DNA of 64,000 nt, taken from NCBI RefSeq assembly GCF_001044255.1, contig NZ_JYNX01000033.1, forward strand, positions 49,466 to 113,465, given 5' to 3'. This document shows, piece by piece, positions 1 through 64,000 of the stretch. Both the position numbers and the translations under genes were made by a program. Under the pieces are notes generated by a model that was given only the letters and a program-made list of their open reading frames with translations, ran no database searches and was not told the origin of the DNA. This stretch comes from Mycolicibacterium chubuense. Lineage in GTDB: Bacteria > Actinomycetota > Actinomycetes > Mycobacteriales > Mycobacteriaceae. Position 1 is the first letter of the stretch. Each line of letters opens with the position of its first letter.

Positions 1-1
1 G

Positions 2-28
2 CTCGAGGGCCAGGTTCGGGTCTTCTAG
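2..28 (+). CDS. 3' end of an upstream gene (partial)
   Basis: Only the last eight codons (LEGQVRVF) and a TAG stop are inside the window. The reading frame ends directly at the GTG start of the Rieske gene, so the two are probably in one operon. Nothing can be said about function from eight residues. Confidence 0.45.
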   Translation, partial: LEGQVRVF

Positions 29-421
29 GTGACCGAGGCACAGAAATCGCCCCGGCTGGCCCAGGGGCGTGAACACGTGGTCGCGACCGTCGACGAGATC
101 CCACCCGGCACACACAAGCTCGTGCCGATCGGCCGTCACGGGGTGGGCGTCTACAACGTCAAGGGCACCTTCTACGCGATTGCCAACTACTGTCCGCACG
201 AAGGCGGTCCGCTGTGCTCCGGTCGGGCACGGGGCCGCACGATCGTCGACGAGGACGTGCCCGGTGACGCCGTGATGGTCCGCGACAAGGAGTTCATCTA
301 CTGCCCCTGGCACCAGTGGGGTTTCGAGCTCGCGACCGGCACCACGGCGGTCAAACCCGAGTGGAGCATCCGCACCTATCCGGTACGGGTGGTCGGTAAC
401 GATGTGCTGGTGCAGGCATGA
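29..421 (+). CDS. Rieske [2Fe-2S] ferredoxin-like protein
   Basis: This 130-residue protein is a single Rieske domain that should carry electrons to an oxygenase in the cytoplasm. The two ligand boxes are visible: CPH at residues 55-57 and CPWH at 92-95, the classic C-x-H ... C-x2-H pattern. The spacing between boxes is longer than in plant-type Rieske ferredoxins because of a charged insert around residues 64-85. It starts with GTG immediately after the previous stop, and its stop overlaps the next ATG (ATGA), so it is translationally coupled to the alpha/beta hydrolase. Partner oxygenase unknown. Confidence 0.85.
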   Translation: MTEAQKSPRLAQGREHVVATVDEIPPGTHKLVPIGRHGVGVYNVKGTFYAIANYCPHEGGPLCSGRARGRTIVDEDVPGDAVMVRDKEFIYCPWHQWGFELATGTTAVKPEWSIRTYPVRVVGNDVLVQA

Positions 422-1329
422 CGGCCCCCGAGGCGATCGGGCCGACACTCAAGCGCGGCGAGAAGCTCTTGGAGGTCAACGGCGGCCGCGTCGTCTACGA
501 AATACTCGGCAAGCAGGGTGATTTCATCGCATTGACCCCGGGTGGACGGTTCAGCAAGGACATCGAGGGGCTGCGGCCGCTGGCGCAAGCGCTGGTGAAA
601 GGTGGGTACCGCGTGCTGCTGTGGGACCGGCCCAACTGCGGCAAGTCCGACGTGCAGTTCTACGGACAGAGTGAGTCCCACATGCGCGCTGAGACCCTGC
701 ACGCCCTGATCACCGGCCTGGGCATCGGACCGTGCATCCTGGCCGGCGGATCCGGGGGTGCCCGCGACTCGATGCTGACCGCGATGCTGTACCCGGAGAT
801 CGTCCGGAAACTCGTGGTGTGGAACATCGTCGGCGGCATCTACGGCACGTTCGTCCTCGGTTCCTACTACATCGTGCCCAGCATCCTCGCGGTGCGCGGC
901 ACCGGGATGCGCGGAGTGGCCCAGGTCGGCGAGTGGAAGGAACGGATCGCCGAGAACCCCGCGAACAGGGAGCGCCTGCTGTCCTTCGACGCCGACGACT
1001 TCCTCACGCTGATGTTGCGCTGGCTCAACGCGTTCGTCTCGAAGCCGGGGCAGACGATCCCGGGCGTCGACGACGAGATGTTCGACAACATCGGAGTCCC
1101 GACGCTGATCATCCGCGGCGGCGAGAACGACATGGACCACCCCAAGCGCACCTCACTGGAGGTCAGCTGCCTGATCAAGGGCTCGACGCTGATCGACCCG
1201 CCCTGGCCCGAGGATGCCTGGGAGCGCGCCGCCGAGGCGCGCGCGTCAGGAAAAGTGAAGCGCTTCAACATGTTCGACACCTGGGTGCAGGCCGCACCCG
1301 CGATCCTCGACTTTCTGGGGCGCCGATGA
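418..1329 (+). CDS. alpha/beta-fold hydrolase
   Basis: The 303-residue product has the alpha/beta hydrolase layout: a strand and LLWDRPNCG turn near residue 70, and a nucleophile elbow GGSGG with Ser112. The acid strand IIRGGENDMDHP follows near residue 240. I do not see a catalytic His in the usual place after the last strand; that segment reads LIDPPWPED. The only nearby candidate is the His of NDMDHP, so either the triad is rearranged or the protein is not a classical esterase. Probable role: hydrolysis of an ester or a C-C bond in the same pathway as the Rieske protein, with which it overlaps by four bases. Confidence 0.75.
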   Translation: MTAPEAIGPTLKRGEKLLEVNGGRVVYEILGKQGDFIALTPGGRFSKDIEGLRPLAQALVKGGYRVLLWDRPNCGKSDVQFYGQSESHMRAETLHALITGLGIGPCILAGGSGGARDSMLTAMLYPEIVRKLVVWNIVGGIYGTFVLGSYYIVPSILAVRGTGMRGVAQVGEWKERIAENPANRERLLSFDADDFLTLMLRWLNAFVSKPGQTIPGVDDEMFDNIGVPTLIIRGGENDMDHPKRTSLEVSCLIKGSTLIDPPWPEDAWERAAEARASGKVKRFNMFDTWVQAAPAILDFLGRR

Positions 1330-1337
1330 CGGCGCGC

Positions 1338-1814
1338 TCAGTCCGTCGCGACGATGTGAACCTCGCAGTTGGTCGAGGCCTCCAGGGCCGTGTGGAGGCG
1401 GCTCTCGGGGACACGCACCAGGTCGGCCTGGCGCAGCGTCACCGTGAGGATGTCCCACCCGTCGGTGCCTGGTTGACGGTCGAGGTGGCCTGTCACCCCG
1501 AAGCCGGCCAGCACTCCGTGGGCGTCCTCGTCGGTGCCGTGGCTGACGAACGTCAGCACCCCGGCCACCGGCTCGGTGCCGAAGGCCTGCGCGCACAGAG
1601 CGATTCCCGTCGCGTGCAGAGTGGCCGCATCAGTGCCCGTCATCAGGATCTCCACTTCGCGGCGTCTCGGCGGCAGACCGGCGAGGTCGTTGCCGATCAC
1701 CTGCAGCCCCGCCGAGTCGGCGAGTTCGGTCAGTGCGGCCATCCCGGAGCGCAATTGCTCGGCCGAGAGGTTCCCGTCCGGATCGACTCCGATCCGGACC
1801 ACCGCCGTTCGCAT
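1338..1814 (-). CDS. conserved hypothetical protein, unrecognised
   Basis: A 158-residue soluble protein read against the surrounding operon. I do not recognise the family. It begins MRTAVVRIGVDP and has alternating short strands and helices with no signal peptide, membrane segment or metal motif. Its ATG lies 35 bases from the start of the divergent NuoF-like gene, and its stop faces the alpha/beta hydrolase stop with 8 bases between. High GC at third codon positions supports real coding. Alternative: a shadow ORF, although the opposite frames here carry no better candidate. Confidence 0.55.
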   Translation of the reverse strand: MRTAVVRIGVDPDGNLSAEQLRSGMAALTELADSAGLQVIGNDLAGLPPRRREVEILMTGTDAATLHATGIALCAQAFGTEPVAGVLTFVSHGTDEDAHGVLAGFGVTGHLDRQPGTDGWDILTVTLRQADLVRVPESRLHTALEASTNCEVHIVATD

Positions 1815-1849
1815 GAGCCGAAGCCTAGCCGGGCGTGCAGGAGGTGTGG

Positions 1850-3142
1850 ATGAGCACGGCGATGAACACCGATCTCACGGTCGCCGCATGGCCCGGTCTG
1901 ACGCCGCGGCTGCTGCGGGCCGCGGCGGGTCGGGAGACGCTCGACGAGTACCGCGGCGCGGGCGGCTATCAGGCAATCGGTGATCCCGCCGCACTGCTCG
2001 ACGAGATCGACCGTGCCGGCGTGCTGGGCCGCGGCGGCGCCGCCTTCCCGATGGCGGCGAAGCTGACGACGGTCCGTGATGCGTCGCTGCGGGGTCGCGA
2101 CACGGTGCTGGTGGCCAACGGCGAGGAAGGCGAGCCGGCGTCGGTCAAGGACCGCTGGCTGCTGCGGCACCGGCCGCACCTGGTGCTCGACGGGTTGCGG
2201 TTGGCCGCAAACATCATCGGCGCCCGGCACGCTCACGTGTATGTCTCGGATCGTGCAGGCGCACAGTCCGTCTCGGATGCACTCGACGAGGTGGGCGCCG
2301 ACGGACTCGGCGGAGTGACCGTCGGGGTGCGTACGGTCGAGCCCGGTTACGTCGCCGGCGAGGAGACCGCCGCGGTACGGGCGATCAACGGCGGTCCGGC
2401 CAAACCGACGGACAAGCCGCCGCGTCCCTACGAGCAGGGCGTCGGCGGTCTGCCCACGGCGGTCAGCAACGTCGAGACGCTCGCGAACCTGCCGTTCGTC
2501 GCGATGCACGGCGCGAGCGCGTACCGGGAACAGGGCACCCAGCGCTCCCCCGGCACCTTCCTGGCGACGCTGACCGGCGGCGGCCGCGGACCGGGACTCT
2601 ACGAACTCCCGTTCGGCATCCCGATGGCGGAGGTGCTGGAGCGGCACGGCATACCGCACGATCGAGTGCGCGGAGCTCTGATGGGCGGCTATTTCGCCGG
2701 CCTGCTCGACCGGCGGGTGCTCGACTGCACGGCGGATCACGACTCGCTGCGCGCACAGGGCAGCGGCCTGGGCTGCGGCGCGGTGTCGGTGCTCATCGAC
2801 GAATGCCCCGTGGCGGTCGGGGCGGCTGTTCTCGCGTACTACGACAGGGAGAACGCCGGGCAGTGCGGGTCGTGCTTCAACGGCACCGCCGCGATGGCCG
2901 CCGCGGCGACGGCGCTGCGCGACGGGACGGCCGGCGTCGAGGATCTCGAGCGCCTCGAGCGATGGTCGGTGGTGCTGCGGGGTCGGGGCGCCTGCGCGAC
3001 GCTGGATGCGGCCACCAACATCGCTGCGAGCCTGCTGGCGATGTTCGGGGATGACGTCGCGCGACATCTCGACGGTCGCTGCCCGGACTGCGCTGCGGCG
3101 GCCTACACCGCACGGCGCCCCTTCGAGGTGGAGTCACTGTGA
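1850..3142 (+). CDS. NuoF-like NADH:ferredoxin oxidoreductase (SLBB protein)
   Basis: A 430-residue relative of the NADH-binding subunit of complex I. It has the FMN-site loop GRGGAAFP (60-67) and the NADH-site loop NGEEGEPAS (90-98), then an SLBB-like stretch and a C-terminal iron-sulfur region. In NuoF the cluster motif is C-x2-C-x2-C plus a distant Cys; here the first Cys is Ala (AGQCGSCFNG), with later Cys in GACAT and CPDC. ATG 1850 is chosen over an upstream GTG because AGGAGG lies five bases before it. The gene overlaps the next ferredoxin by four bases (GTGA). Inference: it passes NADH electrons to that ferredoxin, and so to P450 or Rieske oxygenases. Confidence 0.8.
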   Translation: MSTAMNTDLTVAAWPGLTPRLLRAAAGRETLDEYRGAGGYQAIGDPAALLDEIDRAGVLGRGGAAFPMAAKLTTVRDASLRGRDTVLVANGEEGEPASVKDRWLLRHRPHLVLDGLRLAANIIGARHAHVYVSDRAGAQSVSDALDEVGADGLGGVTVGVRTVEPGYVAGEETAAVRAINGGPAKPTDKPPRPYEQGVGGLPTAVSNVETLANLPFVAMHGASAYREQGTQRSPGTFLATLTGGGRGPGLYELPFGIPMAEVLERHGIPHDRVRGALMGGYFAGLLDRRVLDCTADHDSLRAQGSGLGCGAVSVLIDECPVAVGAAVLAYYDRENAGQCGSCFNGTAAMAAAATALRDGTAGVEDLERLERWSVVLRGRGACATLDAATNIAASLLAMFGDDVARHLDGRCPDCAAAAYTARRPFEVESL

Positions 3143-3444
3143 CGGACAGACTGCGGATCAAGCTCGACCGGACCCTGTGCGACGGATTCGGCATCTGTGC
3201 CAGGCACGCACCGGAGTACTTCTCGCTCGACGACTGGGGTTACGCGGTGCTCGTCGGTGACGGTGACATCCCCGAGTCCGATCGGGACGCGGTTCAGCGC
3301 GCGCTGATGGACTGTCCCGTGCACGCCATCATGGAGCTCACCGAGCGCCGACCGGATGACGCGCACATCGCCGAGGTGAGCGAGCCCGATCTGGAGCACC
3401 TGAAGGTGGGAGACAACGAGGCGGAGTGGGGCTTCACCCGATGA
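3139..3444 (+). CDS. [3Fe-4S]/[4Fe-4S] P450-type ferredoxin
   Basis: A 101-residue ferredoxin with C-x5-C (CDGFGIC, residues 13-19) and a distal CP pair (CPVHAI), the small mycobacterial/Streptomyces P450 type. The central residue of the first box, where a fourth cluster ligand would sit, is Phe. The C-terminal 35 residues extend beyond the cluster domain and are acidic. GTG start overlaps the stop of the NuoF-like gene; its own stop is ATGA with the first repeat mini-ORF. It is the natural electron acceptor of the upstream NADH oxidoreductase. Confidence 0.85.
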   Translation: MTDRLRIKLDRTLCDGFGICARHAPEYFSLDDWGYAVLVGDGDIPESDRDAVQRALMDCPVHAIMELTERRPDDAHIAEVSEPDLEHLKVGDNEAEWGFTR

Positions 3445-3504
3445 GCGCTCGCGCGAAGAGGCGAGGGCACCGATGAGCGCTCGCGCGAAGAGGCGAGGAT
3501 ACCG
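3439..3504 (+). repeat. two tandem 32-bp direct repeats
   Basis: A 32-bp unit runs from 3439 to 3470 and again from 3471 to 3502, differing only in the last bases (GGGCAC against GGATAC). The next eight bases begin a third copy, which merges into the thiolase-fusion start. Each unit starts CGATGAGCGCTCGCGCGAAG. The unit length is not a multiple of three, but each copy makes an ATGA overlap with the next. Confidence 0.9.
3441..3476 (+). CDS. 11-codon mini-ORF inside repeat copy 1
   Basis: ATG at 3441 overlaps the ferredoxin stop (ATGA) and reads MSARAKRRGHR before a TGA that overlaps the ATG of copy 2. It could be a translational relay peptide coupling the ferredoxin and thiolase genes, or an accident of the repeat. 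No Shine-Dalgarno of its own is clear except the purine run GAAGAGGCGAGG at its end, which could serve the next ATG. Confidence 0.3.
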   Translation: MSARAKRRGHR

Positions 3505-3508
3505 ATGA
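3473..3508 (+). CDS. 11-codon mini-ORF inside repeat copy 2
   Basis: Same layout as the first: ATG 3473 overlaps the stop of the first mini-ORF, the peptide is MSARAKRRGYR, and the TGA overlaps the ATG of the DUF35-thiolase gene at 3505. The GAAGAGGCGAGG run at 3485-3496 lies eight bases before that ATG and is the likely ribosome binding site for the large gene. Confidence 0.3.
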   Translation: MSARAKRRGYR

Positions 3509-5160
3509 GCGGTGACACCCGGATGCCGTTGCCGCAGTTGACGTTCGACAACGAGTTCTTCTGGACCTCTGGCGCCGATGGGGTTCTGCGAGTTCAGCAG
3601 TGCCGGGCCTGCTCGGCGTTGATACACCCACCGCAGCCGGTGTGCCGTTACTGTCGCGGTCGAGATATGGGAGTGCGTGCGGTCTCGGGTACGGCAGTGC
3701 TGTCGGCCTTCACCGTCAACCATCGCTTCAGCATTCCGGGGCTGGCGGCGCCGTACGTCGTCGCGCAGGTGGCACTGATGGAAGATCCTCGGATCCGGTT
3801 GACCACCAACATCATCGACGCTTCCGCCGACGAGCTCGAGATCGGCCAGCTGGTCGAGGTGGTGTTCGAGCAGAACGCCGACGTCTACCTGCCCCTGTTC
3901 CGGCCGGTGTCCCCGAAGCGGTTCGGCACGGAGCCGGCCGACGAGATCGCGCCGGCGGATTTCGGTTCCCACGTCCGGCCGATGGCGCGCACGGAGAAGT
4001 TCGAGGACAAGTCGGCGATCACCGGCATCGGTGCGTCACGGCTGGGCCGGCGGCTGATGGTCGCGCCGCTGTCGCTGACGATCGAGGCCTGTGAAGCGGC
4101 CGTCGCCGATGCCGGGCTGACCTTCGCCGACATCGACGGCCTGTCGACCTATCCGGGACTGGACGTCGCAGGTATGGGTGAGGGTGGAGTCACCAAACTC
4201 GAAGGGGCGCTGGGCCTGCGGCCGACGTGGATCAACGGCGGCATGGACACCTTCGGGCCGGGCGGTTCGGTGATCGCTGCGATGATGGCCGTCGCCACCG
4301 GGATGGCTCGGCATGTGCTGTGCTTCCGCACCCTGTGGGAGGCGACGTTCGGGCAGTTGGTGAGGGAGGGCCGGCTCACGCCGCCCGGCGGTGCGCGTAC
4401 CGACAGCTGGCAGATGCCGTTCGGCGCGGTGTCAGCCGCACACACACTGGCCCTCAACGCGCAGCGGCATTTTCACCGCTACGGCACCACCCGGGAGACG
4501 CTCGGCTGGATCGCGTTGAACCAGCGCGCGAATGCCGCGCTGAATCCGACCGCCATCTACCGGGATCCGATGACGATGGAGGACTATCTAGGCGCCCGGA
4601 TGATCACCACGCCATTCGGGCTCTACGACTGCGACGTGCCGTGTGACGGCGCGGTAGCGGTCGTCGTCTCCGCCGTCGACACCGTCGCCGACCGGCCGAA
4701 GCCACCCGTGTTCGTCGAGGCGGTGGGCACCCAGATCATCGAGCGCACCGACTGGGACCAGACCACGCTGACCCACGAGCCGCAGGTGCTCGGTCAGGCG
4801 GCACACCTGTGGACCCGGACATCGTTGCGACCGGCCCACGTCGACGTCGCCGAGTTGTACGACGGCTTCACGTTCAACTGCCTGTCCTGGCTGGAGGCGC
4901 TGGGGTTCTGCGGTATCGGCGAGGCCAGGGACTTCCTCGACGGCGGATCGGCGATCGCCCGCGACGGCGCCATCCCGCTGAACACGCACGGCGGCCAGCT
5001 CTCCCATGGACGCACGCATGGCATGGGGCTGGTGCACGAGGCGGTGACACAGCTGCGCGGCGAGGCCGGCGAGCGTCAGGTCGACGACGCCCGGGTCGCA
5101 GTGGTCAGCAGCGGCGGGCTGACGCCCAGCGGGGTCATGCTGCTGCGGGCGGGCTCGTGA
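3505..5160 (+). CDS. DUF35 (zinc ribbon + OB fold)-thiolase fusion, SCP-x/Ltp2 type
   Basis: A 551-residue fusion. Residues 1-140 form a DUF35 module with a four-Cys zinc ribbon (C33, C36, C47, C50) and an OB fold. From about 168 (ITGIGASRLGRR) to the end it is a thiolase-fold protein of the lipid-transfer SCP-x branch, with ELYDGFTFNCLSWLEALG and the late NTHGGQLSHGRTHGMG loop. In cholesterol side-chain breakdown, Ltp2 works as a retro-aldolase only in complex with the DUF35 part of ChsH2; here both parts are one chain. Inference: a retro-aldolase or thiolase acting on a branched or ring-attached acyl-CoA. The exact reaction is unknown. Confidence 0.8.
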   Translation: MSGDTRMPLPQLTFDNEFFWTSGADGVLRVQQCRACSALIHPPQPVCRYCRGRDMGVRAVSGTAVLSAFTVNHRFSIPGLAAPYVVAQVALMEDPRIRLTTNIIDASADELEIGQLVEVVFEQNADVYLPLFRPVSPKRFGTEPADEIAPADFGSHVRPMARTEKFEDKSAITGIGASRLGRRLMVAPLSLTIEACEAAVADAGLTFADIDGLSTYPGLDVAGMGEGGVTKLEGALGLRPTWINGGMDTFGPGGSVIAAMMAVATGMARHVLCFRTLWEATFGQLVREGRLTPPGGARTDSWQMPFGAVSAAHTLALNAQRHFHRYGTTRETLGWIALNQRANAALNPTAIYRDPMTMEDYLGARMITTPFGLYDCDVPCDGAVAVVVSAVDTVADRPKPPVFVEAVGTQIIERTDWDQTTLTHEPQVLGQAAHLWTRTSLRPAHVDVAELYDGFTFNCLSWLEALGFCGIGEARDFLDGGSAIARDGAIPLNTHGGQLSHGRTHGMGLVHEAVTQLRGEAGERQVDDARVAVVSSGGLTPSGVMLLRAGS

Positions 5161-6041
5161 GCGCCTCCGATCCCGCCCGGCGCGTCGTCCTGGTGGACGG
5201 CGTGCCGATGTCCGGGCTCGCTGTGCAGGTGGCCGATCCCCGCGCGGTCGTCGTCGCGGTGCACGGGGGCGCGACGACGTCGGCGTATTTCGACTGTCCG
5301 GGCCGACCCGCACTCTCCCTGCTGCGAGCCGCTGCCGCACAGGGTTTCTCGGCGATCGCCCTGGACCGGCCCGGCTACGGCGCCTCGGGTCTGTACGCCG
5401 ACGGGTTCGCCGACCCGGCGCTGCGCGTGGCCGCCGCGTCCGGCGCGGTGGACGCGATGCTCGGCGCAGCCGCGCGGGGTGCGGGACTGTTCCTGGTCGG
5501 TCATTCGGCCGGATGTGAGCTCGCGCTGCGGATGGCGACCACGCACCCGGAGGTGATCGGCGTCGAGCTCGCCGGCACCGGTGTGCACTACACCGACGCC
5601 GCCCGCGACGTCATCGACGAGGCCTCGGTGACCTCGCGACCGGCCGGGCTGCGCGACCTGCTGTGGCAGCCCACCGACCTCTATCCCCCCGAGGTGCTGA
5701 CCGGTGCGTTGTCCGCGCCCGGAGCGCCCTACGAAGGTGAGGTCACGGCGAACTGGCCGCGACGCGACTTCCCGGCCACCGCCGCCCAGGTCCGCGTGCC
5801 GGTGCAGTTCAGCGTCGCCGAGCACGAAAGCGTGTGGGAATCCGGCCCGGAATCAGTCGCGGCCATCGCAGCGCTGTTCACCTCGGCACCGCGCGTGCGG
5901 ATCAACGAGATGTCCAGCAGTGGGCACAACCTCAGCGTGGGGCATAACGCCGGCGAATACCACGCAAGGGTGCTGTCCTTCGCCGGAGAATGCCTCGCGA
6001 CCGTTCCCGGTCGCGACCCCGACCACGTGGAGGCGAGTTGA
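5157..6041 (+). CDS. alpha/beta-fold hydrolase
   Basis: 294 residues with an oxyanion HGG near the start (VHGGATTSAYFD), the nucleophile elbow GHSAG, and a late GHN that supplies the catalytic His. The GTG at 5157 is taken as start because it overlaps the thiolase-fusion stop (GTGA); the open frame extends upstream but only inside that gene. Its stop overlaps the next ATG by one base. Probably a thioesterase or lactone/ester hydrolase of the same operon. Confidence 0.8.
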   Translation: MSASDPARRVVLVDGVPMSGLAVQVADPRAVVVAVHGGATTSAYFDCPGRPALSLLRAAAAQGFSAIALDRPGYGASGLYADGFADPALRVAAASGAVDAMLGAAARGAGLFLVGHSAGCELALRMATTHPEVIGVELAGTGVHYTDAARDVIDEASVTSRPAGLRDLLWQPTDLYPPEVLTGALSAPGAPYEGEVTANWPRRDFPATAAQVRVPVQFSVAEHESVWESGPESVAAIAALFTSAPRVRINEMSSSGHNLSVGHNAGEYHARVLSFAGECLATVPGRDPDHVEAS

Positions 6042-6862
6042 TGCGCGTCGGTTTCATCGGATTGGGCAGCCAGGGCGGGCCGATGGCCAGGCGCATCGCC
6101 GAGGGCGGGTTCGACACCACGCTGTGGGCACGACGCCCGGCCAGCCTGGAGCCCTACGCCGACACACCGGCCCGCACCGCAGCCACCCCGGCCGAGCTCG
6201 GCGCAGCCAGTGACCTGGTGTGCCTGTGCGTCGTCGGGGACGACGACGTGCGTGAGGTGCTCGGCGGTGCGAACGGCGTACTGGCCGGCATGGCACCGGG
6301 AGGTGTCGTCGCGATCCACAGCACCGTCCACCCCGACACGTGCCGCGAGATCGCCGAACAGGCTGCCGCACAGGGTGTCACGGTGATCGACGCCCCGGTC
6401 AGCGGCGGGGCGCCCGCCGTGGAGCAGGGCACGCTGATGGTGATGGTGGGCGGTGATGCCGAGGTGGTCGAGAAGGTGCGTCCCGTGTTCGCCACGTACT
6501 CCGATGCGATCGTGCATCTCGGCGGACTGGGCAGCGGGCAGGTCGCCAAGATCCTCAACAACCTGTTGTTCAGCGGCAACCTCGGCGCGGCGATGAGCAC
6601 CCTCGAGCTCGGTGACGCGCTCGGCATCGCGCGCGACCGGCTCTGCGAGGTGCTGCACCGCGGCTCCGCGACCAGCAAGGCGATCGGCAGCATCACGATG
6701 TTCGGCGGCACGCTCGACGGGCTGGCCCCGATTGCCGGCGCCCTGTTGCAGAAAGACGTCCGGCATGCTGCCAGCCTCGCGAAGCACGCGGCGGCGCCCG
6801 AGGGCACGGTGTTCGCCGACGCGGACACCGCGCTGCGTCTGATGGACCATCCGCGGTCATGA
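6041..6862 (+). CDS. 3-hydroxyisobutyrate dehydrogenase-family oxidoreductase (copy 1)
   Basis: 273 residues of the beta-hydroxyacid dehydrogenase family. The Rossmann motif is GLGSQG (8-13), the substrate loop DAPVSGGAPAVEQG, and the catalytic Lys lies in GQVAKILNN. It probably oxidises a 3-hydroxy acid with NAD(P)+. ATG 6041 shares one base with the previous stop. The next gene is a paralogue that overlaps by four bases, indicating tandem duplication and divergence. Confidence 0.85.
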   Translation: MRVGFIGLGSQGGPMARRIAEGGFDTTLWARRPASLEPYADTPARTAATPAELGAASDLVCLCVVGDDDVREVLGGANGVLAGMAPGGVVAIHSTVHPDTCREIAEQAAAQGVTVIDAPVSGGAPAVEQGTLMVMVGGDAEVVEKVRPVFATYSDAIVHLGGLGSGQVAKILNNLLFSGNLGAAMSTLELGDALGIARDRLCEVLHRGSATSKAIGSITMFGGTLDGLAPIAGALLQKDVRHAASLAKHAAAPEGTVFADADTALRLMDHPRS

Positions 6863-7650
6863 GGGTCGGCTTCGTCGGCGCGGGGCGCATGGGGTCTCCG
6901 ATGGTGGAACGTCTTGCCGGGGCCGGCCACGACGTGGTCGTCCTCGGTCGTACCGACGAAAAGCGTTCTGCCGCAGTCCGGCTCGGCGCGCATGCTGTCC
7001 GGGACATCGCCGGGGTCGCCGACGGGGCGGACGCGGTGGTGGTGTGCGTGTTCACCGACGCCCAGGTCGCCGAGCTGTGTCTGGACGGCGAGCTGGTGGC
7101 GGGAATGTCCCCCGGTGCGGCGCTGGTGCTGCACACGACGGGAAGCCCCGCCACGGCGCGGTCCATCGCTATGCGCTTCGCCCATGTCGACGTGATCGAC
7201 GCCCCGCTCAGTGGCGGTCCGCACGACATCGCGGCGGGCCACGTGACTGTCTTCGCCGGCGGCAGCGACGACGCGATGACGCGCGTGGCGCCGCTGCTCG
7301 GGGCCTACGCCGACCCCATCGTGCATGCCGGCGCCACGGGTGCCGGCCAGCTGGTCAAGCTCGTCAACAACACCCTCTTCGCAGCACAGATCGGGCTCGT
7401 GGCCGAGGGTGTGCGGCTGGGCAACCGGCTCGGCGTGGAGGAAGGCCGCCTGCTGCAGGCGTTGACGCACGGCAGCGCGCAGAGCCGGGTGCTGTCGTTG
7501 ATCGCGGCGGCGGGTTCGGCGGACGCGTTCATCGCCGGCGTCGGCGAGTTCCTCGGCAAGGACGTCGCCGTCGTGCGCGCCACCGTCGCCGAACTCGGCG
7601 GCGACCTCGGTGGGCTCGACGCTCTGGTGGACGCGGGGGTGCGGGCATGA
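6859..7650 (+). CDS. 3-hydroxyisobutyrate dehydrogenase-family oxidoreductase (copy 2)
   Basis: 263 residues, paralogous to the previous gene: Rossmann GAGRMG, loop DAPLSGGPHDIAAG, catalytic Lys in GQLVKLVNN. The two may use different substrates or form a heteromer. ATGA overlap with copy 1. It is the last gene of the first plus-strand block; a 118-base gap with a possible promoter follows before the P450. Confidence 0.85.
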   Translation: MRVGFVGAGRMGSPMVERLAGAGHDVVVLGRTDEKRSAAVRLGAHAVRDIAGVADGADAVVVCVFTDAQVAELCLDGELVAGMSPGAALVLHTTGSPATARSIAMRFAHVDVIDAPLSGGPHDIAAGHVTVFAGGSDDAMTRVAPLLGAYADPIVHAGATGAGQLVKLVNNTLFAAQIGLVAEGVRLGNRLGVEEGRLLQALTHGSAQSRVLSLIAAAGSADAFIAGVGEFLGKDVAVVRATVAELGGDLGGLDALVDAGVRA

Positions 7651-7768
7651 CGCGCGGTTGCCGAAAAACCGCGGATTTCCGACGCGGGGTGGCGCATACT
7701 GTAGCCGTTACATTCAGACAGGCCTTCGTAACGTTTCCGGCTCTGAGGACAGCGCCGAGGAGGACGCA

Positions 7769-8971
7769 GTGACCACACCCCGGTTGGTGTTCAATCCGGT
7801 TTCCCAGGATTACTTCGACAATCCGTACGAGATCTACCGGCGGATGCGCGATGAAGCGCCCCTCTACTACGACGAAGAGGAGGACTTCTACGCGCTGACC
7901 CGGCACGCCGACGTGGCGGCAGCGTTCAAGGATCATGAGGCGTTTTCGTCGGCGCGCGGCTGCGACCTCGGCATGGTGCGCTCCGGCGAGGTGCCGCAGA
8001 AGTCGATCATCTTCATGGATCCGCCGGACCACCGGCACATGCGCAGCTTGCTGAACAAGGCGTTCACCCCCCGCGCGATCCAGTCCCAGCGCGAGACCGT
8101 CGTCGAGCTCGTCCGGCACTATCTCGCCGAGGCCGACCCCGACCACTTCGACGTGGTGCAGGACTTCTCCGGGCCGTTCCCGGTGGAGGTCATCACCCGA
8201 ATGGCCGGGGTGCCCGAGGACTTCCGTCAGCAGGTCCGGCACTGGATCGACACCAGCCTGCACCGCAAGCCCGGCCAGATCGACATGGACGACGAGAACA
8301 TGCAGGCCACCATCGACTCCGGCATGTACTACTACGGACTCGTCCAGGAGCGCCGCAAGAACCCGCAGGACGACATGATCAGCCGCCTGATCGCCGCCGA
8401 GATCCCCGGCGAGGACGGCAGCCTGCGCAAGCTCGACGACATCGAGATCACCGGTTTCACCACGCTGTTGGGAGGCGCCGGCGCCGAGACGGTGACCAAG
8501 CTCGTCGGCAGCGCCGTCGTCGAGTTCGCCCGCCACCCCGAGCAGTGGCAGAAGCTGCTCGAGGACCGCAGCAAGATCCCCGACGCCGTCGAGGAACTCC
8601 TGCGCTACGTGGGTCCGGTGCAGTACAACGTCCGCTACAGCCTCAAGGACGTCGAATTACCCAGCGGCGCAGTGCCTGCGCACAAACCAGTGTTCCTGAT
8701 GGGTGCGGCCGCCAACCGCGATCCGCGGGCCTTCGACAACGGCGAGACCTTCGACATCGACCGGGACCGCACCCAGGCGCAGAACCTCGGTCTGGGCTAT
8801 GGCATCCACAGTTGCCTCGGCGCCGCGCTGGCCCGGATGGAGACCGCGATCGCGCTCGAGCACCTGCTGGACTTCATGCCCCGGTTCGAGGTCGACTTCG
8901 ACGGTCTTGCGCGGGTCAGCATGCAGAACGTCGCGGGCTACCACCACGTTCCGGTCACGGTGCTGCGATGA
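7769..8971 (+). CDS. cytochrome P450
   Basis: 400-residue soluble bacterial P450. The haem loop is GYGIHSCLGAALAR with Cys349, the I-helix is GAGAET, and the K-helix ExxR is EELLR. It begins like other mycobacterial P450s (FNPVSQDYFDNPYEIYRRM). GTG 7769 is chosen because AGGAGG (7758-7763) precedes it by five bases; the frame is open further upstream but lacks a site. The next gene is a ferredoxin joined by ATGA, its probable redox partner. Substrate unknown. Confidence 0.92.
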   Translation: MTTPRLVFNPVSQDYFDNPYEIYRRMRDEAPLYYDEEEDFYALTRHADVAAAFKDHEAFSSARGCDLGMVRSGEVPQKSIIFMDPPDHRHMRSLLNKAFTPRAIQSQRETVVELVRHYLAEADPDHFDVVQDFSGPFPVEVITRMAGVPEDFRQQVRHWIDTSLHRKPGQIDMDDENMQATIDSGMYYYGLVQERRKNPQDDMISRLIAAEIPGEDGSLRKLDDIEITGFTTLLGGAGAETVTKLVGSAVVEFARHPEQWQKLLEDRSKIPDAVEELLRYVGPVQYNVRYSLKDVELPSGAVPAHKPVFLMGAAANRDPRAFDNGETFDIDRDRTQAQNLGLGYGIHSCLGAALARMETAIALEHLLDFMPRFEVDFDGLARVSMQNVAGYHHVPVTVLR

Positions 8972-9168
8972 GCCGCAAGATCGAGGTCGACTTCGGCCTG
9001 TGCGAGAGCAACGCGGTGTGCATGGGCATCATCCCCGAGGTGTTCCAGGTCGACGACGACGATTACCTGCACGTGCTGACCGACGACGTGACCCCGGAGA
9101 ACGAACAGCAGATCCGGGAAGCGGTCCGGCAGTGCCCCCGGCAGGCGATCGCGATCGTCGAGAAGTAG
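8968..9168 (+). CDS. P450-type ferredoxin
   Basis: 66 residues with C-x5-C (CESNAVC) and a distal CP (QCPRQAI). The central residue of the first box is Asn. ATG overlaps the P450 stop, so the pair is co-translated. Expected to shuttle single electrons to the upstream P450 from a ferredoxin reductase; none is next to it, the closest NADH-linked candidate being the NuoF-like protein at 1850. Confidence 0.88.
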   Translation: MSRKIEVDFGLCESNAVCMGIIPEVFQVDDDDYLHVLTDDVTPENEQQIREAVRQCPRQAIAIVEK

Positions 9169-9178
9169 CCGATTCCCG

Positions 9179-9463
9179 CTAGAAGCCCGAGAGGATGACG
9201 CCGTTGCAGTCCGCCGCGGCGTGACGCAGCGCGACCGCCTTCTGGTAGGCCTCCGAGTGATACCACTCCTTGGCCGCCTCGACCGATTCGAACTCCAGGA
9301 GCACGGTCTGGCTGCCGTGCCACTGACCCTCGATCGTCTCGGCCTTGGTGTCGAACGCGAGCACCGTGGCGCCGGCCATCGCCTTGCTCGCGAGCTTGCC
9401 GTACTCCGCCATCCCGGCGGGATCCTTGACGTCCTCGGTGATGACGATGTAACCCTTGGGCAC
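9179..9463 (-). CDS. DUF1330 family protein
   Basis: 94 residues (PKGYIVITEDVKDPAGMAEYGK...) of the DUF1330 fold, a small ferredoxin-like dimeric alpha/beta barrel related to antibiotic-monooxygenase and EthD proteins. GTG 9463 has AGGAG eight bases upstream. It is last in a minus-strand unit after a P450 and a ferredoxin. Function of the family is not established; context suggests a helper or small isomerase/oxygenase. Confidence 0.8.
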   Translation of the reverse strand: MPKGYIVITEDVKDPAGMAEYGKLASKAMAGATVLAFDTKAETIEGQWHGSQTVLLEFESVEAAKEWYHSEAYQKAVALRHAAADCNGVILSGF

Positions 9464-9480
9464 TGGAAATGCTCCTGTCC

Positions 9481-9672
9481 TCAGTCGGTTTCGCTGATCG
9501 CACGCTCGGGGCAGTTCTCGACAGCCTCGCGCGCGGCGGCTTCGTACTCGGCGGGGATCTCATCCTGCATGGCGACGGCCCAACCGTCGTCGGTCATCTC
9601 GAAGACCTCGGGGCACAGCGTCAGGCACATGCCGTGCCCGGCGCAGCGATCCTCGTCGACGGTGACTCTCAT
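9481..9672 (-). CDS. P450-type ferredoxin
   Basis: 63 residues: first box CAGHGMC with His at the central position, followed by an extra Cys (CLTLCPEVF), and the distal CP (NCPERAI). The extra Cys could make a four-Cys cluster, but spacing favours the 3Fe-4S type. ATG overlaps the P450 stop (ATGA), so it is the partner of the P450 at 9669. Confidence 0.88.
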   Translation of the reverse strand: MRVTVDEDRCAGHGMCLTLCPEVFEMTDDGWAVAMQDEIPAEYEAAAREAVENCPERAISETD

Positions 9673-10943
9673 ACGATGTCGAACTCCACGTGCAACTCGG
9701 TGAGCCCGCGCAGGATGTAGGTCGGGATGTAGGCGTACCGGCGCTGCCCGGGAGGACCGTGCCTGTCCTCACAGATCCGGATGTCGCTGGTGCGGTCGAG
9801 CAGTCGCTCTAATCCGACCCGGGTCTCCGCGCGCGCCAGAGGTGCGCCCGGGCAGCTGTGGATGCCGCGCCCGAACGCCAGATGCTGACGGGCGTTCTTG
9901 CGCTCCGGGTCGAACGTGTCGGGATCGGAGAAGCGACGCGGATCCCGGTTGGCCGCACCGTTGATCACCATGACAGTGGTGCCGGCGGCCAGCGACTGCT
10001 CGCCGATCGTCGTCGGCACCCGCGACAACCGGAAGTCGCCCTTCACAGGGCTTTCGATCCTCAGGCACTCCTCGATGAAGTTCGGCAGCAGGCTGCGGTC
10101 CCGGCGCAATGCCGCCTGCACGTCGGGACGGTCACCGAGGACCTTCAGCGCCGTGCTGAGCAGTCGGACCGTGGTCTCCTGGCCGGCAGAGAAGACGTTG
10201 GTGGCCACGCGCACCACGTCGCCGACCTCGGGCAGCGAGCCGTCCGGGAACGTGGCGTTCGCCAGTCCGGTGAGCACGTCGTCACGCGGATCGGCACGAC
10301 GGTCCTCCACGTAGGTCGCGAACACCTCGTAGAGGTATTCCAGCGGCGTCTTGTTCATCGTCTTGTCGGCATTGCCCACCGCACTGCCGTGAGTGCCGCG
10401 GGCCAGTCGCTCGAGCAGATCGTCACGGTCCTCGTCGGGCACGCCGAGCAGGTCGGCGATCACCCGTAGCGTGAACGGACCGGCGAATCCTCCGATGAAC
10501 TCACCGCGGCCGGGCGCCAGGAAATCATCGAGGATGTCGTCGGCGAGCTGCCACATCGCATCCTCGTTCTCCTTGAGTCGCTTCGGCGTGATCAGTCGCA
10601 TCAGCAACGCGCGGTGGTCGGTGTGCGTGGGCGGGTCCAGCGTCGGAAGCTGATCGCTGAACGGGATCTCGTCGCGATGCTCGATGATCACGTCGGTGAC
10701 GTCGTCGCCCTCCAGCGGAACCGGGAAGCCGGGGAACGGGCCGGTCACCGAGATGCAGGAGGAGAACGTCTCGGCGTCGTTGTAGACGTCGACCGCTTCC
10801 TGCCAACCGGTCACCATCGTGACGCCGTAGTGGTTCTCGCGGCTCACGGGACACTTGTCGCGCAGCGCCTTGTAGAACGGGTACGGGTCGTCGGTGAGCC
10901 GGCTGTCCCGAAAGAAGTCGACCGTGGTGAGGTCTTCGGCCAT
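9669..10943 (-). CDS. cytochrome P450
   Basis: 424-residue P450 with haem loop FGRGIHSCPGAPLAR (Cys364), I-helix SAGQETT and K-helix ECLR. An internal ATG at 10943 (MAEDLTTV) is preferred: GGAG lies five bases before it, and the alternative start at 10970 would run into the palindromic operator. It heads a unit P450-ferredoxin-DUF1330. It is divergent from the emopamil-binding-like gene, with the GAGAAT palindrome between. Confidence 0.9.
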   Translation of the reverse strand: MAEDLTTVDFFRDSRLTDDPYPFYKALRDKCPVSRENHYGVTMVTGWQEAVDVYNDAETFSSCISVTGPFPGFPVPLEGDDVTDVIIEHRDEIPFSDQLPTLDPPTHTDHRALLMRLITPKRLKENEDAMWQLADDILDDFLAPGRGEFIGGFAGPFTLRVIADLLGVPDEDRDDLLERLARGTHGSAVGNADKTMNKTPLEYLYEVFATYVEDRRADPRDDVLTGLANATFPDGSLPEVGDVVRVATNVFSAGQETTVRLLSTALKVLGDRPDVQAALRRDRSLLPNFIEECLRIESPVKGDFRLSRVPTTIGEQSLAAGTTVMVINGAANRDPRRFSDPDTFDPERKNARQHLAFGRGIHSCPGAPLARAETRVGLERLLDRTSDIRICEDRHGPPGQRRYAYIPTYILRGLTELHVEFDIV

Positions 10944-10972
10944 GCCTGCTCCGTTCGCTGATCTCGCCAAGA

Positions 10973-10987
10973 GAGAATGTGATTCTC
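10973..10987. promoter_or_regulatory. GAGAAT-N3-ATTCTC palindrome, site 1
   Basis: GAGAAT GTG ATTCTC, perfect six-base arms. It lies 30 bases before the P450 start and 93 before the membrane-protein start, so it could control both. One of five copies in this window, all in divergent intergenic regions. Confidence 0.7.
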
Positions 10988-11079
10988 ATCTTTGCGCATA
11001 AGGTTTTCACATACGTCCTGTGTCGTCAACGAGGGCGGTCGGCAGGACACCGAGATCACTTCGCCAATGGAGGCAGCTG

Positions 11080-11883
11080 ATGGACAACGACTCGCCAACG
11101 CGGACAGAGCAGGAACCCGAGTTCGCCCGCCCCTGGGCGCGGCACCGATTGAGGATCTACGTCGCGACGGCCGGCTTCACCGCGTTCGTGTTCGTGGCGA
11201 TGACGGTCGGCGTCGGCCTCGGCCTGATCGCGCCGACGTTGACCGCCGACATCGTCGCGAACCTGCTGTTCGGCATTCCCGTCATCCTGCTGCCTCTGGT
11301 CCTGCTATGGGATGCACCCGGCGAGCAGCGCTCCCGACTGGACAGGGCCGCGGAACTGACGTTGTTCTGGCTTCCCTACAGCGCGGCCAGCCAGATCGGG
11401 TACGAGCTCGTGTTCCTGATCGGCCATCCGCTCGGGCTGTGGGAACCCACCAGCGACCCGGGGTGGAAGTGGCTGTGGTGGCAGTACGGGCTCGCCGACA
11501 CCCGCTACACCAGTGGCAACCCCTGGACCTTCGCCCTGGAGGTCGTCGGCGTCGTCACCGGCATCACGGTGTTCATCGTGTGGACCCGGTTGATCCGGCC
11601 CGGACTGCCGCTTGAGTCTCGAATCCGTTGCCTCTGGCTGGCTTTCACCGGAGTCGCGGTCATCTACAGCAGTACGGCGGTGTACTTCCTGGCGGAGGTG
11701 GGTTCGGGCTTCGACGACATCGGCCAAGGACCGTTCGGGTTGTGGTTCAAGTTCATCGGGGAGAACCTTCCATTCATCGTCCTGCCGCCCTTCGTGCTGT
11801 ACGCGATTCACCTGCAGGTCGACTTCCTGACTCGCCGCGCCGGGGTGCCCACGGCGGTCAGCACGCAGAGCCGGCCCGCGTAA
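11080..11883 (+). CDS. emopamil-binding-protein (EXPERA) family membrane protein
   Basis: 267 residues with about five membrane helices (roughly 27-50, 55-75, 150-170, 185-205, 225-250). It matches the eukaryotic sterol delta8-delta7 isomerase EBP in several blocks: QYGLADTRY against EYxKGDSRY, the conserved Glu of FALEVVG, IYSSTAVYFLAE, and GLWFKF...IVLP near the end. A second conserved Glu is in GYELVF, but the EBP His four residues before it is Gln. ATG 11080 has GGAGG six bases upstream. Inference: a membrane isomerase or binding protein for a sterol or terpenoid substrate. Confidence 0.72.
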   Translation: MDNDSPTRTEQEPEFARPWARHRLRIYVATAGFTAFVFVAMTVGVGLGLIAPTLTADIVANLLFGIPVILLPLVLLWDAPGEQRSRLDRAAELTLFWLPYSAASQIGYELVFLIGHPLGLWEPTSDPGWKWLWWQYGLADTRYTSGNPWTFALEVVGVVTGITVFIVWTRLIRPGLPLESRIRCLWLAFTGVAVIYSSTAVYFLAEVGSGFDDIGQGPFGLWFKFIGENLPFIVLPPFVLYAIHLQVDFLTRRAGVPTAVSTQSRPA

Positions 11884-11937
11884 TTGGACATCGGTCAACT
11901 ATTGGCTCTTGCGCTATGACCTGTTAAATTCCGATCT

Positions 11938-12585
11938 ATGACCGCAAAGGCGGGGGTGACGAAAGCTGGCTCCGGTCAGCGTCGGGCCTCGTTTCAACGC
12001 GCGCGGTCACATGAGACCAAACGCATGCTCGTGCAGGCGGCCATGGCGCTGTGGCGCACCAAGGGCTACGCAGTCACCACGGTCGCCGACATCTGCACCG
12101 CGGCAGGTGTGTCGAAAGCCTTGTTCTACTTCTACTTTCCGCGCAAAGAGGATGTGCTGTTCGAGGTGGGGGTGCTGTCCACGCAGTCGGCCTACCGCAC
12201 CATCCGTGCGATGCTCGACAAGCCCTACGAGATCGACGCCGTCCTGCGCGCGGCGCTGACCGCGTTCGAGCGGTCGATGGCGCGCAATCCGCCCGAGCTC
12301 ATCATCGAGACCATCCTCGAGGGCTACCGGCACGAGCACCGCATCCTCGCCGCCGGCGACCCGCCCGACGTGGAGGCCGACATGTTCGGCGAATTGTTCC
12401 GGCGCGCGCAGGCCGACGGCAAGATCGCCCCCGACGTGGACATCGCGCACCTGGCCTATCTGGCGCAGACGCTCGTCAGCGAGGGCGCCCGACACTGGGC
12501 GGCCGGCGCTTTTGGGGGCCGCTCATTCGCCGAGGTCGTCACCACCGACATCTGCACGGTCATCACCGGATCCCAGAGACCCTGA
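11938..12585 (+). CDS. TetR-family regulator
   Basis: 215 residues with an N-terminal helix-turn-helix (TVADICTAAGVSKALFYFYFPRKEDVLFE, about residues 45-73) and a variable C-terminal ligand domain. It starts 54 bases after the EBP-like gene and precedes an acyl-CoA dehydrogenase by 18 bases, so it may head the operon at 12604-15889. Likely ligand: an acyl-CoA or substrate of the local pathway. No clear palindrome was found in its short upstream gap. Confidence 0.9.
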   Translation: MTAKAGVTKAGSGQRRASFQRARSHETKRMLVQAAMALWRTKGYAVTTVADICTAAGVSKALFYFYFPRKEDVLFEVGVLSTQSAYRTIRAMLDKPYEIDAVLRAALTAFERSMARNPPELIIETILEGYRHEHRILAAGDPPDVEADMFGELFRRAQADGKIAPDVDIAHLAYLAQTLVSEGARHWAAGAFGGRSFAEVVTTDICTVITGSQRP

Positions 12586-12603
12586 CGCAGGCGAGGAGGC
12601 CGT

Positions 12604-13902
12604 ATGTGGGACTTCGAGACAGACCCCGACTATCAGCAGCTGCTGGACTGGGCGGATGCTTTTGTCCGAGAAGAGGTCGAGCCGCTCGACCTGATCTGGC
12701 CGCACCTGCAGTTCACGCCGTTGACGCAGACGCGTCGCAAGGTCGTCGACCCCCTCAAGGAGCGGGTGCGGCAGAAGGGGCTGTGGGCCACTCATCTCGG
12801 ACCGGAACTCGGCGGTCAGGGCTACGGCCAGCTGAAGCTGGCGCTGCTCAACGAGATCCTCGGCCGCTCGCAATGGGCGCCGGTGATCTTCGGATGCCAG
12901 GCCCCTGACACGGGTAACGCCGAGATCATCGCGCACTACGGCACCCCGGAGCAGAAGGAGCGCTATCTGCGCCCGCTGCTCGACGGGGAGCTGTTCTCCA
13001 GTTACTCGATGACCGAACCGCAGGGCGGAGCCGACCCCACGCAGTTCACCACCAGCGCGGTCCGCGACGGGGACGACTGGGTGATCAACGGCTGGAAGTA
13101 CTTCTCCTCCAACGCCAACACCGCGTCATTCCTCATCGTGATGGTGGTGACGAATCCCGATGTGAGCCCCTACCAGGGCATGTCGATGTTCCTTCTACCC
13201 ACCGACACACCGGGGGTGAACATCGTCCGCAACGTCGGCCTGCACGGCGAACGCGACGGCGAGGGCAGCCATGCGCTGATCCACTACGACAATGTGCGAG
13301 TTCCGGATTCGGCATTGCTGGGCGGCGAAGGACAGGCGTTCGTCATCGCGCAGACACGGCTGGGCGGGGGCCGAATCCATCACGCGATGCGCACCATCGG
13401 GCTGGCACAGAAGGCGATCGACATGATGTGCGAGCGGGCCCTGAGCCGCCAGACCGCAGGCAGCCTGCTCGCCGACAAGCAGGCCGTGCAGGCGTACGTC
13501 GCCGACTCGTACGCGCAACTGAAGCAGTTCCGACTGATGGTGCTCTACACAGCGTGGGAGATCGACAAGTACAACGACTACAAGAAGGTGCGCAAGGACA
13601 TCGCCGCGGTGAAGGTCGTGATGCCGACCGTGCTGCACGACATCGCCTGGCGGGCCATGCAGGTGCACGGTGCACTCGGCGTCACGAACGAGATGCCGTT
13701 CCTGGGCATGGTGACCGGCGCCGCGGTGATGGGACTGGCCGACGGCCCGACCGAGGTGCACAAGACGACGGTGGCCAAGCAGGTGCTGCGCGACTACACC
13801 GCCAGCACGGACGTCTGGCCCTCGGAGTGGTTGCCGCGCAAGCGCGATGCGGCGCGCGAACGGTTCGCGGAATACCTCGAGCTGGAGTCGGGGAATCTGT
13901 GA
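12604..13902 (+). CDS. acyl-CoA dehydrogenase, ACAD10/11-like
   Basis: 432 residues. Acyl-CoA dehydrogenase fold with YSMTEPQGGADPTQF (FAD/substrate loop), the middle-domain WKYFSSNA, and GALGVTNEMPF. The active-site segment LADGPTEVHK matches the ADGPxEVH signature of ACAD10/ACAD11 rather than the usual YxGTxE. A GAGGAGG precedes ATG. It is joined by GTGA to a phosphotransferase. In animal ACAD10/11 the same two domains are fused and act on 4-hydroxy acids through a 4-phospho-acyl-CoA; the Pseudomonas LvaA/LvaC pair does likewise. Same role is inferred here. Confidence 0.85.
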   Translation: MWDFETDPDYQQLLDWADAFVREEVEPLDLIWPHLQFTPLTQTRRKVVDPLKERVRQKGLWATHLGPELGGQGYGQLKLALLNEILGRSQWAPVIFGCQAPDTGNAEIIAHYGTPEQKERYLRPLLDGELFSSYSMTEPQGGADPTQFTTSAVRDGDDWVINGWKYFSSNANTASFLIVMVVTNPDVSPYQGMSMFLLPTDTPGVNIVRNVGLHGERDGEGSHALIHYDNVRVPDSALLGGEGQAFVIAQTRLGGGRIHHAMRTIGLAQKAIDMMCERALSRQTAGSLLADKQAVQAYVADSYAQLKQFRLMVLYTAWEIDKYNDYKKVRKDIAAVKVVMPTVLHDIAWRAMQVHGALGVTNEMPFLGMVTGAAVMGLADGPTEVHKTTVAKQVLRDYTASTDVWPSEWLPRKRDAARERFAEYLELESGNL

Positions 13903-14918
13903 CGGCACTCGACACCGATCGGCTCGCCACGTGGATGGACGAGGCAGCCCTGCCCGGCAAAGGTGAGCCGTTGCAGGTCCGATTCCTGTCGGGCGGTACC
14001 CAGAACGTCATCTACGAGCTCACCCGCGGCGAGGCGCGGTGCGTCCTGCGGATGCCACCGCCGGGTGCTCCCCCGGACCGGGACACGGGCATCCTGCGCG
14101 AGTGGCGGATCATCGAGGCGCTCGACGGCACCGAGGTGCCGCACACGAAGGCGGTCGGCGTCTGCGAGGATGCGTCGGTGCTGGGCCGGCCGTTCTACCT
14201 GATGGGATTCGTCGACGGCTGGTCACCGATGGACACCCACGGCCGCTGGCCGGAGCCGTTCGACAGCGACGCCTCCGCGCGACCGGGCCTGAGTTACCAA
14301 CTGGCCGAGGGCATTGCGCTGCTGTCCAAGGTCGACTGGCGCGCCAGAGGATTGCAGGACCTGGGCAGGCCCGACGGCTTCCACGAACGCCAGGTCGCGC
14401 GATGGATCGGCTTCCTGAAGCGCATCAAGAAACGCGAGCTGCCCGGCCTGGAGGTGGCGACGGCGTGGCTCGAGGAGCACAAGCCGCTCGACTTCATCCC
14501 CGGCCTGATGCACGGCGACTACCAGTTCGCCAACGTGATGTACCGGCACGGCGCCCCCGCACAACTGGCCGCGATCGTCGACTGGGAGATGGGCACCGTG
14601 GGTGACCCGAAGCTCGATCTGGGCTGGATGGTGCAGAGCTGGCCCGGCGATGACGGCCAATCGGACATGACCTATGTGGACATGCGGGGCATGCCGTCGC
14701 GAGACGAGGTCGTCGCGCACTACGCGGCGGTGTCGGGACGTCAGGTCGACGACCTGGATTACTACCTGGTGCTAGCCAAGTGGAAGTTGGCCATCGTGCT
14801 CGAGCGGGGCTTTCAGCGCGCCGGCGACGACGAGAAGTTGCTCGCTTTCGGACCGGTGGTGACGGATCTGATGACCTCGGCCGCGGACCTCGCCGAAACC
14901 TCTGACTATCGGGGATGA
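13899..14918 (+). CDS. APH-fold kinase, ACAD10/11 or LvaA-like
   Basis: 339-residue aminoglycoside-phosphotransferase-fold kinase. Catalytic loop HGDYQFANVMY (about 205) and the metal-binding DWE of IVDWEMGTVGDP are intact. GTG 13899 overlaps the dehydrogenase stop and its own stop overlaps the quinone reductase ATG. Position beside an ACAD11-type dehydrogenase argues for phosphorylating the hydroxyl of a 4-hydroxyacyl-CoA rather than antibiotic resistance. Antibiotic kinase activity is not excluded by sequence alone. Confidence 0.82.
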   Translation: MTALDTDRLATWMDEAALPGKGEPLQVRFLSGGTQNVIYELTRGEARCVLRMPPPGAPPDRDTGILREWRIIEALDGTEVPHTKAVGVCEDASVLGRPFYLMGFVDGWSPMDTHGRWPEPFDSDASARPGLSYQLAEGIALLSKVDWRARGLQDLGRPDGFHERQVARWIGFLKRIKKRELPGLEVATAWLEEHKPLDFIPGLMHGDYQFANVMYRHGAPAQLAAIVDWEMGTVGDPKLDLGWMVQSWPGDDGQSDMTYVDMRGMPSRDEVVAHYAAVSGRQVDDLDYYLVLAKWKLAIVLERGFQRAGDDEKLLAFGPVVTDLMTSAADLAETSDYRG

Positions 14919-15889
14919 CGCCGGTGCGTGCCGCGGTCTGTCCGGCGTTCGGACCCCCGGAGGTCGTCCGTGTCGAGCACCGCGACGTTCCGACGGCCGG
15001 TCCCGGCCAGGTCGGCGTACGCGTGCACGCGGCGGCGGTCAACTTCCCGGACGTGCTCCTGATCGCCGACTCCTATCAGGTGAGCATCCCACCACCGTTC
15101 GTCCCGGGCAGCGAGTTCGCCGGTGTCGTCGACGACGTCGGTCCGGACGTCGACGTTGTCGCGGTCGGTGACCGGGTCACCGGAACCGGGATGGCCGGGG
15201 CGTTCGCCGAACGCGTCGTGGTGGACGCGGCGGGCCTGGCGGCCGTGCCCGACGGTCTGGACCTGTTCACCGCCGCGGCCTCCGGCGTCGCCTACCGCAC
15301 CGCCGCGCACAGCCTGCGTTCGATGGCGCGCGTCGGCGCGGGCGACCAACTGGTGGTGCTCGGGGCGGGCGGCGGCGTCGGCCTCGCCGCGGTCCAGCTG
15401 GGCGTCACACTCGGCGCCCAGGTCACCGCCGTCGCGTCGTCGCCCGAAAAGCTATCCGCTGCAACCTGTTACGGCGCCCACCACTCGATCGATCACCGCG
15501 CGGTGGACCTGCGGTCAGCACTGCGGGAGGTGATCCCGGGCGGTGCCGACGCCGTGCTCGATCCCGTCGGGGGCGGATTGAGTGAACCGGCGCTGCGCAG
15601 CCTGCGCCGGGGCGGCCGGTTCGTCACCGTCGGGTTCGCCTCCGGCACGATCCCCCGCATCCCGCTGAACCTGGTGCTCGTCAAAGGTGTTCACGTGCTG
15701 GGTTTCCAATTCCAGGACGTGCCTGCCGAGGAGTTCGCACGCACCGAGCAGGAACTGCGCACGCTGCTGGCGGATCGTCGGGTCACGCCACACATCGGAG
15801 CGGTGTACCCCCTCGACGAGACCGTGGCCGCGCTGCGCCACGTCGCCGAAGGCCGGGCCGTCGGCAAGGTGCTCATCGATCTGCGATGA
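14915..15889 (+). CDS. NADPH:quinone oxidoreductase-like MDR protein
   Basis: 324 residues of the zinc-independent medium-chain reductase family. N-terminal GroES-like domain (GPPEVVRVEHRDVP ... PFVPGSEFAGVV) and Rossmann motif GAGGGVG near 150. It probably reduces an enone, enoyl-CoA or quinone with NADPH. ATGA overlap with the kinase; last gene of the operon, ending three bases from the convergent hypothetical gene. Confidence 0.85.
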   Translation: MTPVRAAVCPAFGPPEVVRVEHRDVPTAGPGQVGVRVHAAAVNFPDVLLIADSYQVSIPPPFVPGSEFAGVVDDVGPDVDVVAVGDRVTGTGMAGAFAERVVVDAAGLAAVPDGLDLFTAAASGVAYRTAAHSLRSMARVGAGDQLVVLGAGGGVGLAAVQLGVTLGAQVTAVASSPEKLSAATCYGAHHSIDHRAVDLRSALREVIPGGADAVLDPVGGGLSEPALRSLRRGGRFVTVGFASGTIPRIPLNLVLVKGVHVLGFQFQDVPAEEFARTEQELRTLLADRRVTPHIGAVYPLDETVAALRHVAEGRAVGKVLIDLR

Positions 15890-15891
15890 AT

Positions 15892-16392
15892 TCAGCTGGC
15901 GGGCACCAGATCCGCGGCGACGGAGGCCATCATTCCGCAGCAGAAGATCTCGGAGCGCGCCACCGATTCTCCCGGAACCCCGGCCGCGGCCAGGGCATGG
16001 GCCTTGAACGCTCGGGCGGCGGCGCTGAGCCGGTGCTCGACGACGTCGACGCTGCTGTCCAACTCGGACGGCCGGTGTTCACCCCAGAGCGTCACCTCGG
16101 TCGCTCCCTGGGCCAGCGCGCCAAGCACGCCGGCCCGGACGCGTTCGTCGCGGCCGAACAGGTCGCCGGCCACCGCGACGGTCTGCGGATGAGGGCGCAG
16201 TTCCCAGGACTGCAGCACCGATTCCAGATCGGCCGTATCGGCACCGAGGATCTCCAGCGGACGGACATCGTCGTTGTTGCCGATCAGGACGGTGACGTCC
16301 CAGCCGGCGGTCACCCGGTCGTAGACCCAGCCGCCGGCGAACCGCACCGCGTCGAGCACCGTGGGCGTGACGATGTCGAGTCGGTATCTCAT
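15892..16392 (-). CDS. conserved hypothetical protein
   Basis: 166 residues starting MRYRLDIVTPTVLDAVRFAGGWVYDR. No family recognised; no signal peptide or membrane segment. A late CC pair (SEIFCCGMMAS) is present. ATG 16392 is chosen because it overlaps the stop of the TetR gene (ATGA), so it is the co-translated partner of that regulator. The frame is open upstream only within the TetR gene. Confidence 0.7.
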   Translation of the reverse strand: MRYRLDIVTPTVLDAVRFAGGWVYDRVTAGWDVTVLIGNNDDVRPLEILGADTADLESVLQSWELRPHPQTVAVAGDLFGRDERVRAGVLGALAQGATEVTLWGEHRPSELDSSVDVVEHRLSAAARAFKAHALAAAGVPGESVARSEIFCCGMMASVAADLVPAS

Positions 16393-17039
16393 GTCGGTGT
16401 GGCCTCCGATCGCGTCGCCGCCAGATCCCGACCCAGCGATTCTGCGTACTCCGTGAACACCTCGGTCAGCGGGATTGCAGGATCGAGCAGCCATAAGGTC
16501 TCCATTCCGTTGATGAAGGCGAGAATCTCCGTGGCCTTGACGGCCGCGTCGACGTCGGTGCGATAGCGGCCCGCCCGCTGGCCGCGCTCGATGATCTTCC
16601 TGATGATGTCGACCGCGGCGCGGTACCGGTTGTGCAGGCGGTCGTGCAGCGGGGCGTCCGGGGCGATGTTCTCGGCGAGCAGGACGGTGAACGTGCCCAC
16701 GAGTTCCGGGGCCCGCTCGAAGCGCTCGGGAACGCGCATCAGTTCGGTGATCAGGTCGCCGGAGCGGTCGGCGTGCGCATCGTCGTCGGCGTCACGCGCA
16801 TCCAGCACCGCGTTGAGGAGTTGCTCTTTGGACGCGAAGTGATGCAGCAGCCCGGCTGAGGTCACGCCCGCCTCGCGGGCGATCTGCGCCAGCGACGTGG
16901 ACCGCCATCCCTTGCGCGCCAGCAGACGCTCCGCCACCGCGAGAATCCGTTGCCTGCGGTCCTCGCCTTTGGCGAACAGGGTCGCGTAGGGACGTCTGGG
17001 CGAATCCAGATCGGACCCGGCGGACTGCGCGGCGGACAC
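16389..17039 (-). CDS. TetR-family regulator
   Basis: 216 residues. The helix-turn-helix is SLAQIAREAGVTSAGLLHHF (about 49-68). GTG start at 17039. A near-perfect inverted repeat sits 17 to 48 bases upstream and is the likely autoregulatory operator. It forms a two-gene unit with the hypothetical protein that follows. C-terminal effector domain not assignable. Confidence 0.9.
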   Translation of the reverse strand: MSAAQSAGSDLDSPRRPYATLFAKGEDRRQRILAVAERLLARKGWRSTSLAQIAREAGVTSAGLLHHFASKEQLLNAVLDARDADDDAHADRSGDLITELMRVPERFERAPELVGTFTVLLAENIAPDAPLHDRLHNRYRAAVDIIRKIIERGQRAGRYRTDVDAAVKATEILAFINGMETLWLLDPAIPLTEVFTEYAESLGRDLAATRSEATPT

Positions 17040-17055
17040 TCATCTCCTCGGCTCG

Positions 17056-17087
17056 AACCAACCTAGTGAACACACAGTAGGTAGGTT
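17056..17087. promoter_or_regulatory. TetR operator candidate, 10-bp inverted repeat
   Basis: Arms AACCAACCTA (17056-17065) and TAGGTAGGTT (17078-17087) pair with one mismatch around a 12-base spacer. It lies just before the GTG of the TetR gene, as expected for self-repression. Confidence 0.6.
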
Positions 17088-17120
17088 TGCCGGATGTGAC
17101 AAGGGTCTCAGCGAAATTGA

Positions 17121-17306
17121 GTTTCGATCGCCGTCACCGATGCCGCCGACGCGCGCCGTAACGCCAGCGTGACGCCGTTTTACCAGCTCAACACATCGTT
17201 CTGGAAATACTGGATGGCATGCCCGATCGGATACGGCTTCGACGGCAGTCGACTGGCCGGTGACGCCGGCGCCGCGTTCAGCGATCAGTTGACCCACAGC
17301 GAGTGA
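17121..17306 (+). pseudogene. possible gene remnant, C-terminal fragment
   Basis: An open frame of 61 codons ends TGA at 17304-17306 and reads like real protein (TPFYQLNTSFWKYWMACPIG, then GYGFDGSRLAGDAGAAF), but it has no ATG and no ribosome site; GTG at the VTPF segment is the only start choice. It fills the 280-base gap between the TetR gene and the acyl-CoA dehydrogenase stop. I do not recognise the parent family. Could be the tail of a deleted gene. Confidence 0.3.
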
Positions 17307-17318
17307 CGCGCACAATCA

Positions 17319-18479
17319 TCACAGCCCAAGCGATTTGGCGATGATCACCTTCATCACCTCGCTGGTGCCCGCGTAGATACGGGCCACCCGCGCATCGGTG
17401 TACAGCCGTGCGATCGGGTATTCCATCATGTAGCCGTAGCCGCCGAACAGCTGCAGGCAGCGGTCCACGACACGCTGCTGCATCTCCGTGCAGAACAACT
17501 TGACCCGGGCCGCGTCGGCACCGGAGAGCTCACCGTCGACGTGCAGCGCGACGGCCCGGTCCAGCATCGCCTGCGCCGCCTCGACCTCCGTCGAACAGGC
17601 GGCGAGTTCGAACTTGGTGTTCTGGAACGACGCCACCGGGGTGCCGAACGCCGTGCGGTGCTGCGTGTAGTCGATGGCCGCCGCGATCGCCGAACGGGCC
17701 TGTGCCACTGAGCCGACCGCGACCGTCAGCCGCTCCTGGGCCAGGTTGTGGCCCAGGTAGCCGAATGCCTCGTCCACGTCGCCGAGCACATTCGCCGCAG
17801 GCACGCGCACGTCGACGAACGACAGTTCGGCGGTGTCCTGCACCTTGCAGCCCATCTTCTGCAGCTCGCGGCCACGGGTGAAGCCGTCCATGCCGTCTTC
17901 GACGACGAGCAGGGTCAGACCCGCGCGGCGGTTGTCCGGATCGGTCGACGTACGCGCGACGACGATCACCAGGTCGGCCTGCATCCCGCCCGTGATGAAG
18001 GTCTTGGCGCCGTTGACGATGTAGTGGGGGCCTTCTGAATCAACACCGCGCACCGCGGTGGTGCGCATGCCCGCGAGGTCGGACCCTGTGCCGGGCTCCG
18101 TCATCGCGATCGCGGTGAGCAGGGTCCCTGCCGCCAGTCCGGGAAACCAGCGTGCCCGCTGCTCGTCGTTCGCATAGTGCAGGAAGTACGGCAGGATCAC
18201 CTCGAGTTGAGTACGCACCGTGGACAGCGTGACGAGCGCGCGGGCCGCCTCCTCCTGCAGCACCACGTTGTAGCGGTAGTCCGACACGCCGCCGCCGCCG
18301 TACTGTTCGGGAATCGCGACGCCCAGCATGCCCAACGTGCCCATGCGCTCGAAGACCTCGCGCGGCATCCGCCCGCCCTGCTCCCACTGCGGGTAGTTCG
18401 GCACGACCTCCTTCTCCACGAAGTCGCGCGAGAGCTCCCGGAACGCCTCGTGGTCCTCGGTGAACAGGTCTCTGCGCAT
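17319..18479 (-). CDS. acyl-CoA dehydrogenase
   Basis: 386 residues, classical length. AMTEPGTGSDLAG (FAD loop), GAKTFITGG, QLFGGYGYMMEYPIARLYTDARV and the catalytic Glu in YAGTSEVMK. Flavoenzyme making an alpha,beta-enoyl-CoA from an acyl-CoA. It follows the thiolase gene by 15 bases and ends the minus-strand beta-oxidation unit 22863-17319. Confidence 0.93.
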   Translation of the reverse strand: MRRDLFTEDHEAFRELSRDFVEKEVVPNYPQWEQGGRMPREVFERMGTLGMLGVAIPEQYGGGGVSDYRYNVVLQEEAARALVTLSTVRTQLEVILPYFLHYANDEQRARWFPGLAAGTLLTAIAMTEPGTGSDLAGMRTTAVRGVDSEGPHYIVNGAKTFITGGMQADLVIVVARTSTDPDNRRAGLTLLVVEDGMDGFTRGRELQKMGCKVQDTAELSFVDVRVPAANVLGDVDEAFGYLGHNLAQERLTVAVGSVAQARSAIAAAIDYTQHRTAFGTPVASFQNTKFELAACSTEVEAAQAMLDRAVALHVDGELSGADAARVKLFCTEMQQRVVDRCLQLFGGYGYMMEYPIARLYTDARVARIYAGTSEVMKVIIAKSLGL

Positions 18480-18494
18480 CCGCGTCGTCCCCCG

Positions 18495-19640
18495 TCAGCT
18501 CACCAGCTCGACGACGGTGGCGTTGGCGGTACCGCCGCCCTCGCACATCGTCTGCAATCCGTAACGAATTCCGTTGTCGCGCATGTGATGGATCATCCGC
18601 GTCATCAACACCGCACCGGACGCGCCGAGCGGATGGCCCAATGCGATGGCACCACCGAGCGGATTCAGCTTCGCCTCGTCGGCACCCGTGTCGGCCAGCC
18701 AAGCCAGCGGAACCGGTGCGAACGCCTCGTTGACCTCGAACACGCCGATCTCCGACAGGTCGAGCCCGGCCTTGTGCAGCACCTTCTCCGTCGCCGGAAT
18801 CGGTCCGGTCAGCATCAGTTTCGGGTCCGCACCGGTGACAGCACCCGCGCGGTAGCGCGCGAGCGGGGTCAGGCCGAGCTGCACCGCGCTCTCGGCGGTC
18901 ATCACCAGCAGGGCCGCAGCCCCGTCAGAGATCTGCGACGAATTGCCGGCGTGGATGACGCCGTCGTCGGTGAACGCAGGCTTGAGGCCGGCCAGCTTCT
19001 CCACTGTCGTGCCGCGCCGGATCCCCTCGTCATCGGTGACGACACCGCCCTCGGTGACGACGGGAACGATCTGATGGATGAACGCGCCCGCGTCCTGGGC
19101 GGCTGCGGCGAGTTCGTGCGAGCGGGCCGAATACTCGTCCAATCGGGCGCGCGAGAAGCCCCACTGCTGCGCGATCATCTCCGCCGAGATGCCCTGATTG
19201 AACGAGAAATCATCGTAGCGGGCAAGCACTTTCGGCCCGTAGGGCATGCCGGTGGCACGCGCGGCGCCCAGCGGCACGCGACTCATCACCTCCACTCCTC
19301 CGGCGACCACCACCTCCTGCTGACCCGACATCACCGCCTGCACGGCGAAGTCGAGCGCCTGCTGGCTGGAGCCGCAGGCCCGGTTCACGGTGGTGCCAGG
19401 GACGTGCTCGGGCCACCCCGCGGCGAGGACCGCGTAGCGGCCGATGTTGCTGGACTGGTCGCCCACCTGGGACACGCAGCCCCAGACGACGTCGTCGATC
19501 ACGTCGGTGTCGACCCCGGTCCGCTCGATCAGTTCGTTGAGCACCAGTGCCGACAGGTCGGCCGCGTGCTGATCGGACAGTCCCCCGTTTCGCTTGCCGA
19601 CCGGTGTGCGCACTGCTCCCACGATCACGGTTTCTCGCAT
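18495..19640 (-). CDS. thiolase (acetyl-CoA acyltransferase)
   Basis: 381 residues with all thiolase active-site parts: nucleophilic Cys in NRACGSSQQA (near 88), His in GGAIALGHPLGASG and the second Cys in TMCEGGGTAN. It cleaves a 3-oxoacyl-CoA with CoA. ATG follows directly after the TAG of the enoyl-CoA hydratase, with GAGG as ribosome site. With its neighbours it supplies hydratase, thiolase and dehydrogenase steps. Confidence 0.93.
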   Translation of the reverse strand: MRETVIVGAVRTPVGKRNGGLSDQHAADLSALVLNELIERTGVDTDVIDDVVWGCVSQVGDQSSNIGRYAVLAAGWPEHVPGTTVNRACGSSQQALDFAVQAVMSGQQEVVVAGGVEVMSRVPLGAARATGMPYGPKVLARYDDFSFNQGISAEMIAQQWGFSRARLDEYSARSHELAAAAQDAGAFIHQIVPVVTEGGVVTDDEGIRRGTTVEKLAGLKPAFTDDGVIHAGNSSQISDGAAALLVMTAESAVQLGLTPLARYRAGAVTGADPKLMLTGPIPATEKVLHKAGLDLSEIGVFEVNEAFAPVPLAWLADTGADEAKLNPLGGAIALGHPLGASGAVLMTRMIHHMRDNGIRYGLQTMCEGGGTANATVVELVS

Positions 19641-20441
19641 CTACCTCTGCTCCTCGTCGTCGTACAACGCCCACGCCCCACTGAACTGCGGGTCGCGTCT
19701 GTCCGCGAACGCGGCATACGCCTCGCCCGCATCAGCGGTGGCGAAGTTGCCCGGTTGCGCCCGGGCCTCATTGGCCAGTGCCTGTTGCAGTGTCGCCGTC
19801 GCGCCGTCGTTGAGCAGCGCCTTGCTCTGCGCCAGCGCGAACGGCGGCCCTGCGGCGAGCCGGTCGGCGAGATCGTCGACGAACACGTCGATCTCGTCAT
19901 CGGGCGTGACCCAGGTGACCAATCCCAGGGCGTGCGCCTCCTGCGCATCGATCATGCCGGCGAGCAGAACGAGGCGCTTGGCCTGTTGCAGGCCGACCAT
20001 CCTCGGGAGCAGCCACGATCCGCCGAGGTCGACCGACAGCCCGCGCTTGGCGAAGATCTGGCAGAAGCGGGACTGCGGGGTGGCGACGACGAGATCGCAG
20101 CCGAGCGCCAGATTCCAGCCTGCGCCGACGGCGATGCCGGTGACCTTGGCGATGGTCGGCACCGCCAGCTCGTGCAGCGCCAGCGCCACGTCGGTGAGAC
20201 GGTCCAGCTTGTGCCGCGGGTGGACCTTCTCGCCGGTCGCGATGTCCGCGCCGGAGCTGAACGCGCCGCCCGCGCCGGTCAGCACCAGCACCCGAACATG
20301 CGGATCACGCTTGACCCGCCGCAGCGCGTCGGCCAGTTCCAGCCACAGCCGCGCGTCCAGCGCGTTGCGGCGCTCGGGCCGGTTCAGGGTCAGCGTGCGT
20401 ACCCCGTCGCGGTCGGCGCACAGCAGGACGTCGTCACTCAT
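19641..20441 (-). CDS. enoyl-CoA hydratase/isomerase
   Basis: 266 residues of the crotonase fold. Oxyanion-hole segments GAFSSGADI and GIAVGAGWNLALGCDL are present. In the usual catalytic helix position it has DLGGSWLLPRMVG, so the second Glu is not obvious and isomerase or hydratase specificity is open. ATG 20441 (MSDDVLL) is preferred to an upstream start inside the CaiB gene; it overlaps the CaiB stop by eight bases. Confidence 0.88.
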   Translation of the reverse strand: MSDDVLLCADRDGVRTLTLNRPERRNALDARLWLELADALRRVKRDPHVRVLVLTGAGGAFSSGADIATGEKVHPRHKLDRLTDVALALHELAVPTIAKVTGIAVGAGWNLALGCDLVVATPQSRFCQIFAKRGLSVDLGGSWLLPRMVGLQQAKRLVLLAGMIDAQEAHALGLVTWVTPDDEIDVFVDDLADRLAAGPPFALAQSKALLNDGATATLQQALANEARAQPGNFATADAGEAYAAFADRRDPQFSGAWALYDDEEQR

Positions 20442-21660
20442 CGGCGGGTCCGATCGCCCCCTCGGCGCGCAGCTGCGCGAGTTCTTCGGCCGTGACTCCC
20501 AGTTCGGTGAGCACCGCGTCGGTGTGCTCACCGAGGTCGGGTATCGCGCCCATCGGCTGTTCGAAGTCGCTGATGACCGGCGGCGGCCGCAGCGCGGGGA
20601 TGTCGCCCTTCGGGCTCGCCACGGTCCGCCACCGGTCCCGGGCGCTCAGCTGGGGATGGACCACGACCTCGCTGGGTTTGTTGAACCGGGCGTTGCCGAT
20701 TCCCGCCTCGTCGGCCGTCTGCTGAATGTCAGCCAGATCGTGTCGCGCACACCAGGATCCGATCGCGTCGTCGAGAGTCTGCCGGTGGGCGCAGCGACCG
20801 GGATTCGTCGCGAACCGGGGGTCGTCGGCCAGATCGGGGCGGTCGATGATCTCCCGTGCCACCCGCTGCCATTCGCGGTCGTTGGTGGTGCCCAGCACCA
20901 CGGTGTGACCGTCACGGGTGGGGTATGCGCCGTACGGCGCGACGGCCGGCGAACCGACGCCCAGCGGCTCCTGGTCGATACCCGCATGCTGGGTGTAGGT
21001 CAGCGCGTAGCCCATCACGTCGGTCATCACGTCGAACAGACTCAATTCGACCGACGGCGCCGGACCTGACCGCGGCCGCCGCTCGCGCCTGTACAGCAGC
21101 GTCACGATCGACATCGCGGCGTACAGACCGGTGGTGAAATCGGCCATCGCGGGCCCGGGCTTGGCGGGCATGCCGGGCGAACCGGTGATCGCGCACGACC
21201 CCGACTCCGCCTGCACCAGGAGGTCGTACGCGCGTTTGTGGGAGATCGGGCCGCCAGGCCCGTATCCGTCGATCTCGACCGGGATGACGTCGGGGTGGCG
21301 CTCGGCGAGATCGGCGGGCGCCACGCCCAGCCGCACCGTGGCGCCGGGCGCCAGGTTGGACACGAACACGTCGGCACGGTCGAGCAACCGGTGCATCAAT
21401 TCCCTGCCCGCAGGTGATTTCGTGTTCAGCGCGACCGATTCCTTACCGCGGTTGCACCATACGAAATGGGCGGCCAGACCGGCCGGGCCGTTGACGACGT
21501 CGTCGTAGTGGCGGGAGAAGTCGCCGCCGTCGGGATTCTCCACCTTGATGACGCGGGCGCCGAAGTCGGCGAGGACGCGGGTGCACATCGGCGCCGCGAC
21601 GGCCTGCTCCATCGCGACCACGGTGACACCGGCCAGCGGCGCGGCAGTCGGAGTCGACAC
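20434..21660 (-). CDS. CaiB/BaiF (class III) CoA-transferase
   Basis: 408 residues, usual one-domain length. The catalytic Asp is in AMADFTTGLYAAMS and the N-terminal signature is VVAMEQAVAAPMCTRVLADFGA. It moves CoA between acids, activating the substrate without ATP. GTG start. It precedes enoyl-CoA hydratase, thiolase and dehydrogenase in the same direction, so it probably performs the entry step for them. Confidence 0.9.
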   Translation of the reverse strand: MSTPTAAPLAGVTVVAMEQAVAAPMCTRVLADFGARVIKVENPDGGDFSRHYDDVVNGPAGLAAHFVWCNRGKESVALNTKSPAGRELMHRLLDRADVFVSNLAPGATVRLGVAPADLAERHPDVIPVEIDGYGPGGPISHKRAYDLLVQAESGSCAITGSPGMPAKPGPAMADFTTGLYAAMSIVTLLYRRERRPRSGPAPSVELSLFDVMTDVMGYALTYTQHAGIDQEPLGVGSPAVAPYGAYPTRDGHTVVLGTTNDREWQRVAREIIDRPDLADDPRFATNPGRCAHRQTLDDAIGSWCARHDLADIQQTADEAGIGNARFNKPSEVVVHPQLSARDRWRTVASPKGDIPALRPPPVISDFEQPMGAIPDLGEHTDAVLTELGVTAEELAQLRAEGAIGPADE

Positions 21661-21684
21661 GCGTTCAGATAACCACGGACGGCA

Positions 21685-22863
21685 TCAGTAGCTGCGCGGG
21701 AGGCCGAGCACGTGCTCGCCGAGGAAGTTCAGGATCATCTCCTGACTGACCGGCGCGATCTTCATCAGCCGCGATTCGCGGAAGTATCGCGCGACGTGAT
21801 ACTCCTCGGAGTAGCCCATGCCGCCGTGCAGTTGCAGCGCGCGGTCGGCGGCGCCGAAGCCGGCGTCGGCACACAGGTACTTCGCCGTATTCGCTTCACG
21901 CCCACAGGGTTTACCGTTGTCATAGAGCCAGGTGGCCTTGCGCAGCACGAGTTCGGCGGCGTCGAGCCGGGCCAGGGAGTCCGCCAAGGGGAACTGCAGG
22001 CCCTGGTTCATCCCGATCGGACGGTTGAACACGTGCCGCTCGTTGCCGTACGTGACGGCCTTCTCCAGCGCGACCCGGCCGATGCCCAGCGCCTCGGCGG
22101 CGATCAGCATCCGCTCGGGATTCAGGCCGTCGAGGATGTACCTGAAGCCCTGGCCCTCCTCGCCGACGCGGTGGGCGACCGGCACCATCAGGTCGTCGAT
22201 GAACAGCTCGTTGGAGCTGACCGCGTTGCGGCCCATCTTCTTGATCGGGCGGATGTCGACGTGCGCGCGATCGAGGTCGGTCAGGAACAGCGTCATACCA
22301 TCGGTCTTCCTGGCGACCTCGTCATACGGCGTCGTGCGGGTCAGCAGCAGGATCTTCTCCGACTCCAGCGCCTTGGAGATCCACACCTTGCGGCCGTTGA
22401 CGCGGTAGTGGTCGCCCTCCCGCTTGGCGAACGTCGTGATCCGCGAGGTGTCCAGTCCGGCACCGGGTTCGGTGACGCCGAAGCAGACGTGCAGATCGCC
22501 GTCGACGATGCGGGGCAGCGTCTCGGCCTTGAGCTCGTCGGAGCCGTGCTTGACCACCGGCTGCATGCCGAAGATCGACAGGTGGATGGCGCTGGCGCCG
22601 TTCATCGCCGCACCGGACCGGGACACCTCCTCGAGCAGCAGGGTCGCTTCCGTGATGCCCAGACCGTGCCCGCCGTACTCCTCCGGGATCGTCATGCCCA
22701 GCCAGCCACCCGTGGCGATGGCGTCGTAGAACTCCTGGGGGAATTCGTGCGCCTGGTCCTTCTCGAGCCAGTAGTGATCGTCGAACCGGGCGCACAACTC
22801 GGCCACGGACTTGCGGATCAGTTCCTGATCGTCGCTCAGCTCGAAACTCATGCCGCCGGCCAT
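21685..22863 (-). CDS. acyl-CoA dehydrogenase
   Basis: 392 residues from ATG 22863 (MAGGMSFELSDDQ). The frame also allows GTG 22872, which sits too close to the AGAGGA ribosome site. FAD loop VTEPGAGLDTSRI, LQLHGGMGYSEEY, and a late catalytic Glu in PVSQEMILNFLGEHVLG where most family members have GTSE. It may act on a bulky acyl-CoA. First gene of the minus-strand beta-oxidation block after the hairpin at 22888-22950. Confidence 0.9.
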   Translation of the reverse strand: MAGGMSFELSDDQELIRKSVAELCARFDDHYWLEKDQAHEFPQEFYDAIATGGWLGMTIPEEYGGHGLGITEATLLLEEVSRSGAAMNGASAIHLSIFGMQPVVKHGSDELKAETLPRIVDGDLHVCFGVTEPGAGLDTSRITTFAKREGDHYRVNGRKVWISKALESEKILLLTRTTPYDEVARKTDGMTLFLTDLDRAHVDIRPIKKMGRNAVSSNELFIDDLMVPVAHRVGEEGQGFRYILDGLNPERMLIAAEALGIGRVALEKAVTYGNERHVFNRPIGMNQGLQFPLADSLARLDAAELVLRKATWLYDNGKPCGREANTAKYLCADAGFGAADRALQLHGGMGYSEEYHVARYFRESRLMKIAPVSQEMILNFLGEHVLGLPRSY

Positions 22864-22887
22864 CGCCGTCACTTCCTCTCCCCGTAC

Positions 22888-22950
22888 CGCCGAAACTGTA
22901 TTCCACGTGTCGTTTTCACCCCGAAGTCCGCGTGGAATACAGTTTCGGCG
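22888..22950. repeat. perfect 20-bp inverted repeat with 23-base loop
   Basis: CGCCGAAACTGTATTCCACG at 22888-22907 is perfectly complementary to 22931-22950. It lies between the amidohydrolase stop (22961) and the acyl-CoA dehydrogenase start on the same strand. There is no T-run, so it is not a classic intrinsic terminator; it may be a processing or attenuation hairpin, or a small palindromic repeat element. Confidence 0.9.
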
Positions 22951-22960
22951 CCGGTGGTGC

Positions 22961-24256
22961 TCAGTCCTTGTTGCCCGTCAGCTGCTTGGCGTTGGCGGCG
23001 AAATCGGCGAAGGAGGCGCCGGTCTTCTCCTTGTGCGACAGCGCCTGGATCGACACGTCATGACCCTCGGCGGCCTTGCGCAACGCCCCGACCGTCGCCT
23101 GCTCTTTCGACATGTGGCTGAACGGATCGAAGTTGTACCACCGCATCGCGTTCTCGTAGGTCATCTTGTTGATCTCGTCGTCGGGAACGTCGTTGGCCTT
23201 GAGCACGTCGTCGAGCTGTTCGGGAGCGCCGGGCCACATCGAATCGCTGTGGGGGTAGTCGGCTTCCCAGCAGATGTTGTCCACCCCGATCTGGTGCCGG
23301 GTGGTCACGCCGACCGGGTCGGCGATGAAGCAGGTCAGGAAGTGCTCTCGGAAGACCTCGCTGGGCAGCTTGCCCTTGAAATCCTGCCCCGTCCAGGTGG
23401 AGTGCATCTCATAGGTCCGGTCCACCCGCTCCAGGAAGTAGGGGATCCACCCGGTGCCGCCCTCGCTCAGCGCGATCTTGAGATCCGGGTACTCCTTGAT
23501 CGGCCGCGACCACAGCAAGTCCGCGGCGGCCTGCACGATGTTCATCGGCTGCAGCGTGATCATCACGTCCATCGGTGCGTCCGGCGCTGTGATGGCCAGT
23601 CGGCCCGACGACCCGATGTGGACGTTGAGCACGGTGTCGGTGTCCACCAGTGCATCCCACATCGGCTTCCAGTGATCGAAGTCGTGGAAGCTGGGATAGC
23701 CCATGGCCGAGGGGTTCTCCGAGAACGTCAGCGAGTGCACACCACGCGCGGCGTTGCGGCGGATCTCGGCCGCGCACGCCACCGGGTCCCAGATCACCGG
23801 CAGCGTCATGGGGATGAACCGCGCCGGATAGGCGCCGCACCACTCCTCCACGTGCCAGTCGTTGTAGGCCTGCACCAACGCCAGGGAGAACTCCTGGTCC
23901 TCGGTGGCGAAGAGTCGGCCGGCGAAGCCGGGGAACGACGGGAAGCACATCGAGCCGAGGATGCCGCCGGCGTTCATGTCCTTGACCCGCTCGTCGACCT
24001 GCCAACAGCCGGGCCGGATCTCGTCGAGCCCCTGTGGCTCGAGGCCGTACTCCTCCTTCGGCCGGCCCGCGACCGCATTGAGCGCCACGTTCGGGATCAC
24101 CACGTCGCGGAACTGCCAGGTGTCCGATCCGTCGGGGTTGTGCACCAGCCGGGGCGCCTCGTCGAGGTACTTCTTCGGGAGGTGGTTCTTGAACATGTCC
24201 GGCGGTTCGACGATGTGATCGTCCACGCTGATCAAGATCATGTCGTCCTTGTTCAC
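22961..24256 (-). CDS. amidohydrolase 2-family (metal-dependent) protein
   Basis: 431 residues of the ACMSD-like amidohydrolase family. N-terminal SVDDHIVEPPDMF box, LNVHIGSSG, and the C-terminal EADYPHSDSMWPG box with metal ligand Asp. Members are decarboxylases or hydrolases of ring or diketone acids. GTG 24256 is preferred because AGGA lies five bases before it; the frame is open further upstream. It probably belongs to the GAGAAT-controlled set through the divergent region at 24257-24519. Confidence 0.88.
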   Translation of the reverse strand: MNKDDMILISVDDHIVEPPDMFKNHLPKKYLDEAPRLVHNPDGSDTWQFRDVVIPNVALNAVAGRPKEEYGLEPQGLDEIRPGCWQVDERVKDMNAGGILGSMCFPSFPGFAGRLFATEDQEFSLALVQAYNDWHVEEWCGAYPARFIPMTLPVIWDPVACAAEIRRNAARGVHSLTFSENPSAMGYPSFHDFDHWKPMWDALVDTDTVLNVHIGSSGRLAITAPDAPMDVMITLQPMNIVQAAADLLWSRPIKEYPDLKIALSEGGTGWIPYFLERVDRTYEMHSTWTGQDFKGKLPSEVFREHFLTCFIADPVGVTTRHQIGVDNICWEADYPHSDSMWPGAPEQLDDVLKANDVPDDEINKMTYENAMRWYNFDPFSHMSKEQATVGALRKAAEGHDVSIQALSHKEKTGASFADFAANAKQLTGNKD

Positions 24257-24335
24257 GACGTTCCTCCACCTCCGCACGCGCGTTGTCACGGCACGCGCCG
24301 TTTCCGACCGTTGCTTTCTCCCTATGGAAACTAGC

Positions 24336-24353
24336 TTCTCCGACAGCGAGAAT
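24336..24353. promoter_or_regulatory. inverted TTCTC-N7-GAGAA element (weak)
   Basis: TTCTC at 24336-24340 and GAGAA at 24348-24352 face the opposite way to the main palindrome. It is 80-97 bases before the amidohydrolase start. The half site GAGAAT matches the regulon palindrome, so it may be a secondary site. The rest of the divergent gap 24257-24519 shows no gene. Confidence 0.3.
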
Positions 24354-24481
24354 CAATGTCCGTTAGCCGCGGTTGTGCCACCTGGCTGCAGCGTTGGGAC
24401 GCCGGCGGGCGGCGTGCGACCCGCGAGTACGCGCACGTCGATGGACGTTTCGGCGGAAGACTGGAAATCTGTTGCTCAAAT

Positions 24482-24500
24482 ATGAGAACCTGATTCTCAT
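24482..24500. promoter_or_regulatory. GAGAA-type palindrome, site 2
   Basis: ATGAGAA CCTGA TTCTCAT, seven-base arms, the same GAGAA-N5-TTCTC frame as the other copies. It lies 19 bases before the GTG start of the carboxymuconolactone-decarboxylase-like gene and faces the divergent amidohydrolase. Confidence 0.68.
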
Positions 24501-24519
24501 GATGGAGAGGAGTGGGAAA

Positions 24520-25056
24520 GTGCGCATCCCCCCGCTGCCGGCGGACGAGTGGGATGACGCCGCCGACGGGGCGCTGGCCGGCCTGATACCCGCCGAGCGG
24601 CGCAATCCGGAAGCGACCGGGAATCTGGTCGCCACGCTCGTGCGGCACCCGAGACTGGCCCGGAACTTCCTGCGGTTCAACTTCCACCTGCTCTACGGAA
24701 CCACCCTGCCGCCTCGGCTGCGCGAGCTGGCCGTGCTGCGTATCGCGCTGCTCAGCGGCTGCGACTACGAGTGGCGCCACCACGTCACCATGGGCCGCGA
24801 CGCCGGACTGTCCGACGCCGACATCGCCGGTATCGAGCACGGCGAGGCGTCCGACGAACTCGACCGCGCGGTGCTGGCGGCCGTCGACGAGTTGCGCAGC
24901 GACTCGACCGTCACCGACCCGACCTGGACAACGCTGTCCGCCCACCTCGACGAGCACCAACTGATGGATCTCGTCTTCACGATCGGTTGCTATGGCGCCC
25001 TGGCCATGGCCATCAACACCTTTGGGGTTCAACCCGACCCCGACACAGAGAGGTAA
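24520..25056 (+). CDS. carboxymuconolactone decarboxylase-family (AhpD-like) protein
   Basis: 178 residues of the CMD/AhpD fold: LRELAVLRIALLSGC followed by CDYEWRHH. It lacks the AhpD CxxC pair, so peroxidase activity is unlikely; decarboxylase or ring-cleavage helper is more plausible. GTG 24520 has GAGGAG seven bases upstream. Start is placed after the palindrome at 24482-24500 so that the operator is not coding. Six bases separate it from the Rieske oxygenase. Confidence 0.82.
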   Translation: MRIPPLPADEWDDAADGALAGLIPAERRNPEATGNLVATLVRHPRLARNFLRFNFHLLYGTTLPPRLRELAVLRIALLSGCDYEWRHHVTMGRDAGLSDADIAGIEHGEASDELDRAVLAAVDELRSDSTVTDPTWTTLSAHLDEHQLMDLVFTIGCYGALAMAINTFGVQPDPDTER

Positions 25057-25062
25057 TCATCC

Positions 25063-26379
25063 ATGGCACACTTCCCCAAGCCTGCTGCCGGGAGCTGGAC
25101 CGAGAACTGGCCGGAACTGGGCACCGCACCGGTCGACTACACGGACTCGATCGACCCGGAGCACTGGAAACTGGAGCAGCAGGCCATTTTCCGCAAGTGC
25201 TGGCTGAACGTGGGCCGCGTGGAGCGGCTGCCCAAGGTGGGCAGTTACTTCACCCGCGAGATGCCCTCGGTCGGACCTGGGACGTCGATCATCATCGTCA
25301 AGGACAAGGACGGCGTCGTCCGGTCGTTCTACAACCTGTGCCGGCACCGGGGAAACAAGCTCGTCTGGAACGACTATCCGGGCGAGGAGGTCTCGGGAGC
25401 GTGCCGGCAGTTCACCTGCAAGTACCACGCGTGGCGCTACGCCCTCAACGGCGACCTCACCTTCATCCAGCAGGAGGACGAGTTCTTCGACGTGGACAAG
25501 GCCGACTACGGACTCAAGCCGGTGCGCTGCGAGGTCTGGGAAGGCTTCATCTTCGTCAACTTCGACGACGACGCCGAACCGCTGATCGACTACCTCGGCG
25601 ATTTCGCGAAGGGCCTGGAGGGCTATCCGTTCCACGAGATGACGGAGGTCTACAGCTATCGCTCGGAGATCAGGGCCAACTGGAAGCTGTTCATCGACGC
25701 GTTCACCGAGTTCTACCACGCCCCGGTGCTGCACATGAAGCAGGCCGTCAAGGAGGAGGCGGAGAAGCTCGCCAAGATCGGTTTCGAGGCACTGCATTAC
25801 GACATCAAGGGCCAGCACTCGATGATCTCCTCCTGGGGAGGCATGTCGCCGCCCAAGGACGAGAGCATGGTCAAGCCGATCGAGCGGATCCTGCACAGCG
25901 GACTGTTCGGCCCGTGGGACCGGCCGGACATCAAGGGGGTCGCCGCCGACGAGTTGCCCCCGGCGATCAATCCTTCGCGCCAACCCTTCTGGGGCCAGGA
26001 CTCTTTCGAGTTCTTCCCGAACTTCACGCTGTTGATCTGGGCTCCGGGCTGGTACCTGACCTATCACTACTGGCCCACGGGAGTGGACACCCACATCTTC
26101 GAGGCGAGCCTGTACTTCGTCCCCCCGAAGAACACCCGCCAGCGGCTCTCCCAGGAGCTGGCGGCGGTGACGTTCAAGGAGTACGCGCTGCAGGACGCCA
26201 ACACTCTCGAGGCGACGCAGACCCAGGTCGGCACTCGCGCGGTCACCGAATTCCCGCTGTGCGACCAGGAAGTCCTACTTCGCCATCTCCATCTCACCGC
26301 GCACCGCTACGTTGACGAGTACAAGGAACAGAACGGCCTGACCAAGGCCGCCACGAACGGGAGCACCGCCCATGTCTGA
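25063..26379 (+). CDS. Rieske non-haem iron oxygenase, alpha subunit
   Basis: 438 residues. Rieske box CRHRG ... CKYHAW near residues 91-125; catalytic domain with NWKLFIDAFTEFYHAPVLH, whose two His and a later Asp should bind the mononuclear iron. It hydroxylates or dealkylates a substrate using ferredoxin electrons. No classic beta subunit follows; instead a 114-residue unknown protein overlaps it by eight bases. Start ATG has AGAGAGG nine bases upstream. Confidence 0.92.
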   Translation: MAHFPKPAAGSWTENWPELGTAPVDYTDSIDPEHWKLEQQAIFRKCWLNVGRVERLPKVGSYFTREMPSVGPGTSIIIVKDKDGVVRSFYNLCRHRGNKLVWNDYPGEEVSGACRQFTCKYHAWRYALNGDLTFIQQEDEFFDVDKADYGLKPVRCEVWEGFIFVNFDDDAEPLIDYLGDFAKGLEGYPFHEMTEVYSYRSEIRANWKLFIDAFTEFYHAPVLHMKQAVKEEAEKLAKIGFEALHYDIKGQHSMISSWGGMSPPKDESMVKPIERILHSGLFGPWDRPDIKGVAADELPPAINPSRQPFWGQDSFEFFPNFTLLIWAPGWYLTYHYWPTGVDTHIFEASLYFVPPKNTRQRLSQELAAVTFKEYALQDANTLEATQTQVGTRAVTEFPLCDQEVLLRHLHLTAHRYVDEYKEQNGLTKAATNGSTAHV

Positions 26380-26716
26380 GACCACGACCGCGGCGCTTCC
26401 CGCCGAGTTCGCCGATCTGGAGCGCTTCACCGACTGGTGCCTGGCGACCGAACCGGAGCGCTACGCCAAGCGGCTCGCCTCGACGATGAGCGAGATGCAG
26501 GAGCTCTACGACGCGGGTCTGGCCCGGCTCGAGGACGCGATGGTCTACCTGGACGCCCGATTTCCGCTGCACGATATGCCCGAGGACGCCAAGAACCTGA
26601 TGCACCTGATGCAGTCCGTGGTGATGGTGTCGTTCCCGATCGAGGTCTGGAAGCAACCGCGTGTCCTCGACAGCGGTGCAGCCTGGGTCGAGATCATCAA
26701 GGAGCCGGTGGTCTAG
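26372..26716 (+). CDS. small protein coupled to the Rieske oxygenase
   Basis: 114 residues, mostly helical and acidic (DLERFTDWCLATEPERYAKR...). No known domain recognised. Because it overlaps the oxygenase stop by eight bases and the next start by one base, it is made with the oxygenase and could be an accessory or small subunit. Its function is inferred from position only. Confidence 0.7.
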   Translation: MSETTTAALPAEFADLERFTDWCLATEPERYAKRLASTMSEMQELYDAGLARLEDAMVYLDARFPLHDMPEDAKNLMHLMQSVVMVSFPIEVWKQPRVLDSGAAWVEIIKEPVV

Positions 26717-27951
26717 TGCCGCTGACCCTCACCGCCGCGGGCCTGCTCGACGTCGACGCCGGGGAGATCATCCGTCCGGGCATCGTCACGGTCGATGACG
26801 GCCGGATCGTCTCCGTGGGCGGCGAGATCGCCTCGGACGCCGACGTCCTCGACCTCGGCGACGCCATCCTGCTACCCGGTCTGATGGACATGGAGGTCAA
26901 CCTGCTGATGGGCGGGCGCGGGGAGAACCCCGGCCTGTCCCAGGTGCAGGACGATCCTCCCACCCGCGTTCTGCGCGCGGTCGGCAATGCGCGCCGCACG
27001 CTGCGCGCCGGGTTCACCACGGTGCGCAACCTCGGGTTGTTCGTCAAGACCGGCGGCTATCTGCTCGACGTCGCACTGTCGAAGGCCATCGACGGCGGCT
27101 TGATCGAAGGCCCGCGCGTCATTCCGGCCGGCCATGCGATCACCCCGACGGGCGGACACCTCGACCCGACGATGTTCGCGGCGTTCATGCCCGGTGTGCT
27201 CGAGTTGACGATCGAGGAGGGCATCGCCAACGGGGTCGACGAGATCCGCAAGGCGGTGCGCTACCAGATCAAGCACGGCGCACAGCTGATCAAGGTCTGT
27301 TGTTCGGGCGGTGTCATGTCGCTGACCGGAGAAGCCGGGGCACAACACTATTCGGACGAGGAACTGCGCGTCATCGTCGACGAGGCGCACCGGCGGGGGT
27401 TGCGGGTCGCCGCGCACACCCATGGCGCCGAAGCGGTCAAGCATGCGGTCGCGTGCGGGATCGACTGCATCGAGCACGGATTCCTGATGGACGACGAAGC
27501 CATCCAGATGCTGGTCGACAACGACCGCTTCCTGGTCACCACCCGGCGGCTCGCCGAGTCCATGGATGTGTCGAAGGCGCCGAAAGAGCTGCAGGACAAG
27601 GCAGCCGAGATGTTCCCGAAGGCACGTACGTCGATCAAGGCAGCCTACGAGGCGGGGGTGAAGATCGCGGTCGGCACCGACGCCCCGGCGATCCCACACG
27701 GCAAGAACGCCGACGAACTCGTCACGCTCGTCGACTGGGGCATGCCTCCCGACGCGGTCCTGCGGGCGGCGACCGTGGTCGCCGCGGACCTGATCGACAG
27801 ATCGGGTTCGCTGGGCCGCATCGCCGAGGGTTACCTGGCCGACATCATCGCGGTGCCCGGGGACCCGCTCGCCGACATCGGCGTTACACGCGATGTTTCT
27901 TTTGTAATGAAGGGCGGTAAGGTCTACAAGAATGACACCAACGCGAACTGA
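26716..27951 (+). CDS. amidohydrolase (imidazolonepropionase/prolidase-like), HxH motif missing
   Basis: 411 residues with the metal-dependent amidohydrolase fold: DGRIVSVGG, PGLMDMEVNL, VTPTGGHLD-like GPRV block, Lys of LIKVCCSGGVMS, HTHG, CIEHG and the catalytic Asp of VGTDAP. The first metal box, normally DxHxH, reads MEVNL, so both first His are replaced while later ligands persist. It may bind one metal or use another chemistry. GTG 26716 shares one base with the previous stop; its end overlaps the next gene by 20 bases. Confidence 0.85.
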   Translation: MPLTLTAAGLLDVDAGEIIRPGIVTVDDGRIVSVGGEIASDADVLDLGDAILLPGLMDMEVNLLMGGRGENPGLSQVQDDPPTRVLRAVGNARRTLRAGFTTVRNLGLFVKTGGYLLDVALSKAIDGGLIEGPRVIPAGHAITPTGGHLDPTMFAAFMPGVLELTIEEGIANGVDEIRKAVRYQIKHGAQLIKVCCSGGVMSLTGEAGAQHYSDEELRVIVDEAHRRGLRVAAHTHGAEAVKHAVACGIDCIEHGFLMDDEAIQMLVDNDRFLVTTRRLAESMDVSKAPKELQDKAAEMFPKARTSIKAAYEAGVKIAVGTDAPAIPHGKNADELVTLVDWGMPPDAVLRAATVVAADLIDRSGSLGRIAEGYLADIIAVPGDPLADIGVTRDVSFVMKGGKVYKNDTNAN

Positions 27952-28363
27952 GGATCTGGTCGAGATCCAGCAGCTCCTCGCCAAGTACGCCGTCACCATC
28001 ACCCAGGGTGACATCGACGGGTTGGTCGAGGTCTTCACGCCGGACGGGACCTACAGCGCATTCGGTGAGACCTACACGCTCAACAGGTTCCCGGTTCTGG
28101 TCGACGCGGCGCCCAAGGGTCTCTTCATGACCGGCACCGCGCTCGTCGACCTCGTCGAAGGCGCCGACGGTGCGACCGGAACCCAACCGTTGTGCTTCGT
28201 CGAGCACAGCACACACGACATGCGCATCGGCTACTACAACGACACCTATGTCCGCACCGACGACGGGTGGCGGCTGCGCACCCGGGCGATGACGTTCATC
28301 CGGCGCAACGGCGACCACGACTCCGGACGCCCGCACGCGATCGGGAGGCCCGAAGCGGGATGA
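27932..28363 (+). CDS. SnoaL/NTF2-like protein
   Basis: 143 residues with the cone-shaped NTF2 fold pattern: EDLVEIQQLLAKYAVTITQGDIDGLVEVFTPDGTYSAFG. Family members are small isomerases, dehydratases or cyclases of polyketide and steroid chemistry. It overlaps both neighbours (20 and 4 bases), so it is a firm member of the 24520-30308 operon. Confidence 0.8.
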   Translation: MTPTRTEDLVEIQQLLAKYAVTITQGDIDGLVEVFTPDGTYSAFGETYTLNRFPVLVDAAPKGLFMTGTALVDLVEGADGATGTQPLCFVEHSTHDMRIGYYNDTYVRTDDGWRLRTRAMTFIRRNGDHDSGRPHAIGRPEAG

Positions 28364-29481
28364 ACGACCTCCACGATCCGGCGACGTTCCGGACGCACCT
28401 GGTGGCGTGGCTGAGCGAGAACGATCTGAGCCCGGCCGACGACCATTCACTCGACGGACACCTACGCCAGTTCGCCCGGGTGCAGCGCGCCCTGTACGAC
28501 GCCGGGTGGAACCGCTACGGCTGGCCCGAGCACGCCGGCGGACTCGGCGGCCCCGCCATCCTGCGCGCCATCGTCGGCGAGGAGGTGGTGGGCCGTCGGC
28601 TGGTCGAGCCGGGACCCTATTCGATGCTCGACGTGCTGGCGCCGACCATGATCGACTACGCCTCCCCCGCGCTCGCCGCCGAGATGGTGCCCAAGTTGCT
28701 CAGCGGAGAAGAGATGTGGTGCCAAGGGTTTTCAGAACCTGGGTCGGGAAGCGATCTCGCGTCGCTGACCACTCGCGCCGCACCGCGTGGGGACGACTGG
28801 ATCGTCAACGGCCAGAAGGTGTGGACGAGCTTCGCGCAGTTCTCCCGCCGGTGCGTACTACTCACCCGGACCGGCGGTCCGGATGTGCCGAACCACGAGG
28901 CCATCACCGCGTTCTTCGTCGACCTCGACACCCCGGGGATCACCATACGTCCGCTGCGCACCATGCACGGCGTCGACGAATTCTGCGAGGTCTACTTCGA
29001 CGACGTCGTCGTGGACCCCAGCCGGATGCTGGGCGCACCCGGCGACGGCTGGCGGCTGGCGATGGATCTGCTTCCCTACGAACGCTCCACCTGCTTCTGG
29101 CAGCGCATCGCCTACCTGTACTCACGGTTCGACGCGTTGATCGCCGAGGTGAAGGCGCAGGGTCAGGCCGTGGACTCGGACATGGGTGAGACGTATCTGG
29201 CGCTGCACACCCTGCGCTGCCGGTCGAGGGCCACCCAGCACCGGCTCGCCGCCGGGCACAAACTCGGACCCGACACCTCGGTGGACAAGGTGCTGCTGGC
29301 CACTGCCGAGCAGCGGCTCTACGACACCGCACGCGATCTGCTCCCGGGTGTCGTCGAGCTCGACGACACCCCCTGGCGCACCGAGTATCTGTACTCGCGC
29401 GCGGCCACCATCTACGGCGGCACGGCCGAAGTGCAGCGCAACATCATCGCGCGCCGTCTGCTCGATCTCGGCAAGGAGTGA
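28360..29481 (+). CDS. acyl-CoA dehydrogenase, catalytic subunit type
   Basis: 373 residues. FAD loop FSEPGSGSDLASL, QKVWTSFAQF, and the catalytic Glu in YGGTAEVQRNI, typical of the alpha partner of steroid-type heteromeric dehydrogenases. ATG overlaps the SnoaL stop (ATGA), and a shorter dehydrogenase homologue follows two bases after its stop. Inference: the two form an alpha2beta2 enzyme like the FadE26-29 pairs of cholesterol degradation. Confidence 0.9.
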   Translation: MNDLHDPATFRTHLVAWLSENDLSPADDHSLDGHLRQFARVQRALYDAGWNRYGWPEHAGGLGGPAILRAIVGEEVVGRRLVEPGPYSMLDVLAPTMIDYASPALAAEMVPKLLSGEEMWCQGFSEPGSGSDLASLTTRAAPRGDDWIVNGQKVWTSFAQFSRRCVLLTRTGGPDVPNHEAITAFFVDLDTPGITIRPLRTMHGVDEFCEVYFDDVVVDPSRMLGAPGDGWRLAMDLLPYERSTCFWQRIAYLYSRFDALIAEVKAQGQAVDSDMGETYLALHTLRCRSRATQHRLAAGHKLGPDTSVDKVLLATAEQRLYDTARDLLPGVVELDDTPWRTEYLYSRAATIYGGTAEVQRNIIARRLLDLGKE

Positions 29482-29483
29482 CC

Positions 29484-30308
29484 ATGACCACCGGAATCGA
29501 CGACGCGCTGGACCGCGAGTCACTCGACATGCTGGAGGCCGCGCTGCGCACGACCATGCTGTCGGCGTCGGGCCCGAAGCTCGACGCCGGCCTGGCGGAA
29601 CTGGGCTGGGCCGACATGCTCACGGACACGCCGGAGGTCGCGGTGCCGCTGGTGTTCCGGCTCCTCGGCGAAACGGGCACGCACGCCTCGGTACTCGTCG
29701 ACGTCGTGCTGCATGCCACCGGCAACACGATCGGCGACACCGTCGAACTGCCCCTGCCGTACGCCGGTAACACGTGGGTGGTGTGGGACCGCATCAGCCC
29801 GGCCACCGCCGAGCCGACACTGGGCGGTCTGCCGTTGCGTCGTGAGGAGGAGGGCTATCCGATCCGGCTGGCCGAGGCACGGGTGGCAGTGGGCTGGTGG
29901 CTGGTGGGCTCCGCGCGGGCGATGGTGGCGCTGGCTCGGCGGCACGCGCTGGACCGGGTCCAGTTCGGCAAACCGATCGCCGGCTTCCAGGCGGTCCGGC
30001 ACCGGCTGGCCGAAACGCTCGTGGCCATCGAGGGCGCCGAGGCGACGTTGAGCCTGCCCGCCGTGGACAACCCCGATCTGACCGCGCTGCTCGCCAAGGC
30101 GGCCGCGGGCAAGGCGGCACTGATCGCCGCGAAGAACTGTCAGCAGGTGCTCGGCGGCATCGGCTTCACCGCCGAACACGAGCTGCACCATCACGTCGAG
30201 CGGGTGCTGGTGCTGGACGGATTACTGGGCAGCTCACGGGAACTCACCCGCCGGGCCGGCGCAGGCCTGCGGGCCCGCGGTTCGGCACCGCGCCTGGCCG
30301 ACCTCTAG
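29484..30308 (+). CDS. short acyl-CoA dehydrogenase homologue (partner subunit)
   Basis: 274 residues, about 100 shorter than a full dehydrogenase. C-terminal helical domain is clear (ARRHALDRVQFGKPIAGFQ, QQVLGGIGFTAEHELHHH) but the N-terminal and middle domains are abridged, and no catalytic Glu loop is seen. ATG 29484 has AAGGAG five bases upstream. Stop shares CTAG with the convergent hydratase gene. Likely the beta subunit of the preceding enzyme. Confidence 0.85.
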   Translation: MTTGIDDALDRESLDMLEAALRTTMLSASGPKLDAGLAELGWADMLTDTPEVAVPLVFRLLGETGTHASVLVDVVLHATGNTIGDTVELPLPYAGNTWVVWDRISPATAEPTLGGLPLRREEEGYPIRLAEARVAVGWWLVGSARAMVALARRHALDRVQFGKPIAGFQAVRHRLAETLVAIEGAEATLSLPAVDNPDLTALLAKAAAGKAALIAAKNCQQVLGGIGFTAEHELHHHVERVLVLDGLLGSSRELTRRAGAGLRARGSAPRLADL

Positions 30309-31087
30309 GTGATGTTGGCCTTCATGTGCTCGAGATCCACCAGCACCGGCCATCCCCCGACACTGAGCGCGTTGCCGTGCCCGGTCTGGTGGATGTCGAA
30401 CACCGACTGGATCGCGGCGTAGAAGCCCTGCACGTCCAGCGTCTGGTTCACCGCGCGCTTGGCCTGCCGCAGCCCGAACGGCGGCATCTTCGCGATCTGT
30501 TCGGCCAGCGCCCAGGTCTGGCTGTCGAGCTCGGCGCGGGGCACCACCTTGTTCACCATGCCGGTGGCCAGCACCTCCTCGGCCGTCATCGCACGTCCGG
30601 TGAACAGAATCTCCTTGGCCTTGCGCGGCCCCAATTCCCACGTGTGCCCGTGGTATTCGACACCCCCGATACCCATCAGGACCACCGGATCGGAGAACTG
30701 CGCGTCGTCGGCCGCGACGATCAGATCGCAGGGCCAGCACAGCAGCAGACCCCCCGAGATGCAGCGGCCCTGCACCGCAGCGATCGACGGCTTCGGAACA
30801 TTGCGCCAGCGCAAGGTGTATTCGAGGTAGCGTCGCGCCTCGTGCTCGATGATGAACTCCAACGTGATCTTGTCCGGCACCGGTCCGCCGCCACGCAGAT
30901 CGTGACCCGCGGAGAAGTGTTTGCCGTTGGCGCGCAGCACGATCACCGCGACGCCTGGATCCTGGGCCGCCCGCGTCCATGCTGCATCGAGTTCGTCGAG
31001 CAGCTCGGGGTTCTGCGCGTTGGCCGCCTCGGGCCGGTTCAAGGTGATCGTCGCAATGGTGTCGGTCACGTCGTAGTCGATGTACAT
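30305..31087 (-). CDS. enoyl-CoA hydratase/isomerase
   Basis: 260 residues, crotonase fold: NGKHFSAGHDLRGG and QGRCISGGLLLCWPCDL give the oxyanion hole. A PHTW-like HTWELGPRKAKE segment is in place of the usual catalytic helix, so the precise reaction is uncertain. It is read alone, divergent from the TetR gene at 31227, with the GAGAAT palindrome between. Its stop overlaps the dehydrogenase stop at the CTAG 30305-30308. Confidence 0.88.
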   Translation of the reverse strand: MYIDYDVTDTIATITLNRPEAANAQNPELLDELDAAWTRAAQDPGVAVIVLRANGKHFSAGHDLRGGGPVPDKITLEFIIEHEARRYLEYTLRWRNVPKPSIAAVQGRCISGGLLLCWPCDLIVAADDAQFSDPVVLMGIGGVEYHGHTWELGPRKAKEILFTGRAMTAEEVLATGMVNKVVPRAELDSQTWALAEQIAKMPPFGLRQAKRAVNQTLDVQGFYAAIQSVFDIHQTGHGNALSVGGWPVLVDLEHMKANIT

Positions 31088-31155
31088 GGCCCGTCCTCGG
31101 GTCTCGGGAAGCCCGGTATCGCAGGGAAGACTGGGCCTTCTGTTATCACCAAAAT

Positions 31156-31170
31156 GAGAATACTATTCTC
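31156..31170. promoter_or_regulatory. GAGAAT-N3-ATTCTC palindrome, site 3
   Basis: GAGAAT ACT ATTCTC, perfect arms, 69 bases before the enoyl-CoA hydratase start and 57 before the TetR start. The TetR gene next to it is one candidate for the protein that binds all five copies. Confidence 0.7.
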
Positions 31171-31226
31171 GTGGTGAGGAAGTTACAATCTCTGACACGT
31201 CGGCCGAGAGGGGGTCCTAGACCGCT

Positions 31227-31946
31227 ATGTCACGGCGTTCTCCGGTACAGTCAGTTCATGTTCTTCCCAGTCGGCCTGCGTCTGAGCCGCCGGTGACCAG
31301 CGCCAGCGAGGAGCCGGCCTGGAAGCAGCGGGCGGTCGAGCGTTCGATCAAAACCGCCAAGTTGCGCGCCGCTCAGCGGGTCCAACGATTCCTCGACGCC
31401 GCACAGGCGATCATCATCGAGAAGGGCAGCACCGACTTCACGGTGCAGGAGGTCGTCGACCGCTCCCGCCAGTCGTTGCGCAGCTTCTATCTCCAGTTCG
31501 ACGGCAAGCACGAACTCCTGCTCGCGCTCTTCGAAGACGCGCTGAGCCGTTCGGCGGAACAGATCCGCGCCGCGACCGCCGGCCAGGAGGATCCCCTCGA
31601 GCGGCTCAAAGTGGCGATCTCCCTGCTGTTCGAGTCCTCGCGACCCGATCCGGCCGCCAAGCGGCCGCTCTTCACCGATTTCGCTCCGCGACTGCTGGTG
31701 TCCCACCCCTCCGAGGTCAAGGTCGCCCATGCGCCGCTTCTGGCGCTCCTGACCGAGTTGATGGAGGATGCCGGAGCCGCGGGCCTGCTTCGCGACGGTG
31801 TCAACCCCAAGCGCATGGCGGCCATCACCATGCAGACCGTGATGTTCGTCGCCCAGTCGAGCGGGGACGTCGGCGAGGGCGCCGCGCACCCGATCACGGC
31901 CGACGAGGTGTGGGACTTCTGCGCCCACGGCTTCGCCGCCGACTGA
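31227..31946 (+). CDS. TetR-family regulator
   Basis: 239 residues with a 50-residue N-terminal tail rich in Ser, Pro and Arg before the DNA-binding domain (FTVQEVVDRSRQSLRSFYLQFDGKHELL, about 72-100). C-terminal domain unassigned. Divergent from the enoyl-CoA hydratase with a GAGAAT palindrome between, so local control of both is likely. A later start, around the VTSASEEPAW segment, is possible because no strong ribosome site precedes ATG 31227. Confidence 0.88.
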   Translation: MSRRSPVQSVHVLPSRPASEPPVTSASEEPAWKQRAVERSIKTAKLRAAQRVQRFLDAAQAIIIEKGSTDFTVQEVVDRSRQSLRSFYLQFDGKHELLLALFEDALSRSAEQIRAATAGQEDPLERLKVAISLLFESSRPDPAAKRPLFTDFAPRLLVSHPSEVKVAHAPLLALLTELMEDAGAAGLLRDGVNPKRMAAITMQTVMFVAQSSGDVGEGAAHPITADEVWDFCAHGFAAD

Positions 31947-32190
31947 CCGGGGCCTCGAGAACCTCACTCTCCACTCGTGCCGACAAGCACGGGCGCTTGA
32001 CAGAACCTCCTTCTGCTGTCACGCCGCGGCCGTTCTCTGAGACGTCGTCGAGAAGCTTGTTCTTCTTTTTGAGAGTCACGCTCGCTCAGAGCGAGTCGGT
32101 GATTGACACCCCACCGCATGCGATGTCAGAGTGTGAGACACATTGCAGCCCGATGTCTTACGCAGAGACGTGGTCAGCGAGAGGGACACC
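31947..32190. other. intergenic region before the third P450
   Basis: No gene is seen in these 244 bases. They hold TGACAG/CTGTCA arms at 31998-32003 and 32016-32021, a degenerate GAGAAGCTTGTTCTT at 32050-32064 (one mismatch to GAGAA-N5-TTCTC) and the CTCGCT-CAG-AGCGAG palindrome listed separately. It is probably the promoter of the P450-SDR-WS/DGAT unit. A minus-strand open frame here is rich in Lys and Arg runs and is not credible. Confidence 0.5.
32081..32095. promoter_or_regulatory. CTCGCT-N3-AGCGAG palindrome
   Basis: Perfect six-base arms around CAG, the same 6-3-6 geometry as the GAGAAT sites but another sequence. It is 95 bases before the P450 start and could bind a different regulator. 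Confidence 0.4.
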
Positions 32191-33402
32191 GTGACGATCA
32201 GTGCCGAGAACCCCGACGTCCAGGACGCCGAGACCGCCGGGGAGCTGTACTACGACCCCTACAGTGTCGACCTCAACATGAACCCCTACCCGGTGTTCGC
32301 GCGCCTGCGCGAGGAAGCGCCGCTGTACCACAACGTCAGGCACGACTTCTACGCGCTGAGCCGGTTCGACGACGTCAACAAGGCGCTGATCGACCACAGC
32401 ACGTTCATCTCCGGCCGCGGCGCCCTGCTCGAGATCATCAAGTCGGGCATGGAGATTCCGCCGGGCACCCTGATCTTCGAGGATCCGCCGATCCACAACA
32501 TCCATCGCAATCTGTTGTCGCGCATGTTCACCCCCCGCAAGGTGCTCGCACTCGAGCCGCGGATCCGCGAGTTCACGGCGCGCTGCCTCGACCCGCTGAT
32601 CGGCTCCGGCCGATTCGACTTCGTCAACGACCTGGGCGAGCAGATGCCCATGCGTGTCATCGGCATGCTGTTGGGCATCCCCGAGGCTGACCAGCGCCGG
32701 GTGACCGACCACGGCGAGGCGACGCTGCAGAGCACGGAGATCGGGCAGTGGGCCACGGGTGAGGTTTTCGCGGAATTCATCGACTACCGCACCGAGCACC
32801 CCTCCGACGACATCATGACCGACCTACTCAACGTCGAGTTCACCGACGAGACCGGCACCGTGCGCCGGTTGCGCCGAGACGAGCTGCTGATGTATCTGAC
32901 GGTGATCGCCACGGCGGGCGCCGAGACGACGACGCGACTCATCGGCTGGGCGGGCAAGACGCTGGCCGAGCACCCCGACCAGCGTCGTCAACTCGTCGAG
33001 GATCCCTCGCTCATCCCCCAGGCGATCGAAGAGATCCTGCGGTGGGAGCCGCCCGCGCTGCAGGTGGCCCGGTACGTCACCCGCGACACCGAGTACTACG
33101 GACAGACCGTGCCGGAGGGCAGCGCGATCCTGCTGCTGATGGGTGCGGCAAACCGCGACCACCGGCGCTTCCCGCCCGACGGCGACGTGTTCGACATCCA
33201 CCGAGAGCTGCGGTCGCACATGACGTTCGGCGCCGGGACACATTTCTGCATGGGCAACGCTCTGGCGCGCCTCGAGGGCCGGATCGCGCTCGAGGAGATC
33301 CTCAAGCGTTTCCCGACCTGGGAGGTGGACTGGTCTCGCGCCGTCCCGTCCCAGACCACCGCCGTCCGCGGCTGGCAGTCCATGCCCACCTTCATCCCCT
33401 GA
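32191..33402 (+). CDS. cytochrome P450
   Basis: 403-residue P450 with haem loop FGAGTHFCMGNALAR (Cys353), I-helix ATAGAETTT and K-helix EEILR. GTG 32191 is preferred, with AGGGA five bases upstream. It resembles the P450 at 7769 in the N-terminal third (DPPxHxxxRxLL ... FTPR), suggesting related substrates. No ferredoxin is adjacent, so it must use one of the others. Followed by an SDR. Confidence 0.9.
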   Translation: MTISAENPDVQDAETAGELYYDPYSVDLNMNPYPVFARLREEAPLYHNVRHDFYALSRFDDVNKALIDHSTFISGRGALLEIIKSGMEIPPGTLIFEDPPIHNIHRNLLSRMFTPRKVLALEPRIREFTARCLDPLIGSGRFDFVNDLGEQMPMRVIGMLLGIPEADQRRVTDHGEATLQSTEIGQWATGEVFAEFIDYRTEHPSDDIMTDLLNVEFTDETGTVRRLRRDELLMYLTVIATAGAETTTRLIGWAGKTLAEHPDQRRQLVEDPSLIPQAIEEILRWEPPALQVARYVTRDTEYYGQTVPEGSAILLLMGAANRDHRRFPPDGDVFDIHRELRSHMTFGAGTHFCMGNALARLEGRIALEEILKRFPTWEVDWSRAVPSQTTAVRGWQSMPTFIP

Positions 33403-33443
33403 CGACCCCTCGCTGACGTTACGACACAGAAGGATTGATGACC

Positions 33444-34280
33444 ATGACGGGACGCGTCGAAGGCAAGGTCGCCTTCATCACCGGAGCCGCGCGCGGACAA
33501 GGCCGGGCCCATGCTGTGCGGCTGGCGCAAGAGGGCGCCGACATCATCGCCGTGGACATCTGCCGGCAGATCGACACGGTGCGGATCCCGCTGTCCACCT
33601 CCGAGGACCTGGCGGAAACCGCGGACCTGGTCAAGAACGCCGGCGGTCGCGTCCACACGGCCGAGGTCGACGTGCGTGACTTCGCCGCTCTCAAGAGCGC
33701 CGTCGACGCCGGTGTCGAGGAGTTCGGCAAGCTCGACATCATCGTCGCCAATGCGGGCATCGGCAACGGCGGCCAGCTGCTGCACGAGACCGGTGAGCCG
33801 GACTGGGACGACATGATCGGCGTGAACCTGTCCGGAGTGTGGAAGACCGTCAAGGCCGGTGTGCCGCACATCCTGGCCGGCGGCAACGGCGGTTCGATCG
33901 TCCTGACCAGTTCGGTCGGCGGCTTGAAGGCCTACCCGCACACCGGGCACTACGTCGCCGCGAAACACGGTGTCGTCGGCCTGATGAGGACGTTCGCGGT
34001 GGAACTCGGTGCGCACAACATCCGCGTCAACTCAGTCCATCCCACCAACGTGAACACCCCGCTGTTCATGAACGAGCCCACGATGAAACTGTTCCGGCCC
34101 GACCTGGAGAACCCGGGGCCGGAGGACATGAAGGTCGTCGGTCAGCTGATGCACACCCTGCCCATCGGCTGGGTCGAACCGGAGGACATCGCCAACGCCG
34201 TGCTGTTCCTGGCCTCCGACGAGGCGCGGTTCGTCACCGGTGTCACCCTTCCCGTCGACGGAGGCAGCTGTCTGAAGTGA
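33444..34280 (+). CDS. mycofactocin-associated type SDR oxidoreductase
   Basis: 278 residues. N-terminal GRVEGKVAFITGAARGQGR, the NAD loop and an insertion between strand 2 and helix 3 (residues about 35-60) match the SDR subfamily that depends on mycofactocin for turnover of bound NAD. Catalytic triad: Ser in TSSVGG and YVAAK. It would oxidise an alcohol made by the P450 upstream. ATG 33444 is nine bases after AGAAGGA; 33438 is the other option. Confidence 0.85.
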   Translation: MTGRVEGKVAFITGAARGQGRAHAVRLAQEGADIIAVDICRQIDTVRIPLSTSEDLAETADLVKNAGGRVHTAEVDVRDFAALKSAVDAGVEEFGKLDIIVANAGIGNGGQLLHETGEPDWDDMIGVNLSGVWKTVKAGVPHILAGGNGGSIVLTSSVGGLKAYPHTGHYVAAKHGVVGLMRTFAVELGAHNIRVNSVHPTNVNTPLFMNEPTMKLFRPDLENPGPEDMKVVGQLMHTLPIGWVEPEDIANAVLFLASDEARFVTGVTLPVDGGSCLK

Positions 34281-34324
34281 CCGCGGCGGCGAATCGGCGT
34301 TGATCATGACGCCCGAGTGGTTGC

Positions 34325-35767
34325 ATGTCTTCCATGAAGCGCCTCAACGGCATGGACGCCATGTTGTTGTACAGCGAGACACCGAATCTGCACACGCACA
34401 CGCTGAAGGTCGCCGTCATCGACGCCGCGGACTACGACGGCGACTACGGATTCGAGGCGTTCCGGCGCACCGTCGCCCGGCGACTTCATCTGCTGGAACC
34501 GTTGCGCTACCGCCTCGTCGACATCCCGTGGCGGCTGCATCATCCGATGTGGTTGCAGGACTGCCCGGTCGATCTCGACTACCACCTGCGCCGTGTGCGC
34601 GTGCCTGCGCCCGGCGGTCGGCGCGAACTCGACCGGGTGATCGGCGAGATCGCCAGCACGCCGCTGGACCGCAGCCGGCCGCTGTGGGAGTTCCATTTCG
34701 CCGAGGGGATGGCTGCGAAGCGCTTCGCGCTCATCGGCAAGGTCCATCACACACTCGCCGACGGTGTCGCCTCGGCGAATCTGCTTGCGCGGCTGATGGA
34801 TCTGGCCGGACCTGCCCAGGACGAGCGCGACGAGCCTCCGCAGAGCTGTGAGGCGCCGTCGGCAGGGCAACTGCTCTGGGAGGCGCAGCTCGACCACATT
34901 CACAACATGGCCCGACTACCCGGACTGGTTGCCGACGCCGCCCGCGGTGTCGCGCGGCTGCGTCAGCGAACCCGGGATCGCCGCGACGATCCCGACCTCG
35001 CCAAGCCTTTCAACGCGCCGTCGACCTTTCTCAATCATGTGGTCTCGCCGGTGCGCACCTTCGCCACCGCCACAGTGTCGCTCGCCGAGGTGAAGGAGAC
35101 GGCCAGGACGCTGTCGGTGACGTTCAACGACGTCGTGCTGTCCGTCGCGGCGGGCGGCCTGCGGGAGCTGTTGCTGCGCTATGACGGTCACGCGGATCGC
35201 CCCATCATGGCGACGGTGCCCGTCGCCACCGACAAGTCCACCGAGAGGGTCACCGGCAACGAGATCGGCGGCATGATGGTCTCCCTGCCGGTGCACGTCG
35301 CGGATCCGCTGCGGCGCGTCGAGCTCACCTCCGTGGCCAGCACGCGCGCCAAGGAGGTGAACGACCTGCTGGGTCCCACGCTGCAGGGCCGGATGCTCGA
35401 GTACCTGCCACCACCGTTGGCGCCGGCACTGTTTCGCGCGCAGTCCACGCGTGCCGACCACAACCGGCTGATGAACGTGGCGATCTCGAACGTGCCCGGA
35501 CCGCGGCAACGCGGCCACATCGGCGGCGCGCCGGTCAGCGAGATCTATTCGGTCGGCGTGCTGTCGGCCGGCAGCGCCTTCAACATGACGGTGTGGAGTT
35601 ATGTCGATCAACTCGATATCGCTGTGCTCTCCGACGACTCGACCTTCACCGACCCGCACGAGGCGACCGACGCGATGGTGCACGCCTTCGGCGACCTGCG
35701 TCGGGCCTGCGGACTGACGCCGCCGAGGAGCGTCGCAACCGCGATGCCGCCGGCGACCGTCGGCTGA
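34325..35767 (+). CDS. WS/DGAT: wax ester synthase/diacylglycerol acyltransferase
   Basis: 480 residues, usual length for this family. The catalytic motif HHTLADG is at 141-147, and the C-terminal ISNVPGPR motif is present. It joins acyl-CoA to diacylglycerol or a fatty alcohol at the inner membrane and makes storage lipid. Ends five bases before the convergent acyltransferase. Start ATG 34325 lacks a strong ribosome site; ATG 34334 is the other choice. Confidence 0.93.
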   Translation: MSSMKRLNGMDAMLLYSETPNLHTHTLKVAVIDAADYDGDYGFEAFRRTVARRLHLLEPLRYRLVDIPWRLHHPMWLQDCPVDLDYHLRRVRVPAPGGRRELDRVIGEIASTPLDRSRPLWEFHFAEGMAAKRFALIGKVHHTLADGVASANLLARLMDLAGPAQDERDEPPQSCEAPSAGQLLWEAQLDHIHNMARLPGLVADAARGVARLRQRTRDRRDDPDLAKPFNAPSTFLNHVVSPVRTFATATVSLAEVKETARTLSVTFNDVVLSVAAGGLRELLLRYDGHADRPIMATVPVATDKSTERVTGNEIGGMMVSLPVHVADPLRRVELTSVASTRAKEVNDLLGPTLQGRMLEYLPPPLAPALFRAQSTRADHNRLMNVAISNVPGPRQRGHIGGAPVSEIYSVGVLSAGSAFNMTVWSYVDQLDIAVLSDDSTFTDPHEATDAMVHAFGDLRRACGLTPPRSVATAMPPATVG

Positions 35768-35772
35768 GCCGG

Positions 35773-36570
35773 TCAGCCGAGGATCGGGAAGCGCCGCTCG
35801 CGCGCCAACTCGTCGAGCGCCGCCTGCATCACCGCCCGCACGTGCAGGTCGACCTCGTCGATGTTCGGATCGTCGCCGAACTCCGCCGCGACGTCGATGG
35901 GTGTCAGCACGCGCGTGACGATCTTCGACGGCAGAGGGATGTTGGGCGGGAAGATCACCGAGAGACCGAACGGGAACCCGATGCTCACGGGCAGGATCTC
36001 CATCCGTGCACGGGTCAGGCCGATCCGGCGGGCGATGCCGTCGCCGCGCGCCAGGAACATCTGGGTTTCCTGCGCACCGATCGAGACCACCGGCACGATC
36101 GGAACGCCCGCTTCGATCGCGGTGCGTGCATAGCCGGTCCGGCCGGCGAAGTCGACCACGTTGGCGGTCGAGGTCGGGCGGTAGGAGTCGTAGTCGCCGC
36201 CGGGGAAGACGAGCACGATCGCGCCGGAACGCAGTGCCTTGGCGGCGTTCTCACGACTGGCCTCGATGACGCCGGCACGCCGCAGGACATCGCCGAGCGG
36301 ACCGAGGAAGACGCCGTAGTGCGCCAGGGTGTACAACGGGCGTTCGAAGCCGAACCGCTTGTAGAACTCCGGCGCGAAGACCAGGACATCGGGCGTGAGC
36401 ATGCCGCCGGAGTGATTCGAGACCACGAGCGCGCCACCGGTGGCGGGCATCGCCTCCAGCCCGCGGACTTCGGCACGGAAGTATCGTTTGATCAGCGGCG
36501 CCACCCGCGCCGTGATCTGCCGGGCGAGTGCCGGATCCCACTTGGCCGTCTCGGCCTGCTCCTCGGCCAT
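35773..36570 (-). CDS. PlsC-family acyltransferase
   Basis: 265 residues from the internal ATG 36570 (MAEEQAETAKW). The glycerolipid acyltransferase site is NHSGGMLTPD, with seven rather than four residues between His and Asp as in several mycobacterial members, plus FPGGDYDS. It probably acylates a lipid or a sterol-like alcohol. An ATG at 36609 would add 13 residues but would cover the divergent palindromic region, so the later start is chosen. Confidence 0.85.
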   Translation of the reverse strand: MAEEQAETAKWDPALARQITARVAPLIKRYFRAEVRGLEAMPATGGALVVSNHSGGMLTPDVLVFAPEFYKRFGFERPLYTLAHYGVFLGPLGDVLRRAGVIEASRENAAKALRSGAIVLVFPGGDYDSYRPTSTANVVDFAGRTGYARTAIEAGVPIVPVVSIGAQETQMFLARGDGIARRIGLTRARMEILPVSIGFPFGLSVIFPPNIPLPSKIVTRVLTPIDVAAEFGDDPNIDEVDLHVRAVMQAALDELARERRFPILG

Positions 36571-36577
36571 TGTTCCG

Positions 36578-36613
36578 GAGATGCTACTCTCGCTTTCGGA
36601 GAATGTCATATTC
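36578..36613. promoter_or_regulatory. degenerate GAGAAT-like sites in a divergent promoter
   Basis: GAGATGCTACTCTC at 36578-36591 and GAGAATGTCATATTC at 36599-36613 resemble the regulon palindrome with changes in the second arm. They lie between the acyltransferase and the epimerase, each less than 60 bases away. Weaker than the five full copies. Confidence 0.3.
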
Positions 36614-36632
36614 GCAGGTGAGGGGAGCTCGG

Positions 36633-37694
36633 ATGCCGGGAACGGTGCTGGTCACCGGAGGGTTCGGGCTCGTCGGTTCCGCGACCGTACGACGTCTGGC
36701 CGAACTCGGCCGCACCGTGGTGGTCGCCGACCTCGACACGCCGGCCAACCGCACGGCCGCAGAACAACTTCCCGCGGGCGTCACGGTGCACTGGGCCGAC
36801 CTGACCGACGCCGAGCAGACCGGGCGCCTGGTCGCCGGGGTCGCGCCGGAGGTCATCGTCCACCTCGCCGCGATCATCCCACCGGGGATCTACAAGAATC
36901 GCGCTCTGGCCCGGCGGGTCAACGTCGATGCCACGGCCACCCTGGTACAGATCGCCGAATCCCAGCCCGCTCCCCCACGATTCGTTCAGGCGTCGAGCAA
37001 CGCGGTGTACGGGGCTCGCAACCCGCATCGCGCCACCGGCCCGGTCACCGCCGACATGCCGATGAAGCACTCCGACCTCTACAGCGCCCACAAGGCCGAG
37101 GCCGAGGCGATCGTCCGGTCCTCGTCCCTGAACTGGGTGGTGCTGCGCCTGGGTGGCGTGCTCAGCGTCGACCCCAACGCCATTCCGTTCTCGATGGACG
37201 CGCTGTACTTCGAGAGCACGCTGCCCACCGACGGCAGGTTGCACACCGTCGACGTGCGCGATGTCGCGTGGGCGTTTGCCGCAGCGACCACCGCCGATGT
37301 GGTCGGCGAAATCCTGTTGATCGCCGGCGACGATTCCCACCGCGTGCTGCAGGGCCAGGTCGGCCCGGCGCTGGCCGCGGCACGAGGACTGAGAAACGGA
37401 CTGCCCACCGGGCGCAAGGGCGATCCCGACAGCGACGAGGACTGGTTCGTCACCGACTGGATGGACACCACTCGAGCGCAGGAAGCGCTGAATTTCCAGC
37501 ACCATTCGTGGCAGGACATGCTCGACGAGGCGGCCAGGCGGGCCGGGCCGGCACGGTATGTGCTGCCACTGGCTGCGCCGCTGGTGAAGGCTGTCCTGCA
37601 GCGTCGCGCGGCCTACTGGAAGCAGCCAGGGCAGTACGCCGACCCGTGGGGCGCGGTCCGGCGCAAGCTGGGCGACCCGTCGCCGGACTCCTAG
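36633..37694 (+). CDS. NAD(P)-dependent epimerase/dehydratase-like extended SDR
   Basis: 353 residues. Rossmann TGGFGLVG near the start and catalytic YSAHK with the ASSNAVYG segment, the extended-SDR pattern shared by sugar epimerases and 3-beta-hydroxysteroid dehydrogenases. The C-terminal part (FVTDWMDTTRAQEALNF) resembles the substrate domain of such enzymes. ATG 36633 has GAGGGGAG seven bases upstream. Stop is one base from the stop of the convergent SDR. Specific substrate unknown. Confidence 0.85.
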   Translation: MPGTVLVTGGFGLVGSATVRRLAELGRTVVVADLDTPANRTAAEQLPAGVTVHWADLTDAEQTGRLVAGVAPEVIVHLAAIIPPGIYKNRALARRVNVDATATLVQIAESQPAPPRFVQASSNAVYGARNPHRATGPVTADMPMKHSDLYSAHKAEAEAIVRSSSLNWVVLRLGGVLSVDPNAIPFSMDALYFESTLPTDGRLHTVDVRDVAWAFAAATTADVVGEILLIAGDDSHRVLQGQVGPALAAARGLRNGLPTGRKGDPDSDEDWFVTDWMDTTRAQEALNFQHHSWQDMLDEAARRAGPARYVLPLAAPLVKAVLQRRAAYWKQPGQYADPWGAVRRKLGDPSPDS

Positions 37695-37695
37695 G

Positions 37696-38511
37696 TCAGG
37701 CGGGTCCCAGCGTCGACGCTCCGGTACGCGGGTGGAAGTACCAGCCGCCCGCGGCGTCGGTGCCTCCGTCGACGTGGAGCGTCTGGCCGGTGATGTAGGA
37801 CGACATGTCCGACGCGAGAAAGACCGCGGCCGAGGCCATCTCGTCGACGGTCCCGGCTCGGCGCAGGGGGACACCTGCGCCGATGTCCTCGGTGAGTTCC
37901 CCGGCAGCGAGGCCGGCCAGGCCCTCGGTCAAGGTCAGATCGGGCGCGAGCGCGTTGACCCGGATGCCGTGGGGCGCCAGCTCGAACGACGCGGTCTTGG
38001 TGTACGTGATCACGCCGGCTTTCGCGGCCGCGTAGGCGGCGTAACCCGGCGCGGCACGCACGCCCTCGATCGAGGTGATGTTCACGACGCTTCCCGGCAT
38101 CTCCGCGGCCACGAGCCGACGTGCGATCCGCTGCGTGCAGAGCAGCACATGGCGAAGATTGCTGCGATACAACGCATCCCAGCCGTTCTCGGTTGTCTCC
38201 AGCAGCGGCGACCAGAACGTTCCGCCGGCATTGTTGACCAGTATCGAGACGATCCCCAGCTCGGCCTCGGTGCGGGCGAGCGCAGCATCGACCGCCTCTG
38301 CGTCGCGCACGTCGACGACGACGCCGAGGCCGCCGACCTCGTCGGCCGCCGCCGCGCAGGTATCGGGGTCGCGCTCCCAGATCGCCACCGAGGCACCGAA
38401 AGCCGCCAGGCCCCGGGCGATTCCGCGCCCGATGCCGGCCCCACCACCGGTGACCACGACGACCCGGCCGGTGAGCAGGATGTCCGACGGCGCGATGGGC
38501 ATGACGGTCAC
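37696..38511 (-). CDS. short-chain dehydrogenase/reductase
   Basis: 271 residues, classical SDR. TGGGAGIG cofactor motif, NNAGG, catalytic YAAYAAAKAG and the late LHVDGGTDAAGG. GTG 38511 is used because it overlaps the CaiB stop (GTGA); ATG 38502 is the alternative. Last gene of the minus-strand unit that starts near 45476. Confidence 0.88.
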   Translation of the reverse strand: MTVMPIAPSDILLTGRVVVVTGGGAGIGRGIARGLAAFGASVAIWERDPDTCAAAADEVGGLGVVVDVRDAEAVDAALARTEAELGIVSILVNNAGGTFWSPLLETTENGWDALYRSNLRHVLLCTQRIARRLVAAEMPGSVVNITSIEGVRAAPGYAAYAAAKAGVITYTKTASFELAPHGIRVNALAPDLTLTEGLAGLAAGELTEDIGAGVPLRRAGTVDEMASAAVFLASDMSSYITGQTLHVDGGTDAAGGWYFHPRTGASTLGPA

Positions 38512-40943
38512 CGGGCGATCGTGGTACCGATGATGCCGTCGGCCTCGAGGCGACCGATCTCGTCGTCGTCGAGTCCGAGTTCGCGCAGCACATCCGCGTT
38601 GTGCTCGCCCAGAAGCGGAGCCGGCGTGGTGTGCACGCGTTCGGGACCCCGGCTGAGGCGGAATGGCAGCGTGCCGTGCGGCGCCGGCGGGTTCACCGGG
38701 TGTGGGACCGTCTCGAAGAACCCGCGCGCCGACAGCTGCGGCAGTTCCGTCTGTCGGTGTGGCTGCATGACCTTGGCGACCGGAACGCCGTGGTCCCACA
38801 GCGTCGTCACGATGTCGTCGCCGGCGCGGTCGCCGCACCACCGCGCCAGGTGACGGTCCAGAAGATCGTGCTGGGCGCGCCTGCCAGGGGCGGTTCTCAA
38901 CTCGTCGGACATCGCCCACGACGGGCTGCCCAGCGCCTCGCGCAGACCCTCCCACTGTGCGTCGGTCTCCACGGCAAGCGCCACCCAGGTGTCGGCGCGG
39001 CCGAACTCGTCGGTCTCGTTGGTGCGGTAGAGGTTCTGCGGCGCCGCGCACGGTCCACGATTGCCCGCGCGCTGCAGCAGCGCTCCGTAGGCCGAGTACT
39101 CGATCACCTGCTCGGCGGCGACGGCCAGCGCCGCGTCGACCATCGCCGCCTCGACCAGCGAACCCTCGCCGGTCTCACGGCGGTGTTCGAGCGCCAGCAG
39201 GATCGCGTTGAGCGCATGGATCCCGGCGTTGGGGTCGCCGACCGAGTAGGGCTCGAAGGGATTGAGGTCGGGATAGCCGGTGAGCCAGCTGATCCCGGCG
39301 GCCGCCTCGATGACATAGGCGAAGGCGGGGTTGTCGCGCCACGGACCGTCGAGCCCGAACCCGGGCATGCGGGCCATGACGATGTCGGGCTTGATGGCCT
39401 TGACCGCGTCGTAGGTCAGCCCCATGGTCTCGAGCACGCGCGGGGTGAAGTTCTCCACGACGACGTCGGCGGTCGCGATCAGCCTTCCGAGCAGTTCTCG
39501 GCCGGTCGGGTGCTGCAGGTTCAGCGTCACGCCGCGCTTGTCGGTGTTCAGGGCCGAGAAGATCGGCGAGCGCTCCCACCACAGCTCTTCGGTGGCGGGG
39601 ATGCCGGCGATCAGCCGGGTCCCGTCCGGGTGCCGGGTGGATTCGACGTGGATGACGTCGGCACCCAGCATCGCCAGCAGGTGGGTACAGCTCGGGCCGG
39701 CCCAGAAGGTCGTCATGTCGATCACCCGCAGCCCCGCACACGGCAGCCCCTCCCGCCGCGGAACCGGGGGCACCTCCCGCCGCGGAAGCGCATTCCGGGC
39801 TGTGGAATCGCCCGGATCGCGACCCGGAATGCTATTCCGCGAGCGGTGGGCCTCGGTGTGTTCGCCGAGGCGCGGGGCGGGCGCCGGCGGCCGGAGCGCC
39901 GCAGGGGCCATGCGGTAAGGCTGGCCCGGCTGGGTAAATCCGTCGCGCGGATTCACGACGAACGACCCGCGCTCGACATAGTGGTCGAGCCGTGCGACGT
40001 TGGCGCCGTTGGCGACCGGCGCGTTGGGGATCCGGAACGCGGTGGCGAGGTCCCGGATCTCGTCCACCGTCTGGTCCGCCACCCACGCGTACAGTTCGTC
40101 GGCGTGTTCGGTGGCCTGCTGGGTGATGGTCAGCGGCGACTCCTCGTCGATCCACTCGACGTGGCCGGTCATCGCGCACAGGTCGAACCACTGCTGGGCG
40201 GTGCCGCAGCCGATGTCGACGAGACCGTCCTTGGCCCGTGCGATGCCGGGCACCGTCAGCCGCCGTGCGTCGCGCCACGGCCTGCCGAGCATCGCGAAAT
40301 AGGTGACGGGATAGTAGGTCAGGCCGAGGATCGACGTCTCCAGCATCGACAGGTCGATCAGCTCGGCCCCGCCCCGCATCCGCGACGCCAACGTGGCAGC
40401 GCTCGCGTAGGCGCCGGCCAGGTAGTCACCGACCTGCCCGCCGACGTGGACCGGCGCGCGGTCGGGTGTGCCGCGGCCGAGGCCGACGATCCCGCCCGAC
40501 CATGCCTGCAGCGTGAACTCCGTGGCAGGCCGGTCTTTCCAGGGTCCGTCCAGGCCGAACGGCGTGATCGCGGTGACCGTCAGGTGCGGATGTCTGCGGT
40601 GGATGTCGACGGGCCCGAACCCGGGAGCGCCGGCGATGCCCGGGCCGCGCGACCACACCACCGCGTCCGCGCCGGCGAGCAGGGTGTCGACGAACTCGGT
40701 ATCTGCATCGGGATCGGCCACCACACTGTGTTTGGTGCAGGCGAGGTAGGAGAACAGAGCGCCGTCGTTGCCCTCGCCGATGTCGGCACCGGACGCCGAC
40801 CACGACCGCAGCGGATCACCCTCCGGTGGTTCGACTTTCACGACCTCGGCACCGCCGTCGGCCAGCAGCCTCGTGCAGTAGGCGCCCGCGATGCCGCTGG
40901 AGAAGTCGACGACGACGTATCCGGACAGCGGATGCTCAGGCAT
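38508..40943 (-). CDS. double CaiB/BaiF CoA-transferase (two domains in one chain)
   Basis: 811 residues, twice the usual length. Domain 1 is about residues 5-360 with catalytic Asp173 (QVGDYLAGAYA), domain 2 about 405-805 with its Asp near 569 (SVGDPNAGIHA). Both look intact. The linker (about 368-399) is Arg/Pro-rich and encoded by repeat DNA at 39749-39841. Class III CoA-transferases are interlinked dimers, so the fusion may be a built-in dimer or two enzymes with different acids. Start overlaps the previous gene by eight bases. Confidence 0.88.
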   Translation of the reverse strand: MPEHPLSGYVVVDFSSGIAGAYCTRLLADGGAEVVKVEPPEGDPLRSWSASGADIGEGNDGALFSYLACTKHSVVADPDADTEFVDTLLAGADAVVWSRGPGIAGAPGFGPVDIHRRHPHLTVTAITPFGLDGPWKDRPATEFTLQAWSGGIVGLGRGTPDRAPVHVGGQVGDYLAGAYASAATLASRMRGGAELIDLSMLETSILGLTYYPVTYFAMLGRPWRDARRLTVPGIARAKDGLVDIGCGTAQQWFDLCAMTGHVEWIDEESPLTITQQATEHADELYAWVADQTVDEIRDLATAFRIPNAPVANGANVARLDHYVERGSFVVNPRDGFTQPGQPYRMAPAALRPPAPAPRLGEHTEAHRSRNSIPGRDPGDSTARNALPRREVPPVPRREGLPCAGLRVIDMTTFWAGPSCTHLLAMLGADVIHVESTRHPDGTRLIAGIPATEELWWERSPIFSALNTDKRGVTLNLQHPTGRELLGRLIATADVVVENFTPRVLETMGLTYDAVKAIKPDIVMARMPGFGLDGPWRDNPAFAYVIEAAAGISWLTGYPDLNPFEPYSVGDPNAGIHALNAILLALEHRRETGEGSLVEAAMVDAALAVAAEQVIEYSAYGALLQRAGNRGPCAAPQNLYRTNETDEFGRADTWVALAVETDAQWEGLREALGSPSWAMSDELRTAPGRRAQHDLLDRHLARWCGDRAGDDIVTTLWDHGVPVAKVMQPHRQTELPQLSARGFFETVPHPVNPPAPHGTLPFRLSRGPERVHTTPAPLLGEHNADVLRELGLDDDEIGRLEADGIIGTTIAR
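39749..39841. repeat. direct and inverted repeats coding the CaiB linker
   Basis: CCTCCCGCCGCGGAA occurs at 39749-39763 and again at 39773-39787. CGCGGAAGCGCATTCCGGG at 39781-39799 pairs with 39823-39841 with two mismatches in 19. The second arm contains GGAATGCTATTCC, the same small palindrome found at 63884-63896. The repeat is in frame within the double CaiB gene. Confidence 0.8.
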
Positions 40944-41904
40944 CGCCGTCCCGGGCGCGGTTGGACTTGCTGAGCCGGAACTCGGGAGGGAACCTGAGGT
41001 CGTTGTCGTTGACGGCCTCGCCGAGCCCCCGTTGGATCGCCTCGTTCATGTCGAAGTCGTCGCCGTCGTTGACCGCACCGCTGCCCATGGATTCGAAGAA
41101 GGCTGCCAGCAGGCTGCCCATGTACTCGCCCTGCTGCTGCTTGAAGATCTCGAAGAACATCTTCTGCTGGAACACCGTGTCGACAGGGCGATTGCGCGCG
41201 CAGGACCGCGCGTACTTGTCCACCTCGGCTTCGAGCTGCTCTCTGGGCACGACCTTGTTCAGGAAATTGCAGTCGTACATCTCGGCCGCGGTGAACGGCC
41301 TGCCGGTGAACACCATCTCCTGGAACTTGCGCAGTCCCATCATCTGCACCCATGTCCACATCCGGGGGCCCCAGCCGTAGTAGCGGAAGGACGGATGCCC
41401 GAACAGTGCGTCCTGCGAGGAGATCACGAGATCAGCGTCCGCGCACTGATAGAAGTGCCAGCCGTAGCAGTATCCCTTGGCCTCGACGATGCTGATCTTC
41501 TTCAGCTCCTGCAGCGGACGGTTGCCGGCCGCCACGTTGGCATACCAGGCGCTGATCGTCGCGCCGTTGCGGAACGTGCCCGTCGGAGGATAGGTGACGT
41601 CACCGACCCCGTCGTCCTCGAGCCGCAACTCGGCCAGTCGTGCGGAGGGGTCGTCGCGGCCCTCCATGAACTCGGGAAGGTCCGCGCCACTGCCGAGATC
41701 GTCTCCGACGCCGCGGATGACGACCACCTTGACGTCGTTGTCGACGGTGGCCGCACGCAGCAGGTCGGCATACCGCAGTCGCGCCGCCGACGTCGGCGCG
41801 TTGAGGTAGTCGGGTCGATTGAAGGTGATCGTGGCGATCTTGGTCGTCGGGTCCTTCGTGTAGAGGATGATCTCCTCGGGCGAAGGTCGGCCGGTGTTCG
41901 ACAT
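40936..41904 (-). CDS. enoyl-CoA hydratase/isomerase-like protein
   Basis: 322 residues, longer than the usual 260 because of a C-terminal extension (after about 250) ending FPPEFRLSKSNRARDGDA. Crotonase signature: DDLGSGADLPEF and VEAKGYCYGWHFYQCADADLVISS, in which the oxyanion-hole segment is unusual. Lies between the M24-type gene and the double CaiB gene, so it handles the CoA ester made there. Confidence 0.85.
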   Translation of the reverse strand: MSNTGRPSPEEIILYTKDPTTKIATITFNRPDYLNAPTSAARLRYADLLRAATVDNDVKVVVIRGVGDDLGSGADLPEFMEGRDDPSARLAELRLEDDGVGDVTYPPTGTFRNGATISAWYANVAAGNRPLQELKKISIVEAKGYCYGWHFYQCADADLVISSQDALFGHPSFRYYGWGPRMWTWVQMMGLRKFQEMVFTGRPFTAAEMYDCNFLNKVVPREQLEAEVDKYARSCARNRPVDTVFQQKMFFEIFKQQQGEYMGSLLAAFFESMGSGAVNDGDDFDMNEAIQRGLGEAVNDNDLRFPPEFRLSKSNRARDGDA

Positions 41905-41914
41905 CGGCTGCGCG

Positions 41915-43051
41915 TCAGCCGATTCCGGCAGTGGCCTGCGCCGGCAGCGGACTGTCGGTGAGCATCTGAGGGCCGTCCTCGGTGATCAGGACGGCATCGC
42001 GTCGGAACACCGCGCCGACACCGGCCTCCCACACGTAGGCCGTGACGGCCAGCACGGTGCCCGGGTCGAGTCGTTCGTCAGCCGAGGTCTGCGCGAGGTC
42101 CGGTGAGATGACCGGCGGGTCGAATCCCAAGCCCAGTCCGTGCGCCACCGGCATCGGCGGCAACGACTCGCCGACGGCCTCGTACGCGCCGAACAGCGCG
42201 CTCGCCGACGCTCCCGGCCGGCACGCCTCGAACAGGCCGTCCCACAGTCGGTTCGAGCGCGCGAACAGTGCGTCGGCACCGTCGACGTCACCGACGGGCC
42301 AGGTCCGTCCGACCTCGCCGACGTAGCCGCCTGCCAGCGCGCCCGCGGCGAACGCCACGAGATCCCCCTCGGCGATGCGCCGGTCGCGAGGACCGACCCG
42401 CCACGAGTGTTCACGCGGCGTGATCCACGCGCCGTCCTGCGTCGCCGACGTGCTCACTCCGCCTGCGGCCATGGCCTCGAGCATGATCCCTGTGAGCGCC
42501 TGCTCGGTGGTTCCCGGCGCGAGCCCGGCGACCGCCGCGGCGAGCGCATCCTGGGCGATGTGCAGGGCGCCGCGCAGCGCGCCGATCTCCTCAGGTGTCT
42601 TGGTGCGGCGCGCGGCCCGCATCGCGACTTCGCCGTCGACGAGTTCGGCGTTCGGGAAGGCCATCGGCAGCAGCTGACCGAACGTCGGTGAGAGCGCATC
42701 GGTTCCGACGCGTTTCGCGTCCGCTGCCCCGTCGATGTTCTTGAGGACGTCGATCAGTGTCATCGGATTCCACGCCAGCCCGTACAGGTGGTCGTGCCCG
42801 ATCTCCTCGGGCATCCCTTCGTCCCAGCTGCTGTTCAGGTGGATCTCCCCGGTGGCCCGCACCACGACGCAGATCGGCGCGAACGGGCGGGTGCCGGCGA
42901 CCCAGAGTTGGGGCGCCCCGGTGACGTAGCGGACGTTGGCCTGCCTGCCGAGCACGAGGATGTCGAGCTCGTTGGCCGCCATCTCGGCCAGGGCGCGTTC
43001 GCGGCGGCCGGTCCGCAGCGCGAGGTCGTCGGGGAGGACGTCATCGGTCAT
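41915..43051 (-). CDS. M24 (creatinase/aminopeptidase P-fold) protein, degenerate metal site
   Basis: 378 residues. It has the pita-bread fold pattern, but the metal ligands are altered: the first Asp box is VAFAAG instead of VxxDxG, the second is GYVGEVGRT instead of GYxSDxxRT, and the late Glu box is RRDAVLIT. His of PVAHGLGLGF remains. Catalysis by the usual dinuclear metal is doubtful. ATG 43051 overlaps the stop of the intact paralogue, so the two are probably made together. Confidence 0.82.
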   Translation of the reverse strand: MTDDVLPDDLALRTGRRERALAEMAANELDILVLGRQANVRYVTGAPQLWVAGTRPFAPICVVVRATGEIHLNSSWDEGMPEEIGHDHLYGLAWNPMTLIDVLKNIDGAADAKRVGTDALSPTFGQLLPMAFPNAELVDGEVAMRAARRTKTPEEIGALRGALHIAQDALAAAVAGLAPGTTEQALTGIMLEAMAAGGVSTSATQDGAWITPREHSWRVGPRDRRIAEGDLVAFAAGALAGGYVGEVGRTWPVGDVDGADALFARSNRLWDGLFEACRPGASASALFGAYEAVGESLPPMPVAHGLGLGFDPPVISPDLAQTSADERLDPGTVLAVTAYVWEAGVGAVFRRDAVLITEDGPQMLTDSPLPAQATAGIG

Positions 43052-44310
43052 GCGCGAGCGCCCATCGTGTCTCCGTAGGGTGCGTAGGGGTAGTCGGTGA
43101 TCGGCAGGTAGCCGTCCTCGGTGATCACGATGATCTCCTCGCTGCGGTAGCCGCCGGTCCCGTCCTCCCAGACGACGGGTTCGAGCACCAGCGCCATGCC
43201 TGCGGGGAAGACGAAGTTGTCGTCGAATTCCTGGCCGAGATCCGTTCCGATCATGGGCATCTCGGCGGCATTGGTGCCGATGCCGTGCCCCAGGTAGAAG
43301 TGCGGCAGCCACGGCTTGACGCCCCCGTTGGCGGCGATCGCGGCGCGCGCGAGGTCACCGCAGGTGGCTCCGGCGCGGGTGACCGCCAGTACGGCGTCGA
43401 GGATGCGCCGCCAGGTGGCGAACTGCTCCTGCTGACGCGCGCTGGGCTCCGCGCCGACCAGCCACGTGCGCCCGAAATCCGAGCAGTATCCCTCGTAGGT
43501 GATGCTGACATCGGTCCAAAGCACATCGCCGCGGGCCAGCGCCCGCTCGGTGGTGAGCAGCGGCAGAGCCAGATCTCCGGTGGTGGTCCACGTGCCTTCG
43601 GCTTTGGAGGTGGGCATCACCTGCCAGATCGCCTCGAGCATGTTGGCCGTCGCACCGAGTTCGAACGCTCGCCGGACGAACGCCGCGGACAGGTCGATCT
43701 GGCGGACTCCGGGCGCCAACGACTTCTGCACGTCGACGACGGCCTCTTCGGTGATCCGGCATGCCTTGCGGATCGCCGCCACCTGGTCGATGGTCTTCAC
43801 GAGCTTGGCGGGACCGATCACCTGGGCGGCATCCGACGGTGGCCCGGCCGGGAACAGCCGGCCGGTGTTGCGGCGCATCGCGCCGGTCAGTTCGTCGACG
43901 GCGACGTGCCCGCCCGCGGGCAACAAACCGGCGAGCTCCGACGCGAAATGCAGCACGCCCTCATCGAATTCGAGATAGAGAGGTCCGTGCACGTGATCGG
44001 CGGGCACCTCGGACTCGAACGAACTGCCCTCCCGGAACGGCATGTACAGGTGAGGGTGCTCGTCGTCGGCGAGCACCACAGCGATCGGGCGCTCGACGTG
44101 GGAGAGGCCGGCGTCGAGCAGCGGCCAGCTCGCCCCGGTCGCGTAGACCACGTTGCCGTTGCCGAGCAGCACGAGCGCGTCGACGCCCCTGTCCTTCATC
44201 GTCGCCCGCAACCTGGCCCCACACTCGCGGTACATCCTGCCGCGGTCGGGAAGGTCGGGAATGTCGGCGGCGGTGACGCCCGCCGTCCACGACGGGGCGA
44301 GGGTGGTCAT
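43048..44310 (-). CDS. M24-family hydrolase (Xaa-Pro peptidase/creatinase-like)
   Basis: 420 residues with intact ligands: WTDVS and CSDFGRTW (two Asp), LGHGIG (His), LEPVVWEDG and RSEEIIVITEDG (two Glu). It hydrolyses a C-N bond, as in peptidase P, creatinase or related enzymes. One base overlap with the amidohydrolase upstream and a four-base overlap with the degenerate M24 gene downstream. Linked to acyl-CoA genes rather than peptide genes, so the substrate is probably an amide in the catabolic route. Confidence 0.88.
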   Translation of the reverse strand: MTTLAPSWTAGVTAADIPDLPDRGRMYRECGARLRATMKDRGVDALVLLGNGNVVYATGASWPLLDAGLSHVERPIAVVLADDEHPHLYMPFREGSSFESEVPADHVHGPLYLEFDEGVLHFASELAGLLPAGGHVAVDELTGAMRRNTGRLFPAGPPSDAAQVIGPAKLVKTIDQVAAIRKACRITEEAVVDVQKSLAPGVRQIDLSAAFVRRAFELGATANMLEAIWQVMPTSKAEGTWTTTGDLALPLLTTERALARGDVLWTDVSITYEGYCSDFGRTWLVGAEPSARQQEQFATWRRILDAVLAVTRAGATCGDLARAAIAANGGVKPWLPHFYLGHGIGTNAAEMPMIGTDLGQEFDDNFVFPAGMALVLEPVVWEDGTGGYRSEEIIVITEDGYLPITDYPYAPYGDTMGARA

Positions 44311-45476
44311 CAGATGCCCAGGTACTTCTGCACGTTGGTGCTGACGATCTTCACCGCGTTCTCCGCGCCGACGGCCTCCACCACCGACGCCAGAGACTTA
44401 TCCGAGTAACCGAATGTGCTCTCGTTGTGCGGATAGTCCGAGGACCACATCACGTTGTCGACGCCGATCCGGTCGATCAGCGCGAGGCCCAACGGGTCCA
44501 CCATGAACGATGCGCTCATGTGGTTGGTCCAGTAGTGGTTCACCGGGTGCCGGAGTTCGTGATTGAACATGTGGCGGTAGGAGGCCAACATGTGCTCGGC
44601 GTCCTGCAGCGCGGTCGGCACCCACGCGATGCCGCCTTCGAACCACCCGATCTTCAGACCGGGGTGTCGGTCGAGGATGCCCGAGAACACGTACTTGGCG
44701 AACTGCTCGCGGAACGAGTCGACGTTGACCATCATGCCGACGACCACACTGTTGTTCTGGCACGGCGTCTTCGGCGGCGTCTCGCCGATGTGGTGGCTGA
44801 CCGGGAGACCGGCCGCCTCGATCTCGTCCCACACGGCGTCCATGTCGGTGCTGCCGTAGTCGTAGATGTTGCCGTCGTCGTCCTTGCCCGGATTCAGCGG
44901 CAGCAGGAAGGTCTTGAGCCCCAGTGACTTCAGCTCGGCGAGGGTGGTCCGGGTTCCGGCGGGGTCCCACCAGTTGATCAGCCCGACGCCGTAGAAGTGC
45001 CCGTTGGAGCGCTCCTGCAGATCGGCGATGTGCTCGTTGTAGATGCGGAACACCCGCTCGCGCAGGGACTTGTCCGGGTAGTGAAACAGAGCCAGCACAG
45101 CATTGGGGAACGCCAGCTCCTTGTCGATGCCGTCTTCCTTCAGCTCGCGGATGCGGGCGTCGATGTTGTTCGACGCGGCGCCGGCGAGGTCGTCGTACTG
45201 CATCAGCACGCGGCCGAAGTCCCCGCCGGTCCAGGCCTTGCCCTTCATCCCGACCATGTAGGCGCCGTCCTCGTACCAGATCCGTGGCGCGGCCCCCTTG
45301 AGCTCTTCGGGAAAGCGTTCGTAGAAGATGTCGTCGGCGACGGAGATGTGGTTGTCCGCGGAGAAGATCACCGTGTCGGCGGGCAGCCCCTCGACGACAC
45401 CGGTGGAATGGCCGTGCCGGTTCTTGGGGGCACCGAAGCCTTCGGGCGGATAGAGCGTGGCTACGGGGGTGGACAT
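44310..45476 (-). CDS. amidohydrolase 2-family protein
   Basis: 388 residues of the ACMSD-like family with FSADNHISVADDIF near residue 40, SHHIGE, and the C-terminal SSDYPHNESTFG metal box. Distant relative of the gene at 22961. Likely a decarboxylase or hydrolase. First of the six minus-strand genes 45476-37696; P450 and ferredoxin genes lie just upstream, separated by 36 bases. Confidence 0.87.
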   Translation of the reverse strand: MSTPVATLYPPEGFGAPKNRHGHSTGVVEGLPADTVIFSADNHISVADDIFYERFPEELKGAAPRIWYEDGAYMVGMKGKAWTGGDFGRVLMQYDDLAGAASNNIDARIRELKEDGIDKELAFPNAVLALFHYPDKSLRERVFRIYNEHIADLQERSNGHFYGVGLINWWDPAGTRTTLAELKSLGLKTFLLPLNPGKDDDGNIYDYGSTDMDAVWDEIEAAGLPVSHHIGETPPKTPCQNNSVVVGMMVNVDSFREQFAKYVFSGILDRHPGLKIGWFEGGIAWVPTALQDAEHMLASYRHMFNHELRHPVNHYWTNHMSASFMVDPLGLALIDRIGVDNVMWSSDYPHNESTFGYSDKSLASVVEAVGAENAVKIVSTNVQKYLGI

Positions 45477-45512
45477 CGTCGGTACTCCAATCGGGCTGTG
45501 GACTCGAGGTGA

Positions 45513-46745
45513 CTACCAGGTCACCGGTAGTTCGTAGACGCCGTAGGCGAGGCGGTCGTGTTTGAAGGGCACCTCGTCGAACGGGATGGCGAGCGTCATC
45601 GCGGGCATGCGGCGCAGCAGCGTGGTGAACACGATCTGCAGTTCGGCGCGGGCGAGCTGCTGCCCGACGCACTGGTGCCTGCCGTAACCGAAACCGAGCT
45701 GCTGGCCTGCGTCGCGGGTGAAGTCGAGCTTGTCGGGCTCGGGGAAGGCCGCCGCGTCCCAGTTGGCCGGCGCGAGGTCGATGATGATGCCCTCCCCCGC
45801 CCTGATGGTCTCACCGGCGATCTCGATGTCCTCGGTCGCGACCCGCCGCTGGCCGTTCTGGATGATCGACAGGTAGCGCATCAGCTCTTCGACCGCATTC
45901 GCGATGAACCCGGGGTCCTCGGAATCACGCAGTAGCGCAGCCTGTTCCGGATTCTCGAGCAGCGCGAGAATGCCGATGCCGATCATGTTCGCGGTGGTCT
46001 CGTGGCCGGCGATCAGCAGCCCGGTGCCCAGCTGTGCGGCCTCCTTGACGCTGATCTCGCCCGCGGTGACGCGCTCGGCGAGGTCGGACACGGCGTCCTC
46101 GGCGGGATGGGCCTGCTTCTCCTCGACGAGATCGACGAGGTACTGGTGCAGGCTCATCGCACCCTTTTGCATGGCGTCCGCGGCCGCGTACCGCGCGAGC
46201 CCGGCGTTGGCGTGCTCCTGGAAGAACTCGTGGTCGTCGTAGGGCACGCCGAGCATGTCGCTGATGACCCGGGTGGGGACGGGCAGGGCCAGTTGGGAGA
46301 CCATGTCGGCGGGCTGCGGACCGGCCAGGATCGCGTCGATGCACTCGTCGGTGACCTGCTGGATCACCGGCCGCAGCGCCTCGACGCGCCGGAACGTGAA
46401 GGGCTTCGACAACATTCGCCGGAACCGCGTGTGCTCTTCGGCATCCGAGGTGAACACCGACCGGGGCCGCTTGTGCACCGTCGCGAGCATGTGCCCGTTC
46501 CAGTGTGGGAAACCCTTCCGCCGGTCGTCGACGCTGACTCGGGAGTCGGCGAACAGCGTCCTGGCCGCCTCGTGTCCGGTGACGAGCCAGGGTGTGGTGC
46601 CGTTCCAGATCCGCACGCGCGACAGAGGTTTGGTCCGGTTCATCTCGAGCATCGGTTCGGGCGGGGCGAACGGGCAGCCCGCCGAGCGCTCCATCGGGTA
46701 CTCGGGAGCGGCCGACACCGCTTCCTCGGTCAGCGTCTCCGTCAT
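45513..46745 (-). CDS. cytochrome P450 (CYP105/107-like)
   Basis: 410 residues with haem loop FGYGRHQCVGQQLAR (Cys359), I-helix IAGHETTAN and K-helix EELMR. The start MTETLTEEAV at ATG 46745 overlaps the ferredoxin stop. Sequence around the haem loop resembles the CYP105 group, known for broad substrates; the assignment to a numbered family cannot be made here. Ferredoxin and TetR genes precede it. Confidence 0.9.
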   Translation of the reverse strand: MTETLTEEAVSAAPEYPMERSAGCPFAPPEPMLEMNRTKPLSRVRIWNGTTPWLVTGHEAARTLFADSRVSVDDRRKGFPHWNGHMLATVHKRPRSVFTSDAEEHTRFRRMLSKPFTFRRVEALRPVIQQVTDECIDAILAGPQPADMVSQLALPVPTRVISDMLGVPYDDHEFFQEHANAGLARYAAADAMQKGAMSLHQYLVDLVEEKQAHPAEDAVSDLAERVTAGEISVKEAAQLGTGLLIAGHETTANMIGIGILALLENPEQAALLRDSEDPGFIANAVEELMRYLSIIQNGQRRVATEDIEIAGETIRAGEGIIIDLAPANWDAAAFPEPDKLDFTRDAGQQLGFGYGRHQCVGQQLARAELQIVFTTLLRRMPAMTLAIPFDEVPFKHDRLAYGVYELPVTW

Positions 46746-46942
46746 CCGTGCTCCTCGAGGTGGATGGCCAGGGCGGGGCAGGCGGCCGCGGCCTTGCGGG
46801 TCTGGTCGATGTGTTCGGGTCCCGGTTCGGGCATGAGCAACTCGACGACGCCGTCGTCGTCGCGCTGGTCGAAGACCTCGCCGGCGTTGAGCACGCACTG
46901 ACCCGAGGACACGCACCGGTTCTGGTCGACAGTGACCTTCAC
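46742..46942 (-). CDS. P450-type ferredoxin
   Basis: 66 residues: first box CVSSGQC with Ser in the central position and distal CP (ACPALAI). Its stop overlaps the P450 start (ATGA), and its start is one base after the TetR stop. It is the probable partner of that P450. Confidence 0.9.
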   Translation of the reverse strand: MKVTVDQNRCVSSGQCVLNAGEVFDQRDDDGVVELLMPEPGPEHIDQTRKAAAACPALAIHLEEHG

Positions 46943-46943
46943 G

Positions 46944-47618
46944 TCACGGCACCTCCGTCACCGGCGCATGCCACAGCCCGACGATCGCGTCGATGAGACC
47001 CGATGCGGCTCCCTGCCAGGACGGCCGCGCGACGGGGGCCCCCTGCGCGAGCAGACGCTCGCGTTCGGCGCAGCTGTGCATGAGCAGGTTGCGGCCCATG
47101 ATGTTGCGTTCGACGCGGACCTCGACCGGCAGATCGGGCAGGCATCCGTTGATGCCGTCGAGCACCCGCACCAGCGACGACGAGGACAGCGCGTCTTTGA
47201 CGATCATGTTGTGGTAGGCCGGATCGGTCATCACCTGCGCGGCGAACCGCGCATACCAGGTCGGATTCCCCAGTTCGGCAAGGTGATCGGTCAACGGGCA
47301 CACCAGCGCCGCCACCCAGTCGCGCATGTCGGTGGAGTCGCCGATCGCGGCGATGCGCTGCTCGCGAAGCTCCTCGATCGGCCCGCGGTGCTTGTGCTCG
47401 ATGGCGCGCACCAGATCGGCCTTGGTGCCGAAGTGATACCCGACGGCGGCGTTGTTGCCCTGGCCGGCGGCCTCGCTGACCTGCCGGTTGGACACGGCGA
47501 ACACGCCGTGTTCGGCATAGAGACGTTCGGCCGCCTTCAGGATCGCCTCTTGCGTGCTCGAGGCCCGGTCGGCACGCACGGTCCGCGCAGTGGTCACCAC
47601 CTCAGTGAACCGGGCCAC
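46944..47618 (-). CDS. TetR-family regulator
   Basis: 224 residues from GTG 47618; the open frame reaches 47654 but that would place the operator-like sequence 47621-47644 inside the gene. Helix-turn-helix in VSNRQVSEAAGQGNNAAVGYHF, with KADLVRAIEHKH after it. It likely controls the ferredoxin/P450 pair that follows, possibly with the ten-gene operon upstream. Start choice is uncertain because ribosome sites are weak. Confidence 0.85.
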   Translation of the reverse strand: MARFTEVVTTARTVRADRASSTQEAILKAAERLYAEHGVFAVSNRQVSEAAGQGNNAAVGYHFGTKADLVRAIEHKHRGPIEELREQRIAAIGDSTDMRDWVAALVCPLTDHLAELGNPTWYARFAAQVMTDPAYHNMIVKDALSSSSLVRVLDGINGCLPDLPVEVRVERNIMGRNLLMHSCAERERLLAQGAPVARPSWQGAASGLIDAIVGLWHAPVTEVP

Positions 47619-47620
47619 AC

Positions 47621-47644
47621 TCACTAAGTCAAGCGACTGATTTA
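47621..47644. promoter_or_regulatory. TetR operator candidate
   Basis: AGTC-AAGC-GACT core (47627-47638) with further partly matching bases on both sides. It overlaps TTGACTTAGT read toward the TetR gene, so a repressor bound here would block the TetR-ferredoxin-P450 promoter. Confidence 0.45.
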
Positions 47645-47650
47645 AACCAC

Positions 47651-48481
47651 TCACGATGGCGGCCGCTCCGATGCCGGCTTGCGCACGATGACCTTCCCCG
47701 CAACGGTGCCGCCGTCGACGGGCAGCACGATGCCGGTCACGTACCTCGAGCGGTCCGTCGCGAGGTACAGGGCCGCCTCGGCGACGTCGTCTGCGGTGCC
47801 CTCCCGTTTGAGCGGGCGGTCGTCACGCATCTGCGCCCGGATCCGCGCCTCGAAGCGCTCCAGGCGCTCGCGGTCCTCCGCGGTGGCCGACGACGCCAGA
47901 ATGGGTGTCGGGATGTTGCCCGGCGCAATGCAGTTCACGCGGACCTCGTAGTGCGCCAGTTCGATGGCCGCGCACTTGGTGAAGTGGATGATGGCGGCCT
48001 TGGAGGCGCGGTAGGTCGACACCCCGCCGCCGGCCTGGATGCCGCCGATGGAGCCGAGGTTGATCACCGAACCGCCACCGTGCTCAGCCATGTGGCGTGC
48101 CGCATCGCGGGTACCGGCCATGACCCCGAGCAGGTTCACGCGCATCACCCGGTCGAATTCCTCGAAGTCCTCGTGGAAGAGGCCCTTCCTGAGCGGGCTC
48201 GAGATACCGGCGTTGTTGATCATCACGTGCAGGCCACCGAGGGCGCTGACGGTCGTCTCGACGAGTTCGCGGACCTGCGCCTGATCTCCGACGTCGGTGT
48301 GCCGAAAATGTGCGGTACCACCGGCCGAGGTCAGCTCGGCGACAAGGGCTTCCCCGTCCTCGTCACGGACGTCGGCGACGACCACGGCCGCCCCCTCGGC
48401 GGCGAATCGCTCGGCGATCCCGCGCCCGATTCCCGACGACGCCCCGGTGACGATCGCGACCTTGCCCGCCAGTTCTGTCAT
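47651..48481 (-). CDS. short-chain dehydrogenase/reductase
   Basis: 276 residues. TGASSGIG, NNAGIS, catalytic YRASKAA and LPVDGG are all in place. Last gene of the ten-gene operon 58268-47651; ATG overlaps the stop of the alpha/beta hydrolase. NAD(P)-dependent oxidation or reduction of a ring or side-chain alcohol is expected. Confidence 0.88.
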   Translation of the reverse strand: MTELAGKVAIVTGASSGIGRGIAERFAAEGAAVVVADVRDEDGEALVAELTSAGGTAHFRHTDVGDQAQVRELVETTVSALGGLHVMINNAGISSPLRKGLFHEDFEEFDRVMRVNLLGVMAGTRDAARHMAEHGGGSVINLGSIGGIQAGGGVSTYRASKAAIIHFTKCAAIELAHYEVRVNCIAPGNIPTPILASSATAEDRERLERFEARIRAQMRDDRPLKREGTADDVAEAALYLATDRSRYVTGIVLPVDGGTVAGKVIVRKPASERPPS

Positions 48482-49329
48482 CTGCGCTCTCCCCCTGGCC
48501 TTCGGCGGGGCGGTATCCCCGCGAAGAAATCCGACAGCAGCGCGTTGACGGCCGCGGGTTGCTCGATCTGCGGGCAGTGCCCGGCGTCGTCGATCACCGC
48601 GGACCGGGCCTGCCCGATCTGGCCTGCGATCTGCGCCGCCCAGCCCGGCGGCAGCAGTTTGTCGCCGCCGCCCTCCACCATCAGCGTCGGGACGGCGATG
48701 CGGTCATAGGCGCGGACGCTGCTCGGCGTGCCGGGTGTCGCGAGCCCGGGACGGCGAAACCGGGCTGCGGCCAACGACTCCCAGGCACCCGGTGCGATGC
48801 TGGATTCGTATCGGCGCCGGACGTACTGCTCGTCGTCGGGATAGGACGGATCGTGGAACAGCGCCGCGACGATGCGGCGCATACCCTCGAGTGTCGCGTC
48901 GTAGTCGTAGAGCGCACTGACGTGCTCGTTACGCTGGATCTCACCGCCGCCGCAAAGGGCCACGAGGCTGCGGACCGGCAGCACCGGCGCCTCCGACGTC
49001 ATGTCGACGAGCAGGTTCACCGCACCCATCGAATTGCCGACGAAGTGGGCCGATTCCACCCCCATCACCTCGCAGAAGCGCGCGATGTGGCGGATCCGCA
49101 TGCCGCGGCCGTCGGTGAAGTCGACCACCTTGGCCGACCCTCCGAAGCCCAGCATGTCGGGCGCGAGCACCCGGTGTCGCTGCGCGAGCGCCCCGATGGT
49201 GTGCTCCCACGCCAGGCATGCGTCGGCGCCGAACTCCCCGCCGTGCAGCAGCACCACCGGATCGCCCTGGCCCGCCTCGAGATAACTGGTGAGCAGGCCG
49301 TCGACCAGCACCGTGTGGCGACCGATCAC
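48478..49329 (-). CDS. alpha/beta-fold hydrolase
   Basis: 283 residues. LLHGGEFGAD oxyanion segment, nucleophile elbow GNSMG and the late GHCPQIEQP His. The GNSMG form is common in meta-cleavage-product hydrolases. GTG 49329 overlaps the FMN reductase stop (GTGA). A second candidate C-C hydrolase in this operon besides the mhpC-like gene at 57402. Confidence 0.83.
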   Translation of the reverse strand: MIGRHTVLVDGLLTSYLEAGQGDPVVLLHGGEFGADACLAWEHTIGALAQRHRVLAPDMLGFGGSAKVVDFTDGRGMRIRHIARFCEVMGVESAHFVGNSMGAVNLLVDMTSEAPVLPVRSLVALCGGGEIQRNEHVSALYDYDATLEGMRRIVAALFHDPSYPDDEQYVRRRYESSIAPGAWESLAAARFRRPGLATPGTPSSVRAYDRIAVPTLMVEGGGDKLLPPGWAAQIAGQIGQARSAVIDDAGHCPQIEQPAAVNALLSDFFAGIPPRRRPGGERR

Positions 49330-49928
49330 GCCGTTTCCCTGCTCGTGTGCGCGAACGCCAGCACCTGAGTGGCCAACAGGTCGAGCTGGTTGGCGACGGC
49401 TGTGCCCTGGTCGGTGTCGGCCAGGCCGCCTGAGGTGTCCCAGACCGGCTCGGCGGAGTTGATGGCCACACCCAGCGGTGTCGGCCAGGCGCGCAGGGCG
49501 TGGCCGATGCTGCGCAGCTGGGTCAGCGTGCCGACCGCGGCCTGCCACCCGTACGCGCAGCTGATGCATCCCCAGGGGGTGTTGTCGAGGTACACGCGCG
49601 GATCCTCGCGGAGGTCCTCGATGTAGTCGAGGGCGTTCTTGACCAGACCCGACACCGCGCCGTGGTAGCCCGGCGAGCCGACGACGACCGCGTCCGCGTC
49701 GCGCAGCGTCTTCACCAGTTCGAGTGCGCGCGGGGTGCGTTCGAGTTCGTGGGGGGCGTACATCGGGAGGTCGAGTTCCTCGGCGGCGAACAGGCGGGTG
49801 CGACCGCCCTGGCGTTCCACCGCCGCCAGGCAGTGGCGCAGCGCCCGCTCGGTCGATGAGTTGGCCCGCAGGGTTCCGCCCAGACCGACGATGAACGGTC
49901 TATCGCTCGAAGTTCGCGTGCTCACCAT
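49326..49928 (-). CDS. NAD(P)H-dependent FMN reductase
   Basis: 200 residues of the flavodoxin-like reductase family: GTLRANSSTERAL phosphate loop and GSPGYHGAVSGLVKNALDYI. It would supply reduced FMN to the LLM-type monooxygenase at 51767 in the same operon. ATG 49928 or GTG 49925; the latter is better spaced from GAGG. Cytoplasmic. Confidence 0.85.
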   Translation of the reverse strand: MVSTRTSSDRPFIVGLGGTLRANSSTERALRHCLAAVERQGGRTRLFAAEELDLPMYAPHELERTPRALELVKTLRDADAVVVGSPGYHGAVSGLVKNALDYIEDLREDPRVYLDNTPWGCISCAYGWQAAVGTLTQLRSIGHALRAWPTPLGVAINSAEPVWDTSGGLADTDQGTAVANQLDLLATQVLAFAHTSRETA

Positions 49929-49932
49929 TGCC

Positions 49933-50934
49933 TCACTTGATCGCTATCGGGCTGACGGGGGCGCCGACCGCACCGACGACCTTCAACGGCGGGGCGACGA
50001 GCTGGAATTCGTACATGTTGTCGGCGGCGCAGTCGGCGGCGAGCGGGCCGAGATCCCAGTACTCCCCGAGCATCAGGCCCATGTCCCGTAGACAGAGCAT
50101 GTGCATCGGCAGGAAGGTGCCCTCGATTCCGTTGGCCGGGTCGGGGTCTTCGACCATCAGGTTGTCGGCGGCGACGGCAGCGACCTCGTGATCGTGCAGC
50201 CAGCGGGCGCATGTCCAGTGCAGGCCCGAGCCGGCCTCGCCGCCGTCACCGGTGGCCAGGAAGCGGGTCCACCACCCGGTGTGGACGACGACGATGTCGC
50301 CCGAGCGGATCTCGACATTCTGTGCGGCGGCGATCTCGTCGAGTTCGGCAGGGATGATGGGTTCCCCGGGCGCGCAGAACATGTCGGCACCGCGGTGGGC
50401 GACCACGTCGAGCAGCACTCCGCGCGACGTGATGCCCTTGCCGTCGACCTTCTCGATGCCCAGGTGGAAGGCGCCGAAACTGGTGACGGAGTCGGCCGGA
50501 AAGCCGTTGTAGAGCTTCTCCTCGTAGTAGACGTGCGACAGCGCGTCCCACTGGGTCGCGGCCTGCAGCGGCATCACGATGAGGTCGTCGTTGAATCGGA
50601 ACGGGTTGTCGGCGAAGAACGCGCTCATGTCGGCGGCGACCGCGTTGCGCAGCCACTGCGGGCCGTACTCGACGAGCGTGGAGGCGTCTCCGCCGTCGAC
50701 GGTCATCACGTGCACGGGGTTCTGCCGGAACTTGAAGGCGCCCTGGGGACCGCCCGCGCTGAAGTCGCCGCCGAGCGAGATCACCTTGCCCTGTGTGACC
50801 AATCGCGCTGCCTCGGTCACTTTCTCGGCGGTGATGAAGTTCAGGGTGCCGAGTTCGTCGTCGTCACCCCAACGGCCCCAGTTGCGCAGCTCCTCGGCGG
50901 CCTCCCGGAACAACCTCATGTCGTCGGCCATCAT
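49933..50934 (-). CDS. cyclase-family (kynurenine formamidase-like) hydrolase
   Basis: 333 residues of the cyclase/isatin-hydrolase family: LTLNF-like ELGTLNFITAEKV start and the VVVHTGWW...LHWT middle. The metal box usually HxGTHxDxxxH is here QAATQWDALSH, so the first His is Gln, a variant seen in a branch of this family. It may hydrolyse a cyclic amide or ester. ATG 50934 follows GGGGAG by three bases; ATG 50931 by six. Confidence 0.78.
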   Translation of the reverse strand: MMADDMRLFREAAEELRNWGRWGDDDELGTLNFITAEKVTEAARLVTQGKVISLGGDFSAGGPQGAFKFRQNPVHVMTVDGGDASTLVEYGPQWLRNAVAADMSAFFADNPFRFNDDLIVMPLQAATQWDALSHVYYEEKLYNGFPADSVTSFGAFHLGIEKVDGKGITSRGVLLDVVAHRGADMFCAPGEPIIPAELDEIAAAQNVEIRSGDIVVVHTGWWTRFLATGDGGEAGSGLHWTCARWLHDHEVAAVAADNLMVEDPDPANGIEGTFLPMHMLCLRDMGLMLGEYWDLGPLAADCAADNMYEFQLVAPPLKVVGAVGAPVSPIAIK

Positions 50935-51770
50935 CGACTCCCCTGTGCCGCATTGCTGCCGTGCATCTGAGCCGCGTACCGCTGGGCGAGGATCCCGCCG
51001 TCGGCCCATACCACCTGCCCGGTGATGTAGCCGGCCGCCCGGCTGCCCAGAAAGACCAGCACGGCGGCCTGTTCCCCGGGGTCGGAGATCCGGCCCAGCG
51101 GCGTGGTGAAGGAGTCCAGGTAATCCTGGCCGTACGCCGAGCGCAGTTGGTCGAGGATCGGCGTCTCGGTGACCCCCGGTGCGGTGCAGTTGATCCTGAT
51201 ACCCCGGGCGCCCAGCTCGGTGACGCGGCGCATGCCGTAGAGGATGACCGCCTCCTTGGAGAGCCGGTAGCCGCCGTCAGCCAGCGCGTGCGGGTTCCGC
51301 CTGCACCAGGCCACCCCGTCGGCCACCGAGGCGGCGTCGAGCAGACCCGTTGTCACGGAAGCGTTTTCGCGGTAGTGCGACGCTGCGAGGGAGGACACGT
51401 TGGTGATCGACGCACCCGCGGGCATCCGGCCGGTCAGCGCCTCGGTGATCTGCCGTGTGCCGAGGAAGTTGATCCGGACAACCAGCTGCGGGTCGCCGAT
51501 GCCCGACGACACACCGGCCACGTTGAACAACGCGTCGACCTCACCGTCGACGATGGCCGCCGCGGCGGTCACCGACCCTGGATCGGCGAGATCGACCTCG
51601 ACGAAGTCCGCCAGCGGCGACGGGCCGGAGGGAGCGCGCAGATCGAGCCCCGTGACGCGCGCGCCCAGCCGGCTGAGGTGGTCTGCCACGTGGGCCCCGA
51701 TACCGGAGGAGCATCCGGTGACGACGGCATGTCTGCCGTCGTAGCGCACCAGTTCGTCGAGTGCACTCAC
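50931..51770 (-). CDS. SDR, 3-alpha-hydroxysteroid dehydrogenase-like
   Basis: 279 residues. TGCSSGIG, NVAGVSS, and YRLSKEAV as catalytic Tyr/Lys, with the large substrate insert at about 125-165 (SHYRENASVTTGLLDAASV) that is typical of 3-alpha-hydroxysteroid and coniferyl-alcohol dehydrogenases. GTG 51770 overlaps the LLM gene stop. Its presence supports a steroid-like or arylpropanoid substrate. Confidence 0.85.
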   Translation of the reverse strand: MSALDELVRYDGRHAVVTGCSSGIGAHVADHLSRLGARVTGLDLRAPSGPSPLADFVEVDLADPGSVTAAAAIVDGEVDALFNVAGVSSGIGDPQLVVRINFLGTRQITEALTGRMPAGASITNVSSLAASHYRENASVTTGLLDAASVADGVAWCRRNPHALADGGYRLSKEAVILYGMRRVTELGARGIRINCTAPGVTETPILDQLRSAYGQDYLDSFTTPLGRISDPGEQAAVLVFLGSRAAGYITGQVVWADGGILAQRYAAQMHGSNAAQGSR

Positions 51771-53092
51771 GCTCTGCTCGCAGGTTCCTTCGCTGCCTTC
51801 GCGTCCTTCTCGGCCTGCGCGGCCTTGACCCGCCCCTCGTTGATCTCGGCCATGGCCTCGGGAATCTCCCCGGCGGTGAACTTCCCACCCCGGCCGGTCG
51901 GCAGACCGCCGAACGCGTACGTCTCGTCGAACATCGGTGCGTCCGAGGGCAGCCTGCGCGCCTCGACCTTCTCGATCACCGGCGCCAGCCGCTTGGCCTT
52001 GTCCTTGACCGCCTTCTCGTCGCGCTCGATGAACTCGGGCAGGATCTCGCGGCCCATGATCTCGATGGACTCCATGGTGCCCTCATGGCTGCGCGGATTG
52101 AGCAGCAGGATGATCTCGTCGACGCCGCTTTCCTCGTAGCCGCGAAGGAACTCGCGCACCGTGTCCGGCGAGCCGATCGCACCCCGGCCGGGGCCGTAGG
52201 CCAATGTCGGATCGTCCTTGACGGCCTGCTCGTAGAGTTCCCAGACCCCGGTGCGGCCGGGCGTGTGCATGCCGGTCAGGTAGTAGTGCATGATCCCGAA
52301 CGAGAAGAAGCCCCCGCCGATGCCGAGGCGCTCGAGCGCCTGTTCGTCGGTCTTGGCCACCATCATCGACAGGTCGCCGCCGATGGCGAGCAGGTTGGGG
52401 TTGATCGCCGGAGTGACGGGTGTGCCCTGATCCTCGAACTCCCGGTAGTAGCCGTCGACCCTCTCCTTGAGCGCCTCCGGCCCGGTGTAGGCGAAACTCA
52501 GTGCGCCGATGGCCTTCTGGGCGGCCATCTGGACCGACGACGGGCGGGTACAGGCCACCCACACCGGTGGGTGCGGGTCCTGCAGCGGCTTCGGAATCAC
52601 GTTGCGGGCGGGCATCTCGACGTGCTCGCCCTTGAAGCCGGTGAACGGCGCCTCGGTCATGCAGCGGATCGAGACCTCCAGGGCCTCCTCCCACTGGGTG
52701 CGCTTGTCGGCGGGATCGATGTTGAAGCCGCCGAGTTCGGCGACCGACGAGCCCTCCCCGGTGCCGAACTCCACCCTGCCGTTGGACAGATGGTCCAGCG
52801 TGGCGACCCGCTCGGCGATGCGGGCCGGGTGGTTGATCGACGGTGGAAGGTGCATGACGCCGAAGCCGAGCCGGATGTTCTTGGTCCGCTGACTCGCGGC
52901 CGCGAGGAACATCTCGGGGGCCGTGGAGTGGCAGTACTCCTCGAGGAAGTGGTGCTCGGTCAGCCAGACGGTGGAGAACCCCGCCTTGTCAGCGAGTTCC
53001 ACCTCGTCGAGCCCATGCTGGAACAGCTGGTGTTCGTCGTCCTCGGACCATGGCCGGGGCAGCGGGAACTCGTAGAACAGGGAAATCTTCAC
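51767..53092 (-). CDS. LLM-class flavin-dependent monooxygenase
   Basis: 441 residues of the bacterial luciferase-like fold: MKISLFYEF start, WLTEHHFLEEYCH, LGFGVMHLP and HDFNP-like FGTGEGSSV segments. Two-component enzyme that needs free reduced FMN, which the FMN reductase in the same operon can provide. Candidate Baeyer-Villiger or hydroxylation step. GTGA overlaps with both neighbours. Confidence 0.88.
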   Translation of the reverse strand: MKISLFYEFPLPRPWSEDDEHQLFQHGLDEVELADKAGFSTVWLTEHHFLEEYCHSTAPEMFLAAASQRTKNIRLGFGVMHLPPSINHPARIAERVATLDHLSNGRVEFGTGEGSSVAELGGFNIDPADKRTQWEEALEVSIRCMTEAPFTGFKGEHVEMPARNVIPKPLQDPHPPVWVACTRPSSVQMAAQKAIGALSFAYTGPEALKERVDGYYREFEDQGTPVTPAINPNLLAIGGDLSMMVAKTDEQALERLGIGGGFFSFGIMHYYLTGMHTPGRTGVWELYEQAVKDDPTLAYGPGRGAIGSPDTVREFLRGYEESGVDEIILLLNPRSHEGTMESIEIMGREILPEFIERDEKAVKDKAKRLAPVIEKVEARRLPSDAPMFDETYAFGGLPTGRGGKFTAGEIPEAMAEINEGRVKAAQAEKDAKAAKEPASRA

Positions 53093-54846
53093 TTCTGGTT
53101 ACCTCCTTGAAGTTCGGGCGACGGGGACGGAAGAGCGGTGTCGGCGATGTGGCGGGCCGCGACGAAGCCGAAGGTCATGGCCGGCCCGATCGTGGCGCCG
53201 GCCCCGGCGTAGCTGCGGCCCATCACCGCGGCCGAGGCGTTGCCGACGGCGTAGAGACCGTCGATCACGGTGTCGTCGGCACGCAGCACCCGCGCGTGCT
53301 CGTCGGTGCGCAGACCACCCGAGGTGCCGAGATCGCCCAGGATGATCTGAAACGCGTAATAGGGCGGATCGCCGAGCGGATACAGATTCGGGTTGGGCAG
53401 CGTCGGGTCGCCGTAGTAGTTGTCGTAGGCGCTGTCACCGCGGTCGAAGTCGTCGTCGTGCCCGCTGCGGGCCAGCGCGTTGAAGCGGTCTGCGCTGGCG
53501 CGCAACCGGTCTGCGGGCACGCCGATCTCGCGAGCCAGTTCCTCGAAGCTGCGGCCCTGCTTCACCACACCGGACTCCAGCCACGCCGCCGGTACCTTCC
53601 GTCCGGTCGGCACCGGCGCAAACGGCACCTTCGGGATCGGCAGATGCCCGGCGACCACATAGCGGTGGAACGACCGGACGTCGGTGACGAGCCAGCACGG
53701 GATATGGGTGACGCCCGAGCGCTGGCCCTCGATCATCGCGTGCGCGAAGTCCATGTAAGGCGCGGCCTCGTTGATGAATCGCTCGCCGGCGCCGTTGACC
53801 ACGAACTGCGACGGCATCATCCGCTCGTTGAGCATGAACTGCAGTCGGCCGTCGGGCCAGCAGATCGCCGGAAACCACCACGCCTCGTCGAGTAGCTCGG
53901 TCGAGGCGCCGACCTTCTCCCCCGCCCGGATGCCGTCCCCCGTCGCCGCGGGGTTACCGAAGCTCCAGTCCTGCTCGAGTTCGGGCAGATGTTCACGCCG
54001 CCAGGCCATGTCGTGATCGAAGCCGCCGCTGGCCAGGATCACGCCGCGGCGGGCGCGGATGCGAAGCGCATGCCCGTCCCTCTCCACGACCGCCCCGACC
54101 ACCATGCCGTCCACATCGGTGATCAGTTCGGTCATCGGCGCATCGAGCCACAGCGGAATGTCGTGCTGCTTCATCGCCAGTCGGAGCCGCGCGGCCAGCG
54201 ACTGCCCGATGGCCGCCATCCGGTCGCCGAACACCCGCGCCCGGAACATCCGCCAGATCAGTTTCATCAGAACGGCTTTGCCGCGCCAGGATTGCCGCAC
54301 CTGATAGAACAGCCGCAGGTCCTTGGGCCCGAACCAGATGCCCTTGGGCGCCAGCGCCAGCGGGGCCAGCAGATTCTGCTCCTCATCGCCGAGGACGCGC
54401 AGGTCGATCGCGTCCACGTTGATGGTGCTGCCCAGCGCCGAACCGCCCCGTACCTCCGGGTAGTAGTCGGCGTAGCCCGGCTTCCACACGAACTCCAGCC
54501 ACGGGCTGCGGTTCTCGAGGAACTCCATCATCGCCGGTGCGGCGTCGACATAGGTGCGCAGCCGCGCGTCGCTGACCAGTCCGCCGGTGATCTCCTTCAG
54601 ATAGAGGAACACCTCGTCCGGGTCGGGCACGTGCCCGGCACGGCGCTGCGACGGCGCGCCGGGCACCCAGATGCCGCCGCCGGACAGCGCGGTCGAGCCC
54701 CCGAACCGCGGCGACTTCTCCACGACCAGGGTGTCCAGCCCGGCGGCGTCCGCGGTCAGGGCCGCCGTCATGCCCCCGCCGCCGGACCCCACGACCAGCA
54801 CGTCGGTGGTGTGGTCGAAGTCCGGGTCGGCTGTCTGCGAGCTCAC
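53089..54846 (-). CDS. KstD-like FAD-dependent 3-ketosteroid 1-dehydrogenase family protein
   Basis: 585 residues. FAD motif [11 protein letters not shown] near residue 20, [12 protein letters not shown], and the C-terminal [15 protein letters not shown], which carries the conserved Tyr and Gly of 3-ketosteroid delta1-dehydrogenases. Length is within the family range. GTG 54846 overlaps the dioxygenase stop. Other family members act on non-steroid enones, so the substrate is not proven. Confidence 0.85.
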
Positions 54847-55784
54847 GCTGTCACCGCCGTCCGGATCGCGAATCCGGCGATCAGTTCCGGGGCGGCCCGG
54901 TAGAACCGGTGCCCCGTCGCATACGGGCCCTGGGTCGCCAGCGCCGCTAAGGCCGCCACCCAGGTTCTGACCTCGTGTGCTGAATTGCCTGCCTGCGCGG
55001 CGATCCAGGCGTTGTCCCACCCGTCGACCTCGCTGAGTCGGTTGGTGTCCAGCAGATCGAGGAACGCGTGATCCCAGGCCGGATTCAGTGGGGCCAGCGA
55101 TCCCTGCCCGGCGGCGAACTCACGCGCCGCCTCCATCACCGCGGTCTGGCGGGCCTGTCGCTGTTCGGAGGTCATCGGGACGCCGTGCACGATGCGGTCG
55201 AGCGCTGCCGGAGGTGCCGTGGCCAGCGTGGGCACCGGCGGATCGTGCGACAGTCCCCCCGACCCGATGATCAGCACCCGCTTCCCGAGCGAGGCGAGGT
55301 AGCCGCCGACAGCCTCACCGAGGGCCCGGACCCGCCGCATCGGTCCGAGCGGTGTGGCCACCGAATTGACGAACACGGGGATGACGGGCTTGGCGGTCGC
55401 GTCGCCGAAGAGTTTCTCCAGCGGTTGCACGGTGCCGTGGTCGACCTGCATCGCCGCCGACAGCGCCACATCGACGTCGGCAGCGAGAACGGCCGCAGCA
55501 CAATCGATTGCGAGGTCACCGGGCACGTCGAGCGGGCCCTGATACGTGCCGTAGTCACCGACGCCCTCGGCGGCGGTGCCGATGCAGAACGGCGGCATGG
55601 CCCGGTAGAAGAACCCGTTGTAGTGGTCGGGCGAGAACGTCACGACGAGATCGGGGTCGAAAGCGGCGACGAAGTCCCGTGCCGCATCGATAGCCGACCC
55701 GATGTCGTCAAGCAGATCCCGTGACGGTCCGGGAAGGTTCAGCAACGGGCTGTGCGACATGGCGCACACCGCAAGTGTCGACAT
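54843..55784 (-). CDS. mhpB: class III extradiol dioxygenase, MhpB-like
   Basis: 313 residues, matching E. coli 2,3-dihydroxyphenylpropionate 1,2-dioxygenase over its full length: SHSPLL (metal His), [41 protein letters not shown] and NPAWDHAF. It opens the ring of a catechol next to its side chain using Fe(II). ATG has AAGGAGG upstream, all within the end of the mhpA-like gene. Confident on family, not on the exact catechol. Confidence 0.92.
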
Positions 55785-57405
55785 GAGAACCGGATCCTCC
55801 TTCCGTGGTCAGGTGGAGCGCGGCGAACAGGGCCTGCGACACCTCCGGTGCGCGCTGGGCGATGCAGGCGGCCGCGATGCAACGGTCAGGACGAAGGAAC
55901 AGCACCGAGTCGGTCGAGGCGTCGAACCACGACTTGAGCGCCCCTGAGCGGTCGCCGACGACCGCCACCGCGTCGTCGTCATGCCCCGTCCAGTGCAGCT
56001 GCGTCATCGGTCGGACCTCGATGAACCTGGCGCCCAACGTGTTCCACCGCGCGAAGGCGGAGTCACCGAGTACGGCCCGCAGATTGTTGCTCCAGCACAG
56101 CACCGCGAAGCCGGGCCCGAGCACATCGTCGAGAAGCAGATTCCGGCCGTGGCGGGTGTCGACCCGAGGCTGGATGAACAGCGTGCCCGTCGGCGAGTTC
56201 GCCGATGTCGAGGAGGACGCAACATCGTGGTACACGGCGCCCTCGGTGTAGCGCGGCATCGGCTTGAACCGCATCTCGAGCACATAGCGCTTCAGCGTGG
56301 GGACCGCCGAGGCCGCATGGATCACCCGGTCCCGCAGCGCGGCCACCCGGGTGTTCGTGGGCGAGATGACCCGGCCGACCATCGTGGACAGGTCGATCAT
56401 CGCCCGGGCGTGCCTGCGGCGTTCGATGTCGTAGGTGTCCAGCAGCGCGTCGCCGGCCTGCCCGGTCACCACCGCGGCGAGCTTCCAGCCCAGGTTGGCG
56501 GCGTCGCGGATGCCGCTGTTGTAGCCCTGTCCCTGCCACACCGGCATCAGGTGGGCGGCGTCGCCGGCGAGCAGCAGCCGGCCCGCGCGGAACGACGAGG
56601 CGATCCGCGAATGGTGGGTGTAGACCCGGTGGCGGATCATGTGCACACGCTCGGGATACGGGATCCGCTCGGCGAGCATCTGGGAGACGAACGCCGGATC
56701 GTCTGCCTGTTCGTCGGATTCGTGGGGATGGATGAGGAACTCGAAACGACGGATGCCGTGGGCGATGGCGATCGAGACATAGGGCCTGCGCGGATCGGCG
56801 CCGACCTCACTGTTGGGATGGCCCAGGGGATCGTCGGCGAGGTCGACGACGAGCCACCGAGTCGACGAGGTGGTGCCGTCGAACGAGACATTCATCAGCC
56901 GCCGCGTCGCACTGCGGCCGCCGTCGCACCCCACGACATAGCGCGCGCGCACCCGGGCGCCGTCGCTCAACTCGACCGTCACGCCGTCGGCATCCTCCCG
57001 GCACGTCCGCATGCCGCGCCCGAACTGCACGTCGACATGGTCGAAGCGGTCGAGGCCGGCGAACAGTTCGGCGTCGACCATCGGCTGGACGAAACCGTTG
57101 CGCTTCGGCCACCCGAATCGCGCGTCCGGAGGCGCCATCTCGGCGAGCAGACGCCGCTTCCCGTCGAAGAACCGCAGGATCTGGTTGGGCACCGTGTGGG
57201 GCAGGATGCGGTCGACCAGGCCGATGGACTGGAAGGTGCGCAACGCCTCGTCGTCCAGGCCGACACCGCGCGGATAGTCGATGAGCGTGTCGCGCTCCTC
57301 GGCGACGAGTGTCCGGACTCCGTGCAGGCCCAGGATGTTGGCCAGCGTCAGGCCGGACGGCCCTGCCCCGACGATGACGACGTCCACGTCGTCGGGGGCG
57401 TTCAT
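55708..57405 (-). CDS. mhpA: FAD aromatic hydroxylase, MhpA-like
   Basis: 565 residues of the bifunctional 3-(3-hydroxyphenyl)propionate hydroxylase family. FAD motif GAGPSG, NADPH/FAD motif GCDGGRS, and [18 protein letters not shown]. It adds a hydroxyl beside a phenolic OH to make the catechol used by the dioxygenase. Start ATG 57405 overlaps the hydrolase stop. Its last 25 residues run on into the mhpB-like gene, giving a 77-base overlap. Confidence 0.9.
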
Positions 57406-58268
57406 GTACGCCCCAGCAGGAAGTCCAGGTGCAGCCGGTCGAAGGTCTTGGGATCCTCGTACTGCGGCCAGTGGCCGCACCCCGCCATCACCTCGAAGCG
57501 GGCACCCGGGATCATCGACGCGATCCGTCGGCCCTCCTCGACGTCGGCGGTCGGGTCGTCACTGGTCCACAACACCAGCGTGGGCGCGCCGATTGCGCCG
57601 TACTCGTTGGGACCCAACAGGTTCCGGGCGCGGATTTGCGGATCCTGCAGCGCCATGATGTCGCGCATCGCATCCACGAACCCGGGCTGGCGGTAGACCC
57701 GCTGCCGGCTGGCCACGATGTCGTCGTAATCCCTGGACTTGTCGGCCATCAGCCACTTGATGCGGGCCTGCACCGTCTCCCACGTCGGGTTCTCGGCCGC
57801 GGCCATCGACAGCGTGACGATGCGCCTCATCACCTCGGGGTCGGCCTGCGACCCGCCCGCGGTGTTGAGGACGAGCCGGTCCACCCGGTCGGGGTGGTCG
57901 ATGGCGAACCGGGAGGCCACCCACCCGCCGAGCGACTCACCGCTGATGTGCGCCCGTTGCGCGCCGATCGCGTCGAGGACGGCCACCAGATGTCCGACGT
58001 AGTGGGCGATTTCGAGAGGATGGCCCGGCTTGTCGGTGTACCCGTGCCCGAGCATGTCGATCGACCAGGTGGAGAAGTGCCCGGCGTGCGCCTCGAGGTT
58101 GCGCACGTACGCCTCGGCGTGCCCACCCGAACCGTGCAACAGCACCAGGGCCGGGGCGGCGGGATCACCCGCGTGCAGGAACCGGGTGCGCACGCCACCG
58201 GCATCGAGGTAACCCTGCGAGAACGGGACGCCCTGCAGGTCGCTCCACACGCTCTCGAACTCCGCCAC
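57402..58268 (-). CDS. mhpC: meta-cleavage-product hydrolase, MhpC-like
   Basis: 288 residues. Alpha/beta hydrolase: [12 protein letters not shown], nucleophile SGESLGG, acid in [11 protein letters not shown] and the late GHWPQYEDP His. It hydrolyses the C-C bond of the ring-opened product. GTG 58268 is preferred: AAGGAG lies six bases before it, and the upstream frame passes through the palindromic operator 58317-58331. First gene of the operon, divergent from the IclR gene. Confidence 0.87.
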
Positions 58269-58316
58269 CCGGCGCTCCTTCCTGCCGTTCGCGATGGTCC
58301 TCCGGACCGCGCCGCT

Positions 58317-58331
58317 GAGAATTGTATTCTC
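58317..58331. promoter_or_regulatory. GAGAAT-N3-ATTCTC palindrome, site 4
   Basis: GAGAAT TGT ATTCTC, perfect arms, followed by a T-run (CTTTTTTTG). It is 49 bases before the mhpC-like start and 96 before the IclR start, so it lies in the control region of the ten-gene operon. Confidence 0.72.
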
Positions 58332-58426
58332 TTTTTTTGTAAGCACTTTGCTCATTTATCGCACATCAATGTGCACTATAGTCAGAGCATCACTCTCGCC
58401 CTCGTGTCTGTCAAGGAAGGTCGCCC

Positions 58427-59152
58427 ATGACCCGAGCGTCCGCAGCCCCCGGCCGTCACCTCACCCCGGACGGAGCCGCCGCGAGCGCACCGGGATCGCA
58501 GACCCTGGCGCGCGGCCTGAGTGCCCTGCAGCTCGTCGCAAGTTCCCCCACCGGCATGACCGTGGCGCAGGTCGCCGACGACATCGGCGTGCACCGCACC
58601 ATCGCCTACCGGCTGCTCAGCACCCTGGCGTCGTTCCGGTTCGTGGCCAAGGGTGAGGATGGCCGCTACCGCTCCGCGGCGGCACTGGCGGTGCTCGGGG
58701 CGTCGTTCGACAACAACGTCCGCACCATGGCCGTCCCCACACTGCGCAGCCTGGCCGACGAGCTCGGCACCACGGTCTCTCTGCTGGTCGCCGAAGGCGA
58801 TCAACAGGTCGCGGTGGCCGTCATGGTCCCGACGAACGTCTACTACCAGCTGTCCTTCCACGAGGGCAGTCGCTACCCCCTGGACCGCGGGGCTGCCGGC
58901 ATCGCGTTGCTGGCCGGCATGCCGCCCCGCCCCGGCGAGCGCGAGCTCGTCGGCGAAGCCCGCCACCGGGGCTGGGTGATCACGCACGGCGAGATCGAGC
59001 CGAACACCTATGGGCTCGCGGTGCCTGTGCGCCGCCGACCACCGTCGCCGCCCACCTGCATCAACCTGATCTCGCATCGCGAGGACGTGGTCCGCGACGG
59101 CCGCGAGTCAGTCATCAAGGCAGCCAACGAGTTATCGGCGATCCTCGGCTGA
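58427..59152 (+). CDS. IclR-family regulator
   Basis: 241 residues. Winged helix (TVAQVADDIGVHRTIAYRLLSTL, about 45-67) followed by an IclR effector domain. IclR proteins often control aromatic catabolic operons, and E. coli MhpR is of this family. It is divergent from the mhpC-like gene, so it is the best candidate for controlling that operon. The KstD-like gene 22 bases downstream is read with it. Confidence 0.9.
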   Translation: MTRASAAPGRHLTPDGAAASAPGSQTLARGLSALQLVASSPTGMTVAQVADDIGVHRTIAYRLLSTLASFRFVAKGEDGRYRSAAALAVLGASFDNNVRTMAVPTLRSLADELGTTVSLLVAEGDQQVAVAVMVPTNVYYQLSFHEGSRYPLDRGAAGIALLAGMPPRPGERELVGEARHRGWVITHGEIEPNTYGLAVPVRRRPPSPPTCINLISHREDVVRDGRESVIKAANELSAILG

Positions 59153-59174
59153 GGGAGCCCGGAAGGAGACAGCG

Positions 59175-60788
59175 GTGACCGACTGGGACCACGACGTCGA
59201 CGTCGTCGTACTGGGCAGTGGAGGTGCCGGCCTGACCGCCGCGCTGACCGCGGCGGGCAACGGCGCCTCGGTGGAGGTGTACGAGAAAGCCGCCACCGTC
59301 GGCGGCACGACCGCGGTGTCGGGCGGGATCGTCTGGATTCCGGCGCACGACCGTGCGGCCGAGGGCGAGCTGTCCGCGGACGACGCGATGGCCTATCTGC
59401 GCGCACAGTCGCTGGGCGTGATGGATGACGAGCTGGTCGAGACGTTCGTGCGCACAGGTGCATCGATGCTCGAGTTCGTGGAGGCGCACAGCGATCTCGT
59501 GTTCGAGGTGGCCGAGGGCTTTCCCGACTACAAGCCCGAGCTCCCCGGCGGCCGTCCCGCCGGGGGCCGGTCGCTGAACACGAAGCCGTTCGACCTCGCC
59601 ACACTCGGCGAATGGCGTGACCGGATCACCTCCTTCCCGGCCGACTTCAGCAACGTCGGTATCGACGCCGAGACCCGGGCGCGCATCCACGCCTCGGTGG
59701 ACAGCGGGTCGGGCGACTACTGCGTCGCGGGTACCTCACTGATCGCCGGGTTGCTCAAGGGACTCTTGGACGCCGGCGTCGAACCGCACACCGAGGCCCG
59801 CGCGGTCGAGCTCATCGCCGACCCGCTCGGCATCACCGGCGTCCGAATCCAGCAGCACGACCAGGATTTCCGCGTCCGTGCGCGGCGCGGCGTGGTGCTC
59901 GGCACGGGTGGGTTCGAATGGGACAGAAGTCTCGTCGAAGCCTATCTGCGCGGGCCGATGCGCGGCGCGGTCTCGCCGCCCAACAACACCGGCGACGGGC
60001 TGCGCATGGCGATGGCGCACGGCGCCGATCTGGCCAACATGGGCGAGGCCTGGTGGGTGCCGATCGTGCAGATCCCCGGCGACACCTTCGGCGGACATCC
60101 GCGCAGCCGCAGCGTCCGTCTCGAACGCACCCGCCCGCGAAGCATCATCGTCAACCGAGCCGGCAAGAGGTTCCTCAACGAGGCCGGCGAGTACAACTCG
60201 ATGGCCGGGCCTTTCCACTTTCTCGACCCCAAAATCGGCTACGCCAACGATCCGGCGTGGATCGTGTTCGACTCACTGCACCTCAAGCATTACGGATTTC
60301 TGGGTGTGGACCCCGACGGTCCGATCCCCGACTGGTTCTGCCAGTCGGCGGATCTCGACGAACTCGGCGAGAAGACCGGGATCGACGCGGCAGGACTGGC
60401 CCGGACGCTGCAGGCGTGGAACACCCATGTCGCCGCCGAGCACGATCCCGACTTCGGGCGCGGCGACAGCGCGTACGACGGCTACTGGGGCGACACCTCG
60501 GCATCGACCACGGCGGCGAAGACCCTGGGTCCCATCGACACCGCGCCGTACTTCGCGGTACCGGTGTCGGTCGGCGCGATGGGGACCAAGGGCGGCCCGC
60601 GCACCGACCGCGACGGCCGGGTGCTGCACGTCAACGGCACGGCGATCACCGGGCTGTTCGCGGCCGGCAACGCGATGGCCGGTCCGACCGGCAAGGCCTA
60701 CGGCGGCGCGGGCGGAACCCTAGGACCCGCCATGGTGTTCGGCTACCGGGCGGGCTACACCGCGGCGACGGGCCGCTCGGCGTCCTGA
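59175..60788 (+). CDS. KstD-like FAD-dependent dehydrogenase
   Basis: 537 residues. FAD motif GSGGAGLTAAL, VGGTTAVSGGIVW, and C-terminal YGGAGGTLGPAMVFGY. Second KstD-like flavoprotein of the window; it lacks some residues near 120 that are present in the first, so its substrate may differ. It may dehydrogenate a ring carbon pair next to a ketone. AAGGAG-like GAAGGAG lies upstream of GTG 59175. Confidence 0.85.
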   Translation: MTDWDHDVDVVVLGSGGAGLTAALTAAGNGASVEVYEKAATVGGTTAVSGGIVWIPAHDRAAEGELSADDAMAYLRAQSLGVMDDELVETFVRTGASMLEFVEAHSDLVFEVAEGFPDYKPELPGGRPAGGRSLNTKPFDLATLGEWRDRITSFPADFSNVGIDAETRARIHASVDSGSGDYCVAGTSLIAGLLKGLLDAGVEPHTEARAVELIADPLGITGVRIQQHDQDFRVRARRGVVLGTGGFEWDRSLVEAYLRGPMRGAVSPPNNTGDGLRMAMAHGADLANMGEAWWVPIVQIPGDTFGGHPRSRSVRLERTRPRSIIVNRAGKRFLNEAGEYNSMAGPFHFLDPKIGYANDPAWIVFDSLHLKHYGFLGVDPDGPIPDWFCQSADLDELGEKTGIDAAGLARTLQAWNTHVAAEHDPDFGRGDSAYDGYWGDTSASTTAAKTLGPIDTAPYFAVPVSVGAMGTKGGPRTDRDGRVLHVNGTAITGLFAAGNAMAGPTGKAYGGAGGTLGPAMVFGYRAGYTAATGRSAS

Positions 60789-60801
60789 CGGCGGCCACGA
60801 C

Positions 60802-60819
60802 GGTAGCCGGTCGGCTACC
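60802..60819. promoter_or_regulatory. TetR operator candidate, 8-bp perfect inverted repeat
   Basis: GGTAGCCG-GT-CGGCTACC lies nine bases before the TetR start (60828) and just after the KstD-like stop. The TAGCC...GGCTA core is typical of TetR operators. Likely autoregulation. Confidence 0.65.
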
Positions 60820-60827
60820 CTCGGCGA

Positions 60828-61409
60828 ATGACGTCGCCCCGCACCGGAACCAGGTTCAGTGCGATCCGGCGCACGGCAGCACAAACCCGCGTGCTCGATG
60901 CCGCCCTGAGCATGATCACCGAGCACGGCGTGAGCGGGACCTCGCTGCAGATGATCGCCGACGCGATGGGCGTCACCAAAGCCGCGGTCTACCGCCAGTT
61001 CAAGACCAAGGACGAGATCGTCCTCGCGTTGACCGAACGGGAACTCGGCAGGCTGGAAGAGGCACTGGAGGCCGCGGAAGCCGAACCGTCGGCGTCGCGG
61101 GCGCGAGAACTCCTCCTCGATCGCGTCATCGACGAGGCCGTCGAGCGGCGGCGTGCCGCCGCGACACTGCAGTTCGATCCGGTCATCGTCCGGTTCCTGG
61201 CCGACCACCCGCCGTTTCAGCAATTCATCGGCCGGCTGTTCGCGGTCCTCATCGGCGAGAACACACCGCAGGCTCGTCTCCCCGCCGCGATGTTGTCGGG
61301 CGCCATCGCCGTCGGCGTGATGCATCCCCTGGTGGACGACATCGACGACGACACGCTGCGCACCCAATTGCTCTTCTACACAAGGAAACTGGTGGACCTG
61401 CCAGAGTAG
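60828..61409 (+). CDS. TetR-family regulator
   Basis: 193 residues. Helix-turn-helix TSLQMIADAMGVTKAAVYRQFKTKDEIVL (about 43-71) and a mostly helical ligand domain. ATG 60828. It is downstream of the KstD-like gene and carries its own operator, so it could control both its own transcription and the convergent or nearby SDR genes. Confidence 0.9.
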   Translation: MTSPRTGTRFSAIRRTAAQTRVLDAALSMITEHGVSGTSLQMIADAMGVTKAAVYRQFKTKDEIVLALTERELGRLEEALEAAEAEPSASRARELLLDRVIDEAVERRRAAATLQFDPVIVRFLADHPPFQQFIGRLFAVLIGENTPQARLPAAMLSGAIAVGVMHPLVDDIDDDTLRTQLLFYTRKLVDLPE

Positions 61410-61410
61410 G

Positions 61411-62283
61411 TCAGCGATCGTCGCCGACCACCAACTGCGCGGCCGCCGCGTAGGGATCGCAGGTGCCGTCGGCCACGGCCGCTGCCAATCGGTCGAGGTC
61501 GGCGTGTGTACGCAGCAGCGTCGCGGCCATCGACAGGATCTGGGAACGGGCTCGTGCCGCCCGCCGGGCCGGGCTGTCGGAACGGTGGTGGGCGGAGATC
61601 GTCTCGACGAGTTCGGTCACGCCGTCGCCCTGCGCGGCGACGAGTTTGAGGATGGGCGCGTGGGTTTCGGCGCGCAGATCGCGCACGGTCTGGTCGGCTC
61701 CCGTGCGATCGGCCTTGTTGACCACGACGATGTCGGCCACCTCGAGGAGGCCGGCCTTGGCGGCCTGCACCGCGTCTCCGGCGCCGGGGTTGAGGATCAC
61801 CACCGTCGGGTCGGCCACCGCGGCGATCTCGATCTCGGACTGGCCCACCCCGACGGTCTCGACGATCACCAGGCCGTACCCGAGCGCCGACAGCAGGGTG
61901 ATCGCCGCGGGCACCGCCGCGGCCAGTCCACCGAGATGTCCCCGGGTCGCGACCGACCGGATCAGCACGTCGGGATCGTTGATGTGGGCGGCCATCCGGA
62001 TGCGGTCACCGAGCAGTGCCCCGCCGCTGTAGGGCGACGACGGGTCGACCGCGAGGACCGCGACCCGTTCCCCACCTGCGCGATAGGCCCCGACCAGGGC
62101 GCCCACCGTGGTGGACTTCCCCGCACCCGGAGGACCGGTGATCCCGATGACGCGGGCGGGCGCCGGGACGCCGACCGCTGCCAGCACCTCCGGTCGTCGC
62201 GGACCCTCCACGAAGGTCAGCAACCGGCCGGTGGCCCTCGCCGACCCGCCGCGGGCCGCGCAGATCAGCTCGTCGATGGTCAC
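61411..62283 (-). CDS. MeaB/ArgK/MMAA-like GTPase
   Basis: 290 residues. Walker A GPPGAGKSTT, the MeaB loop DPSSPYSGGALLGDRIRM, ETVGVGQSE and guanine motif NKAD. These G proteins load and protect the B12 cofactor of methylmalonyl-CoA mutase and related mutases. No mutase is present in this window. GTG 62283 has AAGG eight bases upstream; GTG 62292 is possible. Divergent from the SDR at 62386 with a GAGAAT palindrome between. Confidence 0.88.
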   Translation of the reverse strand: MTIDELICAARGGSARATGRLLTFVEGPRRPEVLAAVGVPAPARVIGITGPPGAGKSTTVGALVGAYRAGGERVAVLAVDPSSPYSGGALLGDRIRMAAHINDPDVLIRSVATRGHLGGLAAAVPAAITLLSALGYGLVIVETVGVGQSEIEIAAVADPTVVILNPGAGDAVQAAKAGLLEVADIVVVNKADRTGADQTVRDLRAETHAPILKLVAAQGDGVTELVETISAHHRSDSPARRAARARSQILSMAATLLRTHADLDRLAAAVADGTCDPYAAAAQLVVGDDR

Positions 62284-62337
62284 GTCACGCACCTTACGCA
62301 GACGTTCTTCACTCGGACAGCTGCCCGCTCCCGTAGC

Positions 62338-62352
62338 GAGAATGTTATTCTC
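62338..62352. promoter_or_regulatory. GAGAAT-N3-ATTCTC palindrome, site 5
   Basis: GAGAAT GTT ATTCTC, perfect arms. It lies 55 bases before the MeaB-like start and 34 before the SDR start. Same form and setting as the other four copies. Confidence 0.7.
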
Positions 62353-62385
62353 TTTAGCTGAGAGTAGTGATTTCAAGGAGGATGC

Positions 62386-63150
62386 ATGCAGATCACCGGC
62401 AGTTCCGCCCTGGTCGTCGGCGGCGCGGGCGGTCTCGGGGAGGCGACGGTGCGCCGGCTGCACGGCGCAGGCGCCAAGGTGGTGGTCGCCGACATGGCCG
62501 ACGACAAGGGCAGCGCCCTCGAGTCGGAGCTCGGAGTACGGTACGTGCGCACCGACGCCACCTCCGAGGAGTCGGTCAACGCCGCCATCGCCGAGGCCGA
62601 AGCCCTTGCTCCGCTGCGCATCTCGGTGGACACCCACGGCGGGCCGGCCAGCGGCGGGCGGCTCGTCGGCAAGGACGGGTCGCCACTGGACCTCGAGGGG
62701 TTCAAGACGACCGTCGAGTTCTACCTGACCGCGGTGTTCAACGTGATGCGACTCTCCGCGGCGGCGATCGCGAAGACCGAACCGCTTGACGAGGGCGGCC
62801 GGGGCGTCATCGTCACCACGGCGTCGATCGCCGGGTACGAGGGACAGATCGGGCAGCTGCCCTACGCCGCGGCCAAGGGCGGAGTGCTCGGCATGACCCT
62901 GGTCGCCGCACGCGACTTGTCGCCGCTGGGCATCCGCGTGGTGACCATCGCGCCCGGGACCATCAACACTCCCGCCTACGGCACAGCCGCCGACCAGCTC
63001 GAACAGTACTGGGGCCCGCAGGTGCCGTTCCCGAAGCGGATGGGCCGCGCGGGCGAATACGCGCAACTGGCACAGAGCATCGTCGAGAACGACTACCTCA
63101 ACGGCGAAACCATCCGCCTCGACGGGGCGCTGCGCTTCCCGCCGCGGTGA
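62386..63150 (+). CDS. short-chain dehydrogenase/reductase, HSD17B10-like
   Basis: 254 residues. The cofactor motif is VGGAGGLGEA rather than TGxxxGxG; catalytic YAAAKGG and EGQIGQLPYAAAKGG match the type II 3-hydroxyacyl-CoA dehydrogenase (HSD17B10) group. It could oxidise a 3-hydroxyacyl-CoA or a hydroxysteroid. AAGGAGG is four bases before ATG. The next SDR overlaps its stop. Confidence 0.87.
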   Translation: MQITGSSALVVGGAGGLGEATVRRLHGAGAKVVVADMADDKGSALESELGVRYVRTDATSEESVNAAIAEAEALAPLRISVDTHGGPASGGRLVGKDGSPLDLEGFKTTVEFYLTAVFNVMRLSAAAIAKTEPLDEGGRGVIVTTASIAGYEGQIGQLPYAAAKGGVLGMTLVAARDLSPLGIRVVTIAPGTINTPAYGTAADQLEQYWGPQVPFPKRMGRAGEYAQLAQSIVENDYLNGETIRLDGALRFPPR

Positions 63151-63890
63151 GCCTGACCGGCAGGGTCGCGTTCGTCGCCGGCGCCAGCCGCGGCATCGGC
63201 GCCACCATCGCCTCGGCCCTGGCCGCCGCCGGCGCGTCGGTCGCCGTCGCGGCGCGCTCCGAACAGGAGGGCAGGGTTCCGGGCACGATCGGGTCCGTCG
63301 CGCAGCGGATCACCGCGGCGGGGGGCCGAGCGCTGCCCGTGGTGTGCGACGTCACCCGCGAGGATTCCGTGAATGCCGCAGTGGCGCAGACCGTCTCGGA
63401 GTTCGGCGGTATCGACATCCTCGTCGCCAATGCCGGTGTGCTGTGGCTCGGGCCGATCGAGACCACCCCGCTCACGCGGTGGCAGCTGTGCCTCGACGTG
63501 AACCTCACCGGCGTCTTCCTGGTCACCAGGGCCGTCATCCCGCATGTGCGGGCGCGCGGCGGCGGCTCGCTGATCGCGGTGACCACGACGGGCGTCGGGA
63601 TGACCGGGCACGGCGCGAACGCCTACTGGGTGTCCAAGGCTGCCGTCGAACGGCTCTACCTCGGGCTGGCCGCCGATCTGGCGACCGACAACATCGCGGT
63701 GAACTGTCTGAGCCCGTCGCGGGTGGTGCTCACCGAGGGCTGGCAGGCCGGCGGCAGCGGCATCGAGGTGCCCCCCGAGATGGTCGAACCGCCTGAGGCG
63801 ATGGCCGAGGCCGCGCTGCTGCTGGCGCGCCAGGACGCCTCCGGCATCACCGGCACGGTCCAGCGCTCCGAGCAACTCGCCGCGGAATAG
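63147..63890 (+). CDS. short-chain dehydrogenase/reductase
   Basis: 247 residues. AGASRGIG cofactor motif, ANAGVL, and catalytic YWVSKAAV. GTG 63147 overlaps the previous stop (GTGA). The last codons and stop (AAE*) fall inside the GGAATAGCATTCC palindrome at 63884-63896. Function: an alcohol or ketone step in the same pathway. Confidence 0.87.
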   Translation: MSLTGRVAFVAGASRGIGATIASALAAAGASVAVAARSEQEGRVPGTIGSVAQRITAAGGRALPVVCDVTREDSVNAAVAQTVSEFGGIDILVANAGVLWLGPIETTPLTRWQLCLDVNLTGVFLVTRAVIPHVRARGGGSLIAVTTTGVGMTGHGANAYWVSKAAVERLYLGLAADLATDNIAVNCLSPSRVVLTEGWQAGGSGIEVPPEMVEPPEAMAEAALLLARQDASGITGTVQRSEQLAAE

Positions 63891-63896
63891 CATTCC
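63881..63896. repeat. CGCGGAATAGCATTCC palindromic element
   Basis: A 16-base stretch whose inner GGAAT-AGC-ATTCC is a perfect 5-3-5 palindrome. It is identical, on the opposite strand, to 16 bases of the arm at 39826-39841 in the double CaiB gene. Here it overlaps the SDR stop codon. Confidence 0.7.
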
Positions 63897-63962
63897 TGGC
63901 TGCGATTTTCGCGGCGGATTCATACGGTCACTGCAACATCCGGTGTTCTGGGGGGTTGCTGA

Positions 63963-64000
63963 GTGGGCAGTGGGCGGCGGTTCGGGTCTGAGGTTCGGCG
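63963..64000 (+). CDS. possible start of a gene cut by the window edge
   Basis: GTG 63963 opens a frame of twelve codons (GSGRRFGSEVR) that continues past the end. A GGGGGG run lies about nine bases upstream. The basic N-terminus would suit a DNA-binding protein such as a transposase, but twelve residues cannot decide this. From 63891 to 63962 I see no other gene. Confidence 0.2.
   Translation, partial: MGSGRRFGSEVR

Follow-up and report, generated by a model that had tools for sequence, protein, structure and literature searches.

Operator systems of mycobacterial catabolic regulons

KstR (Rv3574 / MSMEG_6042) is a TetR-type autorepressor of the mycobacterial cholesterol regulon that acts at a divergent promoter; in the accessible part of its description (PMC1995591), its palindrome partly overlaps the -10 region, occurs as many dispersed intergenic copies and serves a large lipid-degradation regulon. 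Motif X of Mycobacterium sp. VKM Ac-1817D is presented, in the available portion of PMC6593523, as a palindrome that accompanies 14 operons, the majority of which respond to phytosterol, as well as its own Rv0767c-type TetR gene, G155_05115. Rv0767c sites are rich in GAC/GTC and poor in TAA/TTA, according to the accessible sections of PMC10312376.

The locus considered here lies in a 64,000-nucleotide stretch of Mycolicibacterium chubuense DNA (the window, on contig C33) and combines copies of a 15-bp palindrome with a TetR-family gene at 31227-31946 (hereafter TetR 31227). By analogy, this system would resemble that of KstR in that the repressor controls its own gene along with a catabolic regulon, through another operator. 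The KstR half-site AGAAC is similar to GAGAA(T/C) here, whereas the KstR core TnnAACnnGTTnnA is spaced by N2 (available text of PMC1995591) and the 15-bp site here by N3. No copy of that core lies within 20 bp of any of the nine sites (0/9); C33 contains it once and contig C6 does not contain it. The sequence match between TetR 31227 and KstR (5ua2_A) is weak (E 6.5e-04, residues 47-144) and does not mark TetR 31227 as the KstR orthologue. KstR is highly conserved in mycobacteria, as stated in the accessible part of PMC1995591, whereas TetR 31227 is missing from 26 of 148 genus genomes. Motif X is like the present palindrome in lying at several operons and at its own TetR gene, a likeness of description and not base by base (PMC6593523, available portion); the composition given for Rv0767c sites in the accessible sections of PMC10312376 is unlike it.

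FadR/AibR-type acyl-CoA-responsive repressors have a fold likeness to TetR 31227 and different targets. KstR2 (Rv3557c), the TetR of steroid C/D-ring genes, has a regulon that differs from that of TetR 31227; its motif presumably differs from the palindrome as well, and many other TetR structures match the TetR 31227 model as well as or better than KstR2. Literature searches found no printed description of this operator/TetR system.

A palindrome concentrated in one block

The earlier note had reported four exact copies of GAGAAT-N3-ATTCTC (GAGAATNNNATTCTC) and one longer-armed form (ATGAGAACCTGATTCTCAT, with 7-base arms and one mismatch to the 12 fixed motif positions); all five were confirmed. 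The putative operators in the window, including weaker copies, are as follows ("near relative" is G054).

10973..10987: GAGAATGTGATTCTC, between a P450 gene (9669-10943, minus) and the gene at 11080 (plus); one-mismatch syntenic copy in the near relative
24482..24500: ATGAGAACCTGATTCTCAT, between an amidohydrolase gene (22961-24256, minus) and the CMD-Rieske operon (24520, plus)
31156..31170: GAGAATACTATTCTC, between the enoyl-CoA hydratase (ECH) and TetR genes, predicted autoregulatory site
31957..31971: weak two-mismatch copy that directly follows TetR on its 3' side and precedes the P450 gene at 32170; identical 15-mer at the same place in the near relative
32050..32064: weak copy GAGAAGCTTGTTCTT, upstream of the P450 gene at 32170; GAGAAGGTAGTTCTT at the matching place in the near relative
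36599..36613: weak two-mismatch copy between an acyltransferase gene (35773, minus) and a 3beta-HSD-like epimerase gene (36633, plus); only a half-site kept in the near relative
58317..58331: GAGAATTGTATTCTC, between an alpha/beta hydrolase gene (57402-58268, minus) and an IclR gene (58427, plus); exact syntenic copy in the near relative
62338..62352: GAGAATGTTATTCTC, between a MeaB-like gene (61411-62283, minus) and an SDR pair (62386, plus)

With up to two mismatches the motif has eight places in the window against a shuffle mean of 0.69, a number reached in 0 of 100 shuffles. Of the two degenerate copies proposed earlier, that at 36599-36613 qualifies as a two-mismatch copy and that at 32050-32064 fails this cut; a GAGAAG-N4-TTCTT form is found near the latter position in the near relative and in four of 80 named TetR loci (L076, L078, L080 and L085), where it lies 91-100 bp past the TetR end. 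The five main sites were said to mark divergent promoters, and the gene calls agree for all five. Further copies outside the window are located at C33:13101, 15907 and 47004 and at C6:28978; those at C33:13101 and C33:15907 lie between genes of the same direction. The gene assignments proposed for the neighbours are backed by Pfam except for the "EBP-like" one at 11080-11883, for which neither Pfam nor NCBIfam gave a match at E 1e-5. Since the inner T/A pair is frequently C/G among the copies, a more fitting notation for the operator is (AT)GAGAAY-N3-RTTCTC(AT).

The 5.95-Mb genome contains seven exact copies, six on C33 and one on C6, against 0.034 expected from base composition, and the backwards control pattern occurs nowhere in it. 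The genome-wide scan with one mismatch, which the earlier note had suggested, returned 11 places: nine intergenic ones on C33 and C6, and two inside long ORFs elsewhere (C19, C96). By our own gene calls, the intergenic share is 6.0% on C33 and 8.4% on C6. Synteny with the near relative joins the C33 and C6 copies into a single block of ~115 kb, in which all nine copies with at most one mismatch are intergenic, seven of the nine lie between divergent genes and 9/9 recur at the same promoters in that relative. Short, dispersed palindromes could be a repeat, an insertion footprint or a product of compositional chance, with no protein operator involved. The excess of exact copies, all intergenic and in one block, argues against this, as does the contrast between fixed arms and a central triplet that varies from copy to copy and from one species to another; such an origin has a negligible probability, in keeping with the earlier view that chance is an unlikely explanation.

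The TetR regulator and its own promoter

The features at the center of the block are:

31227..31946, plus: TetR-family regulator of 239 aa, to which the operator is proposed to belong
30305..31087, minus: enoyl-CoA hydratase (ECH), divergent from TetR
31178..31198, plus: second conserved block adjoining the operator, from conservation across the window and 80 loci

TetR 31227 carries the TetR_N helix-turn-helix (PF00440, 30.9 bits against a cut-off of 24, residues 56-101), and its structure model, of middling confidence, has an all-helical TetR fold with a C-terminal ligand domain. The fold matches include FadR/AibR-type acyl-CoA-responsive repressors (5gp9, 3whb, 5k7f), and a modeled match of such quality is no proof of a ligand.

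An exact operator lies 70, 71 or 79 bp upstream of TetR in 80/80 orthologous loci retrieved, which were the top 80 among 407 relatives found, and the 31156 site is invariant in 81/81 sequences (window included) except for the central base 31163. On either strand, this operator contains a -10-like hexamer (TANNAT), which suits polymerase occlusion. In the adjoining block, TACAAT is a possible TetR -10 and the minus-strand TTGTAA a possible ECH -35, as read from the bases. A copy with at most two mismatches is present within 300 bp 3' of TetR in 69/80 named loci, and one with at most one mismatch, corresponding to the 24482 site, 5.6-9.5 kb upstream of TetR in 70/80, where five of the ten remaining loci do not extend that far.

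The arrangement reaches beyond the genus. Five loci from other genera all keep a copy with 0-1 mismatch upstream of TetR, four of them also on its other side. The 62338 site has a 0-1 mismatch counterpart upstream of SDR in four of the five (G378, G191, G264 and G177); ECH is near TetR in the same four and was not found there in G226.

Regulon genes and likely substrate

Two gene sets stand out in the block.

24520..30308, plus: core target operon, encoding CMD, Rieske oxygenase, one further protein, amidohydrolase, a SnoaL-like protein and two acyl-CoA dehydrogenases
53089..58268, minus: mhp-like branch, encoding hydrolase, hydroxylase, LigB-type ring-opening dioxygenase (54843-55784) and KstD-like dehydrogenase

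Among the five other-genus loci, G378 and G191 carry the complete core operon, G264 has it with an insertion and G177 has it minus CMD; a motif stands at the head of the operon in all four. The operon was not found in G226. Gene content strongly suggests that the regulon is catabolic. In mycobacteria and some related bacteria, the compound degraded by the block is probably steroid- or terpene-like, the substrate class being presumably a steroid, terpenoid or alicyclic acid. The single large regulon proposed earlier is supported, and it extends beyond the window.

Co-occurrence of regulator and operator

Among 148 genus genomes, 120 carry both TetR 31227 and the motif, two the motif only, two the TetR only and 24 neither (Fisher p 4e-23, kinship ignored); all 118 with at least two copies have the TetR. 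The family sample (251 genomes, 31 genera) gives a similar picture: TetR is present in 54/54 genomes with at least two copies, and none of the 187 genomes without it has more than one. Within six mixed genera, at least two copies occur in 31/41 TetR-bearing genomes versus 0/53 of the others. Outside the genus, eight of the sampled genera include species with TetR 31227.

Exceptions exist on both sides. One exact copy each is found without an orthologous TetR in G044 and G070 (73% complete), and 16/251 family genomes are of this kind, some excess over the ~6 expected in 187 from base composition at the G+C of M. chubuense. Among the TetR-bearing family genomes, three (G241, G344, G351) lack an exact copy, and a further seven carry a single one. 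TetR orthologues with 77-82% identity in the motif-poor genomes G063, G089 and G026 have no copy with up to two mismatches in the 11-15 kb searched; G089 may retain a decayed operator.

Co-occurrence was compared for two rivals, the IclR and the TetR at 16389.

58427..59152, plus: IclR-family regulator, rejected as motif owner

The IclR has one copy in its own promoter and occurs in 116/118 motif-rich genus genomes, with a Fisher p even smaller than that of TetR; A/T-rich palindromes are also given for the IclR-family members IclR, KdgR, AllR and SsgR in the available part of PMC8222616. With co-occurrence almost as tight, the case against the IclR comes from three genus genomes and the other-genus loci: no IclR was found in G137 (100% complete, seven exact copies) or G139 (93% complete, four copies), the match in G045 (eight exact copies) is interrupted by two internal stops, and five 80-kb loci of other genera that keep motif copies have no IclR orthologue at >=40%. 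The IclR gene moreover adjoins the mhp-like hydroxylase/LigB dioxygenase/hydrolase set, and MhpR is grouped, in the accessible part of PMC8222616, with factors having GTNCG-N5-6-CGNAC motifs, unlike the palindrome. Its ownership of the palindrome is thus considered very improbable. Equally slim is the prospect that another TetR of the island, at 12025, 16389, 46944 or 60891, is the owner: all four are TetR_N proteins and that at 16389 is kept in 3/5 other-genus loci, but the latter is absent from 6/118 motif-rich genus genomes, and the gap directly before the start holds no exact or one-mismatch copy in 4/4 cases.

GAGAAY-N3-RTTCTC is very probably, judging from these sequence comparisons, the operator of TetR 31227, which would autoregulate and control the ~115-kb block. 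The earlier proposal of one dimeric regulator with dispersed operators, possibly this TetR, is supported by the 80/80 loci and by co-occurrence in both genome samples.

Proposed mechanism and implications

For TetR binding, repression and ligand, we infer the following. The palindromic symmetry of the operator and its autoregulatory position are consistent with a TetR dimer bound with one subunit per half-site. Bound TetR would keep RNA polymerase off the divergent promoter of its own gene and off the remaining operator promoters of the block. A metabolite of the pathway, for which an acyl-CoA thioester is the most likely candidate, would release the TetR and so turn the regulon on.

A broader reading, to which we give roughly even credence, is that of a master regulon of Mycobacteriaceae beside KstR/KstR2: one TetR over the block for complete breakdown of a polycyclic/alicyclic natural product, an mhp-like aromatic branch nested within it and governed by a separate IclR, and a master-promoter operator doubling as a symmetric -10 for both divergent genes. 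The TetR and its proposed operator open a large catabolic block to experimental testing, with the regulator present in 122/148 genus genomes. Deletion of this one repressor should turn on the entire block, its ligand should hint at the substrate, and the 15-mer can be used to find regulon members in related genomes.

Copies of the predicted operator in the genome

The 15-bp palindrome GAGAAT-N3-ATTCTC is the predicted operator of a TetR-type regulator. Its four exact copies in the window (10973-10987, 31156-31170, 58317-58331 and 62338-62352) and the long-armed form at 24482-24500, first noticed from the sequence alone, are all confirmed. When two mismatches are allowed the window count rises to eight places; shuffled sequence averages 0.69, and the observed count was not attained in any of 100 shuffles. 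A scan of the genome (5.945 Mb in 96 contigs, the window being the final 64 kb of NZ_JYNX01000033.1, here C33) finds the exact palindrome at seven places, all on C33 (15907, 47004, 60438, 80621, 107782 and 111803) or C6 (28978), where base composition alone predicts 0.034; the earlier view that chance is an unlikely explanation thus holds. Four further places carry one mismatch (C33:13101, C33:73949, C19:175039 and C96:12231), and GAGAA-N5-TTCTC occurs eight times genome-wide, on C33 and C6 only.

All nine C33/C6 copies with at most one mismatch are intergenic, in contigs whose intergenic DNA amounts to 6.0% (C33) and 8.4% (C6). The C19 and C96 places lie in long open frames. The former is inside a 563-codon frame whose start looks like a P450 when judged by eye, and the latter is inside a frame open across the entire 3-kb locus. 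Seven of the nine, among them the five of the earlier note, lie between divergent genes, and the other two (C33:13101 and 15907) between genes read in one direction. Gene calls came from a home-made codon-usage script, which overlooked one or more genes of the window; one such gene, at 54843-55784, proved to be a LigB-type dioxygenase.

The near relative G054, whose TetR is 97% identical, has all nine places next to the same genes on one chromosome (2579179-2693952), where gene order brings the window's right end up against that of C6. Among two-mismatch C33 places, the identical 15-mer recurs in G054 for 24507, 41450, 47130 and 81422, and was not found there for 17519, 86064 and 105250, the last of which is coding. 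The supposed degenerate copy at 36599 (C33:86064) is a two-mismatch place in the window, of which G054 keeps just a half-site.

The probable regulator and its rivals

The genes concerned are the following:

16389, second TetR-family gene
30305-31087 (-), enoyl-CoA hydratase (ECH), divergent from TetR
31156-31170, predicted operator of the ECH/TetR gap (master promoter)
31227-31946 (+), TetR-family gene (TetR), 239 aa
58427-59152 (+), IclR

An exact copy precedes the TetR start in 80/80 orthologous loci (the best 80 of 407 relatives, from Mycobacterium, Mycolicibacterium or Mycobacteriaceae MAGs), at 71 bp in 69, 70 bp in 6 and 79 bp in 5. The genus sample comprises 148 genomes: 122 encode a close TetR orthologue (at least 75% identity), 122 carry the exact motif one or more times, and 120 combine the two. 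G009, G070 and G098, with a distant match only, were scored as lacking TetR, whereas G041 (truncated match at a contig end) and G005 (internal stop) were scored as positive. TetR is present in every one of the 118 genomes in which the motif occurs at least twice. These counts favor TetR, already suspected in the earlier note, as the probable regulator. Two rivals, IclR and the TetR at 16389, were compared with it. Because the overall co-occurrence of IclR with the motif is equally strong, the exceptions decide. Searches for IclR gave no hit in G137 or G139 and, in G045, a reading frame broken by two stops. Six genomes (G041, G057, G076, G091, G103 and G139) lack the TetR at 16389; single absences from G139 (93% complete) and G041 (89%) are weak evidence.

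Seven genomes of this sample (G016, G022, G069, G073, G086, G101 and G130) have two close TetR paralogues. In G073 (loci L196 and L197) both paralogues are preceded by a palindrome at a distance of 73-83 bp, in one case exact and in the other GAGAAGCAACTTCTC.

In the wider family (251 genomes, 31 genera; TetR match at E 1e-40), TetR is found in 64 genomes and the exact motif in 77. All 54 genomes with at least two copies have TetR. Of the genomes with TetR, 3 are without an exact copy and 7 carry a single one. Single copies without TetR occur in 16 genomes vs about 6 expected at M. chubuense genome composition. Within the six genera containing both kinds, two or more copies occur in 31/41 genomes with TetR vs 0/53 without. 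Outside the genus, 80-kb loci were compared from five genera, one locus each. In every one TetR is preceded by a copy with 0-1 mismatch, and in all but G177 a further copy lies just behind it. G378, G191, G264 and G177 retain acyl-CoA dehydrogenase, ECH, Rieske, MeaB-SDR and Fer2-FadD units around TetR, several with the motif at their head; the G226 locus retains few of these genes.

G063, G089 and G026 have no copy with up to two mismatches near TetR; G056 has a one-mismatch copy there, and G137 and G139 exact ones. At the expected place G089 has GAGAACACTATTACC, which looks like a decayed operator. As the former three genomes hold 0-1 exact motif each and no IclR match, they are read as probable cases of regulon loss.

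Predicted operator and master promoter

The scanned loci together hold 251 copies that are exact or differ from the motif by one mismatch, many of them orthologous and hence not independent. Their symmetrised pattern is (A)TGAGAAY-N3-RTTCTCA(T), the inner base of the half-site being T in 81% and C in 18%, and the flanking T reaching 57%. In an alignment of 81 ECH/TetR gaps, one from the window and one from each of the 80 named loci, 31156-31170 is identical throughout except at 31163. An adjoining block at 31178-31198 (GRAAGTTACAATCTC plus further bases) is nearly invariant in the 81 sequences and may be a core promoter, a leader or a second protein site.

The operator here holds TACTAT (TAGTAT in reverse), and could be used as a -10 element on either strand. 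A further hexamer at 31184-31189, TACAAT, may act as -10 of TetR and, reversed as TTGTAA, as -35 of ECH at 16-nt spacing.

Gene content and suggested substrate

The roughly 115-kb block carrying the copies encodes amidohydrolases, paired acyl-CoA dehydrogenases, FadD ligases, CoA transferases, thiolases, P450s with ferredoxins, a Rieske oxygenase and ChsH2-type OB-fold proteins. Beside IclR lies a ring-opening set:

53089-58268, mhp-like: KstD-like dehydrogenase, hydroxylase, LigB dioxygenase, hydrolase

The hydroxylase clears the cut-off of the 3-(3-hydroxyphenyl)propionate hydroxylase model; the KstD-like dehydrogenase scores under those of named 3-ketosteroid dehydrogenase models. This gene content suggests a substrate of steroid, terpenoid or alicyclic type. 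The stretch 53089-60788 combines the mhp-like meta-cleavage set, KstD-like and 4-oxocyclohexanecarboxylate-dehydrogenase-like flavoproteins (the latter under its model cut-off) and its own IclR within the block, which suggests that an alicyclic ring is aromatised, then opened.

Other block proteins include a ChsH2-type OB-fold domain fused to a thiolase-like C-terminal domain (3667-5160), an 811-aa protein matching CoA-transferase family III in two stretches (38508-40943), and two neighbouring M24/creatinase-like peptidases (41915-44310) at 63% and 76% in G054, below their neighbours' conservation.

Mechanism and known systems

TetR-family dimers bind palindromes and are released by ligand. 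With possible -10 elements inside the master-promoter operator, TetR bound there would occlude polymerase. The same promoter-occlusion logic is described for KstR (PMC1995591). KstR is the closest system in working mode, but its operator and protein differ from those described here, and its core motif is present at 0/9 sites. The ligand would be a CoA thioester, as block gene content and KstR2 (PMC6593523) suggest. PMC4482099, which surveys TetR motifs across mycobacteria, lists 30 regulators under their Rv numbers, and the motif of one of these may resemble the present one. A search with ten 15-mers and two consensus forms of the motif gave no match among the papers covered.
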